Assembly: GCA_964019415.1 (NCBI GenBank)
Contig: OZ025871.1
Location: 10,730,256-10,794,255, forward strand
Direction of reading: 5' to 3'
Source: Ianthella basta
Taxonomy: Eukaryota; Porifera; Demospongiae; Verongiida; Ianthellidae
DNA length: 64,000 bases
This document shows, piece by piece, positions 1 to 64,000 of this stretch. Under the pieces are notes generated by a model, which worked only from the letters and a program-made list of their open reading frames with translations, was not told the DNA's origin and ran no database searches. The position numbers and the translations under genes were made by a program. Numbering within the stretch: position 1 is the stretch's first letter; each line of letters begins with the position of its first letter.

Positions 1-905
1 AGTGCTTTGGAAGCTGAAGACCACGTCATCAAGGTCAGTGCAGAACATTGGGAGCCAGGCGAGCTGTTGTCTGCAACCACTGATCAAAACACACATGCAG
101 TACAGAGCTTTAATATTTGTGCATAAATCTTCTTATCCTCACCTATTATTCATTCTGACTTATGCTTTTATACTAGATTGTTTATTGATAGCAACTGAGC
201 ATATGTGCGAACAGTGAAGACCTTGTGCAATGCAAGTTCATATAAGTTGCTGTAGCAAGCAGTTTGTATGCACATTATAGTGCAGCTGTATATCATCATT
301 AGTAGCATTCGGCGCTTGCCTTGATGGTGAAGCAATTGGCTGCCATATGACACCTAGTCTGATGCCATTTTGTAGGGTAATGAATTAAGGGCCAATGACT
401 GCCAGAAACTGCGTATAGAATGTAATTAATAGGTGTGGTATAAGCCTTCCCTCTTTCATTTACTCATTGAGTCATGAATTTTGATAGAGTGTTCAGCTCA
501 CAATAATGGTGATCCTCTGTGAAGAATCCCAAGTTATTACATCATTTTATATACTGCCATGATTCTAAGTCACATTTACAGGTGTTGCTATGACAATTAC
601 TGTAACACAATTTGAATGGTTAGAATAGCAGATAAGCTTTGCACATGTTACTTTCTGAATCAGAGGAAAGTTTCGTATATGCCAAGGGCAATTGTTTAAG
701 CTGCACTGATGCACACATCACTTTTGCACTGGATAGAGATGTGCTCTCTCATGTAATACTTGTGTTCAGTAAGCTTCTACTCCACCTCTCATGCAGTGAC
801 CTTTGACGGACACACACTTGTCACATGCTACGTACATAGCAATATTTTGATAAGGACCAGTTTTGGGAGTCCACCTGATCACGTTCTTTTGTGAAACTGA
901 TAGCA
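1..905. repeat. Duplicated 5' flank of a receptor-family gene lying left of the window
   Basis: This stretch is a diverged copy of 56340 to about 57320, the 5' flank of gene 4. Both begin with AGTGCTTT(T)GGAAGCTGAAG and share the following several hundred bases with scattered substitutions and indels. It ends in a decayed promoter block in which TGACCTTTGACG at 797-808 corresponds to the DR1 site of the other copies, followed by the shared CACTTGTCACATGCTA stretch. Since the flank precedes a minus-strand gene at 56 kb, a further paralogue is expected immediately left of base 1. No coding sequence is seen here. Confidence 0.6.
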
Positions 906-2515
906 AAGCACATCCCATATGGTTAAGTGGGGGGAAACACAACACATTTCAAGATTGTAACACATCACACTGTAAACTTGCAATGCTATGCAGTGGTTTA
1001 AGCTTGTGCTATAGCTCATGTACTGTAGAGGAAGTACAGTGAAACCTGTCTAAGATGGCCATATTAGGCAGCAGCCTCTGTACCACAGCTAGTCTACCTA
1101 TTCCCAAACAGTATTAAAACATAGCATTGAATTTCTATCCCTGTAGATCAGCTCTCTAAAGAGGTCAGTTAAAACTGGCCTTTATGACAGTTCTATTGTG
1201 GTGCTTTCATCGGATGACCAGCTACAGTAACTCTACTCTGCCTGGATTGTAGACTCTTGCATAATTGATTTGCAAAATTCAAAGTACCATCTTTGGCCAT
1301 CAACATTGCTGCATCCCCAACTATCTGAACTGGGAGTGGTTAGCAGGTGCCACACAAGTTTTTAGACTTGAAATATTTGTAGTTATGCCAATTTGAAAAC
1401 AGGTCTCTGTTCAAAGTCCAAATTGCATTTCTCCCTATTCATTCATTTCAAATTCCCTCTGCTTTAGCTAAGTTCAAATTCTAGTATGGATGTAGAACAT
1501 AAACGGTAGCCAATTCAATGTTTAAGATAAACAATGCAATTTGAAGGTGCAAGTGAAAGTTTGGTAGAGCAAACAATAAACATAATTATAATGTGAGTTT
1601 GTGTATGGCTGCTAGTATAATTACAGTCAGTTTGAAGTTGGCTATTTTGTAAAATAATAAAATTGGAAACCCAAAAACTGGCAAACAAACGTAGCACGTC
1701 CAACTAATTATGTCAAGGAGAATGATTTCCAGTTGGAACATTGGCAGGACAACAAACGAGATGTCAATTGTAAGTATCCGGATCTTTGTTTGAGCAAGTT
1801 CAATTTGAATGAGAGCATGGACACAGCTGGCTTCCAGATGGACAAAATAACAGCAAGAGCCAGTAAAGCCAAAATCAAAAAGGTGTCATCACTAGTTTAC
1901 TTATAGTTTACCTTGAGCATGTTTTACCCAAGGTAAAACAGCAGTTTCCTCTGTGCATTCCAGTAGGAGCACGAATATCATTATATTAATGGTATTCACA
2001 CCGTTTTGTCACCACAATAATAATATTCATGATCATCACCCGGCCATTTTGGACATGTAAGAGGAGCAAATATGGCTGCCATCTATCTTGTGTGGCTGGC
2101 TTGATCTTCTGTAATATCCTACACTCAATCAAAAGACACCAAACTAACAATAGATAAAATAATGTTTATTTGCTGATAATCAACTGCAAATGCAACTATA
2201 GCTGTACTAGCTAAATTAATTGGGTGGTGCACATCGAGAGGCAGTCTTTCCTCATCATGTAGCTAGAACTGTGGGCTGCAGGATGAAGCATACACAAATG
2301 ATCAGGCAAGATCCTCCCTTCCCCCACCCCATGCACAAGGTGAAAATAGCATAATAATGAAACCGTAATTACTTAGCTATGCATACCAGGCGTATGTTAC
2401 TTGAACACAATAATCTTGCCACCATCTCAGTATAGCAATGCCACAGAATATCACACAGGGAATAATAGAATCCAATCACTGAAAGCCAAATCTGTGATAG
2501 GAAGCAACCCATAGC
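906..2515. other. Intergenic, no gene seen
   Basis: No convincing coding region was found. Bases from about 1515 to 1700 resemble 48430-48620 (shared AAACARTGCAATTTGAA start, then a similar order of words), so part of this is an old duplicated segment. A stretch from about 1035 begins ACAGTGAAACCTGTCTAA, which looks like the end of a dispersed repeat, but its limits could not be set. Confidence 0.35.
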
Positions 2516-3168
2516 ACCAATCATATGATAAACAGTGCCCGATCAGCCTCGTACACATGAAGTGCCAGGCGACCCGTAGCACCAATCATATGATAAACAG
2601 TGCCCGATCAGCCCTGTACACATAAAGTGCCAGGCGACCCATAGCACCAATCATATGATAAACAGTGCCCGATCAGCCCTGTACACATAAAGTGTCAGGT
2701 GACCTGTAGCACCAATCTAATGATAAACAGTGCCCGATCAGCCCCGCACACATAAAGTGCCAGGTGACCCGTAGCACCAATCTAATGATAAACATGCAGT
2801 GCCCGATCAGCCCCGTACACATAAAGTGCCAGGCGACCCGTAGCACCAATCATATGATAAACAGTGCCCGATCAGCCCCGCACACATAAAGTGCCAGGCG
2901 ACCCGTAGCACCAATCATTTGATAAACAATGCCCGATCAGCCCTGTACACATGAAGTGCCAGGCGACCCGTAGCACCAATCATATGATAATCAGTGCCCG
3001 ATCAGCCCCGCACACATAAAGTGCCAGGCGACCCGTAGCACCAATCATATGATAATCATTGCCCAATCAGCCCCGTACACCTAAAGTGCCAGGCGACCCG
3101 TAGCACCAATCACATGATAGACAGTGCCCGATCAGCCCGTATACATAAAGTGCCAGGTGACCCGTTGC
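2516..3168. repeat. 65-bp minisatellite, about ten copies
   Basis: Head-to-tail units begin ACCAATCATATGATAAACAG and end in GGCGACCCGTAGC. Unit starts at 2516, 2581, 2646, 2711, 2776, 2845, 2910, 2975, 3040 and 3105 give a strict 65-bp period, except one 69-bp unit carrying a 4-base insertion. Copies differ by a few substitutions (CATATG/CTAATG; CCTGTAC/CCCGCAC), so the array is young. There are no unique spacers, so it is not CRISPR-like. Confidence 0.95.
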
Positions 3169-3422
3169 TAGTCACGGATGCATATACATTGTACACATTT
3201 ACCAAACACCTCCTTTGAGAGACTTTCCCGTTAAATGACCGTCTTAGACTAGTCTCTAATGTGGTCTCTCAAAAGGGGACTACTGTATTATACATCTGCT
3301 AGTAGGCATTCTGTCATTACCTGTAACAGTAGCCAGCCAGTGGGAGACCAGCTGGGGCACCATTCTACTATTACTGACTTCCTCCATTGCTGATTGAGGC
3401 ATTTGCTTCCTGAGGCTCCACG

Positions 3423-3573
3423 ATCACATTACCATAGCAACACCATGGTAACGTGATTGTGGATCACAGATGTTATCACAGCATTTGTTGGAAATTGAAG
3501 ACACACACACACACACACATGCACAAACACACACACGCATCACATTGCCATAGCAACACCATGGTAACGTGAT
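3423..3573. repeat. Two direct copies of a 13-bp-arm hairpin around a CA tract
   Basis: The first hairpin (3423-3457) pairs ATCACATTACCAT with ATGGTAACGTGAT across a 9-base loop. The second (3539-3573) is the same apart from one base (TTGCCAT). Between them is a (CA)n tract at about 3501-3536. The outer flanks CTCCACGATCACA and TGTGATGGTGGAG-like words are also inverted, suggesting a small foldback element whose middle expanded as a microsatellite. Confidence 0.7.
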
Positions 3574-3627
3574 GGTGGAGCTCCTAAGGGGTGTAATGGA
3601 ACACAACATTTTTGTGTCTGCAAGTAG

Positions 3628-5040
<1,413 letters not shown>

Positions 5041-5047
5041 TGTAATA

Positions 5048-5935
5048 TTGGCAAGTAGCTATGGCTATGAGAGCTATGAGAGCAATCCGGTCATTATATG
5101 CAGGAAGTGAGGCATGTGTTAGAGTTGGTGGAATGATGTCAGGCTGGTTTCCCATCAGTCAGGGAGTGAGATAGGGTTGTGTACTGTCGCCATGGTTGTT
5201 TAATGTATTCATGGATAGGATTATGAGAGAGGCGAAGGAAAAGCTACAAGGTGGTGTACAACTCACTACTACACGGGTTCAGATGCTACTATTTGCAGAT
5301 GACATAATTGTATGTATGCGCACTGAAAGGAAGATATGGTGAGAAATCTAGCTGAGATGAAAGTGGTAATGGAGAAGTGGGGAATGAGCATGCATTGGGG
5401 AAAACAAAAGTAATGATGGTTAGCAGGACAAGAGAGGGGTGCAAAAAAGTGTTGCTGGGGAGGAAGTTGCAGAAGTGGACAAGTTGAAGTACCTTGGAGT
5501 GTTGATAAGTGGAGATGGTGTGATTGAGCAGAGAATTGGCACAGCTTCAAGAGTGGTGGGAGCAATGCAGAAGGAAGTTTTGGAGAGAAGAGAGTTGCAG
5601 AAGAAAACTAAAATGCGTGTCTTCAATGCTAAGGTGATGCCGACACTTCTATATGGATGTGAGACGTGGACAGTGCAGAGGAGGCATGTAAGCAAGCTGC
5701 AAGCTTTTTAAATGATGTGTTTGAGAAGAGTGCAAGGTTTGACAAGAATGGATAGAGTCAGAAATAAGGAGGTGAGGGAGTCACTTTGGCAGGAAGCAAT
5801 GATTGAGATGGTTAAGAAGAAGCAGAGGAAGTGGAAGGCAAATTGGAACAAATGAGAGCCGACAGGTTGATGAAGATAGGGTATGAGTAGGAAGCAAAGG
5901 AAAACAGACCGAGGGGGAGACCCAGAAAGAGATGG
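5048..5935 (+). pseudogene. Degenerate non-LTR retrotransposon (LINE) reverse transcriptase, 3' part
   Basis: This is the 3' portion of a LINE-type reverse transcriptase with many lesions. Translated pieces read RAIRSLYAGSEACVRVGG near 5078-5125, then GV-R-stop-GCVLSPWLFNVFMDR around 5160-5222 (the expected Q of the RQGC motif is a TAG), then the catalytic LLFADD at about 5286-5303. KYLGVLISGDG follows at 5488-5520, and TLLYGCETWT at 5643-5672 is typical of this clade after the RT domain. RGRPRKRW at about 5911-5935 matches the C-terminal end. A TGA at 5339, a TAA after LQAF near 5709 and frame changes show it is dead. The N-terminal endonuclease part is absent. Confidence 0.85.
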
Positions 5936-5979
5936 TGTTAGGATTTCTCTACTATTGATGAATGACTCAATGACAGTAT

Positions 5980-6309
5980 ATAAACTAGTGTACAAAAATT
6001 CCTTTAGAATTAAAAGGGATTTAGGAATGGCCAGTAGAAAAAGCATAGAAACAAGCAACAGTACCTCAACACCACGATGAGCCACATTTCCGTGAAGTTC
6101 ACTCTGCATTCCTAATTTCTTTGCAGCTACATGGGACTAATTAGCTAGCCATTTGGGCATGCATCCACAAGGAAATTAGGAATGCAGAGTGAACTTCACG
6201 GAAATGTGGCTCATCATGGTGTTAAGGTACTGTTGCTTGTTCTATGCTTTTTCTACTGGCCATTCCTAAATCCCTTTTAATTCTAAAGGAATTTTTGTAC
6301 ACTAGTTTG
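5980..6309. repeat. Near-perfect inverted repeat with arms of about 140 bp
   Basis: The left arm (about 5980-6123) and the right arm (about 6168-6309) are reverse complements with few differences. For example, ACTAGTGTACAAAAATTCC on the left matches GGAATTTTTGTACACTAGT on the right, and GCATTCCTAATTTCTTTG matches CAAGGAAATTAGGAATGC. The loop is about 44 bases. The left arm starts just after the LINE relic. It may be a foldback/MITE-like element or an inverted local duplication. The transcript would form a long dsRNA hairpin. Confidence 0.85.
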
Positions 6310-6344
6310 TACAGTTTTTGCATATCCAATGGACTATGGCTACA

Positions 6345-7466
6345 TCAGATTAGTACTTGAGCTGAGTAATACCCCTTCCTCAAAGTTGATGAAGATTGCG
6401 CAGAAGATCGAGAACAGTTATGCCACTTTAGATGTACCGGCTGCCGTGCGTAGTTTAGAAAATCTATGGTTACGGTAACGCAACAAAATGGCGGCATCGG
6501 GGGTATCTTAATACACGGTGAAGACAAGTTTCCTACCCCCTTGTACTTAACGGATTGCCACCGGCGCTCAGATCCTAGTCCTCCGCGTATGCATGTAAAT
6601 CATCTTAGAAAATGGGGTTAATAGTTGCCCTGTGTCGTGCGCTGGGAGTGCGCAAAAATTCTGTGGGAAGGAGAATAATATTAATAATAATAATAATTAT
6701 GAAAAGAACAAATGGGGTACGAGCAGCCTATGACGCTTTTCTCTTACGTGAACTCCAGGTTACCTTTGGGCACGCTGCCGACTTCAATACATCCAAAGAA
6801 GCCTATCCATGGCCTTAAATTGTTCTTTGCCACCGCCGTTTGGCTAGTTTCGCCGAAGCGCGCTTATACATTAAGATAGGAGCCGCCATTTTGAACCGGG
6901 CACATTCCTAAATAGACGTCACGAACGTGACGTCTGATATTAGCATAATTATAACTGTACAATGCCTTTTATATTCCATGTTTGTGTATACTGTACTTAT
7001 TTTCTGTTGGGATACCTCCTGCTATGGAGATAAAGCCATGAAGATTGCTGATGATGAGCTATGGCTACCAGCTTGCTATAGAGCATCTTCTATACAGGCC
7101 TTTTGTCAAGCTGTTAAATCAACTAGCCATTAATTGTACACTCTTTCCTAGACCTGTACTAAACTAATCATACTGCATGGAGTCCATAATTATGTGTATT
7201 TTGCTCATGCAGCTATATACATACCCTTATTATTAGCATCCCTTCTCCTAAAGGGTCGGCTAAAGATCTAAAGGTTGCCGGTGCTGGTCCGGTTCACTGC
7301 CATTTTTCCCTTCCCCCTTCTTTCCTTACCATGTGTAGTTCCGAACGTTATTTTTCATTTGCGTCACCATGGTACATAGACCATCTTAATTATCCCTTCT
7401 CCTGGAAGTATTCGGAATTCAAGCATTATAATTTGGCAACTTTCATTAGCAGTCCAGAACAGTTCC
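6345..7466. other. CpG-containing unique stretch and intergenic DNA
   Basis: From about 6390 to 6940 the sequence has more CpG than its surroundings and carries two YY1-like words (AAAATGGCGGC at 6484-6494, GCCGCCATTTTG at 6882-6893), an (AAT)n tract at about 6676-6698, and a palindrome described separately. This is promoter-like, but no coding exon could be supported on either strand. From 6940 to 7466 nothing further is seen. Confidence 0.3.
6914..6935. promoter_or_regulatory. Perfect palindrome holding two CRE-like half sites
   Basis: AGACGTCACG and CGTGACGTCT are exact inverted arms around AA. Each arm contains TGACGTCT/AGACGTCA, one base from the CREB/ATF consensus TGACGTCA. It sits at the end of the CpG-containing stretch. 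The regulatory role is inferred from the motif alone. Confidence 0.35.
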
Positions 7467-7690
7467 TTTATTCTCACTTTTAGCATCAATGAATATTAAC
7501 ATTGCAACATTATAATATAGAGCTTTGGAATTACTGGTTCCAACCAACTGCTACAATATAGTCTACATGAATGTATACATATGTTTGTAATGCCAAAAGT
7601 GTATCAGTTTTAATCATGTTACTTGTGCATAGTCTTGTGGAATAGCAAGTTACAATTCTTCGGTTAGTTACATTTTTTTACATTTACAAG

Positions 7691-10600
7691 TTACATTTCA
7701 TCTGTGTGAGAGACAGTCTCTGTGTATTCGCCTGCTGAAGTAGGAAGTCCAGGTCTCTGTTCTGTAATATTGACCAGGTTCCCAAGTCTGGCTGCTGGAT
7801 GTTCTAGCAGTGGCTCTTCATTATCCTCTGAATTGATCATCTGCTTCTGGCAACATTTCAACTGATCACACTTAAACCTCACATACACCTTCCTTCCAAA
7901 GATAATAGCAGGATAAAAGAGAGGTAGGTAGATGAGGATCATCCGAACAGATGCATAAAACAGCTTCAATGCAGTGTGTGTGTTACTGTCCACTATCTGC
8001 TCACTCAAGAGAAGGATGAGCACCATGTTACCCAAGATGGCTGTATCCAATGTATTCATCCTGTCTGAGTTGTATGGTCGGAGAATGGCAATGAGCAATA
8101 GCAGTGCCTCAGTGAGGATGAGTTGAATGTGTAGGGCATCTTCTACTCTTGGTATGAACACAGCAGCAGAAAGATGAATGAAACGGTGAAAGAGGTAGAG
8201 TGAAGAGAAGCTCCTGTAACGTTCTTTGTAGCAACCTTGAAAGACATTGACAAAATGGTAGACCCATCTGTCAGTGTAGACGTTGCTGCAGAATGTCTGC
8301 ATCCTCTGTAGCTTCCTCAATGGTGGCACAGCTATGATGAGCCTGCCAAACAACTGAGGCACAATGGGAAGAGTGAGGACAAGAAAGGAAGGCAGAAGGA
8401 CAAACACTAGCAGTATGATAATGGCCGGTATGAAGTAGGCAATGTGCTGAATGGAGCCATAGGGTACAGATCCTTGCCACCACACAACCATCTTCTGTTC
8501 TCCATCCTCTCCTGTGATGGTCTGGCCAACTAGGATGTATGAGGAGCTGACAAGGAAGCGAGTGAAGCCGAGAATGACAAAGGCAGGAAGTGCTCTGTCA
8601 TAAGACATACCGTCAGAGTACTTTGCCTTCCATCGTCTCATCCGCCTGAGGCACTGGTCCACTCGGTGACAGCATATCCACTTCTCAGCAGACCTCTCAA
8701 GAACGACGAGTGTGATGGCCACTATCAGTGGGAAGAGTCCAATGGAGTAGTGCAACAAGAGTGTCTGTAACAGTGTGAGGTGTGAGTGTGGAATGAGACA
8801 GTATGGAGGTAGGAGCACACCAAAGAAGTCCAAGTTCCACACTCCATACAGAAATCGGTATATCTTGACAAATGCAATATGCACTGTTCCTAACTCAGCA
8901 TCACCTCTGATACTGGAGAAAGCAAGGAGTTGTGCAAATAGTAGAAATGAGTTAAAGCTTCCTGACACCAAGTCTACATTGAATAGCATCACAACGAACT
9001 TGACAACCAGCATGGGCACCCACTCACTGAGGATCCAAACAAGGACACCCACATGACTGAGTCCTTCCTGACAACTGGTGCACACTGGTCTAATTCCGTT
9101 AAAGTTCACTGCAATGCTGTTCCCTTCAATGCAATCTCCACAAAGTAGCCCTTTACGATTTGACTTTCCACAAACTACCTCTTCCAGTAGTTGCTTGGAG
9201 TTGTTATCAGGGAGAGTGGACAGTTGTGTCTGACAGTATCCTGGTGGGCAGGGTGCAGTGAAGAACTTTTGACCATCACAGCTGTGTTGGTCATTGGATG
9301 TCAAATAACCAGCCCAGTAGTCTCTCTGCAAGACAGCACCTTTGACATTTGGTTCAATGGCATTATTGCATTCTGCTATTCCACGAATGGTGAGCATCCC
9401 ACATTGACATGTTCCATTGTCATCTGAACCCAAACAAAAAATGTAGCCTGGTGGACAGCACTGGAGCTCTATAGCCATTACCAGAACCAGGTTTTTGTTG
9501 TCTACTGACTGTAGAACTAAGAGAGGCACTGAACCAGATGTGTTGGTTGAATTAGCTTCCAAGAAATGGTTAAATCTTCCATGCTGTGGTGGGATGCCAT
9601 GCAAGATAACTCTAAAATCGGCAGTGTACTTTGAGAAAATGTTCAATTGCACTTTTGCTGTGGGTTCATGAGAAATTATTTGTACGATGAAAGCTGTGTT
9701 GATGACATTTCCAAGTCTGTCATATGCATGTGTGTATGGCAGCAGTTTCTGTAACCCAGGGAAAAACTGGACAGCGACTGGTGATGTGCTGGGAGAGGCA
9801 CCATCAACATGGCTGGGATGCAGCAATGTTTCCCGATCTACTGGTAGGAACTTTTCACTCTTTGAGCAAGTTAGAGGATTCAAATTGATTGATGCACACT
9901 TTATAAATGTTTTTTCTTGATTCTTCTCACTAAATGAGTAAAGTTGATATGCACATCTTGTTGAATTGGAGGTCAGACAGGCATGTTTTGTGAATAACAG
10001 TTGATTCATGACACTGCTATTATAGCAGTTTTGAGGGTCAGTTATATAAAGTGACTGTCCTTCAAACTTTGCAAAGTTGTTTGCAAATACTATGCCTCTT
10101 ATACCCCTTATTGGTCCTTTGTCATTCTGAAGGAAGCACCGATATTTTGATGCTGCACTTAGTGTTGAGTCCACGTACATGGCTCCACCTCGCTGGAAAG
10201 CAAGGTTATCATCTAATTGTAGTTGAGATTTTGACGAGAGTCGAATGTAACTTTCGCCATACAAAGCAACTGCTCCTCCATGTGAAGCAACACAGTAACT
10301 AATTCTTGCAAATGTGTCTGCCTGTAGTGTAATTTCTGAATCAATTGCTTGGAGCCCTTGGGATGTTCCTCCACAGTGACAAGTGAACAAGGAGTGAATG
10401 CGCATTTCCACCGAAATTAAGAGAATCATGCTTGAGTTTGCCTGCACTTCAAGCAATGGATCAATGTGCTTCACATATTCAGCCATGGTGGTATTAGTTA
10501 TATCAGGAAACTCATGATTGATACTTTTGGACAATAGCATTTGTATTAAATTCTCAAAATATTCTTGTAACTGCATTGTGGGCTTAAAGAGGAACTCTTC

Positions 10601-12816
10601 CCTGTGCAAAGTCATTAATCTTGCATTACTCAAGATGACCCCTCTGAAAATGTCCTTCCTGTTTTTTGGCGATGACTGTATACAGATTGCCTCCCCACCT
10701 GCTGCATGGTTGTTCCAGAAGTATGATTCAATCAAATGCACCATGTCTCCACTCTCTCTGATGTGTGGCGAATGTACATAAAGGACTGACAACCCTCCAC
10801 CTACTCCATCTGCAGCATTGTTTTGAAAAATCATCGCCAAAAACATGGAGACAGCATTCTTTGTTTCATCCATGGCCCTGTCAGTGTCAAATTCAATGTT
10901 GATACCTCCACCCATTGTAATGAAGCTATTATGAGAAAGTAGATCATTACTGATTACTGGAACGATGGTGAGCTTCACAGTATTTCTTTTGACAAGATGA
11001 TGGAATCTGATGTACATGCCTCCTCCAGCATATGCTCTGTTGCGACTAACGTTTATTCGGAACATACTCATGATATTACCTCTTGAGAAATCACCAAATA
11101 TGATCATCACTCCACCTCCTAGCTCTGCAGAGTTCTTCTCCACGCTTGATTTTGCCATTGAAATGTTATTGCTTTGTGCATAGGATGAATACATCACTGC
11201 AAACCCTCCTCCATATCCTTGCCAAGAAGCATGATAGTCTGATTTGCTTCTTGCTCTGTTTCCAGTTATATTAGCAGACCCAATTCTAATAATATTGCCA
11301 CTTGAATAATCACCCAGCATTATCAGGATTCCACCCCCCACAACAGCAGAATTGTTGGTGATATCTAGTACATTGAAGATAACCGTATTACTTTCTGAGT
11401 AATTTTGAAACTCTGCAAAAACCGCTCCACCATAATTTGAGACTAAATGTGTGAATGTGCAGTTGTACATCCGTATCCTGTTTCTTCTGCAATGATTAGT
11501 AAACAGGAGATAGGCACCGCCCCCCTGTTGTGATGTGCTGTTCATGACTTGCAGATCTTGTAGGATCACTTCATTAATACTTGTACTGTCTGCAAAGTGC
11601 ACAAATAGGCCTTGCCTGAATGCAATCGCATTTTCAGTGGCAGCAAATGAAAGGTTTCCAAGGTAAATCCAGTTGCATACGGACCGGTCTTTTAGGTAGA
11701 CTGCGACTGCACTTCCACTTGGGGCATAGCTGGTGATCACTCGCACGTCAGTGACATTTATTGTATTTATTGAAGTCCGAGCATCTATCGTAATGGCTGA
11801 GTAGTTTCCAAGTGCACCTTGTGTCATGTTAAGTATATCAAATTGTTTTTTAGCACAATCTGCTAATACATCATCTCTTCTTCTGTTCTGGTAGCGTTTT
11901 TGCCAGCCATCATTCACAATTATTGTATCTAGTATTGTAGTGCTGTAGTGAACATTGCCAAGTAAACGTATCAAAATTCCATAACCCATTACAGGAGCAC
12001 TGTTAAAAACTGTGATGTTGTGCATTGACATTTGACAACCATTTCCCGTACCGTGAACGGTGATCATTATACCAGTGAATGCCATGGATGGCTCATAGGT
12101 GGTATTTGTATCAGTGTTGACCACTAGAATATGATTCATGGATAAAGTGAGGTTGTGTGGTAGTGAGTCAGCCTCCCTTAGAACATCACAATGGATCCCA
12201 ATGCCATGTGTTCCACTGTGCAGTACAGAGATATTGTGCAAAATGATCTCACCATTGTTGGTGGTATGCTCCAATGAAATGCCTGTGCCACGAGGCACAT
12301 TTACACGGATCGTTACGTCATGTATTGTCACATTAGTGCAGTTGGAGAAGTCCAGGGTAGGTTTGATTGTGTCCAGCTGAAGGATGCTTTGTTCGCCAAT
12401 CATTTCAAATGTCAGCTCTCTAACCATTACATTGGCGAGGTCGGAAAATGCAAAATTTGCTCCATTCATGCATTTAATCACGGGTTGACCTATAGCACAG
12501 TCTCCTTCTAACTGTGCACTGAACAAAACGTTCGGGAATGTCTGGCGTGGAGATTCATGGTATTCATAGCTGCCACACCCAACTCTAATGGATGAGCATT
12601 CTTTATAGCACACTGCAGCGACCTGCATGACCTGCTAGGAGGTGGCTGTGCCATCAGTGCACCTACTGGTGTGTGGTGTATGCATTGAGGACCATCCTCT
12701 CCCTTGGTGTCAACCCACATGACTCTGTCACTCCTGACAACTGTCACTAGGCAACACAGCACCATCCACAGAAGGTGATACCTTGACTGCCTGTGATGGA
12801 ACCGAGGCCGTTCCAT
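7691..12816 (-). pseudogene. Gene 1: beta-helix/multi-transmembrane receptor-like protein, frameshifted near the N terminus
   Basis: This is a single-exon coding region of the cluster family. The conserved start ATG is at 12816 (MERPRFHHRQ), followed by a hydrophobic signal peptide and the invariant cap DRVMWVDTKGEDGPQCIHHT. Relative to gene 2, which has 36 bases from the AAT codon to the next TGT, gene 1 has 26, a 10-nt deletion at about 12591-12600. The signal peptide and cap are therefore out of frame with the rest, which stays open for 1645 codons from an internal ATG at 12628. The ectodomain has seven GGG/GGA beta-helix rungs (for example AGGGMYIRF). The neck has CCPPGY at about residue 1056 of that frame, GLLCGDC and CTSCQEG, followed by the membrane core. 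The tail lacks the acidic DEESETETQSEE segment of the other copies and ends SHTDEM. A possible AATAAA polyadenylation signal is at 7467-7472. It is either a young pseudogene or carries an assembly error; without the cap the product would have no signal peptide. Confidence 0.88.
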
Positions 12817-12849
12817 CAGGTGCTCTCCCTTGCTTCACTCAATAGTGCT

Positions 12850-13041
12850 CTGTAGTTAACACATAAAGAACAGCCACTACTTACGTATGTACTACTACAA
12901 AGGTTGTTCCATCAGTTCCTTTTCTGGAGAAACTAGAACTGCTAATCTACATGCAGTCCATCATTCCCCCCACTGTTGAACATGCGCTACATTAGCAACT
13001 GTTTAGCTAGTGTGACTGTTAGATAATCACCATTGACTTAC
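12850..13041 (-). other. Predicted 5' UTR intron of gene 1 (192 nt)
   Basis: On the minus strand the donor reads GATTGA|GTAAGTC and the acceptor reads GTTAACTACAG|AGCACT, with CTAAC-like branch words. The same donor and acceptor contexts recur upstream of gene 2, with an intron of 181 nt. This places one short intron in the leader of an otherwise intronless gene. It is predicted from motif and conservation only. Confidence 0.55.
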
Positions 13042-13154
13042 TCAATCAAGTGAACTGAGGTATCTATGCCAAGGAATTGCTGGTACTTCACAGTAGATAT
13101 GGTTTTAAACACGTTAGACTGTCACTTCTGTGCCAAATATGAGAACAGCCTTCT

Positions 13155-13162
13155 CTTAAATA
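13155..13162 (-). promoter_or_regulatory. TATA-like box of gene 1 (TATTTAAG)
   Basis: The minus strand reads CAAGTATTTAAGAG. The same word occurs at 30637-30644 (gene 2) and 33007-33014 (orphan module), always about 95-120 bp before the predicted donor and about 50-60 bp downstream of the DR1 site. Confidence 0.5.
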
Positions 13163-13212
13163 CTTGCTTGTGTTCAGTTCTTGCATACTCCATGCACTAT
13201 GTAGGCGTGGCA

Positions 13213-13224
13213 TGACCTTTGACC
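13213..13224 (-). promoter_or_regulatory. DR1 nuclear-receptor site upstream of gene 1
   Basis: The minus strand reads GGTCAAAGGTCA, two GGTCA half sites one base apart. That is the DR1 arrangement bound by HNF4- and RXR-type nuclear receptors. It lies about 50 bp upstream of the TATA-like box. The site is found in seven further promoter-like blocks of the window, exactly or with one to three changes. Confidence 0.5.
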
Positions 13225-13700
13225 AACATGCACTTGTCACATGCTAGTATTGCTTTGGGAAAGACCTGTTATGGACATCCACTGGCTCATGCTCTGTTGA
13301 GAAACTGATATCAAATCTTGTTCTGTATTGGTTCAATAACTGTTGGATACAGCAGTCTGTGATTTCAACTTCATACCAGCAAGCTCTACTCAATGTGTTC
13401 AATGTCCTCAGACCTGACCCTATTCATGTACTTGCTGCTGCATACGTAGTGAGCTCAAGTGCTGTAAACAGGCATTCACATGAGAACTCACCTCATGGTA
13501 CAGTGTCATTCATGTGTATGTTTGTGTGTTGCACCGGTATTGTAGTGCTTGTGTACAGAGGGTTCAATCACAGACTGGACTCTTGTGGACAATCACAGAC
13601 TGGACAATGTTATTCAGCAGCTCAACCGTACAGAACAATAGGACAATAATTACGTGTAGTCACATACAGTTAACACATTACACCAACCATAATAGACAGC

Positions 13701-14915
13701 CATGCTAAGTACAGAAACATAGTACTAAAGATAGAACAGTAGAGCAAGAAAGAACCAAATTAAACCTCACATTTCACAACTTGTATAGAAATTTACAATC
13801 TCTAGTGTCGTATCCCTCCGGTTCGCAAAGACTGCTGGACAATTTCACAAACAAGGCCCCAATTCGCCAAGACAGGGTACACAAACTAACTACAATTCTT
13901 CATTATTTAACACAACAGTGCATGCGCAACCATATTCATGCACTTTACAAGAAAATACTAACTATGTAATGCAGTCATGCAAGCACACACTACAATTAGG
14001 AAGGATGTATTTAATAGAACTAGAGTACTGCATTACATATAATATTATATGCTGTGAGCATGACCTGTACATAATTAACATGTACATGTCACCTGCAGTT
14101 CTGTTTGGGAAAGGCCATTTGTGGACATCTTCCTCCTCCCTCTTTGTTGTGAATTGATAATCAAATCTCCTTGTTCTGTATTACTTGAATTAATATCTGT
14201 TGGATTCAGCATGCAGTCTATGACTTCAACTTTATACATGCAAGACCTATTCAATGTATTCATGATCAGTGTCCTCCAGTCTGCCCCTGTTTTCATGTAC
14301 TTACAGCTGCATGGATAGTGAGTGCTCTGTAACGTAAACATCAACCTCATTGTACATTGTCATTATGTGTATGTATGCTGGGCATTAACATGATGCACAG
14401 TGAGCAAAATACGTACCATCATACTGTTCCATGTCTACAGTAGTTCCCATCATAAACAGAGAGAAAATAAGGTTGCCATGGACAGCTCACACCACCACGC
14501 ATGCAATTGTTAGAGTAAGAAAGACTTGTTTGGGATATGCATAGTTCACTCTTCCTAATTTTGTTGAACGGCTATTTATACTGTTTTCATTCCCCTGAAT
14601 ACATGATTGTTTACCTCTATAATTATTCCATTGTATTATAGCAACCACCAGCATTACTAGACTGATAGTATGCAGCATTCATGCTTATGCTGGATTGCAT
14701 GTCTCCTTGCATGAACAATTGTATCCAAAAACAATCAACTGTCTCTAACATGAAACTTTTAATGGATGATTAACAATACTACAGTTTAAGGTATGTTATT
14801 TAGCTCCATATGTTCTGAATTACACAGTGCTCTATGGACATTGGTACATCCAAAGGCATAACACTCCAAGCCTATAATGTTTTATGAAGTAATTAAGTGA
14901 CATGTAACAGAGATG
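13701..14915. repeat. Intergenic duplicated flank
   Basis: There is no coding region. Bases 14040-14410 match 59470-59840 (for example GTGGACATC, TTGTTCTGTATTACTTGAATTAATA), and 14420-14915 match the 3' flanks of genes 2, 3 and 5 (25080-25400, 40830-41460, 59860-60380). This is the standard downstream flank of the gene family, here belonging to the relic that follows. Confidence 0.7.
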
Positions 14916-15017
14916 TACTGCCATGTCAAAGACAACTGATTCTGTATTATGATTTTCTAGAAGAACCTCTTCACTCTGAGTCTCAGTCTCTGATTCCTCA
15001 TCTGATGAAGTGGGGGC
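14916..15017 (-). pseudogene. C-terminal relic of a sixth receptor-family copy
   Basis: Thirty-four codons read APTSSDEESETETQSEEVLL and then ENHNTESVVFDMAV, matching the C-terminal tails of genes 3 and 5 (APTSSDEESETETQSEETLL, then ENQNTESVVVDLAV). The expected stop codon after the last valine has become CAT, so the frame runs on. Upstream in gene sense the homology stops abruptly at 15017 and is replaced by a second copy of the 3' flank. No other part of this gene remains nearby. It is a truncated gene end left by a deletion or unequal exchange. Confidence 0.85.
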
Positions 15018-15024
15018 AGGGTGC

Positions 15025-15236
15025 AAAATACACATTATTCCATGTCTACAGTAGTTCCCATCATAAACAAAGAGAAACTAAGGTTGCCATAGACCGCTCA
15101 CACCACCATGCATGCATTTCAGTGAGTAAGTTAGACTTATTTGGGATACGCATATTGACTCTTTCTAAATTCGTTGAGAGACTATTTATACTGTTTTTGA
15201 ATACATTATTGTTTACCATTATATTTCATTGTATTA
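15025..15236. repeat. Second copy of the 3' flank segment 14420-14640
   Basis: Both copies run from CATGTCTACAGTAGTTCCCA through GCTCACACCACCA, GACTTRTTTGGGATA and ACTATTTATACTGTTTT to TTCATTGTATTA or close variants. The second copy stops at GTATTA, exactly where the palindromic array begins. The other side of this flank resumes at about 24463 (TATAGTACAATG), so the array is an insertion in the flank of gene 2. Confidence 0.8.
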
Positions 15237-16706
15237 CCACCACACAGTGCAAGTTACAATATCACAGCCACCACCACCTGTGCCAGTAGAGTACCTGCGC
15301 TAGTTGGTCATAGAAAAAGACCACCAGTGCAAGTTACAGTAGCCACCACCACATGTGCCAGTAGAGTATCTGCGCTAGTTGGTCATAGAAAAAGACCACC
15401 AGCGCAAGTTACAGCCGGTCAGTACCTGCACCGCCGCCATTGGAGTGCACGCTGCAGCAAGCAAATGTAAGCTTGCCTAAGGGCATGCCATTGAATTGAG
15501 AGTGCATGGGAAGAAATTCAATGGCATGCCCTTAGGCAAGTTACAATTGCTTGCTGCAGCGTGCACTCCAATGGCGGCGGTGCAGGTACTGACCGGCTGT
15601 AACTTGCGCTGGTGGTCTTTTTCTATGACCAACTAGCGCAGGTACTCTACTGGCACAGGTGGTGGTGGCTGTGATATTGTAACTTGCACTGTGTGGTGGT
15701 GGTGGCGTGGTGTTTTTTTCTAGAGCAAAGGTGCATATACTGAATGTATGCGTTGTAATTTACACTGTGTGGCGGTGGTGGTGGCAGTCATTTTCATCTA
15801 GGAATGCATGTGGTGGCCGTAATATTGTAACTTGCACTGTGTGGTGGTGGTAGTAGTATGTGGTAGCAGCGCCTGATGTGGTGGTCTGTTTTCTTGCAGC
15901 TCTAGCACATAATATACTACTCATTGCAAATTCCACTGTGGTGGTGGTGATGGTGTTTGTATTTATCTATTGGTGGTATAGTAGCTGGATATTGTGGCTG
16001 CATGGATAGTTGTGACCAAGTGTATATGTGGGTGCTGCTCTGCTCCAGCATAGCAGCAAATGCCTACAAATTGGTGTCAAAATGTGATTGTTCAAAAGAA
16101 CGCCTCCATTGTGTGACTAATTAAGCAATCCTGCTAATGACATGAGCAAATGGGCCATCTAACTATGTCCACTTAGTATCACTACTTAGAGGGGCTGGGT
16201 TGGTGGGATATGCAATGAACCTCACTTTTCTCGGCCATTTTGCGACTAATTAAGAAATCCTGCTAATGACATGAACAGTTGGATTATCTGGCTAGGTCCA
16301 CCAGGTGTCATGACTGAGAGGGCCTGGCTGATTGAATAAATCATACACCTCACATATGTCAGCCATTTTGAGACTAATTAAGAAATCCCGCTGATAACAT
16401 AAGAAGGTGGACCACTTGAACGTGTCCACCAAGTTTCACGTCTCAACAAGCCCAGTTGCATTAATATACAAAATACCACTATGCATCAATATAAATGCCC
16501 CATACATTAAGTGTTCTCCTATGTGCATTTATATCAGCATTTTGCAGGCTGCTTGTAGAAGAATGAAGGCTTAATTAATAATTCCGTCTCATTTAAAAGT
16601 CTTCAAATCTCCCATACTTCAAAGCCATACCTAGCACATGTTCCTGAGGGCCGCCAACCCCCCTGGGAATTATTTATTTATTTATATTATATTATATTAT
16701 ATTATA
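15237..16706. repeat. Foldback unit 1
   Basis: The central palindrome pairs TTGCCTAAGGGCATGCCATT (from 15473) with its complement ending at 15539, centred near 15506. Arms of some 250 bp follow, then the tail with three CATTTTG subrepeats. It ends in an (ATATT)n run at about 16675-16705. Confidence 0.85.
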
Positions 16707-18480
16707 ACACCACCACCACCACCACACAGTGCAAGTTACAATATCGCAGCCACCACCACCTGTGCCAGTAGAGTATCTGTGCTAGTTGGTCATAGAAAAA
16801 GACCACCACCAGTGCAAGTTACAGTAGCCACCACCACATGTGTCAGTAGAGTATCTGCGCTAGCTGGTCATGGAAAAAGACCACCAGTGCAAGTTACAGT
16901 AGCCACCACCACATGTGCCAGTAGAATATCTGCGCTAGTTGGTAATTGAAAAAGACCACCAGTGCAAGTTACAGTGGCTCCGGGCCAGCACATGCAAGTT
17001 ACAGCTGGTCAGAACCTGCACTGCTGCCATTGTAATGCACGCTGCAGCAAGCAATTGTAAGCTTGCCTAAGGGCATGCCATTGAATTGAGGGTGCATGGG
17101 AAGAAATTCAATGGCATGCCCTTAGGCAAGTTACAATTGCTTGCTGCAGCGTGCATTACAATGGCAGCAGTGCAGGTTCTGACCAGCTGTAACTTGCATG
17201 TGCTGGCCCGGAGCCACTGTAACTTGCACTGGTGGTCTTTTTCAATTACCAACTAGCGCAGATATTCTACTGGCACATGTGGTGGTGGCTACTGTAACTT
17301 GCACTGGTGGTCTTTTTCCATGACCAGCTAGCGCAGATACTCTACTGACACATGTGGTGGTGGCTACTGTAACTTGCACTGGTGGTGGTCTTTTTCTATG
17401 ACCAACTAGCACAGATACTCTACTGGCACAGGTGGTGGTGGCTGCGATATTGTAACTTGCACTGTGTGGTGGTGGTGGTGGTGTTTTTTCTAGAGCAATG
17501 GCGCATATACTGAATGCATGCATTGTACTGGCACCATGTGGTGGTGGTGGTGGTCATTTTCATCTAGGAATGCATGTGGTGGCTGTAATATTGTAACTTG
17601 CACTGTGTGGTGGTGGTGGTAGTAGTATGTGGTAGCAGCACCTGATGTGGTGGTCTGTTTCCTTGCAGCTCTGGCACATAATATTATACTGGTGTGCTCA
17701 TTGCAACTTCCGCTGTGGTGGTGATGATGGCGGTTGTATTTATCTATGTGGTGGTGAGTAGCTGGATATTGTGGCTGGATAGTTGTGAGCAAGTGTACAT
17801 GTTGGTGCTGCTCTGCTCCAGCATAGCGACAAATGCCTACAAATTGGTGTCAAAATGTGATTGTTCAAAACATCGCCTCCATTTTGTGACTAATTAAGCA
17901 ATACTGCTAATGACATGAGGAAATTGGTCATCTAACTTCATCCACTTAGTATCATGACTTAGCAGGGCTGGGTCGTTAAGATATGCAATGAACCTCATTT
18001 TTCTCGGCCATTTCGCAACTAATTAAGAAATCCTGCTAATGACATGAACAGTTGGATTATCTGGCTAGGTCCATCAAGTGTCATGACTGAGCGGGCCTGG
18101 CTGGTTGAATACATCATACACCTCACATATGTCGGCCATTTTGAGACTAATTAAGAAATCCCGCTAATAACATAGGAAGGTGGACCACTTGGATGTGTCC
18201 ACCAAGTTTCACGTCTCAACGAGCCAAGTTGCATTCATATACAAGATACCACTATGCATCAATATAAATGCACCATACATTAAGTGTTATGCTATGCACA
18301 TTTATATTAGGATTTGGCGGGCTGCTTGTAGAAGAACGAAGACCTAATTAAAAATTCTGCCTCATTTAAAAGTCTTAAAATCTCCCATACTTCAAAGGCA
18401 CACCTATCACATGTTCGTGAGGGGTGCCTAACCCCCCGGGAATTATATTATATCATATTATATTATATTATATTATATTA
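16707..18480. repeat. Foldback unit 2
   Basis: It has the same layout as unit 1, with the palindrome centred near 17090. Three subrepeats of about 75 bp in each arm make the arms close to 390 bp. The tail matches the other units and ends in (ATATT)n at about 18440-18480. Confidence 0.85.
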
Positions 18481-20225
18481 AAAGACCACCAGTGCAAGTT
18501 ACAGTGGCTCCGGGCCAGCACATGCAAGTTACAGCTGGTCAGAACCTGCACCGCTGCCATTGGAATGCACGCTGCAGCAAGCAATTGTAAGCTTGCCTAA
18601 GGGCATGCCATTGAATTGAGGGTGCATGGGAAGAAATTCAATGGCATGCCCTTAGGCAAGTTACAATTGCTTGCTGCAGCGTGCATTCCAATGGCAGCGG
18701 TGCAGGTTCTGACCAGCTGTAACTTGCATGTGCTGGTCCGGAGCCACTGTAACTTGCACTGGTGGTCTTTTTCAATTACCAACTAGCGCAGATACTCTAC
18801 TGGCACATGTGGTGGTGGCTACTGTAACTTGCACTGGTGGTCTTTTTCTATGATCAACTAGCACAGATACTCTACTGGCACATGTGGTGGTGGCTACTGT
18901 AACTTGCACTGGTGGTCTTTTTCTATGACCAACTGACGCAGATACTCTACTGGCACAGGTGGTGGTGGCTGTGATATTGTAACTTGCACTGTGTGGTGGT
19001 GGTAGCGGTGGTGATTTTTTCTAGAGCAATGGCGCATATACTGAATATATGCATTGTAATTTACACTGTGTGGCGGTGGTGGTGGCAGTCATTTCCATCT
19101 AGGAATGCATGTGGTGGCTGTAATATTGTAACTTGCACTGTGTGGTGGTGGTAGTAGTATGTGGTAGCAGCACCTGATGTGGTGGTCTGTTTTCTTGCAG
19201 CTCTAGCACAAAATATGCTACTCATTGCAACTTCCACTGTGGTGGTGGTGATGATGGTTGTATTTATCTATATATGTGGTGGTATAGTAGCTGGATATTG
19301 TGGCTGAATAGTTGTGAGCATGTGTATATGTGGGTGTTGCTCTGCTCCAGCATGGCGGCAAATACCTACAAATTAGTGTCAAAATATGATTGTTCAAAAG
19401 GTCGCCTCCATTTTGTGACTAATTAAGCAATACTGCTAATGACATGAGCAAATGGGCCATCTAACTATGTCCACTTAGTATCACCACTTAGCGGGCTGGG
19501 TTGGTGGGATATGCAATGAACTTCACTTTTCTCGGCCATTTTGTGACTAATTAAGAAATCCTGTTAATGACATGAACAGTCGAATTATCTGGCTAGGTTC
19601 ACAAAATGTCATGACTGAGCGGGCCTGGCTGGTTGAATAAATCATGCACCTCATCTAACTACATCCACTTAGTATCATGACTTAGCAGGGCTGGGTCGTT
19701 AAGATATGCAATGAACCTCATTGTTCTCGGCCATTTTGCGACTAATTAAGAAATCCTGCTAATGACATGAACAGTTGGATTATCTGGCTAGGTCCATCAA
19801 ATGTCATGACTGAGCGGGCCGGGCTGGTTGAATACATCATACACCTTACATATGTCGGCCATTTTGAGACTAATTAAAAAATCCCGCTAATAACATATGA
19901 AGGTGGACCACTTGGATGTGTCCACCAAGTTTCACGTCTCAACGAGCCCAGTTGCATTCATATACAAGATACCACTATGCATCAATATAAATGCACCATA
20001 CATTAAGTGTTATGCTATGAACATTTATATTAAGATTTAGCGGGCTGCTTGTAGAAGAACGAAGGCCTAATTAAAAATTCTGCCTCATTTAAAAGTCTTA
20101 AAATCTCCCATACTTCAAAAGCACACCTATCACATGTTCGTGAGGGGCGCCTAACCCCCCGGGAATTATATTATATTATATTATATTATATTATATTATA
20201 TTATATTATATTATATTATATTATT
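18481..20225. repeat. Foldback unit 3, truncated left arm
   Basis: The left arm starts directly in AAAGACCACCAGTGCAAG, so most of its subrepeats are missing while the right arm is full length. The palindrome is centred near 18625. The tail carries an extra internal duplication (about 19660-19850). It ends in a long (ATATT)n run. Confidence 0.8.
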
Positions 20226-21845
20226 TACTTTAGATTAGTGGTGTATATTGTAACTTGCACTGTATAAAGACCACCAGTGCAAGTTACAGTGGCACCAGCA
20301 CCATTCGCACCACCACATGTGCCAGAAAGTAAATGCGCTCAATGGCTGAAGAAAAAGACCACCAGCGCAAGTTACAGCTGGTCAGAACCTGCACCGCCAC
20401 CATTGGAGTGCACGCTGCAGCAAGCAAATGTAAGCTTACCTAAGGGCATGCCATTGAATTGAGGGTGCGTGGGAAGAAATTCAATGGCATGCCCTTAGGC
20501 AAGTTACAATTGCTTGCTGCAGCGTGCATTACAATGGCAGCAGTGCAGGTTCTGACCAGCTGTAACTTGCATGTGCTGGCCCGGAGCCACTGTAACTTGC
20601 ACTGGTGGTCTTTTTCAATTACCAACTAGCGCAGATATTCTACTGGTACATGTGGTGGTGGCTACTGTAACTTGCACTGGTGGTCTTTTTCCATGACAAG
20701 CTAGCGCAGACACTCTACTGACACATGTGGTGGTGGCTACTGTAACTTGCACTGGTGGTGCTTTTTTTCTATGACCAACTAGCACAGATACTCTACTGGC
20801 ACAGGTGGTGGTGGCTGCGATATTGTAACTTGCACTGTGTGGTGGTGGTGGTGGTGTTTTTTCTAGAGCAATGGCGCATATACTGATTGCATGCATTGTA
20901 CTGGCACCATGTGGTGGTGGTGGTGGTGGTGGTGGTGGTGGTGGTGGTCATTTTCATCTAGGAATGCATGTGGTGGCCGTAATATTGTAACTTGCACTGT
21001 GTGGTGGTGGTGGTAGTAGTATGTGGTAGCAGCACCTGATGTGGTGGTCTGTTTCCTTGCAGCTCTGGCACATAATATTATACTGGTGTGCTCATTGCAA
21101 CTTCCGCTGTGGTGGTGATGATGGCGGTTGTATTTATCTATGTGGTGGTGAGTAGCTGGATATTGTGGCTGGATAGTTGTGAGCAAGTGTTGGTGCTGCT
21201 CTGCTCCAGCATAGCGGCAAATGCCTGCAAATTGATGTCAAAATGTGATTGTTCAAAACATCGTCTCCATTTTGTGACTAATTAAGCAATACTGCTAATG
21301 ACATGAGGAAATTGGTCATCTAACTACATCCACTTAGTATCATGACTTAGCAGGGCTGGGTCGGTAAGATATGCAATGAACCTCATTTTTCTCGGCCATT
21401 TTGCAACTAATTAAGAAATCCTGCTAATGACATGAACAGTTGCATTATCTGCCTAGGTCCATCAAGTGTCATGACTGAGCGGGCCGGGCTGGTTGAATAC
21501 ATCATACACCTCACATATGTCGGCCATTTTGAGACTAATTAAGAAATCCCGCTAATAACATAGGAAGGTGGACCACTTGGATGTGTCCACCAAGTTTCAC
21601 GTCTCAACGAGCCCAGTTGCATTAATATACAAGATAACACTATGCATCAATATAAATGCACCATACATTAAGTGTTATGCTATGCACATTTATATTAGGA
21701 TTTTGCGGGCTGCTTGTAGAAGAACGAAGACCTAATTAAAAATTCTGCCTCATTTAAAAGTCTTAAAATCTCCCATACTTCAAAGGCGCACCTATCACAT
21801 GTTCGTGAGGGGTGCCTAACCCCCCGGGAATTATATTATATTATT
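20226..21845. repeat. Foldback unit 4
   Basis: It is preceded by the junction ATTAGTGGTGTATATTGTAACTTGCACTGTAT form (about 20236-20267). The palindrome is centred near 20467. The right arm has an expanded GGT triplet run at 20913-20947. Confidence 0.85.
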
Positions 21846-23692
21846 TACTTTAGATTAGTGGTGTATATTGTAACTTGCACTGTATCCATTATACCACACA
21901 GTGCAAGTTACAATATTGCAGCCACCACCACCTGTGCCAGTAGAGTATCTGCGCCAGTTGGTCATAGAAAAAGACCACCACCAGTGCAAGTTACAGTAGC
22001 CACCACCACATGTGTCAGTAGAGTATCTGCGCTAGTTGGTCATAGAAAAATACCACCAGTGCAAGTTACAGTGGCACCAGCACCATTCGCACCACCACAT
22101 GTGCCAGAAAGTAAATGCGCTCAATGGCTGAAGAAAAAGACCACCAGCGCAAGTTACAGCTGGTCAGAACCTGCACCGCCGCCATTGGAGTGCACGCTGC
22201 AGCAAGCAAATGTAACTTGCCTAAGGGCATGCCATTGAATTTCTTTCCTTGCACCCTCAATTCAATGGCATGCCCTTAGGCAAGCTTACATTTGCTTGCT
22301 GCAGCGTGCACTCCAATGGCGGCGGTGCAGGTTCTGACCAGCTGTAACTTGCGCTGGTGGTCTTTTTCTTCAGCCATTGAGCGCATTTACTTTCTGGCAC
22401 ATGTGGTGGTGCGAATGGTGCTGGTGCCACTGTAACTTGCACTGGTGGTATTTTTCTATGACCAACTAGCGCAGATACTCTACTGGCACATGTGGTGGTG
22501 GCTACTGTAACTTGCACTGGTGGTGGTCTTTTTCTATGACCAACTGGCGCAGATACTCTACTGGCACATGTGGTGGTGGCTACTGTAACTTGCACTGGTG
22601 ATGCTTTTTTTCTATGACCAACTAGCACAGATACTCTACTGGCACAGGTGGTGGTGGCTGCAATATTGTAACTTGCACTGTGTGGTGGTGGTGGTGGTGT
22701 TTTTTCTAGAGCAATGGCGCATATACTGAATGCATGCATTGTACTGGCACCATGTGGTGGTGGTGGCGGTCGTTTCATCTAGGAATGCATGTGGTGGCCG
22801 TAATATTGTAACTTGCACTGTGTGGTGGTAGTGGTAGTAGTATGTGGTAGCAGCGCCTGATGTGGTGGTCTGTTTTCTTGCAGCTCTAGCACATAATATT
22901 ATACTGGTGTGCTCATTGCAACTTCCACTGTGGTGGTGGTGATGGCAGTTGTATTTATCCATGTGGTGGTGTAGTAGCTGGATATTGTGGCTGGATAGTT
23001 GTGAGCAAGTGTACATGTTGGTGCTGCTCCGCTCCAGCATAGCGGCAAATGCCTACAAATTGGTGTCAAAATGTGATTGTTCAAAACATAGCCTCCGTTT
23101 TGTGACTAATTAAGCAATACTGCTAATGACATGAGCAAATTGGTCATCTAACTACATCCACTTAGTATCATGACTTAGCAGGGCTGGGTCGGTAAGATAT
23201 GCAATGAACCTCATTTTCTCGGCCATTTTGCAACTAATTAAGAAATCCTGCTAATGACATGAACAGTTGGATTATCTGGCTAGGTCCATCAAGTGTCATG
23301 ACTGAGCGGGCCTGGCTGGTTGAATACATCATACACCTCACATATGTCGGCCATTTTGAGACTAATTAAGAAATCCCGCTAATAACATAGGAAGGTGGAC
23401 CACTTGGATGTGTCCACCAAGTTTCACGTCTCAACGAGCCCAGTTGCATTCATATACAAGATAACACTATGCATCAATATAAATGCACCATACATTAAGT
23501 GTTATGCTATGCACATTTATATTAGGATTTGGCGGGCTGCTTGTAGAAGAACGAAGGCCTAATTAAAAATTCTGCCTCATTTAAAAGTCTTAAAATCTCC
23601 CATACTTCAAAGGCACACCTACCACATGTTCGTGAGGGGTGCCTAACCCCCCGGGAATTATATTATATTATTTACTTTAGATTAGTGGTGTA
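21846..23692. repeat. Foldback unit 5
   Basis: It has the same junction sequence at its start. The central palindrome around 22240 has slightly different spacer bases (CTTTCCTTGCACCC). The arms of about 350 bp pair closely (21895-22237 with 22258-22690). Its end junction is split by the pogo-type element and continues at 24402. Confidence 0.85.
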
Positions 23693-24401
23693 CCGTATTT
23701 GCTCTATTAAACGCCGCTCTCTATTAGTCGCCGCTCTCTAATAGTAGCCGCACCTTCGGATGTGCTGAAAGAAATAGTAGCCGCTCTCTATTAGTAGCCG
23801 CGGCTAGTATTCGAGTAGGATTGCTCGACGGCAATAGGAGAGATATAAGCAAATAGTATACAGTAGCTACATTTTAAGAATTGTAGAAAGCATAGTATAA
23901 TGAATTAGCAGTCTTCTAGAACAAGTTCGTTCTCCTCCAACTCTTCTTCGTCCTCTTCAACATCGGCGAAGGGGTCCGATTCCTCGAGCGAATCTGTTGC
24001 AGTGGCAAGCGCGGCAATGACTCTTTCAATTGTTTTTCTGGCGTCTGCAGCCACTCCTCCTTCCTTAAGACAGTGGATTTCTCCGTCTTCCGTGCCGTCT
24101 GTGTGCACGGAAATCCCACACGCGCGAAGGACTTCTTTACGGTCTCTGTTGGAAGCGCCTCCCAGCACTCCTTCACCCACTGGAGGTACAACGCTTTGCT
24201 GGGAGCACGCACATTCCCAGTGGCAGTGTAAGTCTTGGGACCGGCTTTCTCAAAGCCCCTACTTCACAGACCGAGTCACCGACGGATCCCACCGAGTTTA
24301 ATAAACGCCGCTCTCTATTAGTAGCCGCTCTCCAATAGACGCCGCACCAAATTGCCTAGCGAAATAAATAGTAGCCGCGGCGTCTAATAGAGCGAATACG
24401 G
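23693..24401 (-). mobile_element. 709-bp TIR element, pogo/Tc1-mariner type, with TA target duplication
   Basis: The left end CCGTATTTGCTCTATTAAAC and the right end (complement CCGTATTCGCTCTATTAGAC) are terminal inverted repeats, and similar GCCGCTCTCTATTAGTAG words extend inward. The element is flanked by TA on both sides (23691-23692, 24402-24403). The uninterrupted junction seen elsewhere in the array is GGTGTATATTG, so the insertion duplicated exactly TA, as Tc1/mariner-superfamily transposases do. It carries only the C-terminal end of a transposase and is non-autonomous. Confidence 0.85.
23905..24265 (-). pseudogene. C-terminal fragment of a pogo/Tigger-type DDE transposase
   Basis: One frame gives KALYLQWVKECWEALPTETV followed by KKSF. 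After a 1-nt deletion the next frame continues CGISVHTDGTEDGEIHC and an acidic C terminus ending EENELVLEDC. The pattern W-V..CWE.LP.E...KSF..CGIS...DG.ED is the end of the DDE_1 domain in pogo-like transposases. The catalytic part is missing. The family call rests on motif recall plus the TA target duplication around the element. Confidence 0.65.
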
Positions 24402-24462
24402 TATATTGTAACTTGCACTGTATTTACTTTAGATTAGTGGTGTATATTGTAACTTGCACTGT

Positions 24463-24481
24463 ATATAGTACAATGTAGCCA
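24463..24481. other. Resumption of gene-family flank after the array
   Basis: TATAGTACAATGTAGCCAC corresponds to TATAGTACAATAGCAGCCAC in the flank of gene 3 (about 41015-41035), marking the right edge of the array insertion. Confidence 0.6.
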
Positions 24482-24485
24482 CCGG

Positions 24486-25083
24486 TGTCACGGTTTATTG
24501 CATCCCCCCAGTTTTGTATCCCCCCGGGTAAAATAAACTAGGATACTTTATCCCCCGACTTCGAATTTCTGAGTATTTCTTAACTCTTTTTGGTGTGTTT
24601 CACCTCAAGGGTTTGTTTTGACATCCATCAACTCTGCTTTGACAAGCAGTAGCTAAGATTCGGACCATTTCATGCTCCTCACATGCTCAGGCTGTAGCGT
24701 CGATGTACCTGCACATCGATGTTCACCAGTTTGCGAAACTGCACGCCGTACTGCTACCCAAACACTTCTGCTCGTTGTAGTAGTGCCCTCTTGACATTCT
24801 TTAGAGAACTCAGAGGATTACACAAGCATCCCAGCCATGGTAGAAGGACAAAAACCTCACCGCGGTCGTCAGTTAACAAGATCGATGTGGTCTTCTGCAA
24901 GGACTGCAAAGGAAGTGCAGGGTTCGCAGATATCGTCACCTAACAGTCTCTTCTGGTAGTGGTAGGTCTCATCCTGCAGCAGGGTGCATTTTACTAGCTT
25001 CTATCAGCATTTCTGTGTCGTTTAACCAACCTTCGGTTACCCCGGGGGGATACTTTATACGGGGGGTAAAATAAACTGTGACA
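24486..25083. mobile_element. 598-bp non-autonomous TIR element flanked by CCGG
   Basis: The left terminus is TGTCACGGTTTATT and the complement of the right terminus is TGTCACAGTTTATT. Subterminal C runs with TATACTTTAT-like words are also mirrored. CCGG is present on both sides (24482-24485 and 25084-25087). The same flank without the element at 60064-60073 reads CCACCGGCAC, so the insertion duplicated CCGG or part of it. No recognisable protein is encoded; an open frame of 74 codons at 24719-24943 has no known features. The superfamily is not determined. Confidence 0.8.
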
Positions 25084-25087
25084 CCGG

Positions 25088-25406
25088 CACTACTGGACTT
25101 GTCTGATTGTACGCAGCATGCATGTAAACTAATACTGAGCTGAATAATATATAAAATTATAGGTAAGAAATCTGAGAAGATTGCATTTCTCCTTGCACCA
25201 ACAATTGTATCCAACAATGAACAGTCTCTAACACAAAATGTTTAATCAACGATAAACAATACTACATTTTATGTCATGTTATTTAGCTCCACATGTTCTG
25301 AATTACGCAGTGCTCTATGGACATTTGTGCATCCAAAGGCATAACACTTCAAGCATATAATGTTTTATAAAGTAATTAAGTGACAAGTAACAGTGATGTG
25401 CTGCGT
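25088..25406 (-). other. 3' flank of gene 2
   Basis: This is downstream sequence shared with genes 3 and 5 and with the relic at 14.9 kb (for example CAGTGCTCTATGGACATT and CATAACACT). A possible ATTAAA polyadenylation signal is at 25241-25246 on the minus strand. No other gene is seen. Confidence 0.5.
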
Positions 25407-28400
25407 TCATGCAGCTAAGTCAACAACAACTGATTCTGTATTTTGATTTTCTAGAAGCGTTTCTTCACTCTGAGTTTCAGTCTCTGATTCCTCATCTGAT
25501 GAAGTGGGGACTCCAGCACGAAGTTCTGTTATTCGCACAAAGTTGCCCAGTCCTTCTGTTGGATCATCTAACAGTGGTTCCACATCTTCCTCTTCATTTT
25601 CCTTCTTTTTGTGACAGCATCTCAACTTAGGACATTTCATGTACACCTTCCTTCCAAAGAGAATCCCAGGGTAGAGGAGAGGTAGGTAAATGAGGATCAT
25701 CCTAATAGAGGCATAGAACTGTTTTGTCCCAGACAGTGTGTCTACATCATTCATTAACAGACTGAGGACAAGAATGAGGGACAAATTCCCCAGAATAGCT
25801 GTATCAAGGATGTTGAGGTGACTAGAAGAATATGGCTGGAAAATGACAATTAGCTGTGACAGTACCAAAGTAAGGAGGAGCTGGGTGCAGAGGCCATCTT
25901 CAGCTCTTGGAATGAAAACTGCAGCTACAAGATGAATGATGCGGTAAAAGAGATACAGTGAAGAGATGCTCCTGTAACGTTCTTTGTAGCAGCCTTGAAA
26001 GACATTGACAAAGTGGTAGATCCATCTGTCAGTGTAGACATTGCTGCAGAATGTCTGCATCCTCTGTAGCTTCCTCAATGGTGGCACAGCTATGATGAGC
26101 CTGCCAAACAATTGAGGCACAACGGGAAGAGTGAGGAGCAGGAAGGCTGGCAGAAGGACAAACACTAGGAGTATGATAATGGCTGGTATGAAGTAGGCAA
26201 TGTGTTGAATGGAGCCATAGGGCACAGATCCCTGCCACCACACAACCATCCTCTCTTCTCCATCCTCTCCTGTGATGGTCTGGTTGACAAGGATGTATGA
26301 GGAGCTGACAAGGAAGCGAGTGAAGCCGAGAATGACAAAGGCAGGAAGTGCTCTGTCATAGGACATGCCATCAGAGTACTTTGCCTTCCATCGTCTCATC
26401 CGCCTGAGGCACTGGTCAACTCGGTGACAGCATATCCACTTCTCTGCAGACCTCTCAAGAACAATGAGTGTGATGGCCACTATCAGTGGGAAGAGTCCAA
26501 TGGAGTAGTGCAACAGGAGTGTCTGTAACAGTGTGAGGTGTGAGTGTGGAACGAGACAGTATGGAGGTAGGAGCACACCAAAGAAGTCCAAGTTCCACAT
26601 GCCATACAGAAATCGGTATATCTTGACAAATGCAATATGCACTGGTCCTAACTCAGCATCACCTCTGATACTGGAGAAGGCAAGGAGTTGTGCAAACAGA
26701 AGGAAAGAGTTGAATCTTCCTGACACCAAGTCTACGTTGAACAGCATCACAATGAACATGACAACCAGCATGGGCACCCACTCGCTGAGGATCCAAACAA
26801 GAAGTCCCACTGTACTGAGACCATCCTGACAACTAGTACACACTGGTCTCATTCCATTAAAATTGATTGCGGTACTGTACCCTTCAAGACAGTCTCCACA
26901 GAGGAGGCCTTTACGGTTTGACCCTCCACAGACTTTATCTTCTAGTAGTTCCCTGGAGTTGTTATTAGGAAGAGTGATCTGCAGTGTTTGACAGTATCCT
27001 GGAGGGCAAGGTGCAGTGAAAAACTTCTGTTCATTACAGCTAAACTGATCGTTGGATGGCAGATATCCAGCCCAATGGTTTCTCTGCAACACAGTACCAA
27101 TGTTGTTTGGGTCAGTTTCATTGCATTCTGCTATCCCTAGAACTATGGAGATTCCACAGTGACATGTTCCCATGTCTCCAGACCCTATTCGGTAGATGTA
27201 GCCAGGTGGGCAGCACTGGAGCTCAATGTTCATTACTAACATCAAGTTACTGTTGTCAACTGACTGTAGTATAAGTTGTGGAGTTGCTGTGCTGCCTATA
27301 TTGCCAATGGTGAGGTGTTTAGCCATGCCATGTGTCAGAGGAATGCCATGTAGAATAACTGTAAAATCAGCAGTGTACTTTGAGAAAGGGTTGAGTTGGA
27401 CATCAGTTGTGGGCTCTTCTGTGATAATCTGTACCGTGAATACAGTGTTGATGACATTTCCAAGTATGTCATATGCTTGTTTGTGGGGAAGCTGTTTCTG
27501 TTTGCCAGGAATGAACTGAACAGTTAATGGGTTATCCAAGTCAACAGGTGCACCATCCACATGATCAGGGCCGGACACTACTTGAGGTAGGATATCAATG
27601 GATGTGTTGGAAGTGCCATTGCAGAAACGATAATGGACACCATCCGCATAGCACGTTTGACCTGTGTAAAATTTATCAGTTCTCTGAAATCTTAAATTCA
27701 GTACATAAGTGCTATTAAATGCTGTTGGATAAAAATATAAAGTCAACTTTCCATATCCAAAGCAGTTTTCAGCATCACTGATGAAGATTGACTGACCTTC
27801 GTGTTTTGCTGAGTTATTCTGGAAAAAGATACCTCTGATAAGATAACTTGCCTCATATCCTTGTTCATACTGAAGGAAGCAGCGCACATGAGGTGGTGTA
27901 TGTTGTGTTGAATGTACATAGAGGGCACCTCCTCGCTGGAAAGCATGGTTATAAGTCAGTGTCATGACAGAATTTTGAGAAATGCGTATGAAACTTTCAC
28001 CATACAAAGCTATTGCTCCTCCGTTGGAAGCAACACAGAGTCGAAACATGCTGAAAGAGTCTGGTTGTAAAATGACTACTGAATCAACTGCTAGAAGTCC
28101 TTGTGAAGCAGCTTGACAATAGAATTTGCCCTCAAGCTTAATCTGAACTGATACCAGAAGAACTAAGCTGCCATGTGCTTGACTTTGAAGGAATGGGTTC
28201 ACATGTTTGTTTAGTTCTGACATAGTGTTCTTTATCATGATTTCTGATTTGCTGGTTATTTCAGTGCCTTGGGAGTAAGCTGCAGAATCATTGTAGCATG
28301 CATGTATGCTACATCTAGTAATTGAGCTGAAGGTGTTAGTTGAGATGAAACCTCGAAATAATGCTTTTCTGTATGTTGGTGACGACTGTATGGCAAATGC

Positions 28401-30347
28401 ATGTCCATTGTCTGCCCTGTTATCAACGAAAAAAGTACTGTCCATGTGCACTATATCCCCACTATCTTGAGTGTAAGGAGAGTGCACATAAAAAACAGAC
28501 AGACCACCACCAACTCCACACATTGCTTTGTTACGTAAAAAGAGAGTTTGATTTATTACTACTGCATTATTGATTGGCATAGCAACACTGCCTACTGCAA
28601 AAATGAGCAACATCCCTCCTCCCATACACATATTGGTGGTGGGACTAAGCGTGTTTTTCATGATGACAAATCTACCTAACTCCACTGCATTCTGTTCTGA
28701 AAACTCCATAAATCTGATGTACATACCTCCTCCAGCATGTGCTTTGTTGCCAATAACAAATACAAGCCTTGCAAATATTTTGTTTCTAGCTGAGAATCCC
28801 AACAGGTACATTTGAATCCCACCTCCTATCGCTGCAGTACTGTTCACCACTGATAAGGAGGTCAAAATTAAGCTATTGTTATTTGCATAGTCTGTAAAAT
28901 ATGCAGCAAGACTTCCACCATCCTTAGACACATGATGTGCAACTCTGCTGCGGTATAACTCTACCCTGTTTCCAGTACAGTGACCAGTGAACTGCAGGCA
29001 GATGCCTGTCCCTGACACTGTGGTAGCATTCTCTGTGGTAAGATCCTGTATTAATAATGTATTTGCACTTGAACTGTCAGCAATTCGCAGCAGCAAACCA
29101 TACCTGTTAGCATTAATGAGTGGATTTTCTTTAGCTGAAACTGATACATTTTCCAAATTAACCCTGTTCAGAGATGCCAGAATTCTGAAGATGACCATGA
29201 AAGCACTAACACTTACAGGACCATAGCTGGACACTACATATGCACCAGTGATATTGATTGTGTTACTAGATGTTTGCACCAGGAATGCTACAGAATTGTA
29301 GAATTTGTTCTTAGTATTGCTTTTCATCATTTCATGTTGTCGTCTATTGCATTCTGTCAAGGTGTCAGTTCTATTCTTGCTACTATAGCGTTGGTCCCAA
29401 CCATCCAGAACATTCACTCCCACTATATTGACAGTGCTGTTGTTCATTTCACCAAATAAGCTAAAAGCTATTCCATTGCCTGGTACCGGTGCACTGTTGA
29501 AGACTGTTACATTGTGCAGTGAGATATTGGCACCACTTCCTGTTCCCTGAGCAATTATACGAATGCCGTGGAATACCATTGAAGGGTCATATTCAGTGTG
29601 AGTGTTTGTGTTGACAACTTGTACATTACTCACGTGCAGACTGATGTTGTCAGCTGGTGATTGAAAGTTTCCTTGGATGTTACAGAAAATTCCAGCCCCA
29701 TATGTTCCATTATGCAGTACAGAGACATCATACAGAGTGATCACACCATGAGTGGGTATGTTCTTCACTACTATGCCACTGCAATATAGCCCTGTTATTT
29801 GCACTGTTACATGTTGTAGCATCACATTAGTGCAGTAGGAAAAGTGCAAGGCAGGATCAACATTTTTAAGGTGTTCTTGTTCTCCACAGCCTTTGAATGC
29901 TATTTCCCCTATCTCTACTTCTGTAATTTCCATAAATGCAACTGTTGTTCCATTCAGGCACTGGATTATGGGTCGATCAATGGCACATACCCCCTCCAAC
30001 TTCAGAGCAAAAGACTTTTTTTGAATGCTTTGAAATTTATTTGGTGGTAGATTATACGTCTGGAATGTATAAGTACCACACTCAACTCTGATGAATGTGC
30101 TGTTCAGAGCATTCCTCAGAGCATACTGCAGTGACCTGCATGACCTGCTAGGAGGTGGCTGTGCCATCAGTGCACCTACTGGTGTGTGGTGTATGCATTG
30201 AGGACTGTCCTCTCCCTTGGTGTCAACCCACATGACTCTGTCACTCCTGACAACTCTCTCTAGGCAACACAGCACCATCCACAGAAGGAGACAACCTGGC
30301 AGTCTGTGATGGACTTGAGGCTGTCCCATCAGGTGCTCTTCCTTCAT
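25407..30347 (-). CDS. Gene 2: intact beta-helix/multi-transmembrane receptor-like protein (1646 aa)
   Basis: This is the best-preserved family member and has no internal intron. I start it at 30347, the first ATG after the predicted leader acceptor at 30368; the ATG six codons on (30329, MGQPQV) aligns with the starts of the other genes. A hydrophobic signal peptide lies at about residues 19-29, with the cap DRVMWVDTKGED at 36-47. Residues from about 90 to 1000 form an ectodomain of beta-helix type rungs ending GGG plus hydrophobics (IGGGIQMYL, AGGGMYIRF, VGGGLSVFY), with many NxS/T sequons. The cysteine neck has CCPPGY at about 1045, CPPGYCQ at about 1113, GLLCGDC at about 1148 and CTSCQDG at about 1169. 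Nine or ten hydrophobic helices lie at about 1179-1565, including the family word YRFLYGMWNLDFF. The tail is acidic (SSDEESETETQSEE) and probably cytoplasmic. A cell-surface recognition role is inferred from architecture; no biochemical function is known to me. Confidence 0.93.
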   Translation of the reverse strand: MKEEHLMGQPQVHHRLPGCLLLWMVLCCLERVVRSDRVMWVDTKGEDSPQCIHHTPVGALMAQPPPSRSCRSLQYALRNALNSTFIRVECGTYTFQTYNLPPNKFQSIQKKSFALKLEGVCAIDRPIIQCLNGTTVAFMEITEVEIGEIAFKGCGEQEHLKNVDPALHFSYCTNVMLQHVTVQITGLYCSGIVVKNIPTHGVITLYDVSVLHNGTYGAGIFCNIQGNFQSPADNISLHVSNVQVVNTNTHTEYDPSMVFHGIRIIAQGTGSGANISLHNVTVFNSAPVPGNGIAFSLFGEMNNSTVNIVGVNVLDGWDQRYSSKNRTDTLTECNRRQHEMMKSNTKNKFYNSVAFLVQTSSNTINITGAYVVSSYGPVSVSAFMVIFRILASLNRVNLENVSVSAKENPLINANRYGLLLRIADSSSANTLLIQDLTTENATTVSGTGICLQFTGHCTGNRVELYRSRVAHHVSKDGGSLAAYFTDYANNNSLILTSLSVVNSTAAIGGGIQMYLLGFSARNKIFARLVFVIGNKAHAGGGMYIRFMEFSEQNAVELGRFVIMKNTLSPTTNMCMGGGMLLIFAVGSVAMPINNAVVINQTLFLRNKAMCGVGGGLSVFYVHSPYTQDSGDIVHMDSTFFVDNRADNGHAFAIQSSPTYRKALFRGFISTNTFSSITRCSIHACYNDSAAYSQGTEITSKSEIMIKNTMSELNKHVNPFLQSQAHGSLVLLVSVQIKLEGKFYCQAASQGLLAVDSVVILQPDSFSMFRLCVASNGGAIALYGESFIRISQNSVMTLTYNHAFQRGGALYVHSTQHTPPHVRCFLQYEQGYEASYLIRGIFFQNNSAKHEGQSIFISDAENCFGYGKLTLYFYPTAFNSTYVLNLRFQRTDKFYTGQTCYADGVHYRFCNGTSNTSIDILPQVVSGPDHVDGAPVDLDNPLTVQFIPGKQKQLPHKQAYDILGNVINTVFTVQIITEEPTTDVQLNPFSKYTADFTVILHGIPLTHGMAKHLTIGNIGSTATPQLILQSVDNSNLMLVMNIELQCCPPGYIYRIGSGDMGTCHCGISIVLGIAECNETDPNNIGTVLQRNHWAGYLPSNDQFSCNEQKFFTAPCPPGYCQTLQITLPNNNSRELLEDKVCGGSNRKGLLCGDCLEGYSTAINFNGMRPVCTSCQDGLSTVGLLVWILSEWVPMLVVMFIVMLFNVDLVSGRFNSFLLFAQLLAFSSIRGDAELGPVHIAFVKIYRFLYGMWNLDFFGVLLPPYCLVPHSHLTLLQTLLLHYSIGLFPLIVAITLIVLERSAEKWICCHRVDQCLRRMRRWKAKYSDGMSYDRALPAFVILGFTRFLVSSSYILVNQTITGEDGEERMVVWWQGSVPYGSIQHIAYFIPAIIILLVFVLLPAFLLLTLPVVPQLFGRLIIAVPPLRKLQRMQTFCSNVYTDRWIYHFVNVFQGCYKERYRSISSLYLFYRIIHLVAAVFIPRAEDGLCTQLLLTLVLSQLIVIFQPYSSSHLNILDTAILGNLSLILVLSLLMNDVDTLSGTKQFYASIRMILIYLPLLYPGILFGRKVYMKCPKLRCCHKKKENEEEDVEPLLDDPTEGLGNFVRITELRAGVPTSSDEESETETQSEETLLENQNTESVVVDLAA

Positions 30348-30367
30348 CACTCTGTGACTGTAGTGCT

Positions 30368-30548
30368 CTGTTATTGACACAGGCCAGGGGAACAAATGCT
30401 AATTAATTAATAGTACAACAACACTTCAATCGGTCCATGTTCCAAAGAATTAGCCACCCCTACCCATACTTGCCATTGAAAATGTATTACTGCACCAACG
30501 TTAACTATAATGCTCGTATTACTGTTAGACAATCCAATATTTACTTAC
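30368..30548 (-). other. Predicted 5' UTR intron of gene 2 (181 nt)
   Basis: The donor is GATTGA|GTAAGTAA and the acceptor GTCAATAACAG|AGCACTA on the minus strand. Both are in the same sequence context as in gene 1. The open frame in front of the start ATG runs back across this acceptor without an ATG, supporting the start chosen. Confidence 0.55.
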
Positions 30549-30636
30549 TCAATCAGGTGAAAATGCTGCTGCACCATAAAGTTTGCAAATTCAAATCTGA
30601 CCTTCACTTTTGTGTTGAATAGGAGATGAGCCTGTT

Positions 30637-30644
30637 CTTAAATA
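30637..30644 (-). promoter_or_regulatory. TATA-like box of gene 2 (TATTTAAG)
   Basis: The minus strand reads AGCAAGTATTTAAGAACAGG, the same as the gene 1 and orphan-module boxes. Confidence 0.5.
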
Positions 30645-30703
30645 CTTGCTGCTGGTGTTCACTTCCAACTTCCTTCATGCCTTTCATATATACCAGTGTT
30701 CAG

Positions 30704-30715
30704 TAACCTTTGATC
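30704..30715 (-). promoter_or_regulatory. Degenerate DR1 site upstream of gene 2
   Basis: The minus strand reads GATCAAAGGTTA at the position of the DR1 site, about 60 bp above the TATA-like box. Each half site has one mismatch, so this copy may bind more weakly or not at all. Confidence 0.35.
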
Positions 30716-31876
30716 AACATGCACTTATCACATGCTAGCATTGTTCAAGAAAAGACCTGTCATGGACATCCACTGGCTCATGCTCGGTTGAGAAACTGAT
30801 ATCAAATCTTGTTCTGTATTGGTTCAATAACTGTTGAATGCAGCAGCAGTCTATACAGTGTATGATTCGACTTCATACATAGTCTATTCAATGTATTCAG
30901 AGTTCTCCAACCTGATCATGACTCATGCCAATTCATGTACACTTGCCACTGCATGCACTAAATGCTCAGAGGTATTCATCATAATATAACTAAACTGATG
31001 ATTTTTCAATTTTATAAGAAACAAACACATACAGCTCATTTACAGGTGACATAACATAAAATATAATTGCATATCAATGATTAAAGTAATGCACATAAAC
31101 ACACCTGTTATGATTAAGTATGTAAATGACTGATGATTAACTGAGTAAACTGGTGATTGTACATGGAGTGTCATACATGTATGTATACGTATTTCGGGCT
31201 TAAATCAACATGAAGGACATTGTTTAATAATATTTTGAAGCATTGGCCTAAATGCCACCTCCAGCAATGCTCAGTTATAATTTATGTACATACAATTGTT
31301 GATTGATATGAATAACCACTGTCTATTCATAGAATAGCACACCTAATTGGTGGCAAAAGACTGTGGATAGGTCATTTTTTATAGCATACTCAAACCTTTG
31401 TGATGGCAATGAACTTGCCAATTGCAACGCTGGCCAGATGCCACTTGTCCAGCTGAATAGTTCCATGATAGCATTCAATATTTTAATGAAACTGTTCTTT
31501 AATTATGTTATGAAATGGACAAAATCTATATAGTGTGGGCTTGCCTTCACTGCGGCGTGAACTAGATCTAGACTGCTCTAAAGTACTTGCTGCTGGTGTT
31601 CTGCTCCCACTCCATGCCTGCGGCGTGAACTAGATCTACACCAGAATAGGCTTGATAGACATTATAATTATAATAACAATAATAATAATAATAATAATAA
31701 TAAAACATATTTAATGTGGGGAGCCTTTAGCCAGAAGGCTGCTCTTCCAGGCACCCACAACACATTCATATATAGTACAAACAGCATAAACACACATACA
31801 GTTAATCAGTTTGCTATTCGTTCAGTGGGGCTGTTTGCTGTTAGGGGGTGCTGCCACTGATGGCTTTTCTGAAATG
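30716..31876. repeat. Upstream flank of gene 2, duplicate of gene 4 flank
   Basis: This stretch parallels 57235-57970 in order and content (for example TGTGATGGCAA, CTGGCCAGA, TTTTAATGAAAC). A partial promoter-block fragment at about 31570-31610 (GTACTTGCTGCTGGTGTTCT) lies between two copies of GCGGCGTGAACTAGATCTA. An (AAT)n run is at about 31669-31704. No gene is seen. Confidence 0.65.
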
Positions 31877-32245
31877 GCCTGGGCTTGAGCTTGAGCTTGA
31901 GGCATCCCATAATCTTGAATCATGTGCTTCAGTTCCAGACCACAGGCCAACCCCCCCCCCCCCCCCCCCCCCCCAGTATTATGCACAATCAATTACTTTA
32001 AGATCTAACCTGTAGGTCTTCTTGTTGTATGACTTCACCTTTGGCTATAATTATATAATGCTCTGTCATTTTACAGTGCTTACTGCTGTATACCAGTTAT
32101 AGCTGTTGCACGGTGCTGTTGCAAGTTTAGGTTTCACAAACTACACATGACTGTCACTTTTGTTGTGAATTTGAGAAGAGCCAGTTCCTTACTGCTGCTG
32201 CTCAGTTACCAATCCACCCTTTTGTATTATCACATGCAGTGGTCA

Positions 32246-32257
32246 TGACCTTTGACC
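32246..32257 (-). promoter_or_regulatory. DR1 site in an orphan promoter block
   Basis: There is an exact GGTCAAAGGTCA on the minus strand, but the TATA-like word below it is lost (TTCCTTACTGCTGCT on the plus strand). No coding region is attached. Confidence 0.4.
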
Positions 32258-33006
32258 GACAAGGACTTGTCATATCCTAGTATTGTCAAGGGAGAGACTA
32301 GTCACGGATATGCACTCACCTGCTGATGCTCTGTTGAGAAAATGATATCAAAACCTATTCAGTATTGGTTCAATTGCATTTGAAAGCAGCAGTCTGTATG
32401 TGATTTCAACTCTATACATATCTATTCAATGACTTCGTTGTTCTCCAACCTGAGTCATGCCAACTCATGTACTTACTGCTGCATGCACAATAAATCCTCT
32501 AGTAAATTCATCGTAACCAAACTGATGATTGTACATGCGTGTCATACAAGTGTATGTGCATAATGTGTGTCAGGCACTAACATGAAATGCAATCTACTTT
32601 ACTGTATATTATTCCGAGACAGTGACATACAGTATAATATTACTACATCCAGTCACACACACTGTACCGTGTGAGTTTCCACTTCAACATGTGTATGGGT
32701 AGCAGGGACTTTGAACTGCAATTGAGGTTTGCACAAAGGTATAGTTCCATCAGTTCTTTGAGAATCTCGAACTGCAAATTTACCATGCAGTCTATTCCAG
32801 CCCCCATCCCCACTGAATATGCATTATATACTGTCATAACTATTTAGCTAGCATGACTCAGAAAATTGATCACCATTCACTTATATTTTTACTCAATCAG
32901 ATGAAATGATGTAAGAATACAAAGGCATTGTTGTTGCTGCACAGTAAATATGGTTTTCAAGCATGTTAGACTGTCATTTCCGTGCCAAATATTCGAAGAT
33001 CCTGCT

Positions 33007-33077
33007 CTTAAATACTTGCTTGCGTTCAGTTCTCACATACTCCATGCATTATGCAGGCGTGGTCATGACCTTTGACC
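33007..33077 (-). promoter_or_regulatory. Orphan promoter module: TATA-like box plus DR1
   Basis: TATTTAAG (33007-33014) and an exact DR1 GGTCAAAGGTCA (33066-33077) have the same spacing as at gene 1. The downstream donor is degraded (GATTGAGTAAAAAT), and no family coding sequence follows before gene 2. I read it as the control region of a deleted gene copy. Confidence 0.5.
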
Positions 33078-33662
33078 AACATGTACTTGTCACATGCTAG
33101 TATTGCTTAGAGAAAGACCTGTTATGGACATCCACTGGCTCATGCTCTGTTGAGAAACTGATATCAAATCTTGTTCTGTATTGGTTCAATAACTGTTGGA
33201 TACAGCAGTCTGTGATTTCAACTTCACACAAGCAAGCTCTACTCAATGTGTTCAATGTCCTCCCACCTGACCCTATTCATGTACTTGCTGCTGCATACAT
33301 AGTGAGCTCGAGTGCTGTAAACAGGTATTCACATGAGAACTCACCTCATTGCACAGAGTCATTCATAAGTGTATGTTTGTGTGTTGCCCTGGTATTGTAG
33401 TGCTCGTGTACCGAGGGTTCAATCACAGACTGGACTCTTGTGAACAACAATATTATTCAGCAACTGAACCGTACAGAGCAATTACAGGACAATAAGCATG
33501 TTTAGTCACATACATATTAACAGTTAACACAATACACCAACCATAATAGGTAGCCATGCCAGATAGAACACACGCACACAGCAGGTAACTAAATAGTATA
33601 TACAGACTCAGGTTAGTACTGTAAGCCAATTGGATACAACAGGTATGTATTGGTGCTAGTTA

Positions 33663-33885
33663 CATAGTAATCTTAGTCTGGGACAGTGCCAAATCTGATC
33701 CATGGCATAATTTTAATAATAATAATTTTAGCCAACTTATTGCAACAAGCCATGATCAATGTAGTTACTGTGCATAGACCTTTGAAACAACATGGGGCTG
33801 CAAAGAAAAGTGGTGCCGCTGGGAATCGGACCCAGGGACATTGAACTTTGGTGCCAGTGCTGTAATCAGCCACTGCCATGGTATG
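33663..33885 (-). repeat. tRNA-derived SINE, copy 1
   Basis: On the minus strand the B box GGTCCGATTCC (33822-33832) follows a decayed A-box region. A shared body then reads CATGTTGTTTCAAAGGTCTA and ends in an (AAT)n-like stretch near 33715. The same body occurs at 36429-36650, so the SINE was present before the tandem duplication or formed its boundary. Confidence 0.7.
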
Positions 33886-34247
33886 GGCTTGAGCTTGAGC
33901 TTGAGGCATCACCTAATCTTGAATCATGTGCTTCAGTTCCAGACCACAGACCAACCCCCCCCCCCCCCCCCCCCCCAGTATTATGCACAATCAATTACTT
34001 TAAGATCTGACCTATGGGTCTTGACGTTGTAGGGCTTCACCTTTGGCTATAATTATATAATGCTCTGTCATTTTACAGTGCTTACTGCTGTATACCAGTT
34101 ATAGCTGTTGCACGGTGCTGTTGCAAGTTTAGGTTTCACAAAATACGCTTGACTGTCACTTTTGTTGTGAATATGAGAAGAGCCAGTTCCTTGCGGCTGC
34201 TGCTCAGTTACCAATCCACCCTTTTGTATTATCACATGCAGTTGTCA

Positions 34248-34259
34248 CGACCTTTGACC
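34248..34259 (-). promoter_or_regulatory. DR1 site, one mismatch, orphan block
   Basis: The minus strand reads GGTCAAAGGTCG. This is the duplicate of the site at 32246; the last base is changed. Confidence 0.35.
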
Positions 34260-34837
34260 GACAAGGACTTGTCATATCCTAGTATTGTCAAGGGAGAGAC
34301 TAGTCATGGATACACATTCACCTGCTGATACTCTGTTGAGAAAATGATATCAAAACCTATTCAGTAATGGTTCAATTGCATTTGAAAGCAGCAGTCTGTA
34401 TGTGATTTCAACTCTATACATGGTCTATTCAATGACTTCATTGTTCTCCAACCTGAGTCATGCCAACTCATGTACTTGCTGCTGCATGCACTATAAATTC
34501 TCTAGTAAATTCATCGTAACCAAACTGATGATTGTACATGCAGTGTCATACAAGTGTATGTGCATAATGTGTGTCAGGCACTAACATGAAATGCAATCTA
34601 CTGTACATACTGTATAATTTATTATTCCAAGACAGTGACATATAATATTACCACATCCAGTCACACACACTGTACCGTGTGAGTTTCCACTTCAACATGT
34701 TCCTTGAGAACCCCGAACTGCAAATTTACCATGCAGTTTATCACAGCCCCATCCCCAATGAACATGTATTACTATCGCAACTATGTAGCTCGCATGAATC
34801 CATTAGAAAATTGATCACCATTCACTTATAATTTTTG

Positions 34838-35619
34838 GGGAGCCGAAGGCGCCCCAATTATTGTTTGCAGATTTAGGTATTCGTATGGCTTCATGTTCGT
34901 ATATATGCAAATGGCGGCACTCGCGTCAATCTTTACAAAGCTTAAACTCATCTCCAATGGCGTTTCGCCTATCTCAATCGAACGAAATGTGTTCAAGAAG
35001 GTGTGTTGATAGAGTGATACTCGTAAAAATCCTAACGAAGGACACTTCTGCGAGATACAGCTCCAATTATCACTGACGGACATTGTAAAATGTCCACGCC
35101 CGACGCTCTCTGTTTGCTAGGCTCATAATCATCTTTCTTCGTATTTCGCCGTGTACCCAAGGAACGCAAAGTCTTTCTAGAACATGTTTAAGTTATAGTA
35201 TTGTATTAGAAAGCTTATCTAACTATTCTCCTGTGAGGTACAGCTCCAAATATAACAGAGGTCGAATGACCCATTGGCCAATGAGAGACAAATCGAATCA
35301 TGGCATTACCACTTAGGGTAGCGGTTTTAGCCACCACACTCCTCCTCCAGGCACAAAGCAACATGTACATCCTCATTCAGAATGTTATGTAGATCAAAAA
35401 GCATCAGCAAAGCATTTTGACAGCTTGGTAGGGGTGCTTTCACTGGATGACTTCCTGGTCTGTAGACTTGAAACTCTTGCAACCCCAACAGTCTATCCAT
35501 GGCATCGTGATGTATCTTTCAAACCAGCAGCAATACTGCATACCCAGCAATCTACACTATTGAACATACACAGGGAAGTTGTTAGCAAGTAGTTCGAGTT
35601 CAGGGGCGCCCGGCGCCCC
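34838..35619. mobile_element. 782-bp insertion with palindromic GC-rich ends
   Basis: The duplicate at 32877-32900 reads CACTTATATTTTTACTCAATC without interruption, while here the same flank is split. The insert begins GGGGAGCCGAAGGCGCCCC and ends GGGGCGCCCGGCGCCCC, so each terminus is itself a small hairpin. It contains two related words (GATACAGCTCCAA at about 35053, GGTACAGCTCCAA at about 35237). No protein was recognised and no clear target duplication seen. The class is unknown. Confidence 0.75.
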
Positions 35620-35760
35620 ATGAGTTTTTTTACTCAAAATACTTGCTACTCAATCAAATGAAATGATGTAAGAATGCAAATGCGTTGTTGTTGCTGCACA
35701 GTAAATATGGTTTTCAATGGGACGATGTCACTTCTGTGCCAACTATGAGAAGATCCTGCT

Positions 35761-35827
35761 CTTAAATGCTTGTGTTCATTTCTCACATACTCCATGCACT
35801 ATGTAGGCGTGGTCATGACCTTTGACC
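35761..35827 (-). promoter_or_regulatory. Second orphan promoter module
   Basis: There is a CATTTAAG box (35761-35768, one change from TATTTAAG) and an exact DR1 at 35816-35827 with conserved spacing. The donor is lost. It is the duplicate of the module at 33007, with no coding sequence attached. Confidence 0.45.
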
Positions 35828-36428
35828 AACAGGCATGCACTTGTCACATGCTAGTATTGCTTAGAGAAAGACCTGTTATGGACATCCACTGGCTCATGCT
35901 CTGTTGAGAAACTGATAACAAATCTTGTTCTGTATTGGTTCAATAACTGTTGAATACAGCAGTCTGTGATTTCAACTTCATACAAGCAAGCTCTACTCAA
36001 TGTGTTCAATGTCCTCAGACCTGATCCTATTCATGTACTTGCTGCTGCATACATAGTGAGCTCAAGTGCTGTAAACAGGTATTCACATGACAACTCACCT
36101 CATTGTACAGTGTCATTCATGTGTATGTTTGTGTGTTGCCCTGGTATTGTAGTGCTCGTGTACCGAGGGTTCAATCACAGACTGGACTCTTGTGACCAAC
36201 AATGTTATTCAGCAACTCAACCATACAGGACAATAGGACAATAAGCACGTGTCGATACATACATAATTAACAGTTAACACAACACACCAACCATAATAGG
36301 TAGCCATGCTGTATAAGTACAGTAACATAGTACTAAAGATTGAACACACACACAAAGTAAGTAACTAAATACTACAGACTGTCAGGGCAGTATTGTAAGC
36401 CAATCGGATACCACTGGTATTAGTGCAA

Positions 36429-36650
36429 GGTACATAATAGCGGTAGTCTGGGACAGTTCCACATCTGATCGATGGCATTAATTTTAGTAATTTCGGCAAC
36501 TTGTTGAAAACAAGCCATGATTGACTACGTTACTGTCCATAGACCTTTGAAACAACATGGAGTTGCAAGGAAGTGCTGCTACCGGGAATCGGACCCAGGA
36601 CATCTGGCTTTGCTGCCAGTGCTCTAGCCATTGAGCTACGATGCCCCGCA
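36429..36650 (-). repeat. tRNA-derived SINE, copy 2, with intact A and B boxes
   Basis: On the minus strand the A box TAGCTCAATGG (36628-36638) and the B box GGTCCGATTCC (36585-36595) are correctly spaced in a tRNA-like head. The tail is shared with copy 1. The acceptor ends do not pair and the anticodon loop has only six bases, so it is not a working tRNA gene. Confidence 0.75.
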
Positions 36651-37213
36651 GGCAACCACTCGCTTCGCAGCCCCTATGAACCATGCTTATGCATAATATG
36701 AAATTGCACATTCTAATTTTTAACTACAGGAGAGCACAACTGCCATAGACAAAATGCACATCTGATGATACAGCCCAATATTTCTGCTTTCAAAAGTGCT
36801 CGTCCTTTAGCATATGCACAATTAATGCAATTGACTGAAAAACATTTGGGAATGTATGTACGCACTATTGGCTAATCCAATTTGCTTTTGCCATAAAATT
36901 CCTTCCTTCCTATTAACTGCCTATCGAAGGATGGGAGCTGATTGAGATGACCTCGACTCTTACAATAGCTAGGTGGGTAGAGCCTTTGCAACCTGACCCA
37001 TTGTGAACACAGAGTAATACTTATTGTTGAGTTGCTTGTCATCGACCTGTTACCACTACTTCACCATTTCTCAGGATATTCCACTATTAAATTATTATTC
37101 TTTCTGCATCCTAAGTGCAAGTCTGCACCAAGCACACAACCTGACCTTTGTGCAACCCAATAATTATTTCGTACATCATGCTGTTTTTGTTGTACAAAGA
37201 ATGTTGATGTCAT
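36651..37213. other. Intergenic, nothing recognised
   Basis: I see no gene or repeat with support in this stretch. Confidence 0.4.
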
Positions 37214-37411
37214 ATCTAGCCCTACAAACATTGGACATCTGGTGCCCCAGTGTACTTCACCAGGGAATTTTGCATCCCCTACAAACATTAGGCATCTGGT
37301 GCTCGAGTGATCTTCAAATAAGAATATGGCATCCCCTGCAAACATTGGGCATCTGGTGCCCCAGTGTACTTCACCGGGGAATATTGCATCCCCTACAATC
37401 ATTGGACATTT
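37214..37411. repeat. Minisatellite of about 56 bp, left part
   Basis: Units contain GGCATCTGGTGCCCCAGTG, then TTCACCGGGGAAT or TTCAAATAAGAATA, then GCATCCCCTACAAACATT. The array continues at 38430 after a 1-kb insertion. Confidence 0.85.
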
Positions 37412-38429
37412 GTGATAGGATTTGCGAAAAGGGCCTATTTGGGGCAACTCACGATTTTGGGTTAAGCACATAGCGTGAAAGTGCACTCGATGAGCTTCCT
37501 ATTGCACTTTACTGCACTTCGCTAGCGTGTTCCGTTACCGAGATATACGTGCTGGAAGTTCAGAATTACGAGCGGTCTGATTTCAAGAAATCGGCGTTCA
37601 AACATTTACTTCCGGTAAAACCGCAACATTCCGCATTCTACCGTGTTACGAATGATGTCACCACAAACATGGTAGAGCTGGACAATCATGCTACGAACGT
37701 TTTCTTTTCGCAGTCGTCTCTGAGTATCGTGGGCTCTTCTTGGCTGGGCGTCGCATCCTACTATACAGCATGCTCCTCTGGAAGGTCACTTTGAACCCAG
37801 CGTATTCGTGCTAAACTGGAATTGATGAAAGAGTACTCGTGTTGGAGTCGCCCATCGTTGGCTGCGGCGTCCTTGCAGCTGGTAGAGTCCCTTCCAGCAT
37901 CAGGTAAGCCAAAGTAGTGGATCATGTTTATTCAAAGTGCCTGCTGCTCGTCTTCGCTGAACAAAAGGTATCCGCCGTTTTACCGAATCCGTAGCCCTTG
38001 TAGGCATCACTGAAGGCTACAAGCGACGCCGCTGTAAACGTGCTCAAGTAGAGAGATGGTGCTGGCAGCACAAAGGCGCAGACAAGCCTGCAGAGGGGAT
38101 TTGCAGGCTTGTCTTATCTTCTTCCTGAGAGAGATGAATACACTTAACGTACGGCCTTTCTCCATTTCTCCGTAGATGTTTTTGTTTACTATCCGTATCA
38201 CATTTCCGGTATACTCCGTTCACAAACAATGTGACCGCGGCCGTGAAAATGTTCGGTACGCATGAAAGGGCTACGAGTTTCAAACTTAGCCAGAAGGTAG
38301 GGAATACATCATAGGTACTAATGATGCAATAATCCGCGATTGCGTGTAATATCACCACCGCGCGAGTTTACCCCCATACTAACAAGTTTACATTGCCCCC
38401 AAATAGGCCCTTTTCGCAAAGCCGGTCAC
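37412..38429. mobile_element. 1018-bp TIR element inserted in the minisatellite
   Basis: The inner inverted repeat is exact: TTTGCGAAAAGGGCCTATTT on the left and its complement at 38400-38420. It extends outward with mismatches to GTGATAGGA and GTGACCGGC. ATTT follows the right end and also precedes the left end, giving a probable 4-bp target duplication inside the repeat unit CATTTGGTGCC. The interior has two open frames of 81 and 104 codons without recognisable domains. Superfamily unknown. Confidence 0.82.
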
Positions 38430-39143
38430 ATTTGGTGCCCCAGCGAATTTCACCAGGGAATTTGGCATCCCCTGCAAACATTTGGCATCTGGTGCTCGAG
38501 TGATCTTCAAATAAGAATACGGCATCCCCTATAGACATTGGACATCATGTGCCATAGTGAATTCAAAATTCACTGAGGAATATAGCATCCCCTGCAAACA
38601 ATGGGCATCTGCTGCTCCAGTGACTTCACCAAGGAATATTGCATTCCTCGCAAACATTAGGCATCTGGTGCCCCTGTGAACTTCACTGGGGAATATTGCA
38701 TCCCCTGCAAAATTTGGGCATCTGGTACCCCAGTGATCTTCAAATAAGAATAATTGCATCCATTAAAGCATTGGGCAACTGGTGCCCCAGTGTACTTCAC
38801 CGGGGATTATTGCATCCCCTACAAAATGTGGGCATCTGGTGCCCAGTCATCTTCAAATAAAATATTGCATCCATTAAAACATTGGGCAACTGGTGCCCCA
38901 GTGTACTTCACCGGGGAATATTGCATCCCCTACAAAATTTGGGCAACTGGTGCCCCAGTGATCTTCAAAAAAATATTGCATCCCCTACAAAATTTGGGCA
39001 TCTGGTGCCCCAGTGATCTTCAACTAAAAAAATTGCATCCCCTACAAAATGTGGGCATCTGGTGCACAGTCATCTTCAAAAAAATATTGCCTTCATTAAA
39101 ACATTGGGCAACTGGGGCCCCAGTGTACTTCAGACAGAACTGA
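38430..39143. repeat. Minisatellite of about 56 bp, right part
   Basis: About thirteen further variant units lie here. Two unit types alternate, one ending TACTTCACCGGGGAATATT and the other ATCTTCAAATAAGAATA or A-rich variants. The last units merge into the inverted terminal sequence of the Penelope-like element, so the array probably grew from that terminus. Confidence 0.85.
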
Positions 39144-39985
39144 CATGGGACACTTGCAGTGGCAGAGTGACTACTAAATGTGAGGATTTTTTACTAATCG
39201 CAAAGTTCACTAATGACTATTGTACATGTTGAAAATGATAGCTTACCATGTGTAACACTTGGCTACGGAACGACACTTTGAATGTACAGGGTGCTCAACT
39301 CAGTCCAGGCAGCAATAATACAACACGAGAGGCAAAACTGCGCATGCGTACAGATGAGGTAAGACTACCAGAATAGGTACAATCAATAAGCAGCACTATC
39401 TAGTTAAGCAACACACAGTACAATACTCTAGTTAGTGAGGAGTACAGTCAACAAAGGATGGATGCACCAAATATACAATATTTGTGCTACAATATCACCG
39501 CACTACATCATGTACCACATACAAGGAACTGCATACGCTTATGTAAGCAGCTCGGAATGCCCGGAAACGGAAGTACCATAGTATATACTGGTGTTAGATT
39601 GGACAGTGTACCTGTGATTGCCATGTCCCTCAAGCATATTCACAAATGAATGTGTAGCCCTCATCTTAGGAAATTCTGTAGTGAATAATGAAATCCATGC
39701 CATAATTATTGGTGAATAATGTCTACCAATGCATGTCTACAGCTATGTTTACACTGCAGAAATAATGCAATGAACTTTATTCCATTAGGTTTTACACTAG
39801 TCAGAATTCACAATCTATTTCAGACGTTTCGGTAGCAATCATCGGCTACCTTCAGTGAATGGCATAAGAAAGCACTTTACTCTGTCTAAATAGCATGTGG
39901 ATTCAGTAGTTACTCTGCCACTGCAAGAATCCCATGTCAGTTCTGCTTGAAGTACACTGGGGCACCAGTTGCCCAATGTTTGCAG
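39094..39985. repeat. Inverted repeat bounding the Penelope-like relic
   Basis: Arms at 39094-39178 and 39905-39985 are inverted copies: CCCAGTGTACTTCA, AGAACTGACATGGGA and TTGCAGTGGCAGAGT appear in one orientation on the left and complemented on the right. The interval of about 730 bp includes ACGTTTCGGTAGCAATCATC at 39826-39845, a word I associate with the pseudo-LTR area of Penelope-like elements. Confidence 0.75.
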
Positions 39986-40613
39986 GGGGTGTCACAGCTT
40001 TGTCATCGTCGGGCGTGGAATGGGTACAAGAAGAGAAGGAGGTGACAGGAGCTCTGAAGCAGAATGGCTACCCATCTAGCTTTGTCTACAGGCACTTTTG
40101 CCCTGGTAGATCAAGATTGTTGGACAGAGAGGAGCAGAGACCCAAAGGTACTCTGACATTGCCCTACATCAGCAACCTCTCTGAAGCCATCAGACGACTA
40201 CTTGCACCACTGCACATTCAAGTTGTGTTTCGCCCCCTGATGACACTTCGCCAACACCTAGTGCACCCCAAGGACCCAGTGCTCATGGACAAATGGAAGG
40301 GGGTGGTTTACTCCATACCCCTTGCACCGAGTGCCCAAAGGTGTACATTGGGCAGACTGGGAGGTGCCTGAAGCAATGGCTGAAGGAGCATTGGTGTGCC
40401 CTCAAGAATGGTGATGTGACTGCTTCTGCACTTGCAGAGCATGCACTGACAGCAGGTCATGGCATAGACCTCAGCAAGGCAGAGGTGTTCGACAGCCACT
40501 CTTATGCCACCACACATTGCCTGCTTGAGAGCTGGCACATTCAGAGGAATGCAGACATGCTGAACAGAGAGCGAGGGACTCTGACAGAGGTTTATACGGC
40601 ATTACTAGACTGA
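39985..40613 (+). pseudogene. Penelope-like retroelement, end of RT and GIY-YIG endonuclease, frameshifted
   Basis: The upstream frame reads KQNGYPSSFVYRHF, then LTLPYISNLSEAIRRLL and VVFRPLMTLRQHLVHPKDPV, the C-terminal RT-linker region of Penelope-like elements, and reaches KGVVYSIP. An apparent 2-nt insertion near 40322 moves the rest to another frame: CTECPKVYIGQTGRCLKQWL (the GIY-YIG core, with YIGQTGR) and ALAEHALTAGHGID, then LLESWHIQRNADMLNRERG and a stop at 40611-40613. The catalytic RT part is missing. It is a dead fragment oriented opposite to the receptor genes. Confidence 0.88.
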
Positions 40614-41464
40614 ACTCTGTATTTGCTTTATGACTCCGCCCACTCACATCTTCCTGCTAGTGTCATTGTGTACTATTAATTTTTGCCTCCTCCAACCTGT
40701 CCCTATTTTCATGTACTTACTGCTGCATGGATAGTAAGTGTTCTATGAGGTAAACATCACCACTCACCTCATCGTACACTGTCATTATGTGTATGTATGT
40801 TGGACAGTAACATGATGTTGAGTGTGCAAATTGTTCCATGTCTGTAGCTACAGTAATTCCCATCATAAATAAGGAGATAATATTGATGCCATAAACAGTT
40901 CACACCACCATGCATTCAATTCTTAGAGCAAGTTAGACTTGCTTGGGAGAGAGACTATTTATACTGTTTTCAGTTCCTTGAATACATTATTGTTTACCTT
41001 TCTATTCCTCTGTATTATAGTACAATAGCAGCCACAGGCATTACTGGAATTGCTTGGGGTACGCATAATTGAGTCTTCTTAATTTTGTTGAGAGGCTATT
41101 TTGAATGTTTTCAGTCCCTTGAATACATGATTGCTTACCATTGTATTCCATTGTATTACAGTACAACAGCAGCCACTGGTACTGCTGGACTTGTCTGATA
41201 GTAGCATGTATGTTAATGTGCTGAATCAATGCATTCCTCCTTGCAGCAACAATCAGTGTATCCAACAACAAGCGAACTGTATCTAACACAAAACATTAAA
41301 TGGATGATTAACAAGACTACAGTTTAAGTCATGATATTTAGCTCCATATGTTCTGAATACGTACACAGTGCTCTATGGACATTGGTACAACCAAAAGTAT
41401 AACACTCCAAGCCTATAATGTATTATAAAGTAATTTAGTGACACGTAACAGCGATGTGCTGTAT
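40614..41464 (-). other. 3' flank of gene 3
   Basis: From about 40680 this is the family downstream flank, parallel to 14270-14915 and 59690-60380. Within it, 41040-41160 repeats part of 40920-41010 (TTGAATACAT, GTTTACC, CCATTGTATTA). No other gene is seen. Confidence 0.6.
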
Positions 41465-44400
41465 TCATACAGCCAAATCTACGACAACTGATTCTGTATT
41501 TTGATTTTCTAGAAGTGTTTCTTCACTCTGAGTTTCTGTCTCTGATTCCTCATCTGATGAAGTGGGGGCTCCAGCACGAAGTTCTGTTATTTGAATAAAA
41601 TTACCAAGTCCTTCTGTTGGATCTATCACCAGTGGTTCTACATCATCTTCTTCATTTTCCTCCTTCTTCTGACAACATCTGAAATTAGTGCACTTCATAT
41701 ACACCTTCCTTCCACATAGAATAGCAAGATACAAAAGAGGCAGGAAAATGCAGATCATCCTAATAGAAGCAAAGAATTGCTTTGCCTGAAGTGGAGTCTC
41801 TGAAATATTCAATAACAGACTCAGGACAAGAATGAGGGACATGTTCCCAAGAACAGCAGTGTCAAGGATGTTGAGGTGACTAACAGTGTATGGTACTTGT
41901 AGTCTATGTTGGAAGATGACAACTAGCTGTGACAATAGTAATGTAAGGATGAGTTGGATGCAGAGTGCAACTTCAGCTCTTGGTATGAAGACAGAAGCTA
42001 GAAGATGAATAATGCGGTAAAATAGATAAAGCGAAGAGACGATCCTGTAACGTTCTTTGTAGCAGCCTTGAAAGACATTGACAAAGTGGTAGATCCATCT
42101 GTCAGTGTAGACATTGCTGCAGAATGTCTGCATCCTCTGTAGCTTCCTCAATGGTGGCACAGCTATGATTAGTCTGCCAAACAACTGAGGCACAATGGGA
42201 AGAGTGAGGAGCAGGAAGGGTGGCAGAAGGACAAACACTAGCAGTATGATAATGGCTGGTATGAAGTAGGCAATGTGTTGAATGGAGCCATAGGGCACAG
42301 ATCCCTGCCACCACACAACCATCCTCTCTTCTCCATCCTCTCCTGTGATGGTCTGGTTGACTAGGATGTATGAGGAGCTGACAAGAAAGCGAGTGAAGCC
42401 GAGAATGACAAAGGCGGGAAGTGCTCTGTCATAAGACATGCCATCTGAGTACTTTGCCTTCCATCGTCTCATCCGTCTGAGACACTGGTCCACTCGGTGA
42501 CAGCATATCCACTTCTCTGCTGACCTCTCAAGAACAATGAGTGTGATGGCCACTATCAGTGGGACGAGTCCAATGGAGTAGTGCAACAAGAGTGTCTGTA
42601 ACAGTGTGAGGTGTGAGTGTGGAATGAGACAGTATGGAGGTAGGAGCACACCAAAGAAGTCCAAGTTCCACATGCCATACAGAAATCGATACATCTTGAC
42701 AAATGCAATATGCATTGTTCCTAACTCAGCATCACCTCTGATACTGGAGAAAGCAAGGAGTTGTGCAAACAGAAGGAAAGAGTTGAATCTTCCTGACACC
42801 AAGTCAATGTTGAACAGCATCACAATGAACATGACAACCAGCATGGGCACCCACTCACTGAGGATCCAAACAAGAAGTCCCACTGTGCTGAGACCATCCT
42901 GACAACTGGTGCACACTGGCCTCATTCCATTGAAGTTTATTGCAATGCTGCTTCCTTCTAGGCAGTCTCCACAAAGAAGGCCTTTGCGTTTTGACCCTCC
43001 ACAGACTATATCTTCCAGTAGGTGCCTGGAATTGTTATTAGGAAGAACGCTTTCATATGTTTGACAATATCCTGGTGGACAAGGTGCACTAAAGAACTTC
43101 TGTCCATCACAGCTGTGTTGGTCATTGGATGGCAGATACCCAGCCCAATGTTCTTCCTGCAGGACAGCACCAATGTTGTTTGGATCAGTTTCATTGCACT
43201 CTTCTATTCCCAGCAATGTAGTCATTCCACAGTGACATGTTCCCATGTCTCCAGTTCCAATTCGGTATATGTAGCCAGGTGGGCAGCACTGGAGCTCTAT
43301 GTTCATTATTAAGAGTAAATTGTTATTGTTGACCGACTGAAGTGCAAGTTGTGCAGTTTTATTTTTAGTTTTGCTGCTTTCATTGGTGGAGGAGTTAGCC
43401 ATGCTATGCTTAAAGGGAATGCCATGTAAAATCACTGTAAAATCAGCCGTGTACTTTGAGAAAGGGTTGAGTTGGACATCAGTTGTGGGCTCTTGTGTGA
43501 TAATCTGTACTGTGAACACTGTACTGACAGCATTTCCAAGGCTATCATATGTGTTCCTGTGGGGCAGTTGTTTCTGTTTACCAGGAATGAACTTGACAGT
43601 GAATGGGTGGTCTAAATCAATAGGTCCGCCATCAACATGATCTGGGCTGGACACTGCCTGTGGAAGTGTGCCAATGAATGGGTTGCGAGTGCCATTGCAA
43701 TATTGATTATTGATGGTATCACTGCATATCAGACCTATTTGCAACCAAAATTCAATAGCTTCTGCTCTCAAGAAGCTATAACTAGTGATATTCTCAAATT
43801 GCTGCAATGGGAATGGTGCTTGATTCACAGTCATTTCATGATTGCTGAAGTTACTTTCAATACTTGAGATATTTTGCTGTACAGAAAAGAAGAGCTACAA
43901 ATAGCTATCAATGCAACTGTCTGCTTCACTGATATAAACCGACTGTCCTTCACGTTTTGCTGAGTTATCTTGGAACAGGATACCTGAGTGATTTACTGCC
44001 GGTGCCTGTCCTTGTTCATACTGAATGAAACAACGTACATGAGGTACAGCATGTGTTGTTGGATGTACATATATAGCACCTCCTCGCTGGAAAGCATAGT
44101 TATTCCTCAAAATCAAGAATGATTGAGTGGAAACACGTATGTAACTTTCACCATACAATGCAATTGCTCCTCCATGTGGAGCAACACAATACGACAACTT
44201 TGTCGATGAGTAAGGTTGCAAGGTAATCTCGGAATCAACTGCTAGAATTCCTTGGGAGGCTGCCCCACAGTACAATTCCCCTTGAAGTCTAATCTGTACC
44301 GATGATAGGAAAACCAAGCTGGTATTAGTTTGTATCTGCATTTGAAAGAATGGATTATCCTGCTTCTTCATTAATTCTGAAGTAACATTCATTGCTATAA

Positions 44401-46524
44401 CTATATTGTCCAATGCCTTAAGATCATAGGAGTTATCCTTTGTGGAATTCTTGTAGTATTCTTCAAAGGTTGCTGCAAACATTGTTCTGTACAGTTTGTC
44501 AAATTCTTCATCATACCATCTGCTCTTTATACAAAAACATTTGGTTTCGATGAGAGTGATCCCATGAAATAATGCTTTTCTGTACTGTGGTGATGACTGT
44601 AGGGCATATGCATGTCCGTAGTCTGCTTGATTGTCCACAAAAGTTGAATCATTCAAGTAAACTTCATCTCCACTATCTCCAGTGAATGGAGAGTGCACAT
44701 AAAGCACAGATAGCCCACCACCAACTCCACCTATTGCCTGATTGTGGATGATGTTTGAATTATTCATTATAACTCTATTTTCTGTTGCAAACATTGCTTT
44801 ATCAGTCTCAAATGTTACAAGAATACCTCCTCCTGTACTGATATGAGGAGTGATTAATGTGTTATGTATGACATATATGACAAATAGAGAAACTGTATTT
44901 CTTGCTGCGCGAGTGTTGAAGTTGATGTACATGCCACCTCCAGAACTTGCTTTGTTACCATAAACTAATACACCTCCTGCAAAATTCTGTTTTTACTTGA
45001 TGAATCACTCAGTATCATTTGAATCCCACCCCCTCGCAGAGCTGTATTGTTCTCCAACCTTACAAAGTGTAATGTGATAGCGTTGTGAGATGCATAACCT
45101 CGAAATCCTGCAATTAGACCTCCACCTGCTGCTTGTTGATTTGCAATAATGCTTCTCTCTAAAAATACATTATTTCTTGTACAGCTACACTGAAAGTCAA
45201 ATAGGGCACCTACACCCGATACCTTAACAGTTGTACCATTCACTATCTGCAGATTCTGTATATATGCCAAATTTTTAGTGGAATTGTCACCAAAGACCAT
45301 TGTGAATCCATACAAAGTGATATTTGAATTTCCTCGTGCTGAAATAGATGTATTTTCTAAATGAACTCTGTTCAATGCTGCTAGTGCTTTGAAAGTGACA
45401 GCCAAGGCATAAACATTCACAGGACCATAGCTTGCAACCACATGTGAATCAGTGACATTTATTGTGTTATATGATGTCTGCACTTGCAGTTGAACAGAGT
45501 TGTATACTGAGAGCTTGTTTTCACTTGCAATCATCCCAAGCTGTCTTCTAGTACATTCTGCTAGGACTTCAGTTTCATTCTTGCTACTGTAGTGTTCGTC
45601 CCAACCATCCATTACGTTTATACTAGCTAAAGTTACAGTGTTATTGCGCATGTTATCAAACAAGCCTACGCGTATCCCTATGCCAGTTACTGGTGCACTG
45701 TTGAAGACTGTTACATTGTACAGTGATATTCTATTGCCACTTCCAGTTCCACTAAGGAAGATGTCAATTCCCTTAAACAACATTAAAGGGTCATACTCGG
45801 TGTGAGTGTTTGTGTTAATCATTTGTACATTATTCATGTACAGACTGAAATTCTGTACTGGTGATTGTTTTTGTCCATGGATGTGATAATGACTTCCGCC
45901 CCCATGTGTTCCATTATGCAGTACAGAGACATCATAAAGAGTGAAAACACCATGGGTGACAGCATTCATTAATACTATGCCTGTGCCATATTGTTCAGTT
46001 ATGTGAACAGTTACAAGTTGTAGTGTCACATTGGTGCAGTTGGTAAAGTACAGGGTAGGGATATAGTCAATGACTTTGGGAAGTTCTTGAAGGCCACACC
46101 CTTCAAACACTATTCGTCCAATCTGTAATTCTATAAATGATGAGAAAGAAACTGCAGTTCCATGCCAGCACATGACTATAGGTCGATTGGTGGCACATTC
46201 ACCTTCTATCTTTAGAGCAAATGATCTTCCTTTGGCTATTACAAATTTGAATGACTGAAGTTTGTGGGTGCCGCATTTAATCTTGATGGATGTTCTGTTC
46301 ATTCTATTTTGTAGAGCGTACTGCAGTGACCTGCATGACTTGCTAGGAGGTGGCTGTGCCATCAGTGCACCTACTGGTGTGTGGTGTATGCATTGAGGAC
46401 CGTCCTCTCCCTTGGTGTCAACCCACATGACTCTGTCACTCCTGACAACTGTCACTAGGCAACACAGCACCATCCACAGTAGGTGAGATCTTGACTGCCT
46501 TTGAAGGACTTGAGGCTGCTCCAT
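41465..46524 (-). pseudogene. Gene 3: receptor-family pseudogene with a 1-nt deletion and a nonsense codon
   Basis: The start ATG at 46524 (MEQPQVLQRQ) is followed by the signal peptide and the invariant cap. The first frame runs 519 codons and stops at 44965. Alignment with gene 2 shows one base missing at about 44983: plus strand GCAAAATTCTG here, GCAAATATTTTG in gene 2. The next frame restores FAGGVLVYGNKASSGGGMYI and runs to a TAG at 43895-43897 after CIDSYL. Beyond it the same frame continues without shift into 41465, so this is a single nonsense change in the variable linker before the neck. The membrane core and tail (QITELRAGAPTSSDEE) are intact. A short insertion (HRLQVP) lies between two of the last helices. 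The leader region lacks the TATA/DR1 module of genes 1 and 2. Confidence 0.9.
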
Positions 46525-49489
46525 CTTCAGCCCCTACTTGAAGAATTGTCCTCTATGAATGGCCGACTGCAACACAGCACTGGTACTAGTATTGTTGGTA
46601 GTTGTGTCCAGTTGAAATCTGAAATATAAATAGTACAGAAGATTATGTAGTTTACGACTAATTGTTCTGGCAAATGCCAATCTAGAAAATGCTCTTAGAC
46701 ACCACAGTCACTAATCAACTGCATATAATGAAGATTTTGGATCTTTGTGGGCAGTTAGTTAACTTACAGTGTTCATGAGGTAGCAAAAGGAAGTGCTTGC
46801 TTTATGTATGGCTGCTACGTAGCTTCTTGATCTGACAGAAATACTTTTGGAGTCAAGTCAACCTGTGTCCAGTTTCCTCAGTGTAGAGATGCTCTGGTTC
46901 ATCTCAGATTCTGTGGTAAGAACCAGCTTTATAGTAAACTCTAGCAGCCCATTGATGAGAAACAACATAATATTGAAGGCAAACAGTGAAAGAGAAAAGG
47001 CACATATGAAACAAGTTTCTGTGTAGGAGAGCCATGTATTCTTCTGGTATACGTGCAATTATACAGTTGCCCATTCTCTGTTTAGTTGTCTGTGCTTCAC
47101 AAACTGTGTGTCGTGGTGTGTAGCCAATTATCAAACATGTGCCACCTGCTGAAATTCATTTTGCTACCTCAATACATACTTCATTCAACTCCCATTCGTT
47201 CAGTGTACACGTCTAGGTGTTCAGTGCGAAGAGTGGAGTTGAAACACCACACAATACTTGTGTGACTACCGTGTGAATATGTATGCTATTGTGTCATTTA
47301 ATAGCTATAATGATTGTGGTGCATAAAATTATTGTGTGCATGTGTGTGTTTGCATGTTTGTATATAAGTAAGGTTGGACTAAAAACTCTGCCATGTGGTG
47401 CTCTCCCATGGCAGGCTGAGTGGAGACTACACATTGCTCTTGGCTTTGTTAGCATGCCTCTTTGTAGAATCTGGAGAACATCTTTGTGAAGACAGCTGAA
47501 TTATGCAGTATTATTGTGCAATGCATTATTCCCATGTTTGGCTGAAATGTAAAGAAATTTTCTAAAATATGCTTATGCCAAGTCAAATACACTCCTCAAC
47601 CAATGTACACTGCAACTGCTACTCACAGTGTAACATGGAAATTAAGTAAAAACAATTTCATTTGAAGGTGAAATTATAACCTAGCATAGGAAAATAAAGT
47701 AACACACAATTCCTTGAATACATGAATTGCTGCTTGTAAACACATTCAGCTTCAGATCATTTAAGGAAAGCAATAATATACTGCCAAAAAGTCTAATAAA
47801 CACACCACACTGGTTAGGGCTTTCAGTGTCATGTTGGTTGGGGTTTTGGGATTCTAAAACATGAGAAACTGCGCACAGGTACCATACAGGTAGAGGTTTG
47901 ATGTGTATATCACATTAGCCAATGAGAACAATACCATAACTACACCTTGCCCTTTATCTATAATAATTAATGCAAACTAGCTGAGATTAGAATTATGTAG
48001 TTGACTCAATGTCTATGACACCACATACAAACTGTTATCAGAGAAAGGAAGTATATGGTCGACTGTATCGTGAAGACATGATTGAGTTGAGGTACTGGCT
48101 ATGTAAACATAATATATGCATTGCGCTTTGATAGTGTATATGTGCTTGTTGGAATTGTGTGCTGCTTGGGGTAGTCAGTTTGATTCATTGAGTCAAGGTG
48201 GTTTTGAATTTTAGTCCGTTGCCAGGGTGTGATATGTAAGTATAATATTATTTGAATATTATTGTACCGTTTCAATAAATATGTGATGTTCTGTAATTCC
48301 AGTATTCCATTTTTCTGCTATTCTAAATTTTCGCCTATGATGCCAAGCCTGAACCAATTCAACACCTCACCCAGTGTGCACACGGTTAGGTGTTTACACT
48401 GCATGTCATTGATGTGCACAGTACAATACAATGTTTACTAAACAGTGCAATTTGAAAGCGCAAAATGAAGGTCTGGTAAAACAATAATTATTATTGTTGT
48501 GTCATACACAATTGTGTAAACACTTACATGGTTTAATGTAAGTTTTAGGTTGGCCATTTCATGAGCATTCAAATCCCAAAATGACCAATGAACACACCTC
48601 ACTGGTTGTGTCATGTAGTAGTCGCATGGTATGGCCATTGGCCCAAACGCAACCTAAAATCCATTGCATGTGTGAACTAGCTCAGTTTATACGATAATCA
48701 TTTACCGTCTTTCTCATAAACGTTATGTTGGATGTAAAAATTTGCAGATTGATTAAAGGACCTCATGCACACCATTAACAAGAGTTTGTGGTATGTAGCT
48801 ATGTGGTATGCGTGACCACAGTGTATAGTCATGATTGCAGATCATGCAGTCAGTACATCTTATGACATAACGAAATGTTAAAATAAAACTATGACTTATA
48901 GCATAATAATGTGGACAGGTCACTTCCATGATTTGCACAAAGCTGCGTGAGTACAATGGACCTGCCTGTCTTGCTGAATTGTCCATGCATTCAATACTTC
49001 AATTAAACTGAACGTTAAAAGTATGTAAAGAGGGACATCGCCTATACAATCTGATCTTTCCCTTCAATTTACATGCATATAGCAGGAGATTTGAACTGCA
49101 ATTAAAATTAGCTCATCTAAAATCTGATCCATCCTCACAATGAGAGAAATATCAAGAGATTCATCTAGGTACAATTGCCACCATAATTTTTGACGTGGAT
49201 GCCTAAAATTGCTCACATCATCTAGAAGTACAGAAGGTAAACTGTGAAATTGTCCTATGTATATATACAAGTATTTCACTGGGAGCCTTTCTGGGTGTGT
49301 TTCAGTTCTGCATACACTACCATATTGCAGTATAAAACAACCATCAACTTCCCAGTGCTGTCTGACTGTAAGTAATAGTTAAATGCTGACCAAGAGGTGT
49401 CTCTGAGATTTAGAGCACGAGGCTCGAGGGTGCGAAGAGTGTTATAGATCCCAAATGATTGGGTAAGGAGGTGGCAGCGAATCAGTTTA
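46525..49489. other. Intergenic, no supported gene
   Basis: This stretch is mostly featureless. A possible acceptor for gene 3 (TATTTATATTTCAG, minus strand, near 46630) is the only gene signal. Bases 48430-48620 resemble 1515-1700. On the minus strand 49064-49489 gives two open stretches that read like protein (KLWWQLYLDESLDISLI; DTSWSAFNYYL), the first preceded by a TTCTAG acceptor-like site near 49230. Neither has an ATG or a recognised domain. Confidence 0.3.
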
Positions 49490-49950
49490 CGTACTCGTTC
49501 TTGCGTCACCACGCGTCTGCCGGAAGTAGTTAGCTACACCTGACAATGGCGGAGAAAGCGTCGTATGATTCCGGTCTCAAGTTGGGTTGTACATCTTGCA
49601 GTGGACGTTTCCTACAGGTCGGCAGTGGATGCGGCGCGTCAGCTAAGCGTAAGCTTACTCACTGTCAGTCACATCAGCCACATCGTTTCCCAGACCGGTG
49701 TCTTTAATCAAAGCCTGTTCCCAGCTCGTAGCTAACCAGTTCCTTTCTCGGCTCTGGTTCGTAGCCGGGTTGTGGCTTTTCCCTGTTTCTCGACGGAGCA
49801 AGTGAGCCGAGCGACCTGCGCATCGTATGTTGTGGCGTTAGCTACTGTTGCTTATCACAGCTGCATTTAGATCATAGCGCGAACGCCGCATGTGCCACAG
49901 AGCAGTGCATGTTCGGTATTTAGATGCACTGCGCACAGTGCATCTCTTGG
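49490..49950 (+). promoter_or_regulatory. CpG-rich promoter-like stretch with a possible first coding exon
   Basis: An ATF/CRE-like TTGCGTCA (49501-49508) and an ETS-type CCGGAAGT (49520-49527) precede ATG 49546 in the good context ACAATGG. The frame reads MAEKASYDSGLKLGCTSCSG and continues to a donor-like AAGC|GTAAGC near 49649. The CpG density is far above the surroundings. No downstream exon is visible before gene 4 on the opposite strand, so this may be a stray duplicated gene start. A perfect 10-bp-arm palindrome, AGATGCACTG/CAGTGCATCT, lies at 49922-49945. Confidence 0.35.
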
Positions 49951-50379
49951 ATTTAGATGCACTGGCGCCGGTCTGGTGAGATGCAAGCGCTCGTCCTATT
50001 GGCTACATGTTTGTCCGCGGAAGTCTTGCCGTGCGTCTATGTGATTTAATTTCAGTGTGTGTATACGCCCATTACCATGGCAACGGGATCTATTATGTAT
50101 TAATTTTAATCTGGATCGAGGTAAGAAACCTATGAGGTATGGATTCTTAATTGCAGCAACATTTGGCATACAATGACAAACTGTGTCCCAAATGAATTGA
50201 ACAATAATTAATGAAAATTTATCATTTCCAAAATTAATGTCATGAAACTTAATTAAAACCTTTCTGTAATATACAGTGCTCTATGGACATAATTATGTTC
50301 ACCCAAAGACACAACCGGCACTCAAAACCTATGATGCTGTATAAAGTAACTAAGTGACAACTAAAGGGCTGTTTTGTGT
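49951..50379 (-). other. 3' flank of gene 4
   Basis: From about 50270 this matches the family downstream flank (CAGTGCTCTATGGACAT, TATAAAGTAACTAAGTGACA). The rest is unrecognised. Confidence 0.45.
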
Positions 50380-53300
50380 TCATACTGCTAAGTCAACAAC
50401 AACTGCATCAGTATTCTGATTTTCTAGAACTATTTCTTCACTCTGAGTTTCAGTCTCTGATTCCTCATCTGATGAAGTGGGGACTCCAGCACGAAGTTCT
50501 GTTATTCGCACAAAGTTGCCCAGTCCTTCTGTTGGATCAGCTAAAAGCGGTTCTTCATCATCCTCTTCATTTCCTTTCTTCTTGCAACAGCATCTCAACT
50601 TGGGACATCTCATATACACCTTTCTTCCAAACAGTATGCCAGGATACAGGAGAGGAAGGTAAATGAGGATCATCCTTATAGAGGCAAAGAATTGCTTCGC
50701 TCCTATTTGACTGTCTGCAACGGATATTTGCAGACTCAAGACAAGAATGAGGGACATGTTCCCCAGTATGGCTGTATCCAGATTGTTGAGTTGGGCAATG
50801 GTGTATGGCTGGAATACAACAATTACCAACAGAAGTACCAATGTAAGAATAAGCTGAATCCGCAAGGCATCTCCACTATTGGGTATGAAGACAGCAGCAA
50901 GAAGCTGAATGATGCGATGAAAGAGGTAGAGTGAAGAGAAGCTTCTGTAACGTTCCTTGTAGCAACCTTGAAAGACATTGACAAAGTGGTAGATCCATCT
51001 GTCAGTGTAGACATTGCTGCAGAATGTCTGCATCCTCTGTAGCTTCCTCAATGGTGGCACAGCTATGATGAGCCTTCCAAATAACTGAGGCACAATGGGA
51101 AGAGTGAGGAGCAGGAAGGCTGGCAGAAGGACAAACACTAGCAGTATGATAATGGCCGGTATGAAGTAGGCAATGTGTTGAATGGAGCCATAGGGCACAG
51201 ATCCCTGCCACCACACAACCATCCTCTCTTCCCCATCCTCTCCTGTGATGGTCTGGTTGACAAGGATGTATGAGGAGCTGACAAGGAAGCGAGTGAAGCC
51301 GAGAATGACAAAGGCAGGAAGTGCTCTGTCATAAGACATGCCATCAGAGTACTTTGCCTTCCATCGTCTCATCCGTCTGAGGCACTGGTCCACTCGGTGA
51401 CAGCATATCCACTTCTCTGCAGATCTCTCAAGAACAATGAGTGTGATGGCCACTATCAGTGGGAAGAGTCCAATGGAGTAGTGTAACAAGAGTGTCTGTA
51501 ACAGCGTGAGGTGTGAGTGTGGAATGAGACAATATGGAGGTAGGAGCACTCCAAAGAAGTCCAAGTTCCACACACCATACAGAAATCGATATATCTTGAC
51601 AAATGCAATATGCACTGTTCCTAACTCAGCATCACCTCTGATACTGGAGAAGGCAAGCAGTTGTGCAAACAGAAGGAAAGAGTTGAATCTTCCTGACACC
51701 AAGTCTACGTTGAACAGCATCACAATGAACATGACAACCAGCATGGGCACCCACTCACTGACGATCCAGACAAGAAGTCCCACTGTGCTGAGGCCATCCT
51801 GACAACTGGTGCACACTGGTCTCATTCCATTGAAGTTCACTGCAATGCTACTTCCTTCAAGGCAGTCTCCACAAAGAAGGCCTTTATGTTTTGATCCTCT
51901 ACACACTGCATTTTCCAAAAGTTGTTTGGAGTTGTTCTTAGGAAGAGTTCGCTGCTGTGTTTGACAGTACCCTGGGGGGCAAAGTGCACTGAAGAATTTC
52001 TGTCCATCACAACTATGTTTGTCGTTGGATGGCAGATACCCAGCCCAGTAGTCTTCCTGCAATACAGCATCAATATTGTTTGGGTCACTTTCATTACATT
52101 CAACTATTCCCAGCACTCTAGGCATGCCACAATGACAGGAACCTTTATCTTTTGAGCTGTTTTGAAGGGTGTAGCCTGGAGGACAGCATTGAAGCTCTAC
52201 AAACATGGCTACTTGAAGGTATTTATTGTCCACTGACTGAAGAACTAGCAGAGGCATAGATTCAGATGTGTTGCTTGCATTAATCCTGAAGAACATGCCA
52301 TGTTGCAATGGGATACCATGCACAATGACTGTGAAATCCGCAGTGTACTTTGAGAAAGGGTTCAGTTGAACTGGTGCTGTTGCTTCTTCTGAAATAATCT
52401 GTGCAGTAAAAACTGTGTTGATGACATTTCCAAGCCTGTCATATGCATGCGCAAACGGTAGTTGTTTCTGTATCCCAGGGATGAACTGAACAGTAATTGT
52501 TGTAAGGTGATCTGAGGCAATGTCAATATGATTTGCCTGAAACATGATCTCTTGGTGAACTGGAAAGAATTCCTCACTCACTGAGCAATTATAGTTTAAA
52601 AATGGTTGGTCATAGCACTTTCTGGACTTTGTTTTACATTCTTCCTCATCAAAGGAGTGCAGTTGGTAAACACATATTGTTGAATCAGCCATGGACTGTA
52701 TGAAACAACTGAACTCTATATCTGCAATTATTATCTGATTCATGACATTGTTTAGGCAGCTTTGAGTGTTACTAATAAAAACTGACTTCCCCTCGTGGTT
52801 TGCCATGTTTTCCACCAGTATTATACCATTATATAATTCAGAATTACTATTTACCCTTCCTTGGTCAGTCTGAAGGAAGCAATGGGAATTTGAAGATGCA
52901 CTATGAGTCGAGTCTACATAAAGGGCTCCTCCACGCTGGAAGGCAAAGTTATGAATTAGGAGCATTTGTGCCAAATCTGATGATGGAAACCGTATGTAGC
53001 TTTCACCGTACAGAGCAACTCCTCCTCCATGTGTAGCTACACAGTAAAGGACTGTTACACCAGTATTTGGCTGCAAAGTCAGTTCTGAGTCAGTTGCCAA
53101 AATTCCTTGTGAAACTCCTCCACAGAAACAAGCAAACATGTCTTCAATTCTTAGCTGTATTGATACTAGGAGAACCATACTTGTGTTTGACATCTGTACT
53201 TGATGGATTGGGTTAATCTGCTTCATGAGCTCAGGCATATATTCAGTAACTAGTTCTTCAGTTAAATCATGCATGTAGCGCCCAAAGGCATCTGGGTCGT

Positions 53301-55584
53301 AATATCTAAGTCGCACTACATTAATTGTAGTAGCATAGCGAAAGGACATGAACATAATGTTTTTTAGTGTGATGTCTCTGAACAACGCCTTTTGGTACTT
53401 TGGTGATGACTGCAGAGAAATAGCCTGCCCATTTGCTGCATGATTGTTCATGAAAATTGCTGTACCCAAATACAATAGGTCTCCACTCTCTCGAATATGT
53501 GGTGAATGCACATACAAAAGTGATAAGCCACCACCAATTCCATCTTTTGCATCATTGTCTGTAAAAATAATTATGTTTATTTTAAGCACATTACTAGTCG
53601 TGTTAATAGCTTCGTTAGTATCAAACACAATATTCATACCTCCACCCATTGCGTAGGAGCTGCCCTGTAGAAGTAACTCATTGTTTCCAATCCAAGTGTA
53701 ATCTGTTATATAAACAGTATTTCCCTTGGTTGAGTAATGAAATTTGATTTGCATACCTCCTCCAGCATATGCTTTGTTGGATAAAATAGATGCATTGTAT
53801 GAAGTGATGACATTATCTCTGGAGAACTCGCCCATTAGTATCCCAAGTCCACCCCCAAATTCTGCTGTATTGTTACGGGCTGTCAGCCGTAAGAGGGAGA
53901 CAGTATTATTATTTGCGTAGTCTGCGAACAGTGCAGCCATCCCACCACCATACCCAGCAGCTACCCGGTTCTTGATCACCCATCCAGCAGTATGACTCCC
54001 ATTGGTAAATGCAATGTTTCCGACAATGTTTGTAGAGTCTGCCTGAATGAAGTTTCTGCTTGAGTAATGCTGCATTAATACCAGAAATCCACCCCCCAAC
54101 TGTGCAATACTGTTGGAAATACTCACTGATTTTAAATGGATCTCATTTTTCTCTGAATAGCCTTGAAATATTGCACAAATACCACCACCATACTGCAAAG
54201 CAATATGACCTGTGAATGTGCTGTTGGACAGCCATACTCTATTTTGTAAGCAGTGATCAGTGAAGTGCAGGAATGCTCCTCCTCCATACTCTGCTGTACT
54301 GTTAGCAACTTGTACATCCACTGCCATTACCTTGTTATCACTAGCTCTATCAACAAATCGCAAGTCTAGACTTTCCCAGCTAGCAAATGTGTTTCCAGTG
54401 GCTGCAAGAGAAATGTTTTTAAGGTGAATAACATTTGATCTTGACTGACCAATAAAGTAGAAGGCAGCTGCACTTCCACTTGGAGCATACCTTGCAGTCA
54501 CTTTTACATCAGTAACATTTATTCTGCTCTTGGACGTCCAAACTTCCACCAAGATGGCCCAATAAAATTGTGAGTCATTTCTCGTCAGGGTTAGTATATC
54601 AACTTGTCGCCTGGCACACTCTGCCAATACCTCATCTTTACTCCTGCTGTGGTAGCGTTCATCCCACCCATCATATATATTCATTCCAACCAGATTTACT
54701 GTGCTGTTATGTGCATCATCATGGATCTTTACCTTTATTCCAAAACCTTGTACAGGGGCACTATTCAATACTGTAATGTTGTGCATTGACATTTGACAAC
54801 CATTTCTTGTTCCTTGAATGGTAATCCTTATGCCAAAAAATGCCATGGTTGTCTCGTAGGTGGTATTTGTATTAGTGTTGGCCACTAGTATGTGATTCAT
54901 GGATATAGTGAGGTTGTCCGATTGTGAGGCAGTCTTGCTTAGAATATCACACATAATTCCAATGCCATGTGTGCCACCATGTAGTACATATATATTATCC
55001 AGAACAATCTCCCCATTGCTGGCCGTGTGTTTCAATGAAATGCCTGTACCAATAAGTACAATAACACGAATTGTTATATTCTGTATTCTCACATTTGTAC
55101 AGTTGAAAATACCCAAGGCAGGTTTGGTCCTGTCTGAGTGAAGAATGCTTTGTTTGTAGTTCATTTCAAATGCCAACTTTCTAACCATTATGTTTAAAAG
55201 GTTGTAAAACACAAAATTTGCTCCATTCATGAATCCAATTGTAGGTTGACCAAATGCACATTCTCCTTCCAATTGTAAATCCTGAGTGCCTTTTTGGAAT
55301 GTCTTGTATGAAATGTCATATTCATGAGTACCACACATAACTTTAATGCATGTGCTGTTCAAAGTATTTTGCAGAGCATACTGCAGTGACCTGCACGACC
55401 TGCTAGGAGGTGGCTGTGCCATCAGTGCACCTACCGGTGTGTGGTGTATGCATTGAGGACCATCCTCTCCCTTGGTGTCAACCCACATGACTCTGTCACT
55501 CCTGACAACTGTCACTAGGCAACACAGCACCGTCCACAGTAGGAAACAACCTGACAGCCTGTGAAGGACTTCAGGCTGCCCCAT
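50380..55584 (-). CDS. Gene 4: intact beta-helix/multi-transmembrane receptor-like protein (1734 aa)
   Basis: This is the longest family member in the window, with an uninterrupted frame. The ATG at 55584 (MGQPEVLHRL) aligns with the other genes; the frame extends upstream only to a TTG. Signal peptide and cap are as in gene 2. The ectodomain belongs to the same subtype as gene 1 (cap-proximal NGANFVFYNLLNIMVRKLAF) and has more GGG rungs than gene 2 (YGGGICAIF, LGGGFLVLM, YGGGMAALF, FGGGLGILM, AGGGMQIKF, MGGGMNIVF, IGGGLSLLY), which explains the extra length. CCPPGY is at about residue 1132, and the membrane core at about 1267-1648 is nearly identical to the others. The acidic tail is of the gene 2 type (FVRITELRAGVPTSSDEE). 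It probably sits at the cell surface with the beta-helix outside. The ligand and signalling route are unknown. Confidence 0.93.
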   Translation of the reverse strand: MGQPEVLHRLSGCFLLWTVLCCLVTVVRSDRVMWVDTKGEDGPQCIHHTPVGALMAQPPPSRSCRSLQYALQNTLNSTCIKVMCGTHEYDISYKTFQKGTQDLQLEGECAFGQPTIGFMNGANFVFYNLLNIMVRKLAFEMNYKQSILHSDRTKPALGIFNCTNVRIQNITIRVIVLIGTGISLKHTASNGEIVLDNIYVLHGGTHGIGIMCDILSKTASQSDNLTISMNHILVANTNTNTTYETTMAFFGIRITIQGTRNGCQMSMHNITVLNSAPVQGFGIKVKIHDDAHNSTVNLVGMNIYDGWDERYHSRSKDEVLAECARRQVDILTLTRNDSQFYWAILVEVWTSKSRINVTDVKVTARYAPSGSAAAFYFIGQSRSNVIHLKNISLAATGNTFASWESLDLRFVDRASDNKVMAVDVQVANSTAEYGGGAFLHFTDHCLQNRVWLSNSTFTGHIALQYGGGICAIFQGYSEKNEIHLKSVSISNSIAQLGGGFLVLMQHYSSRNFIQADSTNIVGNIAFTNGSHTAGWVIKNRVAAGYGGGMAALFADYANNNTVSLLRLTARNNTAEFGGGLGILMGEFSRDNVITSYNASILSNKAYAGGGMQIKFHYSTKGNTVYITDYTWIGNNELLLQGSSYAMGGGMNIVFDTNEAINTTSNVLKINIIIFTDNDAKDGIGGGLSLLYVHSPHIRESGDLLYLGTAIFMNNHAANGQAISLQSSPKYQKALFRDITLKNIMFMSFRYATTINVVRLRYYDPDAFGRYMHDLTEELVTEYMPELMKQINPIHQVQMSNTSMVLLVSIQLRIEDMFACFCGGVSQGILATDSELTLQPNTGVTVLYCVATHGGGVALYGESYIRFPSSDLAQMLLIHNFAFQRGGALYVDSTHSASSNSHCFLQTDQGRVNSNSELYNGIILVENMANHEGKSVFISNTQSCLNNVMNQIIIADIEFSCFIQSMADSTICVYQLHSFDEEECKTKSRKCYDQPFLNYNCSVSEEFFPVHQEIMFQANHIDIASDHLTTITVQFIPGIQKQLPFAHAYDRLGNVINTVFTAQIISEEATAPVQLNPFSKYTADFTVIVHGIPLQHGMFFRINASNTSESMPLLVLQSVDNKYLQVAMFVELQCCPPGYTLQNSSKDKGSCHCGMPRVLGIVECNESDPNNIDAVLQEDYWAGYLPSNDKHSCDGQKFFSALCPPGYCQTQQRTLPKNNSKQLLENAVCRGSKHKGLLCGDCLEGSSIAVNFNGMRPVCTSCQDGLSTVGLLVWIVSEWVPMLVVMFIVMLFNVDLVSGRFNSFLLFAQLLAFSSIRGDAELGTVHIAFVKIYRFLYGVWNLDFFGVLLPPYCLIPHSHLTLLQTLLLHYSIGLFPLIVAITLIVLERSAEKWICCHRVDQCLRRMRRWKAKYSDGMSYDRALPAFVILGFTRFLVSSSYILVNQTITGEDGEERMVVWWQGSVPYGSIQHIAYFIPAIIILLVFVLLPAFLLLTLPIVPQLFGRLIIAVPPLRKLQRMQTFCSNVYTDRWIYHFVNVFQGCYKERYRSFSSLYLFHRIIQLLAAVFIPNSGDALRIQLILTLVLLLVIVVFQPYTIAQLNNLDTAILGNMSLILVLSLQISVADSQIGAKQFFASIRMILIYLPLLYPGILFGRKVYMRCPKLRCCCKKKGNEEDDEEPLLADPTEGLGNFVRITELRAGVPTSSDEESETETQSEEIVLENQNTDAVVVDLAV

Positions 55585-56339
55585 CTTTAACCCCAGCCCA
55601 CAGTTACGGAATGCAGTAAGCAAGTACTTGATTGAAGTTGCTAGCAGTGTATTTACTGTTTCTTATATGACGAATCCCTCTGATCTGGAAATGGAGGTAA
55701 CCAGCAGACATATTATGATACGTAATGCGTGATTCAGAATGTTAATTATGACATTCTCACTAGTTTTGCTTACATTGTATGCCTCCTTTGCTCAAGTGTG
55801 CATGGGACTTCCTTGAACAGTGTATATTCACAAAGGTACTTTGTTTCTTGCCCTGAGAACTGAATCTTTTGTCAACTTGCCAATAGATTCTTCCTCTTTC
55901 GAATGCCTCCTAGCTGTTGGAACATATGTATAGCATTTCATACTAGCAACTCTGTTGCAGCAACACCACATATGGAATGATAATATTATTGTACATACCA
56001 ACTCAACTCTATCAACAGCTAAACTAAATTACTGATACAACAAACTTGAAACTACACAAGTATGGATCTGTGATGCGTTGACACTATACTGCTGACAATA
56101 ACAGATTGAGTACTCTTGTTATCTATAATTGTCAAGGTACTTACACTGCATGGCATTTATTTCTAAAGTGAGCTTTATGAGTCAGGTGTGTATCTATGCA
56201 AGATGTAATGATTTAGTCACAAGTCATGACACAATGAATCAGTTTGGGCTGGAACAATCCCAGGATTTACCATGCATCCTATTTGTATATTTTAGGTCAC
56301 CGAGTCATCCTTAGTATATTGACAGTGGCCTAGCTACCA
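55585..56339. other. Leader region of gene 4, no gene seen
   Basis: If the donor at 57043 is used, this is intron. The acceptor is uncertain; the bases before the ATG (GGGGTTAAAG) are a weak AG candidate. Confidence 0.3.
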
Positions 56340-57037
56340 AGTGCTTTTGGAAGCTGAAGGCCACGCCATCAAGGCCAGTGCAGAACATTGACAAACATTG
56401 CACAGGCAAGCTACTCGTCGCAACCACTGATCAAAACACACATGCAGTACTACGTAGGTCCCACCTACTTGTGCATGTCCTCTAATCTTCACAAATTCAT
56501 TGTGACTTATGCTTACTAGATTGAGCACAGATAGCTACCTCTACAGCAGAAACCTTGTACAATGCAATTTCTTAAGTTGCTACAGCCAGCAACTTGCCTG
56601 CACACTATAATGGAGCTTTACTAACATTACCAGCATTTGGCACTTGCCTTGATGGCATAGCAATTGACTGTCATATGACACCTTGCCCAATGCCATTTCA
56701 TAGAGTAAAGAAGTGCTATTGGACCAGGCCATTATAGCCATTGACTATAGGAAACTCTGCATTACAGAGTGTAAGTCCCATACAAACTTTCCCTCCTTCA
56801 TATACTCATTGAGTCATGAGTGTCAATAGATTGCTCATCCTGCAACAATAGTGCACCTTTGTGAAGAATCCCCTTTAATAATATACCCAACCAAAATTAA
56901 TGCATCATTTTACTGCCATAATTCTAAGGCAAATGTACGAGAGTTGCTATGACAATTACAGTAACACAATTTAAATGGCTACAATAAACACACTAAACAA
57001 TATAATGATAGTATTACTTTTAGATATTCCACCATTT

Positions 57038-57043
57038 ACTTAC
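57038..57043 (-). other. Candidate leader donor of gene 4
   Basis: The minus strand reads TTTTG|GTAAGTAAATG at the position of the gene 1 and gene 2 donors. If used, the leader intron would be about 1.4 kb, much longer than in genes 1 and 2. Confidence 0.35.
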
Positions 57044-57222
57044 CAAAACAAGTGAAAATGTTGTATATGCCCACTGTAAGGCTGCTACACAGTAAGGTTC
57101 ACAAGTACAAATTTGACTACTGTCAACTTTGTGGTAATTAGGAGATGAGCCTGTCTTTGCTCTTACTGCAGCTGGTGTTTTACTTCGGATCCACTTCCTT
57201 CATGCCTTTAATATGTATGCAG

Positions 57223-57234
57223 TGACCTTTGACC
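57223..57234 (-). promoter_or_regulatory. DR1 site upstream of gene 4
   Basis: There is an exact GGTCAAAGGTCA on the minus strand. The TATA-like word below it is not preserved (plus strand TGTCTTTGCTCTTACTGC), unlike genes 1 and 2. Confidence 0.45.
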
Positions 57235-58100
57235 AACATGTACTCGTCACATGCTAGCATTGTTCAGGGAAAGACCTGTTATGGGCATTTTACTCACGCT
57301 CTGTTAAGAAAGTGATATCAAGTCTTGTTCTGTATTGGTTGAATAGTGATTGAATGCAGCAGCAGTCTATACATATTATGATTTCAATTTCACAAGCAGT
57401 CCATACAGTTAAGATTTCAACTTCATGCTTGGTCCATTTAATGCCTTTATTGTTCTCCAACCTCACTCATGCCAATTCATTATTATACTTGCTGCTGATC
57501 CACAAAGAATGCTCGAAGGTATATATTCATCATAACTAAACAGATTATTGTACATGCAATGTCATACATGTGCATGTGTATGTATACTAATGTTGGGTAT
57601 TAACATGAAGTGCATTGTTTAATAATATTACAAGGAAGTGGCATGAAATATTTATGCTACCTCCAACAATGCTTTGTTATATGTATACGCTATTGTTGAT
57701 TATATGTAGATCTGCTGTCTGTACATAACATGGCATTTCTGATTACATATAGATAACAAAAGACTGTGGAGAGGCCATTTCTATAGCATACACACAACCT
57801 TGTGATGGCAACCTGCCAAAGCTGGCCAGAAGCTACCTTTGTATTGCTGGATAGCTCAATGTATTCATGCAATGCTTTAATGAAACAGATGTCTAATGTA
57901 TGTGATGGATGGGCAAAATCTGTACAGTGTGAACTCACATAACAGCGGTGTAAACTAGATCTCGACTGCTATAGGCTTGATGGACATAATGCATGGTCTA
58001 TTGCTTTATGATCTGACCTAGGTCTTGTCATTGTATGGCTTCACCTTTAGCTACATATCACACTTTTTATACTTTGCTTGCTGCTGTATACCAGTTGTAC

Positions 58101-59092
58101 TGCAGCGATTGTTTCATTATTGGTGCCATGGAAGCGTCCTTCTCGCATAAAAGAAGAAAACATCACAGTTGTCATGCTTGTATAGCAGGAGCCTTGACCG
58201 GCAATTGAGGTTTTCTGTACGAAATCTGCTTACTTTGACTCTAATCCATCCTCGTGACATGAATCTATCCCCCTATAACTGATTATGGTAAAATATAAAG
58301 ATGCCATAAACTGCTCATGATCACAACTGTTGAGGTATATTGTAATTAAGTAAATGGTGGAAATTCTTTGACTCGCCAATGTTTGGGAGTGAATGTCAAC
58401 ATGTTTGCTTGCATACAACAGACTCTACCAAGTCAGGGTTTCAGTCCGATAATATCTACAGGAAAATATATTAATACTCGATAATCCCAAAGTATATTGC
58501 ACTCTAATTTATGAAAACAACCTCTGGGGTTCCAGTGCACGTGCTGTTTAATAGCATAAAAACCTGTGAGGTGTGTGTTTCTACTTGCAGCAAAGTTTGC
58601 ATCCAAAGACAAATCGTTAACCAGAACAAATTATTCAATTAATAAAAGGTTAACGCATCTACCAACATGCATTTGTCACATCCAAGCATTGTTCAAAATT
58701 ACAGAAAGACCTGTTATCGGTATACGCCTGCTCATGCTCAGTTATGAAAATGATATCAAATGTTGTTCTGAATTGGTTGAATAGCTGTTGAAGGCAGCAG
58801 CATGCAGTCTATCTATCATTTCAACTTCATGCACAGTCTACCCAAGGGCTGCTACCCGACTCATGCCAATTCATGTACTTGCTGCCGCATGCACAATAAA
58901 TGCTCTAGGAAGTTCATCATAACATGAATTGATGATTGTACATGCAGTGTCATACAAGTTTATATGTATGCAGTCCTTTGCTTGAAGAACAATGGAATAT
59001 TGGAGGCAAACAATGTAACAAAAAAAGCCACATCACGAAACTGCTTGACATGTTTCTGTTTTCACAACAAATTTGTAGGAAGTTGAAGACAC

Positions 59093-59159
<67 letters not shown>

Positions 59160-60381
59160 GTGTACAGACAGTGTAAAAACCAAACTTTCTGTGTTCTATT
59201 TCAGAATTGGCATGACTTTATCACCACTTGGATGGGTACGTATTTGCATGACAGCAACCTAAAATCAATTGCATGTACAACATAGTACCAACAGGTACTT
59301 CTGATCAAGAAATAGAAGATGTAGAAATGAGAATATGCATACAGCTGACCATAGGATTGACAACTTCACCACAGCAAGAAAGAGCCAAATTAAACCTCAC
59401 ACAACCTGTATTTAGGAATTCACAATCTTGTATATGATAATGCATTTAACAGAACTACAGCGCTACATGGATGCTGTGAGCATGGCCTGTACATGACTAA
59501 CATGTACTTGTCACCTGTTACACAAAAGCTAGCATTGTTTGGGAAAGGACATTTGTGGACATCCACCCGACGCTCTGTTGTGAATTGATATTCAATCTCC
59601 TTGTTCTGTATTACTTGAATTAATAGCTGTTGGATTCAGCATGCGGTCTATGACTTCAACTTATACATGCAAGACCTATTCAATGTATTCATGATCAGTG
59701 TCCTCTGACCTGTCCCTATTTTCATGTACTTACAGCTGCATGGATAGTGAGTGCTCTGTAAGTAATATCACAACTCACCTCATTTTACACTGTCATTATG
59801 TGTATGTATGTTGGGCATTAACAAGACATGCAATGTGCAAAATACAATCATACTGTTCCATGTCTACAGTAATTCACATAATAAATAAGGAGACAAATAA
59901 AATGTCATGAACAGTTTGCTCCACCATGCATGCATGCAATTCTTAGAGCAAGTTGGACTTGCTTGGGATACGCAAATTGACTCTATATATTTATACTTTT
60001 TTCAGTCCCTTGAGTACCTTTACCTTAAGTTTATATTTTTTGTATTATAGTGCGATAGCAGCCACCGGCACTACGGGACTTGTCTATAATAGTAACATGC
60101 ATGCTCACTAATGCTAAGCTGAATAATATAATTATTATTATAATTATAGGGAAGTAATCTAGTAAGACGATTGCATTTCTCCTTGCACCAACCATTGTAT
60201 CCAACAATGAACAAACTGTTTCTAACATAAAATGTTAAATGGCTGACCAACAATACTACAACTTAAGTCATGTTATTTAGCTCTATATGTTCTGAATTAC
60301 ACAATGCTCAATAGTATAACACTCCAACCCTAATAATGTTTACGAAGTAATTAAGTGACATTTAACAGTGATGTGATGCAT
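58101..60381. repeat. Intergenic duplicated blocks between genes 5 and 4
   Basis: A decayed promoter-like block at about 58640-58960 (CAACATGCATTTGTCACAT, AATTGGTTGAATAGCTGTTG) has lost its DR1 site. A (CA)n(GA)n microsatellite is at 59094-59157. Bases 59470-60381 repeat the 14040-14915 flank and form the downstream flank of gene 5. No gene is seen. Confidence 0.65.
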
Positions 60382-63300
60382 TCATATGGCCAAGTCAACG
60401 ACAACTGATTCTGTATTCTGATTTTCTAGAAGTGTTTCTTCACTCTGAGTCTCAATCTCTGATTCCTCGTCTGATGAAGTCGGTGCTCCAGCACGAAGTT
60501 CTGTTATTTGAATAAAATTACCAAGTCCTTCGGTTGGATCCACTATCAGTGGTTCTACATCATCTTCATTTTCCTCCTTCTTCTGACAGCATCTCAATTT
60601 GGCACATTTCACATACACCTTCCTTCCACATAGAATAGCAGGATACAAAAGAGGCAGAAAAATGAAGATCATCCTAACAGAAGCAAAGAATTGCTTTGCC
60701 TGAAGTGGAGTCTCTGAAATATTCATTAACAGACTCAGGACAAGAATGAGGGACATGTTCCCAAGAACAGCAGTATCAAGGATGTTGAGGTGACTAACAG
60801 TGTATGGTTGGAAGATGACAATTAGTTGCAACAATAGTAATGTAAGGATGAGTTGGATGCAGAGTGCAACTTCAGCTCTTGGTATGAAGACAGCAGCTAG
60901 AAGATGAATAATGCGGTAAAATAGATAGAGTGAAGAGAAGCTCCTGTAATGTTCTTTGTAGCAACCTTGAAAGACATTGACAAAGTGGTAGATCCATCTG
61001 TCAGTGTAGACATTACTGCAGAATGTCTGCATCCTCTGTAGCTTCCTCAATGGTGGCACAGCTATGATGAGCCTGCCAAACAACTGAGGCACAATGGGAA
61101 GAGTGAGGAGCAGGAAGGCTGGCAGAAGGACAAACACTAGCAGTATGATAATGGCTGGTATGACGTAGGCAATGTGTTGAATGGAGCCATAGGGCACAGA
61201 TCCCTGCCACCACACAACCATCCTCTCTTCCCCATCCTCTCCTGTGATGGTCTGGTTGACTAGGATGTAGGAAGAGCTGACAAGGAAGCGAGTGAAGCCG
61301 AGAATGACAAAGGCAGGAAGTGCTCTGTCATAAGACATGCCATCAGAGTACTTTGCCTTCCATCGTCTCATCCGTCTGAGGCACTGGTCCACTCGGTGAC
61401 AGCATATCCACTTCTCTGCAGACCTCTCAAGAACAATGAGTGTGATGGCCACTATCAGTGGGAAGAGTCCAATGGAGTAGTGCAACAAGAGTGTCTGTAG
61501 CAGTGTGAGGTGTGAGTGTGGAATGAGACAGTATGGAGGTAGGAGCACACCAAAGAAGTCAAAGTTCCACACTCCATACAGAAATCGGTATATCTTGACA
61601 AATGCAATATGCACTGGTCCTAACTCAGCATCACCTCTGATACTGGAGAAGGCAAGGAGTTGTGCAAACAGAAGGAAAGAGTTGAATCTTCCTGACACCA
61701 AGTCCATGTTGAACAGCATCACAATGAACATGACAACCAGCATGGGCACCCACTCACTGAGGATCCAAACCAGAAGACCCACTGTGCTGAGGCCATCCTG
61801 ACAACTGGTGCACACTGGTCTCATTCCATTGAAATTGATTGCAGTACTGTACCCTTCAAGGCAGTCTCCACAGAGGAGGCCTTTGCGTTTTGACCCACCA
61901 CAAACCACTTCTTCCAGTAGATGCTTGGAATTGTTACGAGGAAGAGTACTTGATTGTTTCTGACAGTATCCTGGTGGGCAAGGTGCACTGTAGAGCTTCT
62001 GTCCATCACAGCTATGTTGATCATTGGATGGCCAATATCCAGCCCAATAGTAACCCTGCAGCACAGCACCAATGTTGTTTGGATCTGTTTCATTGCACTC
62101 TCCTATTCCCAGCACAGTAGCCATTCCACAGTGACATGTTCCCATGTCTCCAGACCCTATTCGGTATATGTAGCCAGGTGGACAGCACTGGAGTTCTATG
62201 TTCATTATTAGGAGTAAGTTAAAGTTGTCAACAGACTGAAGTACAAGTTGTGGAGTTGCAATTCCAGTTGCATTGCTGCCATTGATGGTGGAGTTAGTAA
62301 TGCCATGCTTCAGAGGAATGCCATGCAGAATAACTGTAAAATCGGTAGTGTATTTTGAGAAAGGATTTAGTTGAACATCAGTTGTGGGCTTCGGGGTGTT
62401 TATTTGAACAGTGAATACTGTGTTGATGGCATTTCCAAAATTGTCATATGCATGTCTGTGGGGAAGCTGTCTTGGTTTGCCAGGAATGAACTGAATCCTT
62501 GGTGGGTTGGCCAAGTTTACTTTGGTGCCATCCACATGGGTAGGACGGGAAGCTATAGGATAGAATTCCGCTAGGGATGTATTACCAGGTTCAGTGCAGG
62601 CTGAATAGATGGTTGAGTCATTTGCTTTGTTGCACAATCCCAATAAACTACTGGTTGCAATTCCCAAAATATAATAGTTTGAAGTATGTGCTAATAGTCC
62701 AATATTACTACTTTTTGTTAAATTTGCATTGAATATTTTGGTGTCAAAACAGCTTTCAGATTCACTCATGTAAATAGACTGTCCTTCATGTTTTGCAGAG
62801 TTGTTCATGAATCTAATGTAAGAGAAGCCTGCCACCTTTCCTTGTTCATGCTGAAAGAAGCAGCGAACATGAGGAACTGCCTGTTGTGGTGAATGTACAT
62901 AGAGGGCACCTCCTCGCTGGAATGCATAGTTATTTGCCAAAAACAATTCTGAATTCGTAGAAAAACGTATGTAACTTTCACCATGCAAAGCAATTGCTCC
63001 TCCATGTGAAGCGACACAAAAGCGAAAAAGGTTAAACGACTCTGGTTGCAAAATGATCTCTGAATCAACTGCTAGAAGTCCTTGTGATGCAGCTCCACAT
63101 GTGAAGTTGCCTTCAAGCCTAATTTGCACTGATACTAGAAACACCATGCTTGTGCTAGTCTGTACTTGAAAAAATGGTCTGAACTGCCTTTTCAATTCTA
63201 GGATAACTTTCTTCTGTAGGGCAGCTATTTTCAAGGGTACCAACTCTACATCTTCTGCTCTGATTAGAGTGCTGGAATAGTTCCAATTTCTAATTACATG

Positions 63301-63999
63301 ATCTTTGAGATAGGTGTATGGCTGGAGGCTGTGGAAGTGTGGTTTGTTCGCTATTGCACAAGTAGTTTGTATTGAAGTAATTCCACGAAATAATATTTTT
63401 CTGGACTGGGGAGATGCCTGCATGGCAAATGCATTCCCATAGTGTGCCTGGTTGTTGAGGAAGATTGTACGATTCATGTGAATTGTGTCTCCACTCTCTG
63501 CAGTGTTCCGAGAATGTTCATAAAATACTGATAGCCCACCACCTACTCCATCTTTTGCAGTGTTAGCTAAGAATACCGTAACATTCATCATAACTTCGTT
63601 CTTTGTTGCAATTGTAGCTCTATTCTGAAAATGAATACAGCTGCCTCCGCCCATCATACTGATGCTATCAATTCGAGTAGGAATTATTGTGTTATTTGCA
63701 ATATAAACTCCATCTATGATCACTATATTCCTTTCTGAAAAGTCAGTAAATTTGATGAACATTCCACCTCCAGCATATGCTTTGTTGCCACCAATAAATG
63801 CAAGGCCTGTGATAAATGAGTTGCCTTTGGAAAAATCTCTCATTAAAGCTACTAATCCACCACCATGCATTGCGGTATTGTTCTCCACAACTGCTCCGTA
63901 CAAGAGGAATGTATTGCCCTGCGCATGATCCCGAAACACCACAGAAAGACTTCCACCAATCAAAGCATGATGATTTGCAATTGTAACTCTTTCCAACAT
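60382..63999 (-). CDS. Gene 5: beta-helix/multi-transmembrane receptor-like protein, N terminus outside the window
   Basis: The frame is open from the right edge to its stop at 60382, 1205 codons. It begins inside the ectodomain, with rungs such as HGGGLVALM, AGGGMFIKF, MGGGSCIHF and VGGGLSVFY. The neck carries CCPPGY, CHCGMATVLGIGECN, CPPGYCQ, GLLCGDC and CTSCQDG. The membrane core differs from gene 2 at few positions (for example VWNFDFF for MWNLDFF, AYVIPA for AYFIPA). The tail QITELRAGAPTSSDEE resembles gene 3. No stop or frame change is seen in the visible part, so it is probably functional. The missing portion would be the signal peptide, cap and first rungs, to be found at about 64.0-65.5 kb. 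Confidence 0.92.
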   Translation of the reverse strand: MLERVTIANHHALIGGSLSVVFRDHAQGNTFLLYGAVVENNTAMHGGGLVALMRDFSKGNSFITGLAFIGGNKAYAGGGMFIKFTDFSERNIVIIDGVYIANNTIIPTRIDSISMMGGGSCIHFQNRATIATKNEVMMNVTVFLANTAKDGVGGGLSVFYEHSRNTAESGDTIHMNRTIFLNNQAHYGNAFAMQASPQSRKILFRGITSIQTTCAIANKPHFHSLQPYTYLKDHVIRNWNYSSTLIRAEDVELVPLKIAALQKKVILELKRQFRPFFQVQTSTSMVFLVSVQIRLEGNFTCGAASQGLLAVDSEIILQPESFNLFRFCVASHGGAIALHGESYIRFSTNSELFLANNYAFQRGGALYVHSPQQAVPHVRCFFQHEQGKVAGFSYIRFMNNSAKHEGQSIYMSESESCFDTKIFNANLTKSSNIGLLAHTSNYYILGIATSSLLGLCNKANDSTIYSACTEPGNTSLAEFYPIASRPTHVDGTKVNLANPPRIQFIPGKPRQLPHRHAYDNFGNAINTVFTVQINTPKPTTDVQLNPFSKYTTDFTVILHGIPLKHGITNSTINGSNATGIATPQLVLQSVDNFNLLLIMNIELQCCPPGYIYRIGSGDMGTCHCGMATVLGIGECNETDPNNIGAVLQGYYWAGYWPSNDQHSCDGQKLYSAPCPPGYCQKQSSTLPRNNSKHLLEEVVCGGSKRKGLLCGDCLEGYSTAINFNGMRPVCTSCQDGLSTVGLLVWILSEWVPMLVVMFIVMLFNMDLVSGRFNSFLLFAQLLAFSSIRGDAELGPVHIAFVKIYRFLYGVWNFDFFGVLLPPYCLIPHSHLTLLQTLLLHYSIGLFPLIVAITLIVLERSAEKWICCHRVDQCLRRMRRWKAKYSDGMSYDRALPAFVILGFTRFLVSSSYILVNQTITGEDGEERMVVWWQGSVPYGSIQHIAYVIPAIIILLVFVLLPAFLLLTLPIVPQLFGRLIIAVPPLRKLQRMQTFCSNVYTDRWIYHFVNVFQGCYKEHYRSFSSLYLFYRIIHLLAAVFIPRAEVALCIQLILTLLLLQLIVIFQPYTVSHLNILDTAVLGNMSLILVLSLLMNISETPLQAKQFFASVRMIFIFLPLLYPAILCGRKVYVKCAKLRCCQKKEENEDDVEPLIVDPTEGLGNFIQITELRAGAPTSSDEESEIETQSEETLLENQNTESVVVDLAI

Positions 64000-64000
64000 C

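Follow-up and report, generated by a model that had tools for sequence, protein, structure and literature searches.

What kind of protein is encoded by a stretch of sponge DNA in which every long open frame belongs to one family, and how do its genes combine a nearly constant base with outer parts that diverge so freely? The question is raised by a window of 64,000 nucleotides from the genome of Ianthella basta (contig C4, positions 10,730,256-10,794,255; the genome comprises 209,087,449 bases on 96 contigs). The seven stop-to-stop frames of at least 250 amino acids in this window lie on the minus strand only and represent a single family, and neither tRNAs nor Rfam families at the gathering score were found in it. 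A preliminary description of the locus had reported five minus-strand paralogues of about 1640-1734 amino acids with intronless coding regions, plus one relic. The five large paralogues, their strand and their intronless coding regions are borne out by the open frames (Table 1); two of the five, genes 2 and 4, are full length. In gene 1 the leader and cap, at about 12598-12831, are out of frame with the long ORF, the genome match spanning gene 3 passes two stops, and gene 5 is partial, the contig reading N immediately upstream of it, past the window edge. An open frame of 3063 returned by the genome search was produced by these N and was discarded; the same search returned a second very long open frame, of 3364.

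Table 1. Features of the window on the minus strand, with positions counted from its first letter
Feature	Position	Strand	Remarks
Gene 1	7691..12831	-	Broken copy: 1647-aa ORF 7691-12634, leader and cap upstream in a different frame
Relic	13038..15017	- (inferred from matching flanks)	blastn of the window against itself
Gene 2	25407..30398	-	Full-length open frame of 1663 aa, counted between stops
Gene 3	41465..46533	-	Broken, three ORFs
Gene 4	50380..55662	-	Full-length open frame of 1760 aa, counted between stops
Gene 4, predicted right-handed parallel beta-helix	53347..55275	-	Model residues 75-717
Gene 4, hypervariable insert	53218..53370	-	Helical in the model, with low confidence (most of it below pLDDT 50)
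Gene 4, hypervariable linker	52588..52725	-	Precedes the beta-rich spacer
Gene 4, cysteine neck	51802..52188	-	Counterpart in paralogue L046 exceeds the DUF7630 cut-off
Gene 4, TM1-5 segment	50998..51777	-	Homogenised among paralogues
Gene 4, TM6-9 segment	50587..50997	-	Divergent; nearest neighbours unlike those of the ectodomain in several copies
Gene 5	60382..63999	-	Last 1205 aa; frame still open where the window ends

The relic, between genes 1 and 2, is the remains of a deleted copy and stands at the DNA level only: 13038-13705 and 14049-15017 match the flanks of other copies, with some 100 bp from the 3' end of a coding region among the matched sequence, tblastn having found no coding body at about 13.0-15.0 kb. 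The window also contains several repeats, namely a 65-bp tandem repeat in ten copies (2507-3165), an imperfect palindrome of about 333 bp with a 91% match to its own reverse complement (5979-6311), a tandem array of 57/111-bp units (38433-39132, with a similar unit at 37220-37409) and a complex block of direct and inverted repeats (15236-23692) with units of about 1.1-1.5 kb and tandem parts of 75 and 129 bp, perhaps derived from a mobile element.

Searches with genes 4 and 5 place the window within the largest array of the family, 31 places at 10.691-11.085 Mb of C4, all on the minus strand; with these queries single places were found outside it on C6, C11 and C13. Twenty-three of the C4 copies (21 fetched loci, gene 3 and gene 5) were read wholly or partly, and five have disrupted bodies: L005, L008 and L020 by a stop, L007, which is gene 1, by its frame, and gene 3. 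A 53-kb block carrying several copies has been duplicated in tandem on C4, and some copies are nearly identical (35 of 6606 bases differ between L012 and L013, 3 of 6570 between L015 and L016). The variation in copy number described earlier, in which intact copies neighbour broken and deleted ones, thus extends to an array far larger than the window. Pseudogenes, a relic and a 53-kb duplication would also be left behind by neutral birth and death of a duplication-prone family with no repertoire function, in which conversion follows from the mere similarity of copies and requires no selection. We consider this decidedly unlikely: 18 of the 23 copies were read without a disrupted body, neck and transmembrane segments are under strong protein constraint, and members at other places retain the neck and membrane part.

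Contig C86 (93,200 bases), which is collinear with 10.861-10.954 Mb of C4 across eight copies, may be a second haplotype or an assembly duplicate; its L011 differs from the C4 counterpart L012 at 1 of 6606 bases. It bears on the idea that these are alloreceptors for self/non-self recognition between individuals, as their fast ectodomain evolution and copy turnover would allow. Over five locus pairs C86 and C4 differ at 3 of 34,632 bases, which is uninformative if C86 is an assembly duplicate and, if it is the other haplotype, amounts to a lack of hyperpolymorphism that makes alloreceptors less favoured. The Pfam domains of sponge aggregation factors are also absent from the proteins scanned, and we regard the idea as very unlikely.

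Further arrays of long frames, mostly of 1200-1500 amino acids, lie on C13, C14, C15, C18, C19, C22 and C23. Distinct long-frame places number at least 131 and are spread over 13 contigs; 98 of these places were found with a whole protein as query and the other 33 through a single domain. The count is a lower bound obtained with part of the places read and with C86, most short frames, many beta-helix rows and an unrelated C3 gene left aside; the family has at least a hundred intronless gene copies in the genome. The C3 gene, L048, was found as a beta-helix match and excluded because it looked unrelated. Six further paralogues were translated (P0008-P0013, with P0011 and P0012 open at the 5' end of the fetched stretch), L046 being a seventh. 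The neck and membrane parts of the paralogues align with those of the window in ten rows with 22 invariant columns, eleven of which are neck cysteines. Compared with gene 4, the C14/C15 kind is 25-29% identical and a second kind 18-21%, with profile comparison probabilities of 100 and 99.5. More beta-helix matches with shorter frames, perhaps intron-containing genes and putative members, occur at C18:0.46-0.56 Mb, C18:1.08-1.42 Mb and C2:3.30-3.34 Mb. A separate tandem cluster, at C16:1.99-2.03 Mb, carries Wnt-like exons; Wnt is animal-specific, so that these exons point to an animal genome, and Wnt exons were present in 0 of 14 control genomes.

The architecture first proposed is found in genes 2 and 4 in all but its helix count: a signal-like N-terminus is followed by a nearly invariant cap (DRVMWVDTKGED...) and GG-rich rungs frequently spaced by 31-32 residues; a cysteine neck comes next, then hydrophobic segments, and the protein ends in an acidic tail. 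A structure model of the gene 4 ectodomain contains the stacked rungs of short parallel strands that characterise the superfamily, and VIA-align supports a beta-helix resembling Vag8 and PfbA; Foldseek gave no match at E < 0.001 (best 3.7e-3), pertactin being among the fold resemblances at these weak E-values. The beta-helix anticipated from the letters is thereby supported as a predicted right-handed parallel one of about 640 residues. The Pfam model Beta_helix (PF13229) scores above its cut-off in P0008 and P0009 and below it in P0011 and P0012, with no match in P0010, P0013 or the five window proteins. Most invariant ectodomain positions lie in the cap or are structural G, N, A and C, with no catalytic motif seen on inspection by eye, and neither Pfam, over eleven proteins, nor NCBIfam, over six, gave an enzyme family at its cut-off, so that membrane-tethered enzymes acting on sugars, of the polysaccharide lyase or GH28-like kind, are most improbable. 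Each of the five array ectodomains counted carries 20-26 N-glycosylation sequons. This density, the fold likeness to the adhesins pertactin, Vag8 and PfbA, and the overall purifying selection described below would suit surface adhesion or matrix-anchoring glycoproteins, in which the beta-helix is a spacer or glycan anchor, the membrane domain an anchor and the variation a matter of weak constraint on loops.

The C-terminal part has eleven hydropathy peaks, which we read as about nine helices and not the ten or so first suggested. Its structure model (pLDDT 31.6) is too poor for a fold search; hydropathy and charge point to a membrane bundle. The neck can be followed more widely: on C13 and C23, and on no other contig, 27 places score above the cut-off of DUF7630 (PF24633), 26 directly and one with its neighbours, the L046 place being among the 27, with neck matches in 0 of 14 control genomes. 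The window proteins give no match to it at the cut-off, and P0013 alone reaches 17.1 bits against a cut-off of 27.

Divergence was followed in seventeen copies (136 pairs), a set that omits disrupted copies (L005, L007, L008, L020 and gene 3), exact or near-exact repeats (L003, L012, L014 and L016-L018) and partial copies (L028-L030 and gene 5); for pS over the first 40 codons of the cap and for positional entropy the near-duplicates L002 and L013 were left out as well. Median identity reaches 97.7% in TM1-5 (median dS 0.144); it is 77% in both the neck (dS 0.59) and TM6-9 (dS 0.85) and falls to 37-65% across rungs, insert and linker (dS 0.69-1.35). Within the ectodomain, variability is highest in the insert and in the linker that precedes the spacer, and the fast evolution earlier ascribed to the ectodomain can now be given in figures. 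Modelled strands are no more or less variable than other positions (mean entropy 1.32 vs 1.27, p 0.54). In TM1-5 dN/dS is 0.087, and a base of many helices conserved to this degree exceeds what an anchor needs, which makes the adhesion or anchoring role unlikely. Whole-gene pN/pS is 0.14-0.48 in eight pairs, indicating purifying selection overall and making no case for positive selection. A candidate case in helix B of L023 and L024 (18 non-synonymous differences and 1 synonymous) was dropped, the pairs L023-L026 and L024-L026 being not above neutrality there.

The dip in TM1-5 is matched by a low pS in the first 40 codons of the cap (0.038). TM1-5 pS barely tracks ectodomain divergence: its Spearman coefficient is 0.20, that of TM6-9 is 0.24 and that of the cap 0.41, while insert-linker, spacer and neck reach 0.79-0.88. 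In 5 of the 136 pairs TM1-5 pS is higher than helix pS. L001 and L002 are nearly identical in their rungs (pS 0.003), yet TM1-5 has a pS of 0.102; the two differ at 19 of the 186 synonymous sites of TM1-5, and of about 394 such sites in the helix 1 differs. Synonymous constraint alone is ruled out by this pair as the cause of the dip, and a reduced mutation rate alone was rejected as it leaves the pattern unexplained. Near-identical rungs beside a diverged TM1-5, together with a TM1-5 pS that hardly follows the ectodomain, are explained by gene conversion, which homogenises TM1-5 along with the first part of the cap. Fourfold sites have a GC of 0.495 in TM1-5 and 0.231-0.333 in the five upstream modules, as biased conversion would yield and as neutral birth and death could accommodate. 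Biased conversion is weakly backed as the source, because TM6-9 is high (0.452) though not homogenised and the homogenised cap (0.282) is not high.

TM6-9 and rungs clearly disagree over their nearest neighbours in seven of the seventeen copies (L004, L006, L009, L015, L022, L025 and L027, from raw distances without support values), and for this reason we read the genes as mosaics. The local dip is not general across arrays, C14 and C19 agreeing with C4 only in part. Among three C14 copies the entire membrane part is low, with pS 0.03-0.06 in TM1-5 and 0.00-0.05 in TM6-9 where the helix has 0.18-0.29. A C19 pair shows a weak TM1-5 dip: pS is 0.152 there, 0.184 in the neck and 0.22-0.36 in spacer, helix, linker and TM6-9.

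The genes and their number, the predicted fold, the map of conservation and the conversion signature are established features of this genome. Recognition repertoires typically have a conserved base beneath outer parts that diverge and can be exchanged, and many copies that duplicate and decay, as is seen here; our best explanation, to which we give an even chance, is a large intronless family of plasma-membrane recognition receptors with a beta-helix outer part on a common membrane base. As to topology, ligand class, signalling and cell-surface location, we infer the following. The outer beta-helix, with its hypervariable insert and linker, would stand on the beta-rich spacer and the cysteine-rich neck; the neck would join a membrane domain of about nine helices, and the acidic tail would be cytosolic. 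The beta-helix would contact the ligand, probably a glycan or a polymer of microbial surfaces, as one may guess from the fold, and the contact would be relayed via the neck to the common membrane domain. Copies would arise by tandem and 53-kb segmental duplication, decay, or persist as mosaics; gene conversion would homogenise TM1-5 and the cap start as ectodomains and TM6-9 diverge and swap partners. More tentatively, at well under an even chance, the family may be an undescribed animal recognition repertoire of at least 100 genes in which beta-helices replace Ig and LRR domains, variable cassettes lie between a homogenised 5' cap and TM1-5 that promote exchange, ectodomain and C-terminal modules are reshuffled, and microbial or symbiont glycans are read.

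If these proteins are receptors, an early-branching animal would here have one of its larger repertoires for the cell surface, and their architecture as a whole goes unnamed in the libraries used. A homogenised base beneath mosaic ectodomains offers a testable model in which a common output is kept while binding parts change, and the array is a concrete target for studying how sponges distinguish bacteria, symbionts and each other.

The beta-helix, the cysteine neck and the expanded receptor family are known individually; their combination is nameless in the Pfam, NCBIfam and solved-structure searches made. No Pfam family reached its cut-off in the five window proteins, NCBIfam gave nothing above cut-off in six proteins, and a sequence search of solved structures gave nothing below E 0.5; in keeping with the earlier expectation, no characterised housekeeping family was matched in the proteins scanned. 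No homologue was confirmed in the viral and prokaryote collections, where the C-terminal alignment gave 14 and 79 pattern matches, and we presume that such proteins sit as uncharacterised entries in other sponge and cnidarian databases. No title on this family appeared among the literature matches listed, most subscription journals being outside their scope, and PMC5450542 yielded no matching passage.

The label 'chlamydial Pmp-like' proves to be a resemblance only. Pmp proteins are a large variable surface family with GG(A/G) and N-x-A rungs, and the window family likewise has both, with a helical C-terminus where Pmp ends in a beta-barrel. The Pmp model PF02415 had no Pfam match at cut-off in the five window and six paralogue proteins; TIGR01376 gave 14.2 bits against a cut-off of 15 in P0008 and nothing in P0006 or P0002. 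The window proteins have no Pfam match to a C-terminal autotransporter barrel and show hydrophobic helices by hydropathy instead. DUF7630 proteins, for which we know of no function, are matched above cut-off by the necks of C13 and C23 members, the window proteins giving no match. Sponge aggregation factors, whose domains include Calx-beta and others, are likewise a variable surface family, as are the SRCR expansions; the domains differ from ours, and such Pfam models are absent in the proteins scanned. SRCR is described as an expanded variable surface family in sponges (PMC10855680). The right-handed parallel, pectin-lyase-like beta-helix is common to Vag8, pertactin, phage tailspikes, NosD and GH28, all of them secreted, bacterial-surface, periplasmic or phage proteins. 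To our knowledge no such beta-helix is joined elsewhere to a helical membrane domain of this kind. Adhesion and other GPCRs likewise set a large ectodomain on a membrane bundle with a cytosolic tail; GPCR, GAIN and GPS models found no match in the eleven proteins, and the bundle here has about nine helices by hydropathy.
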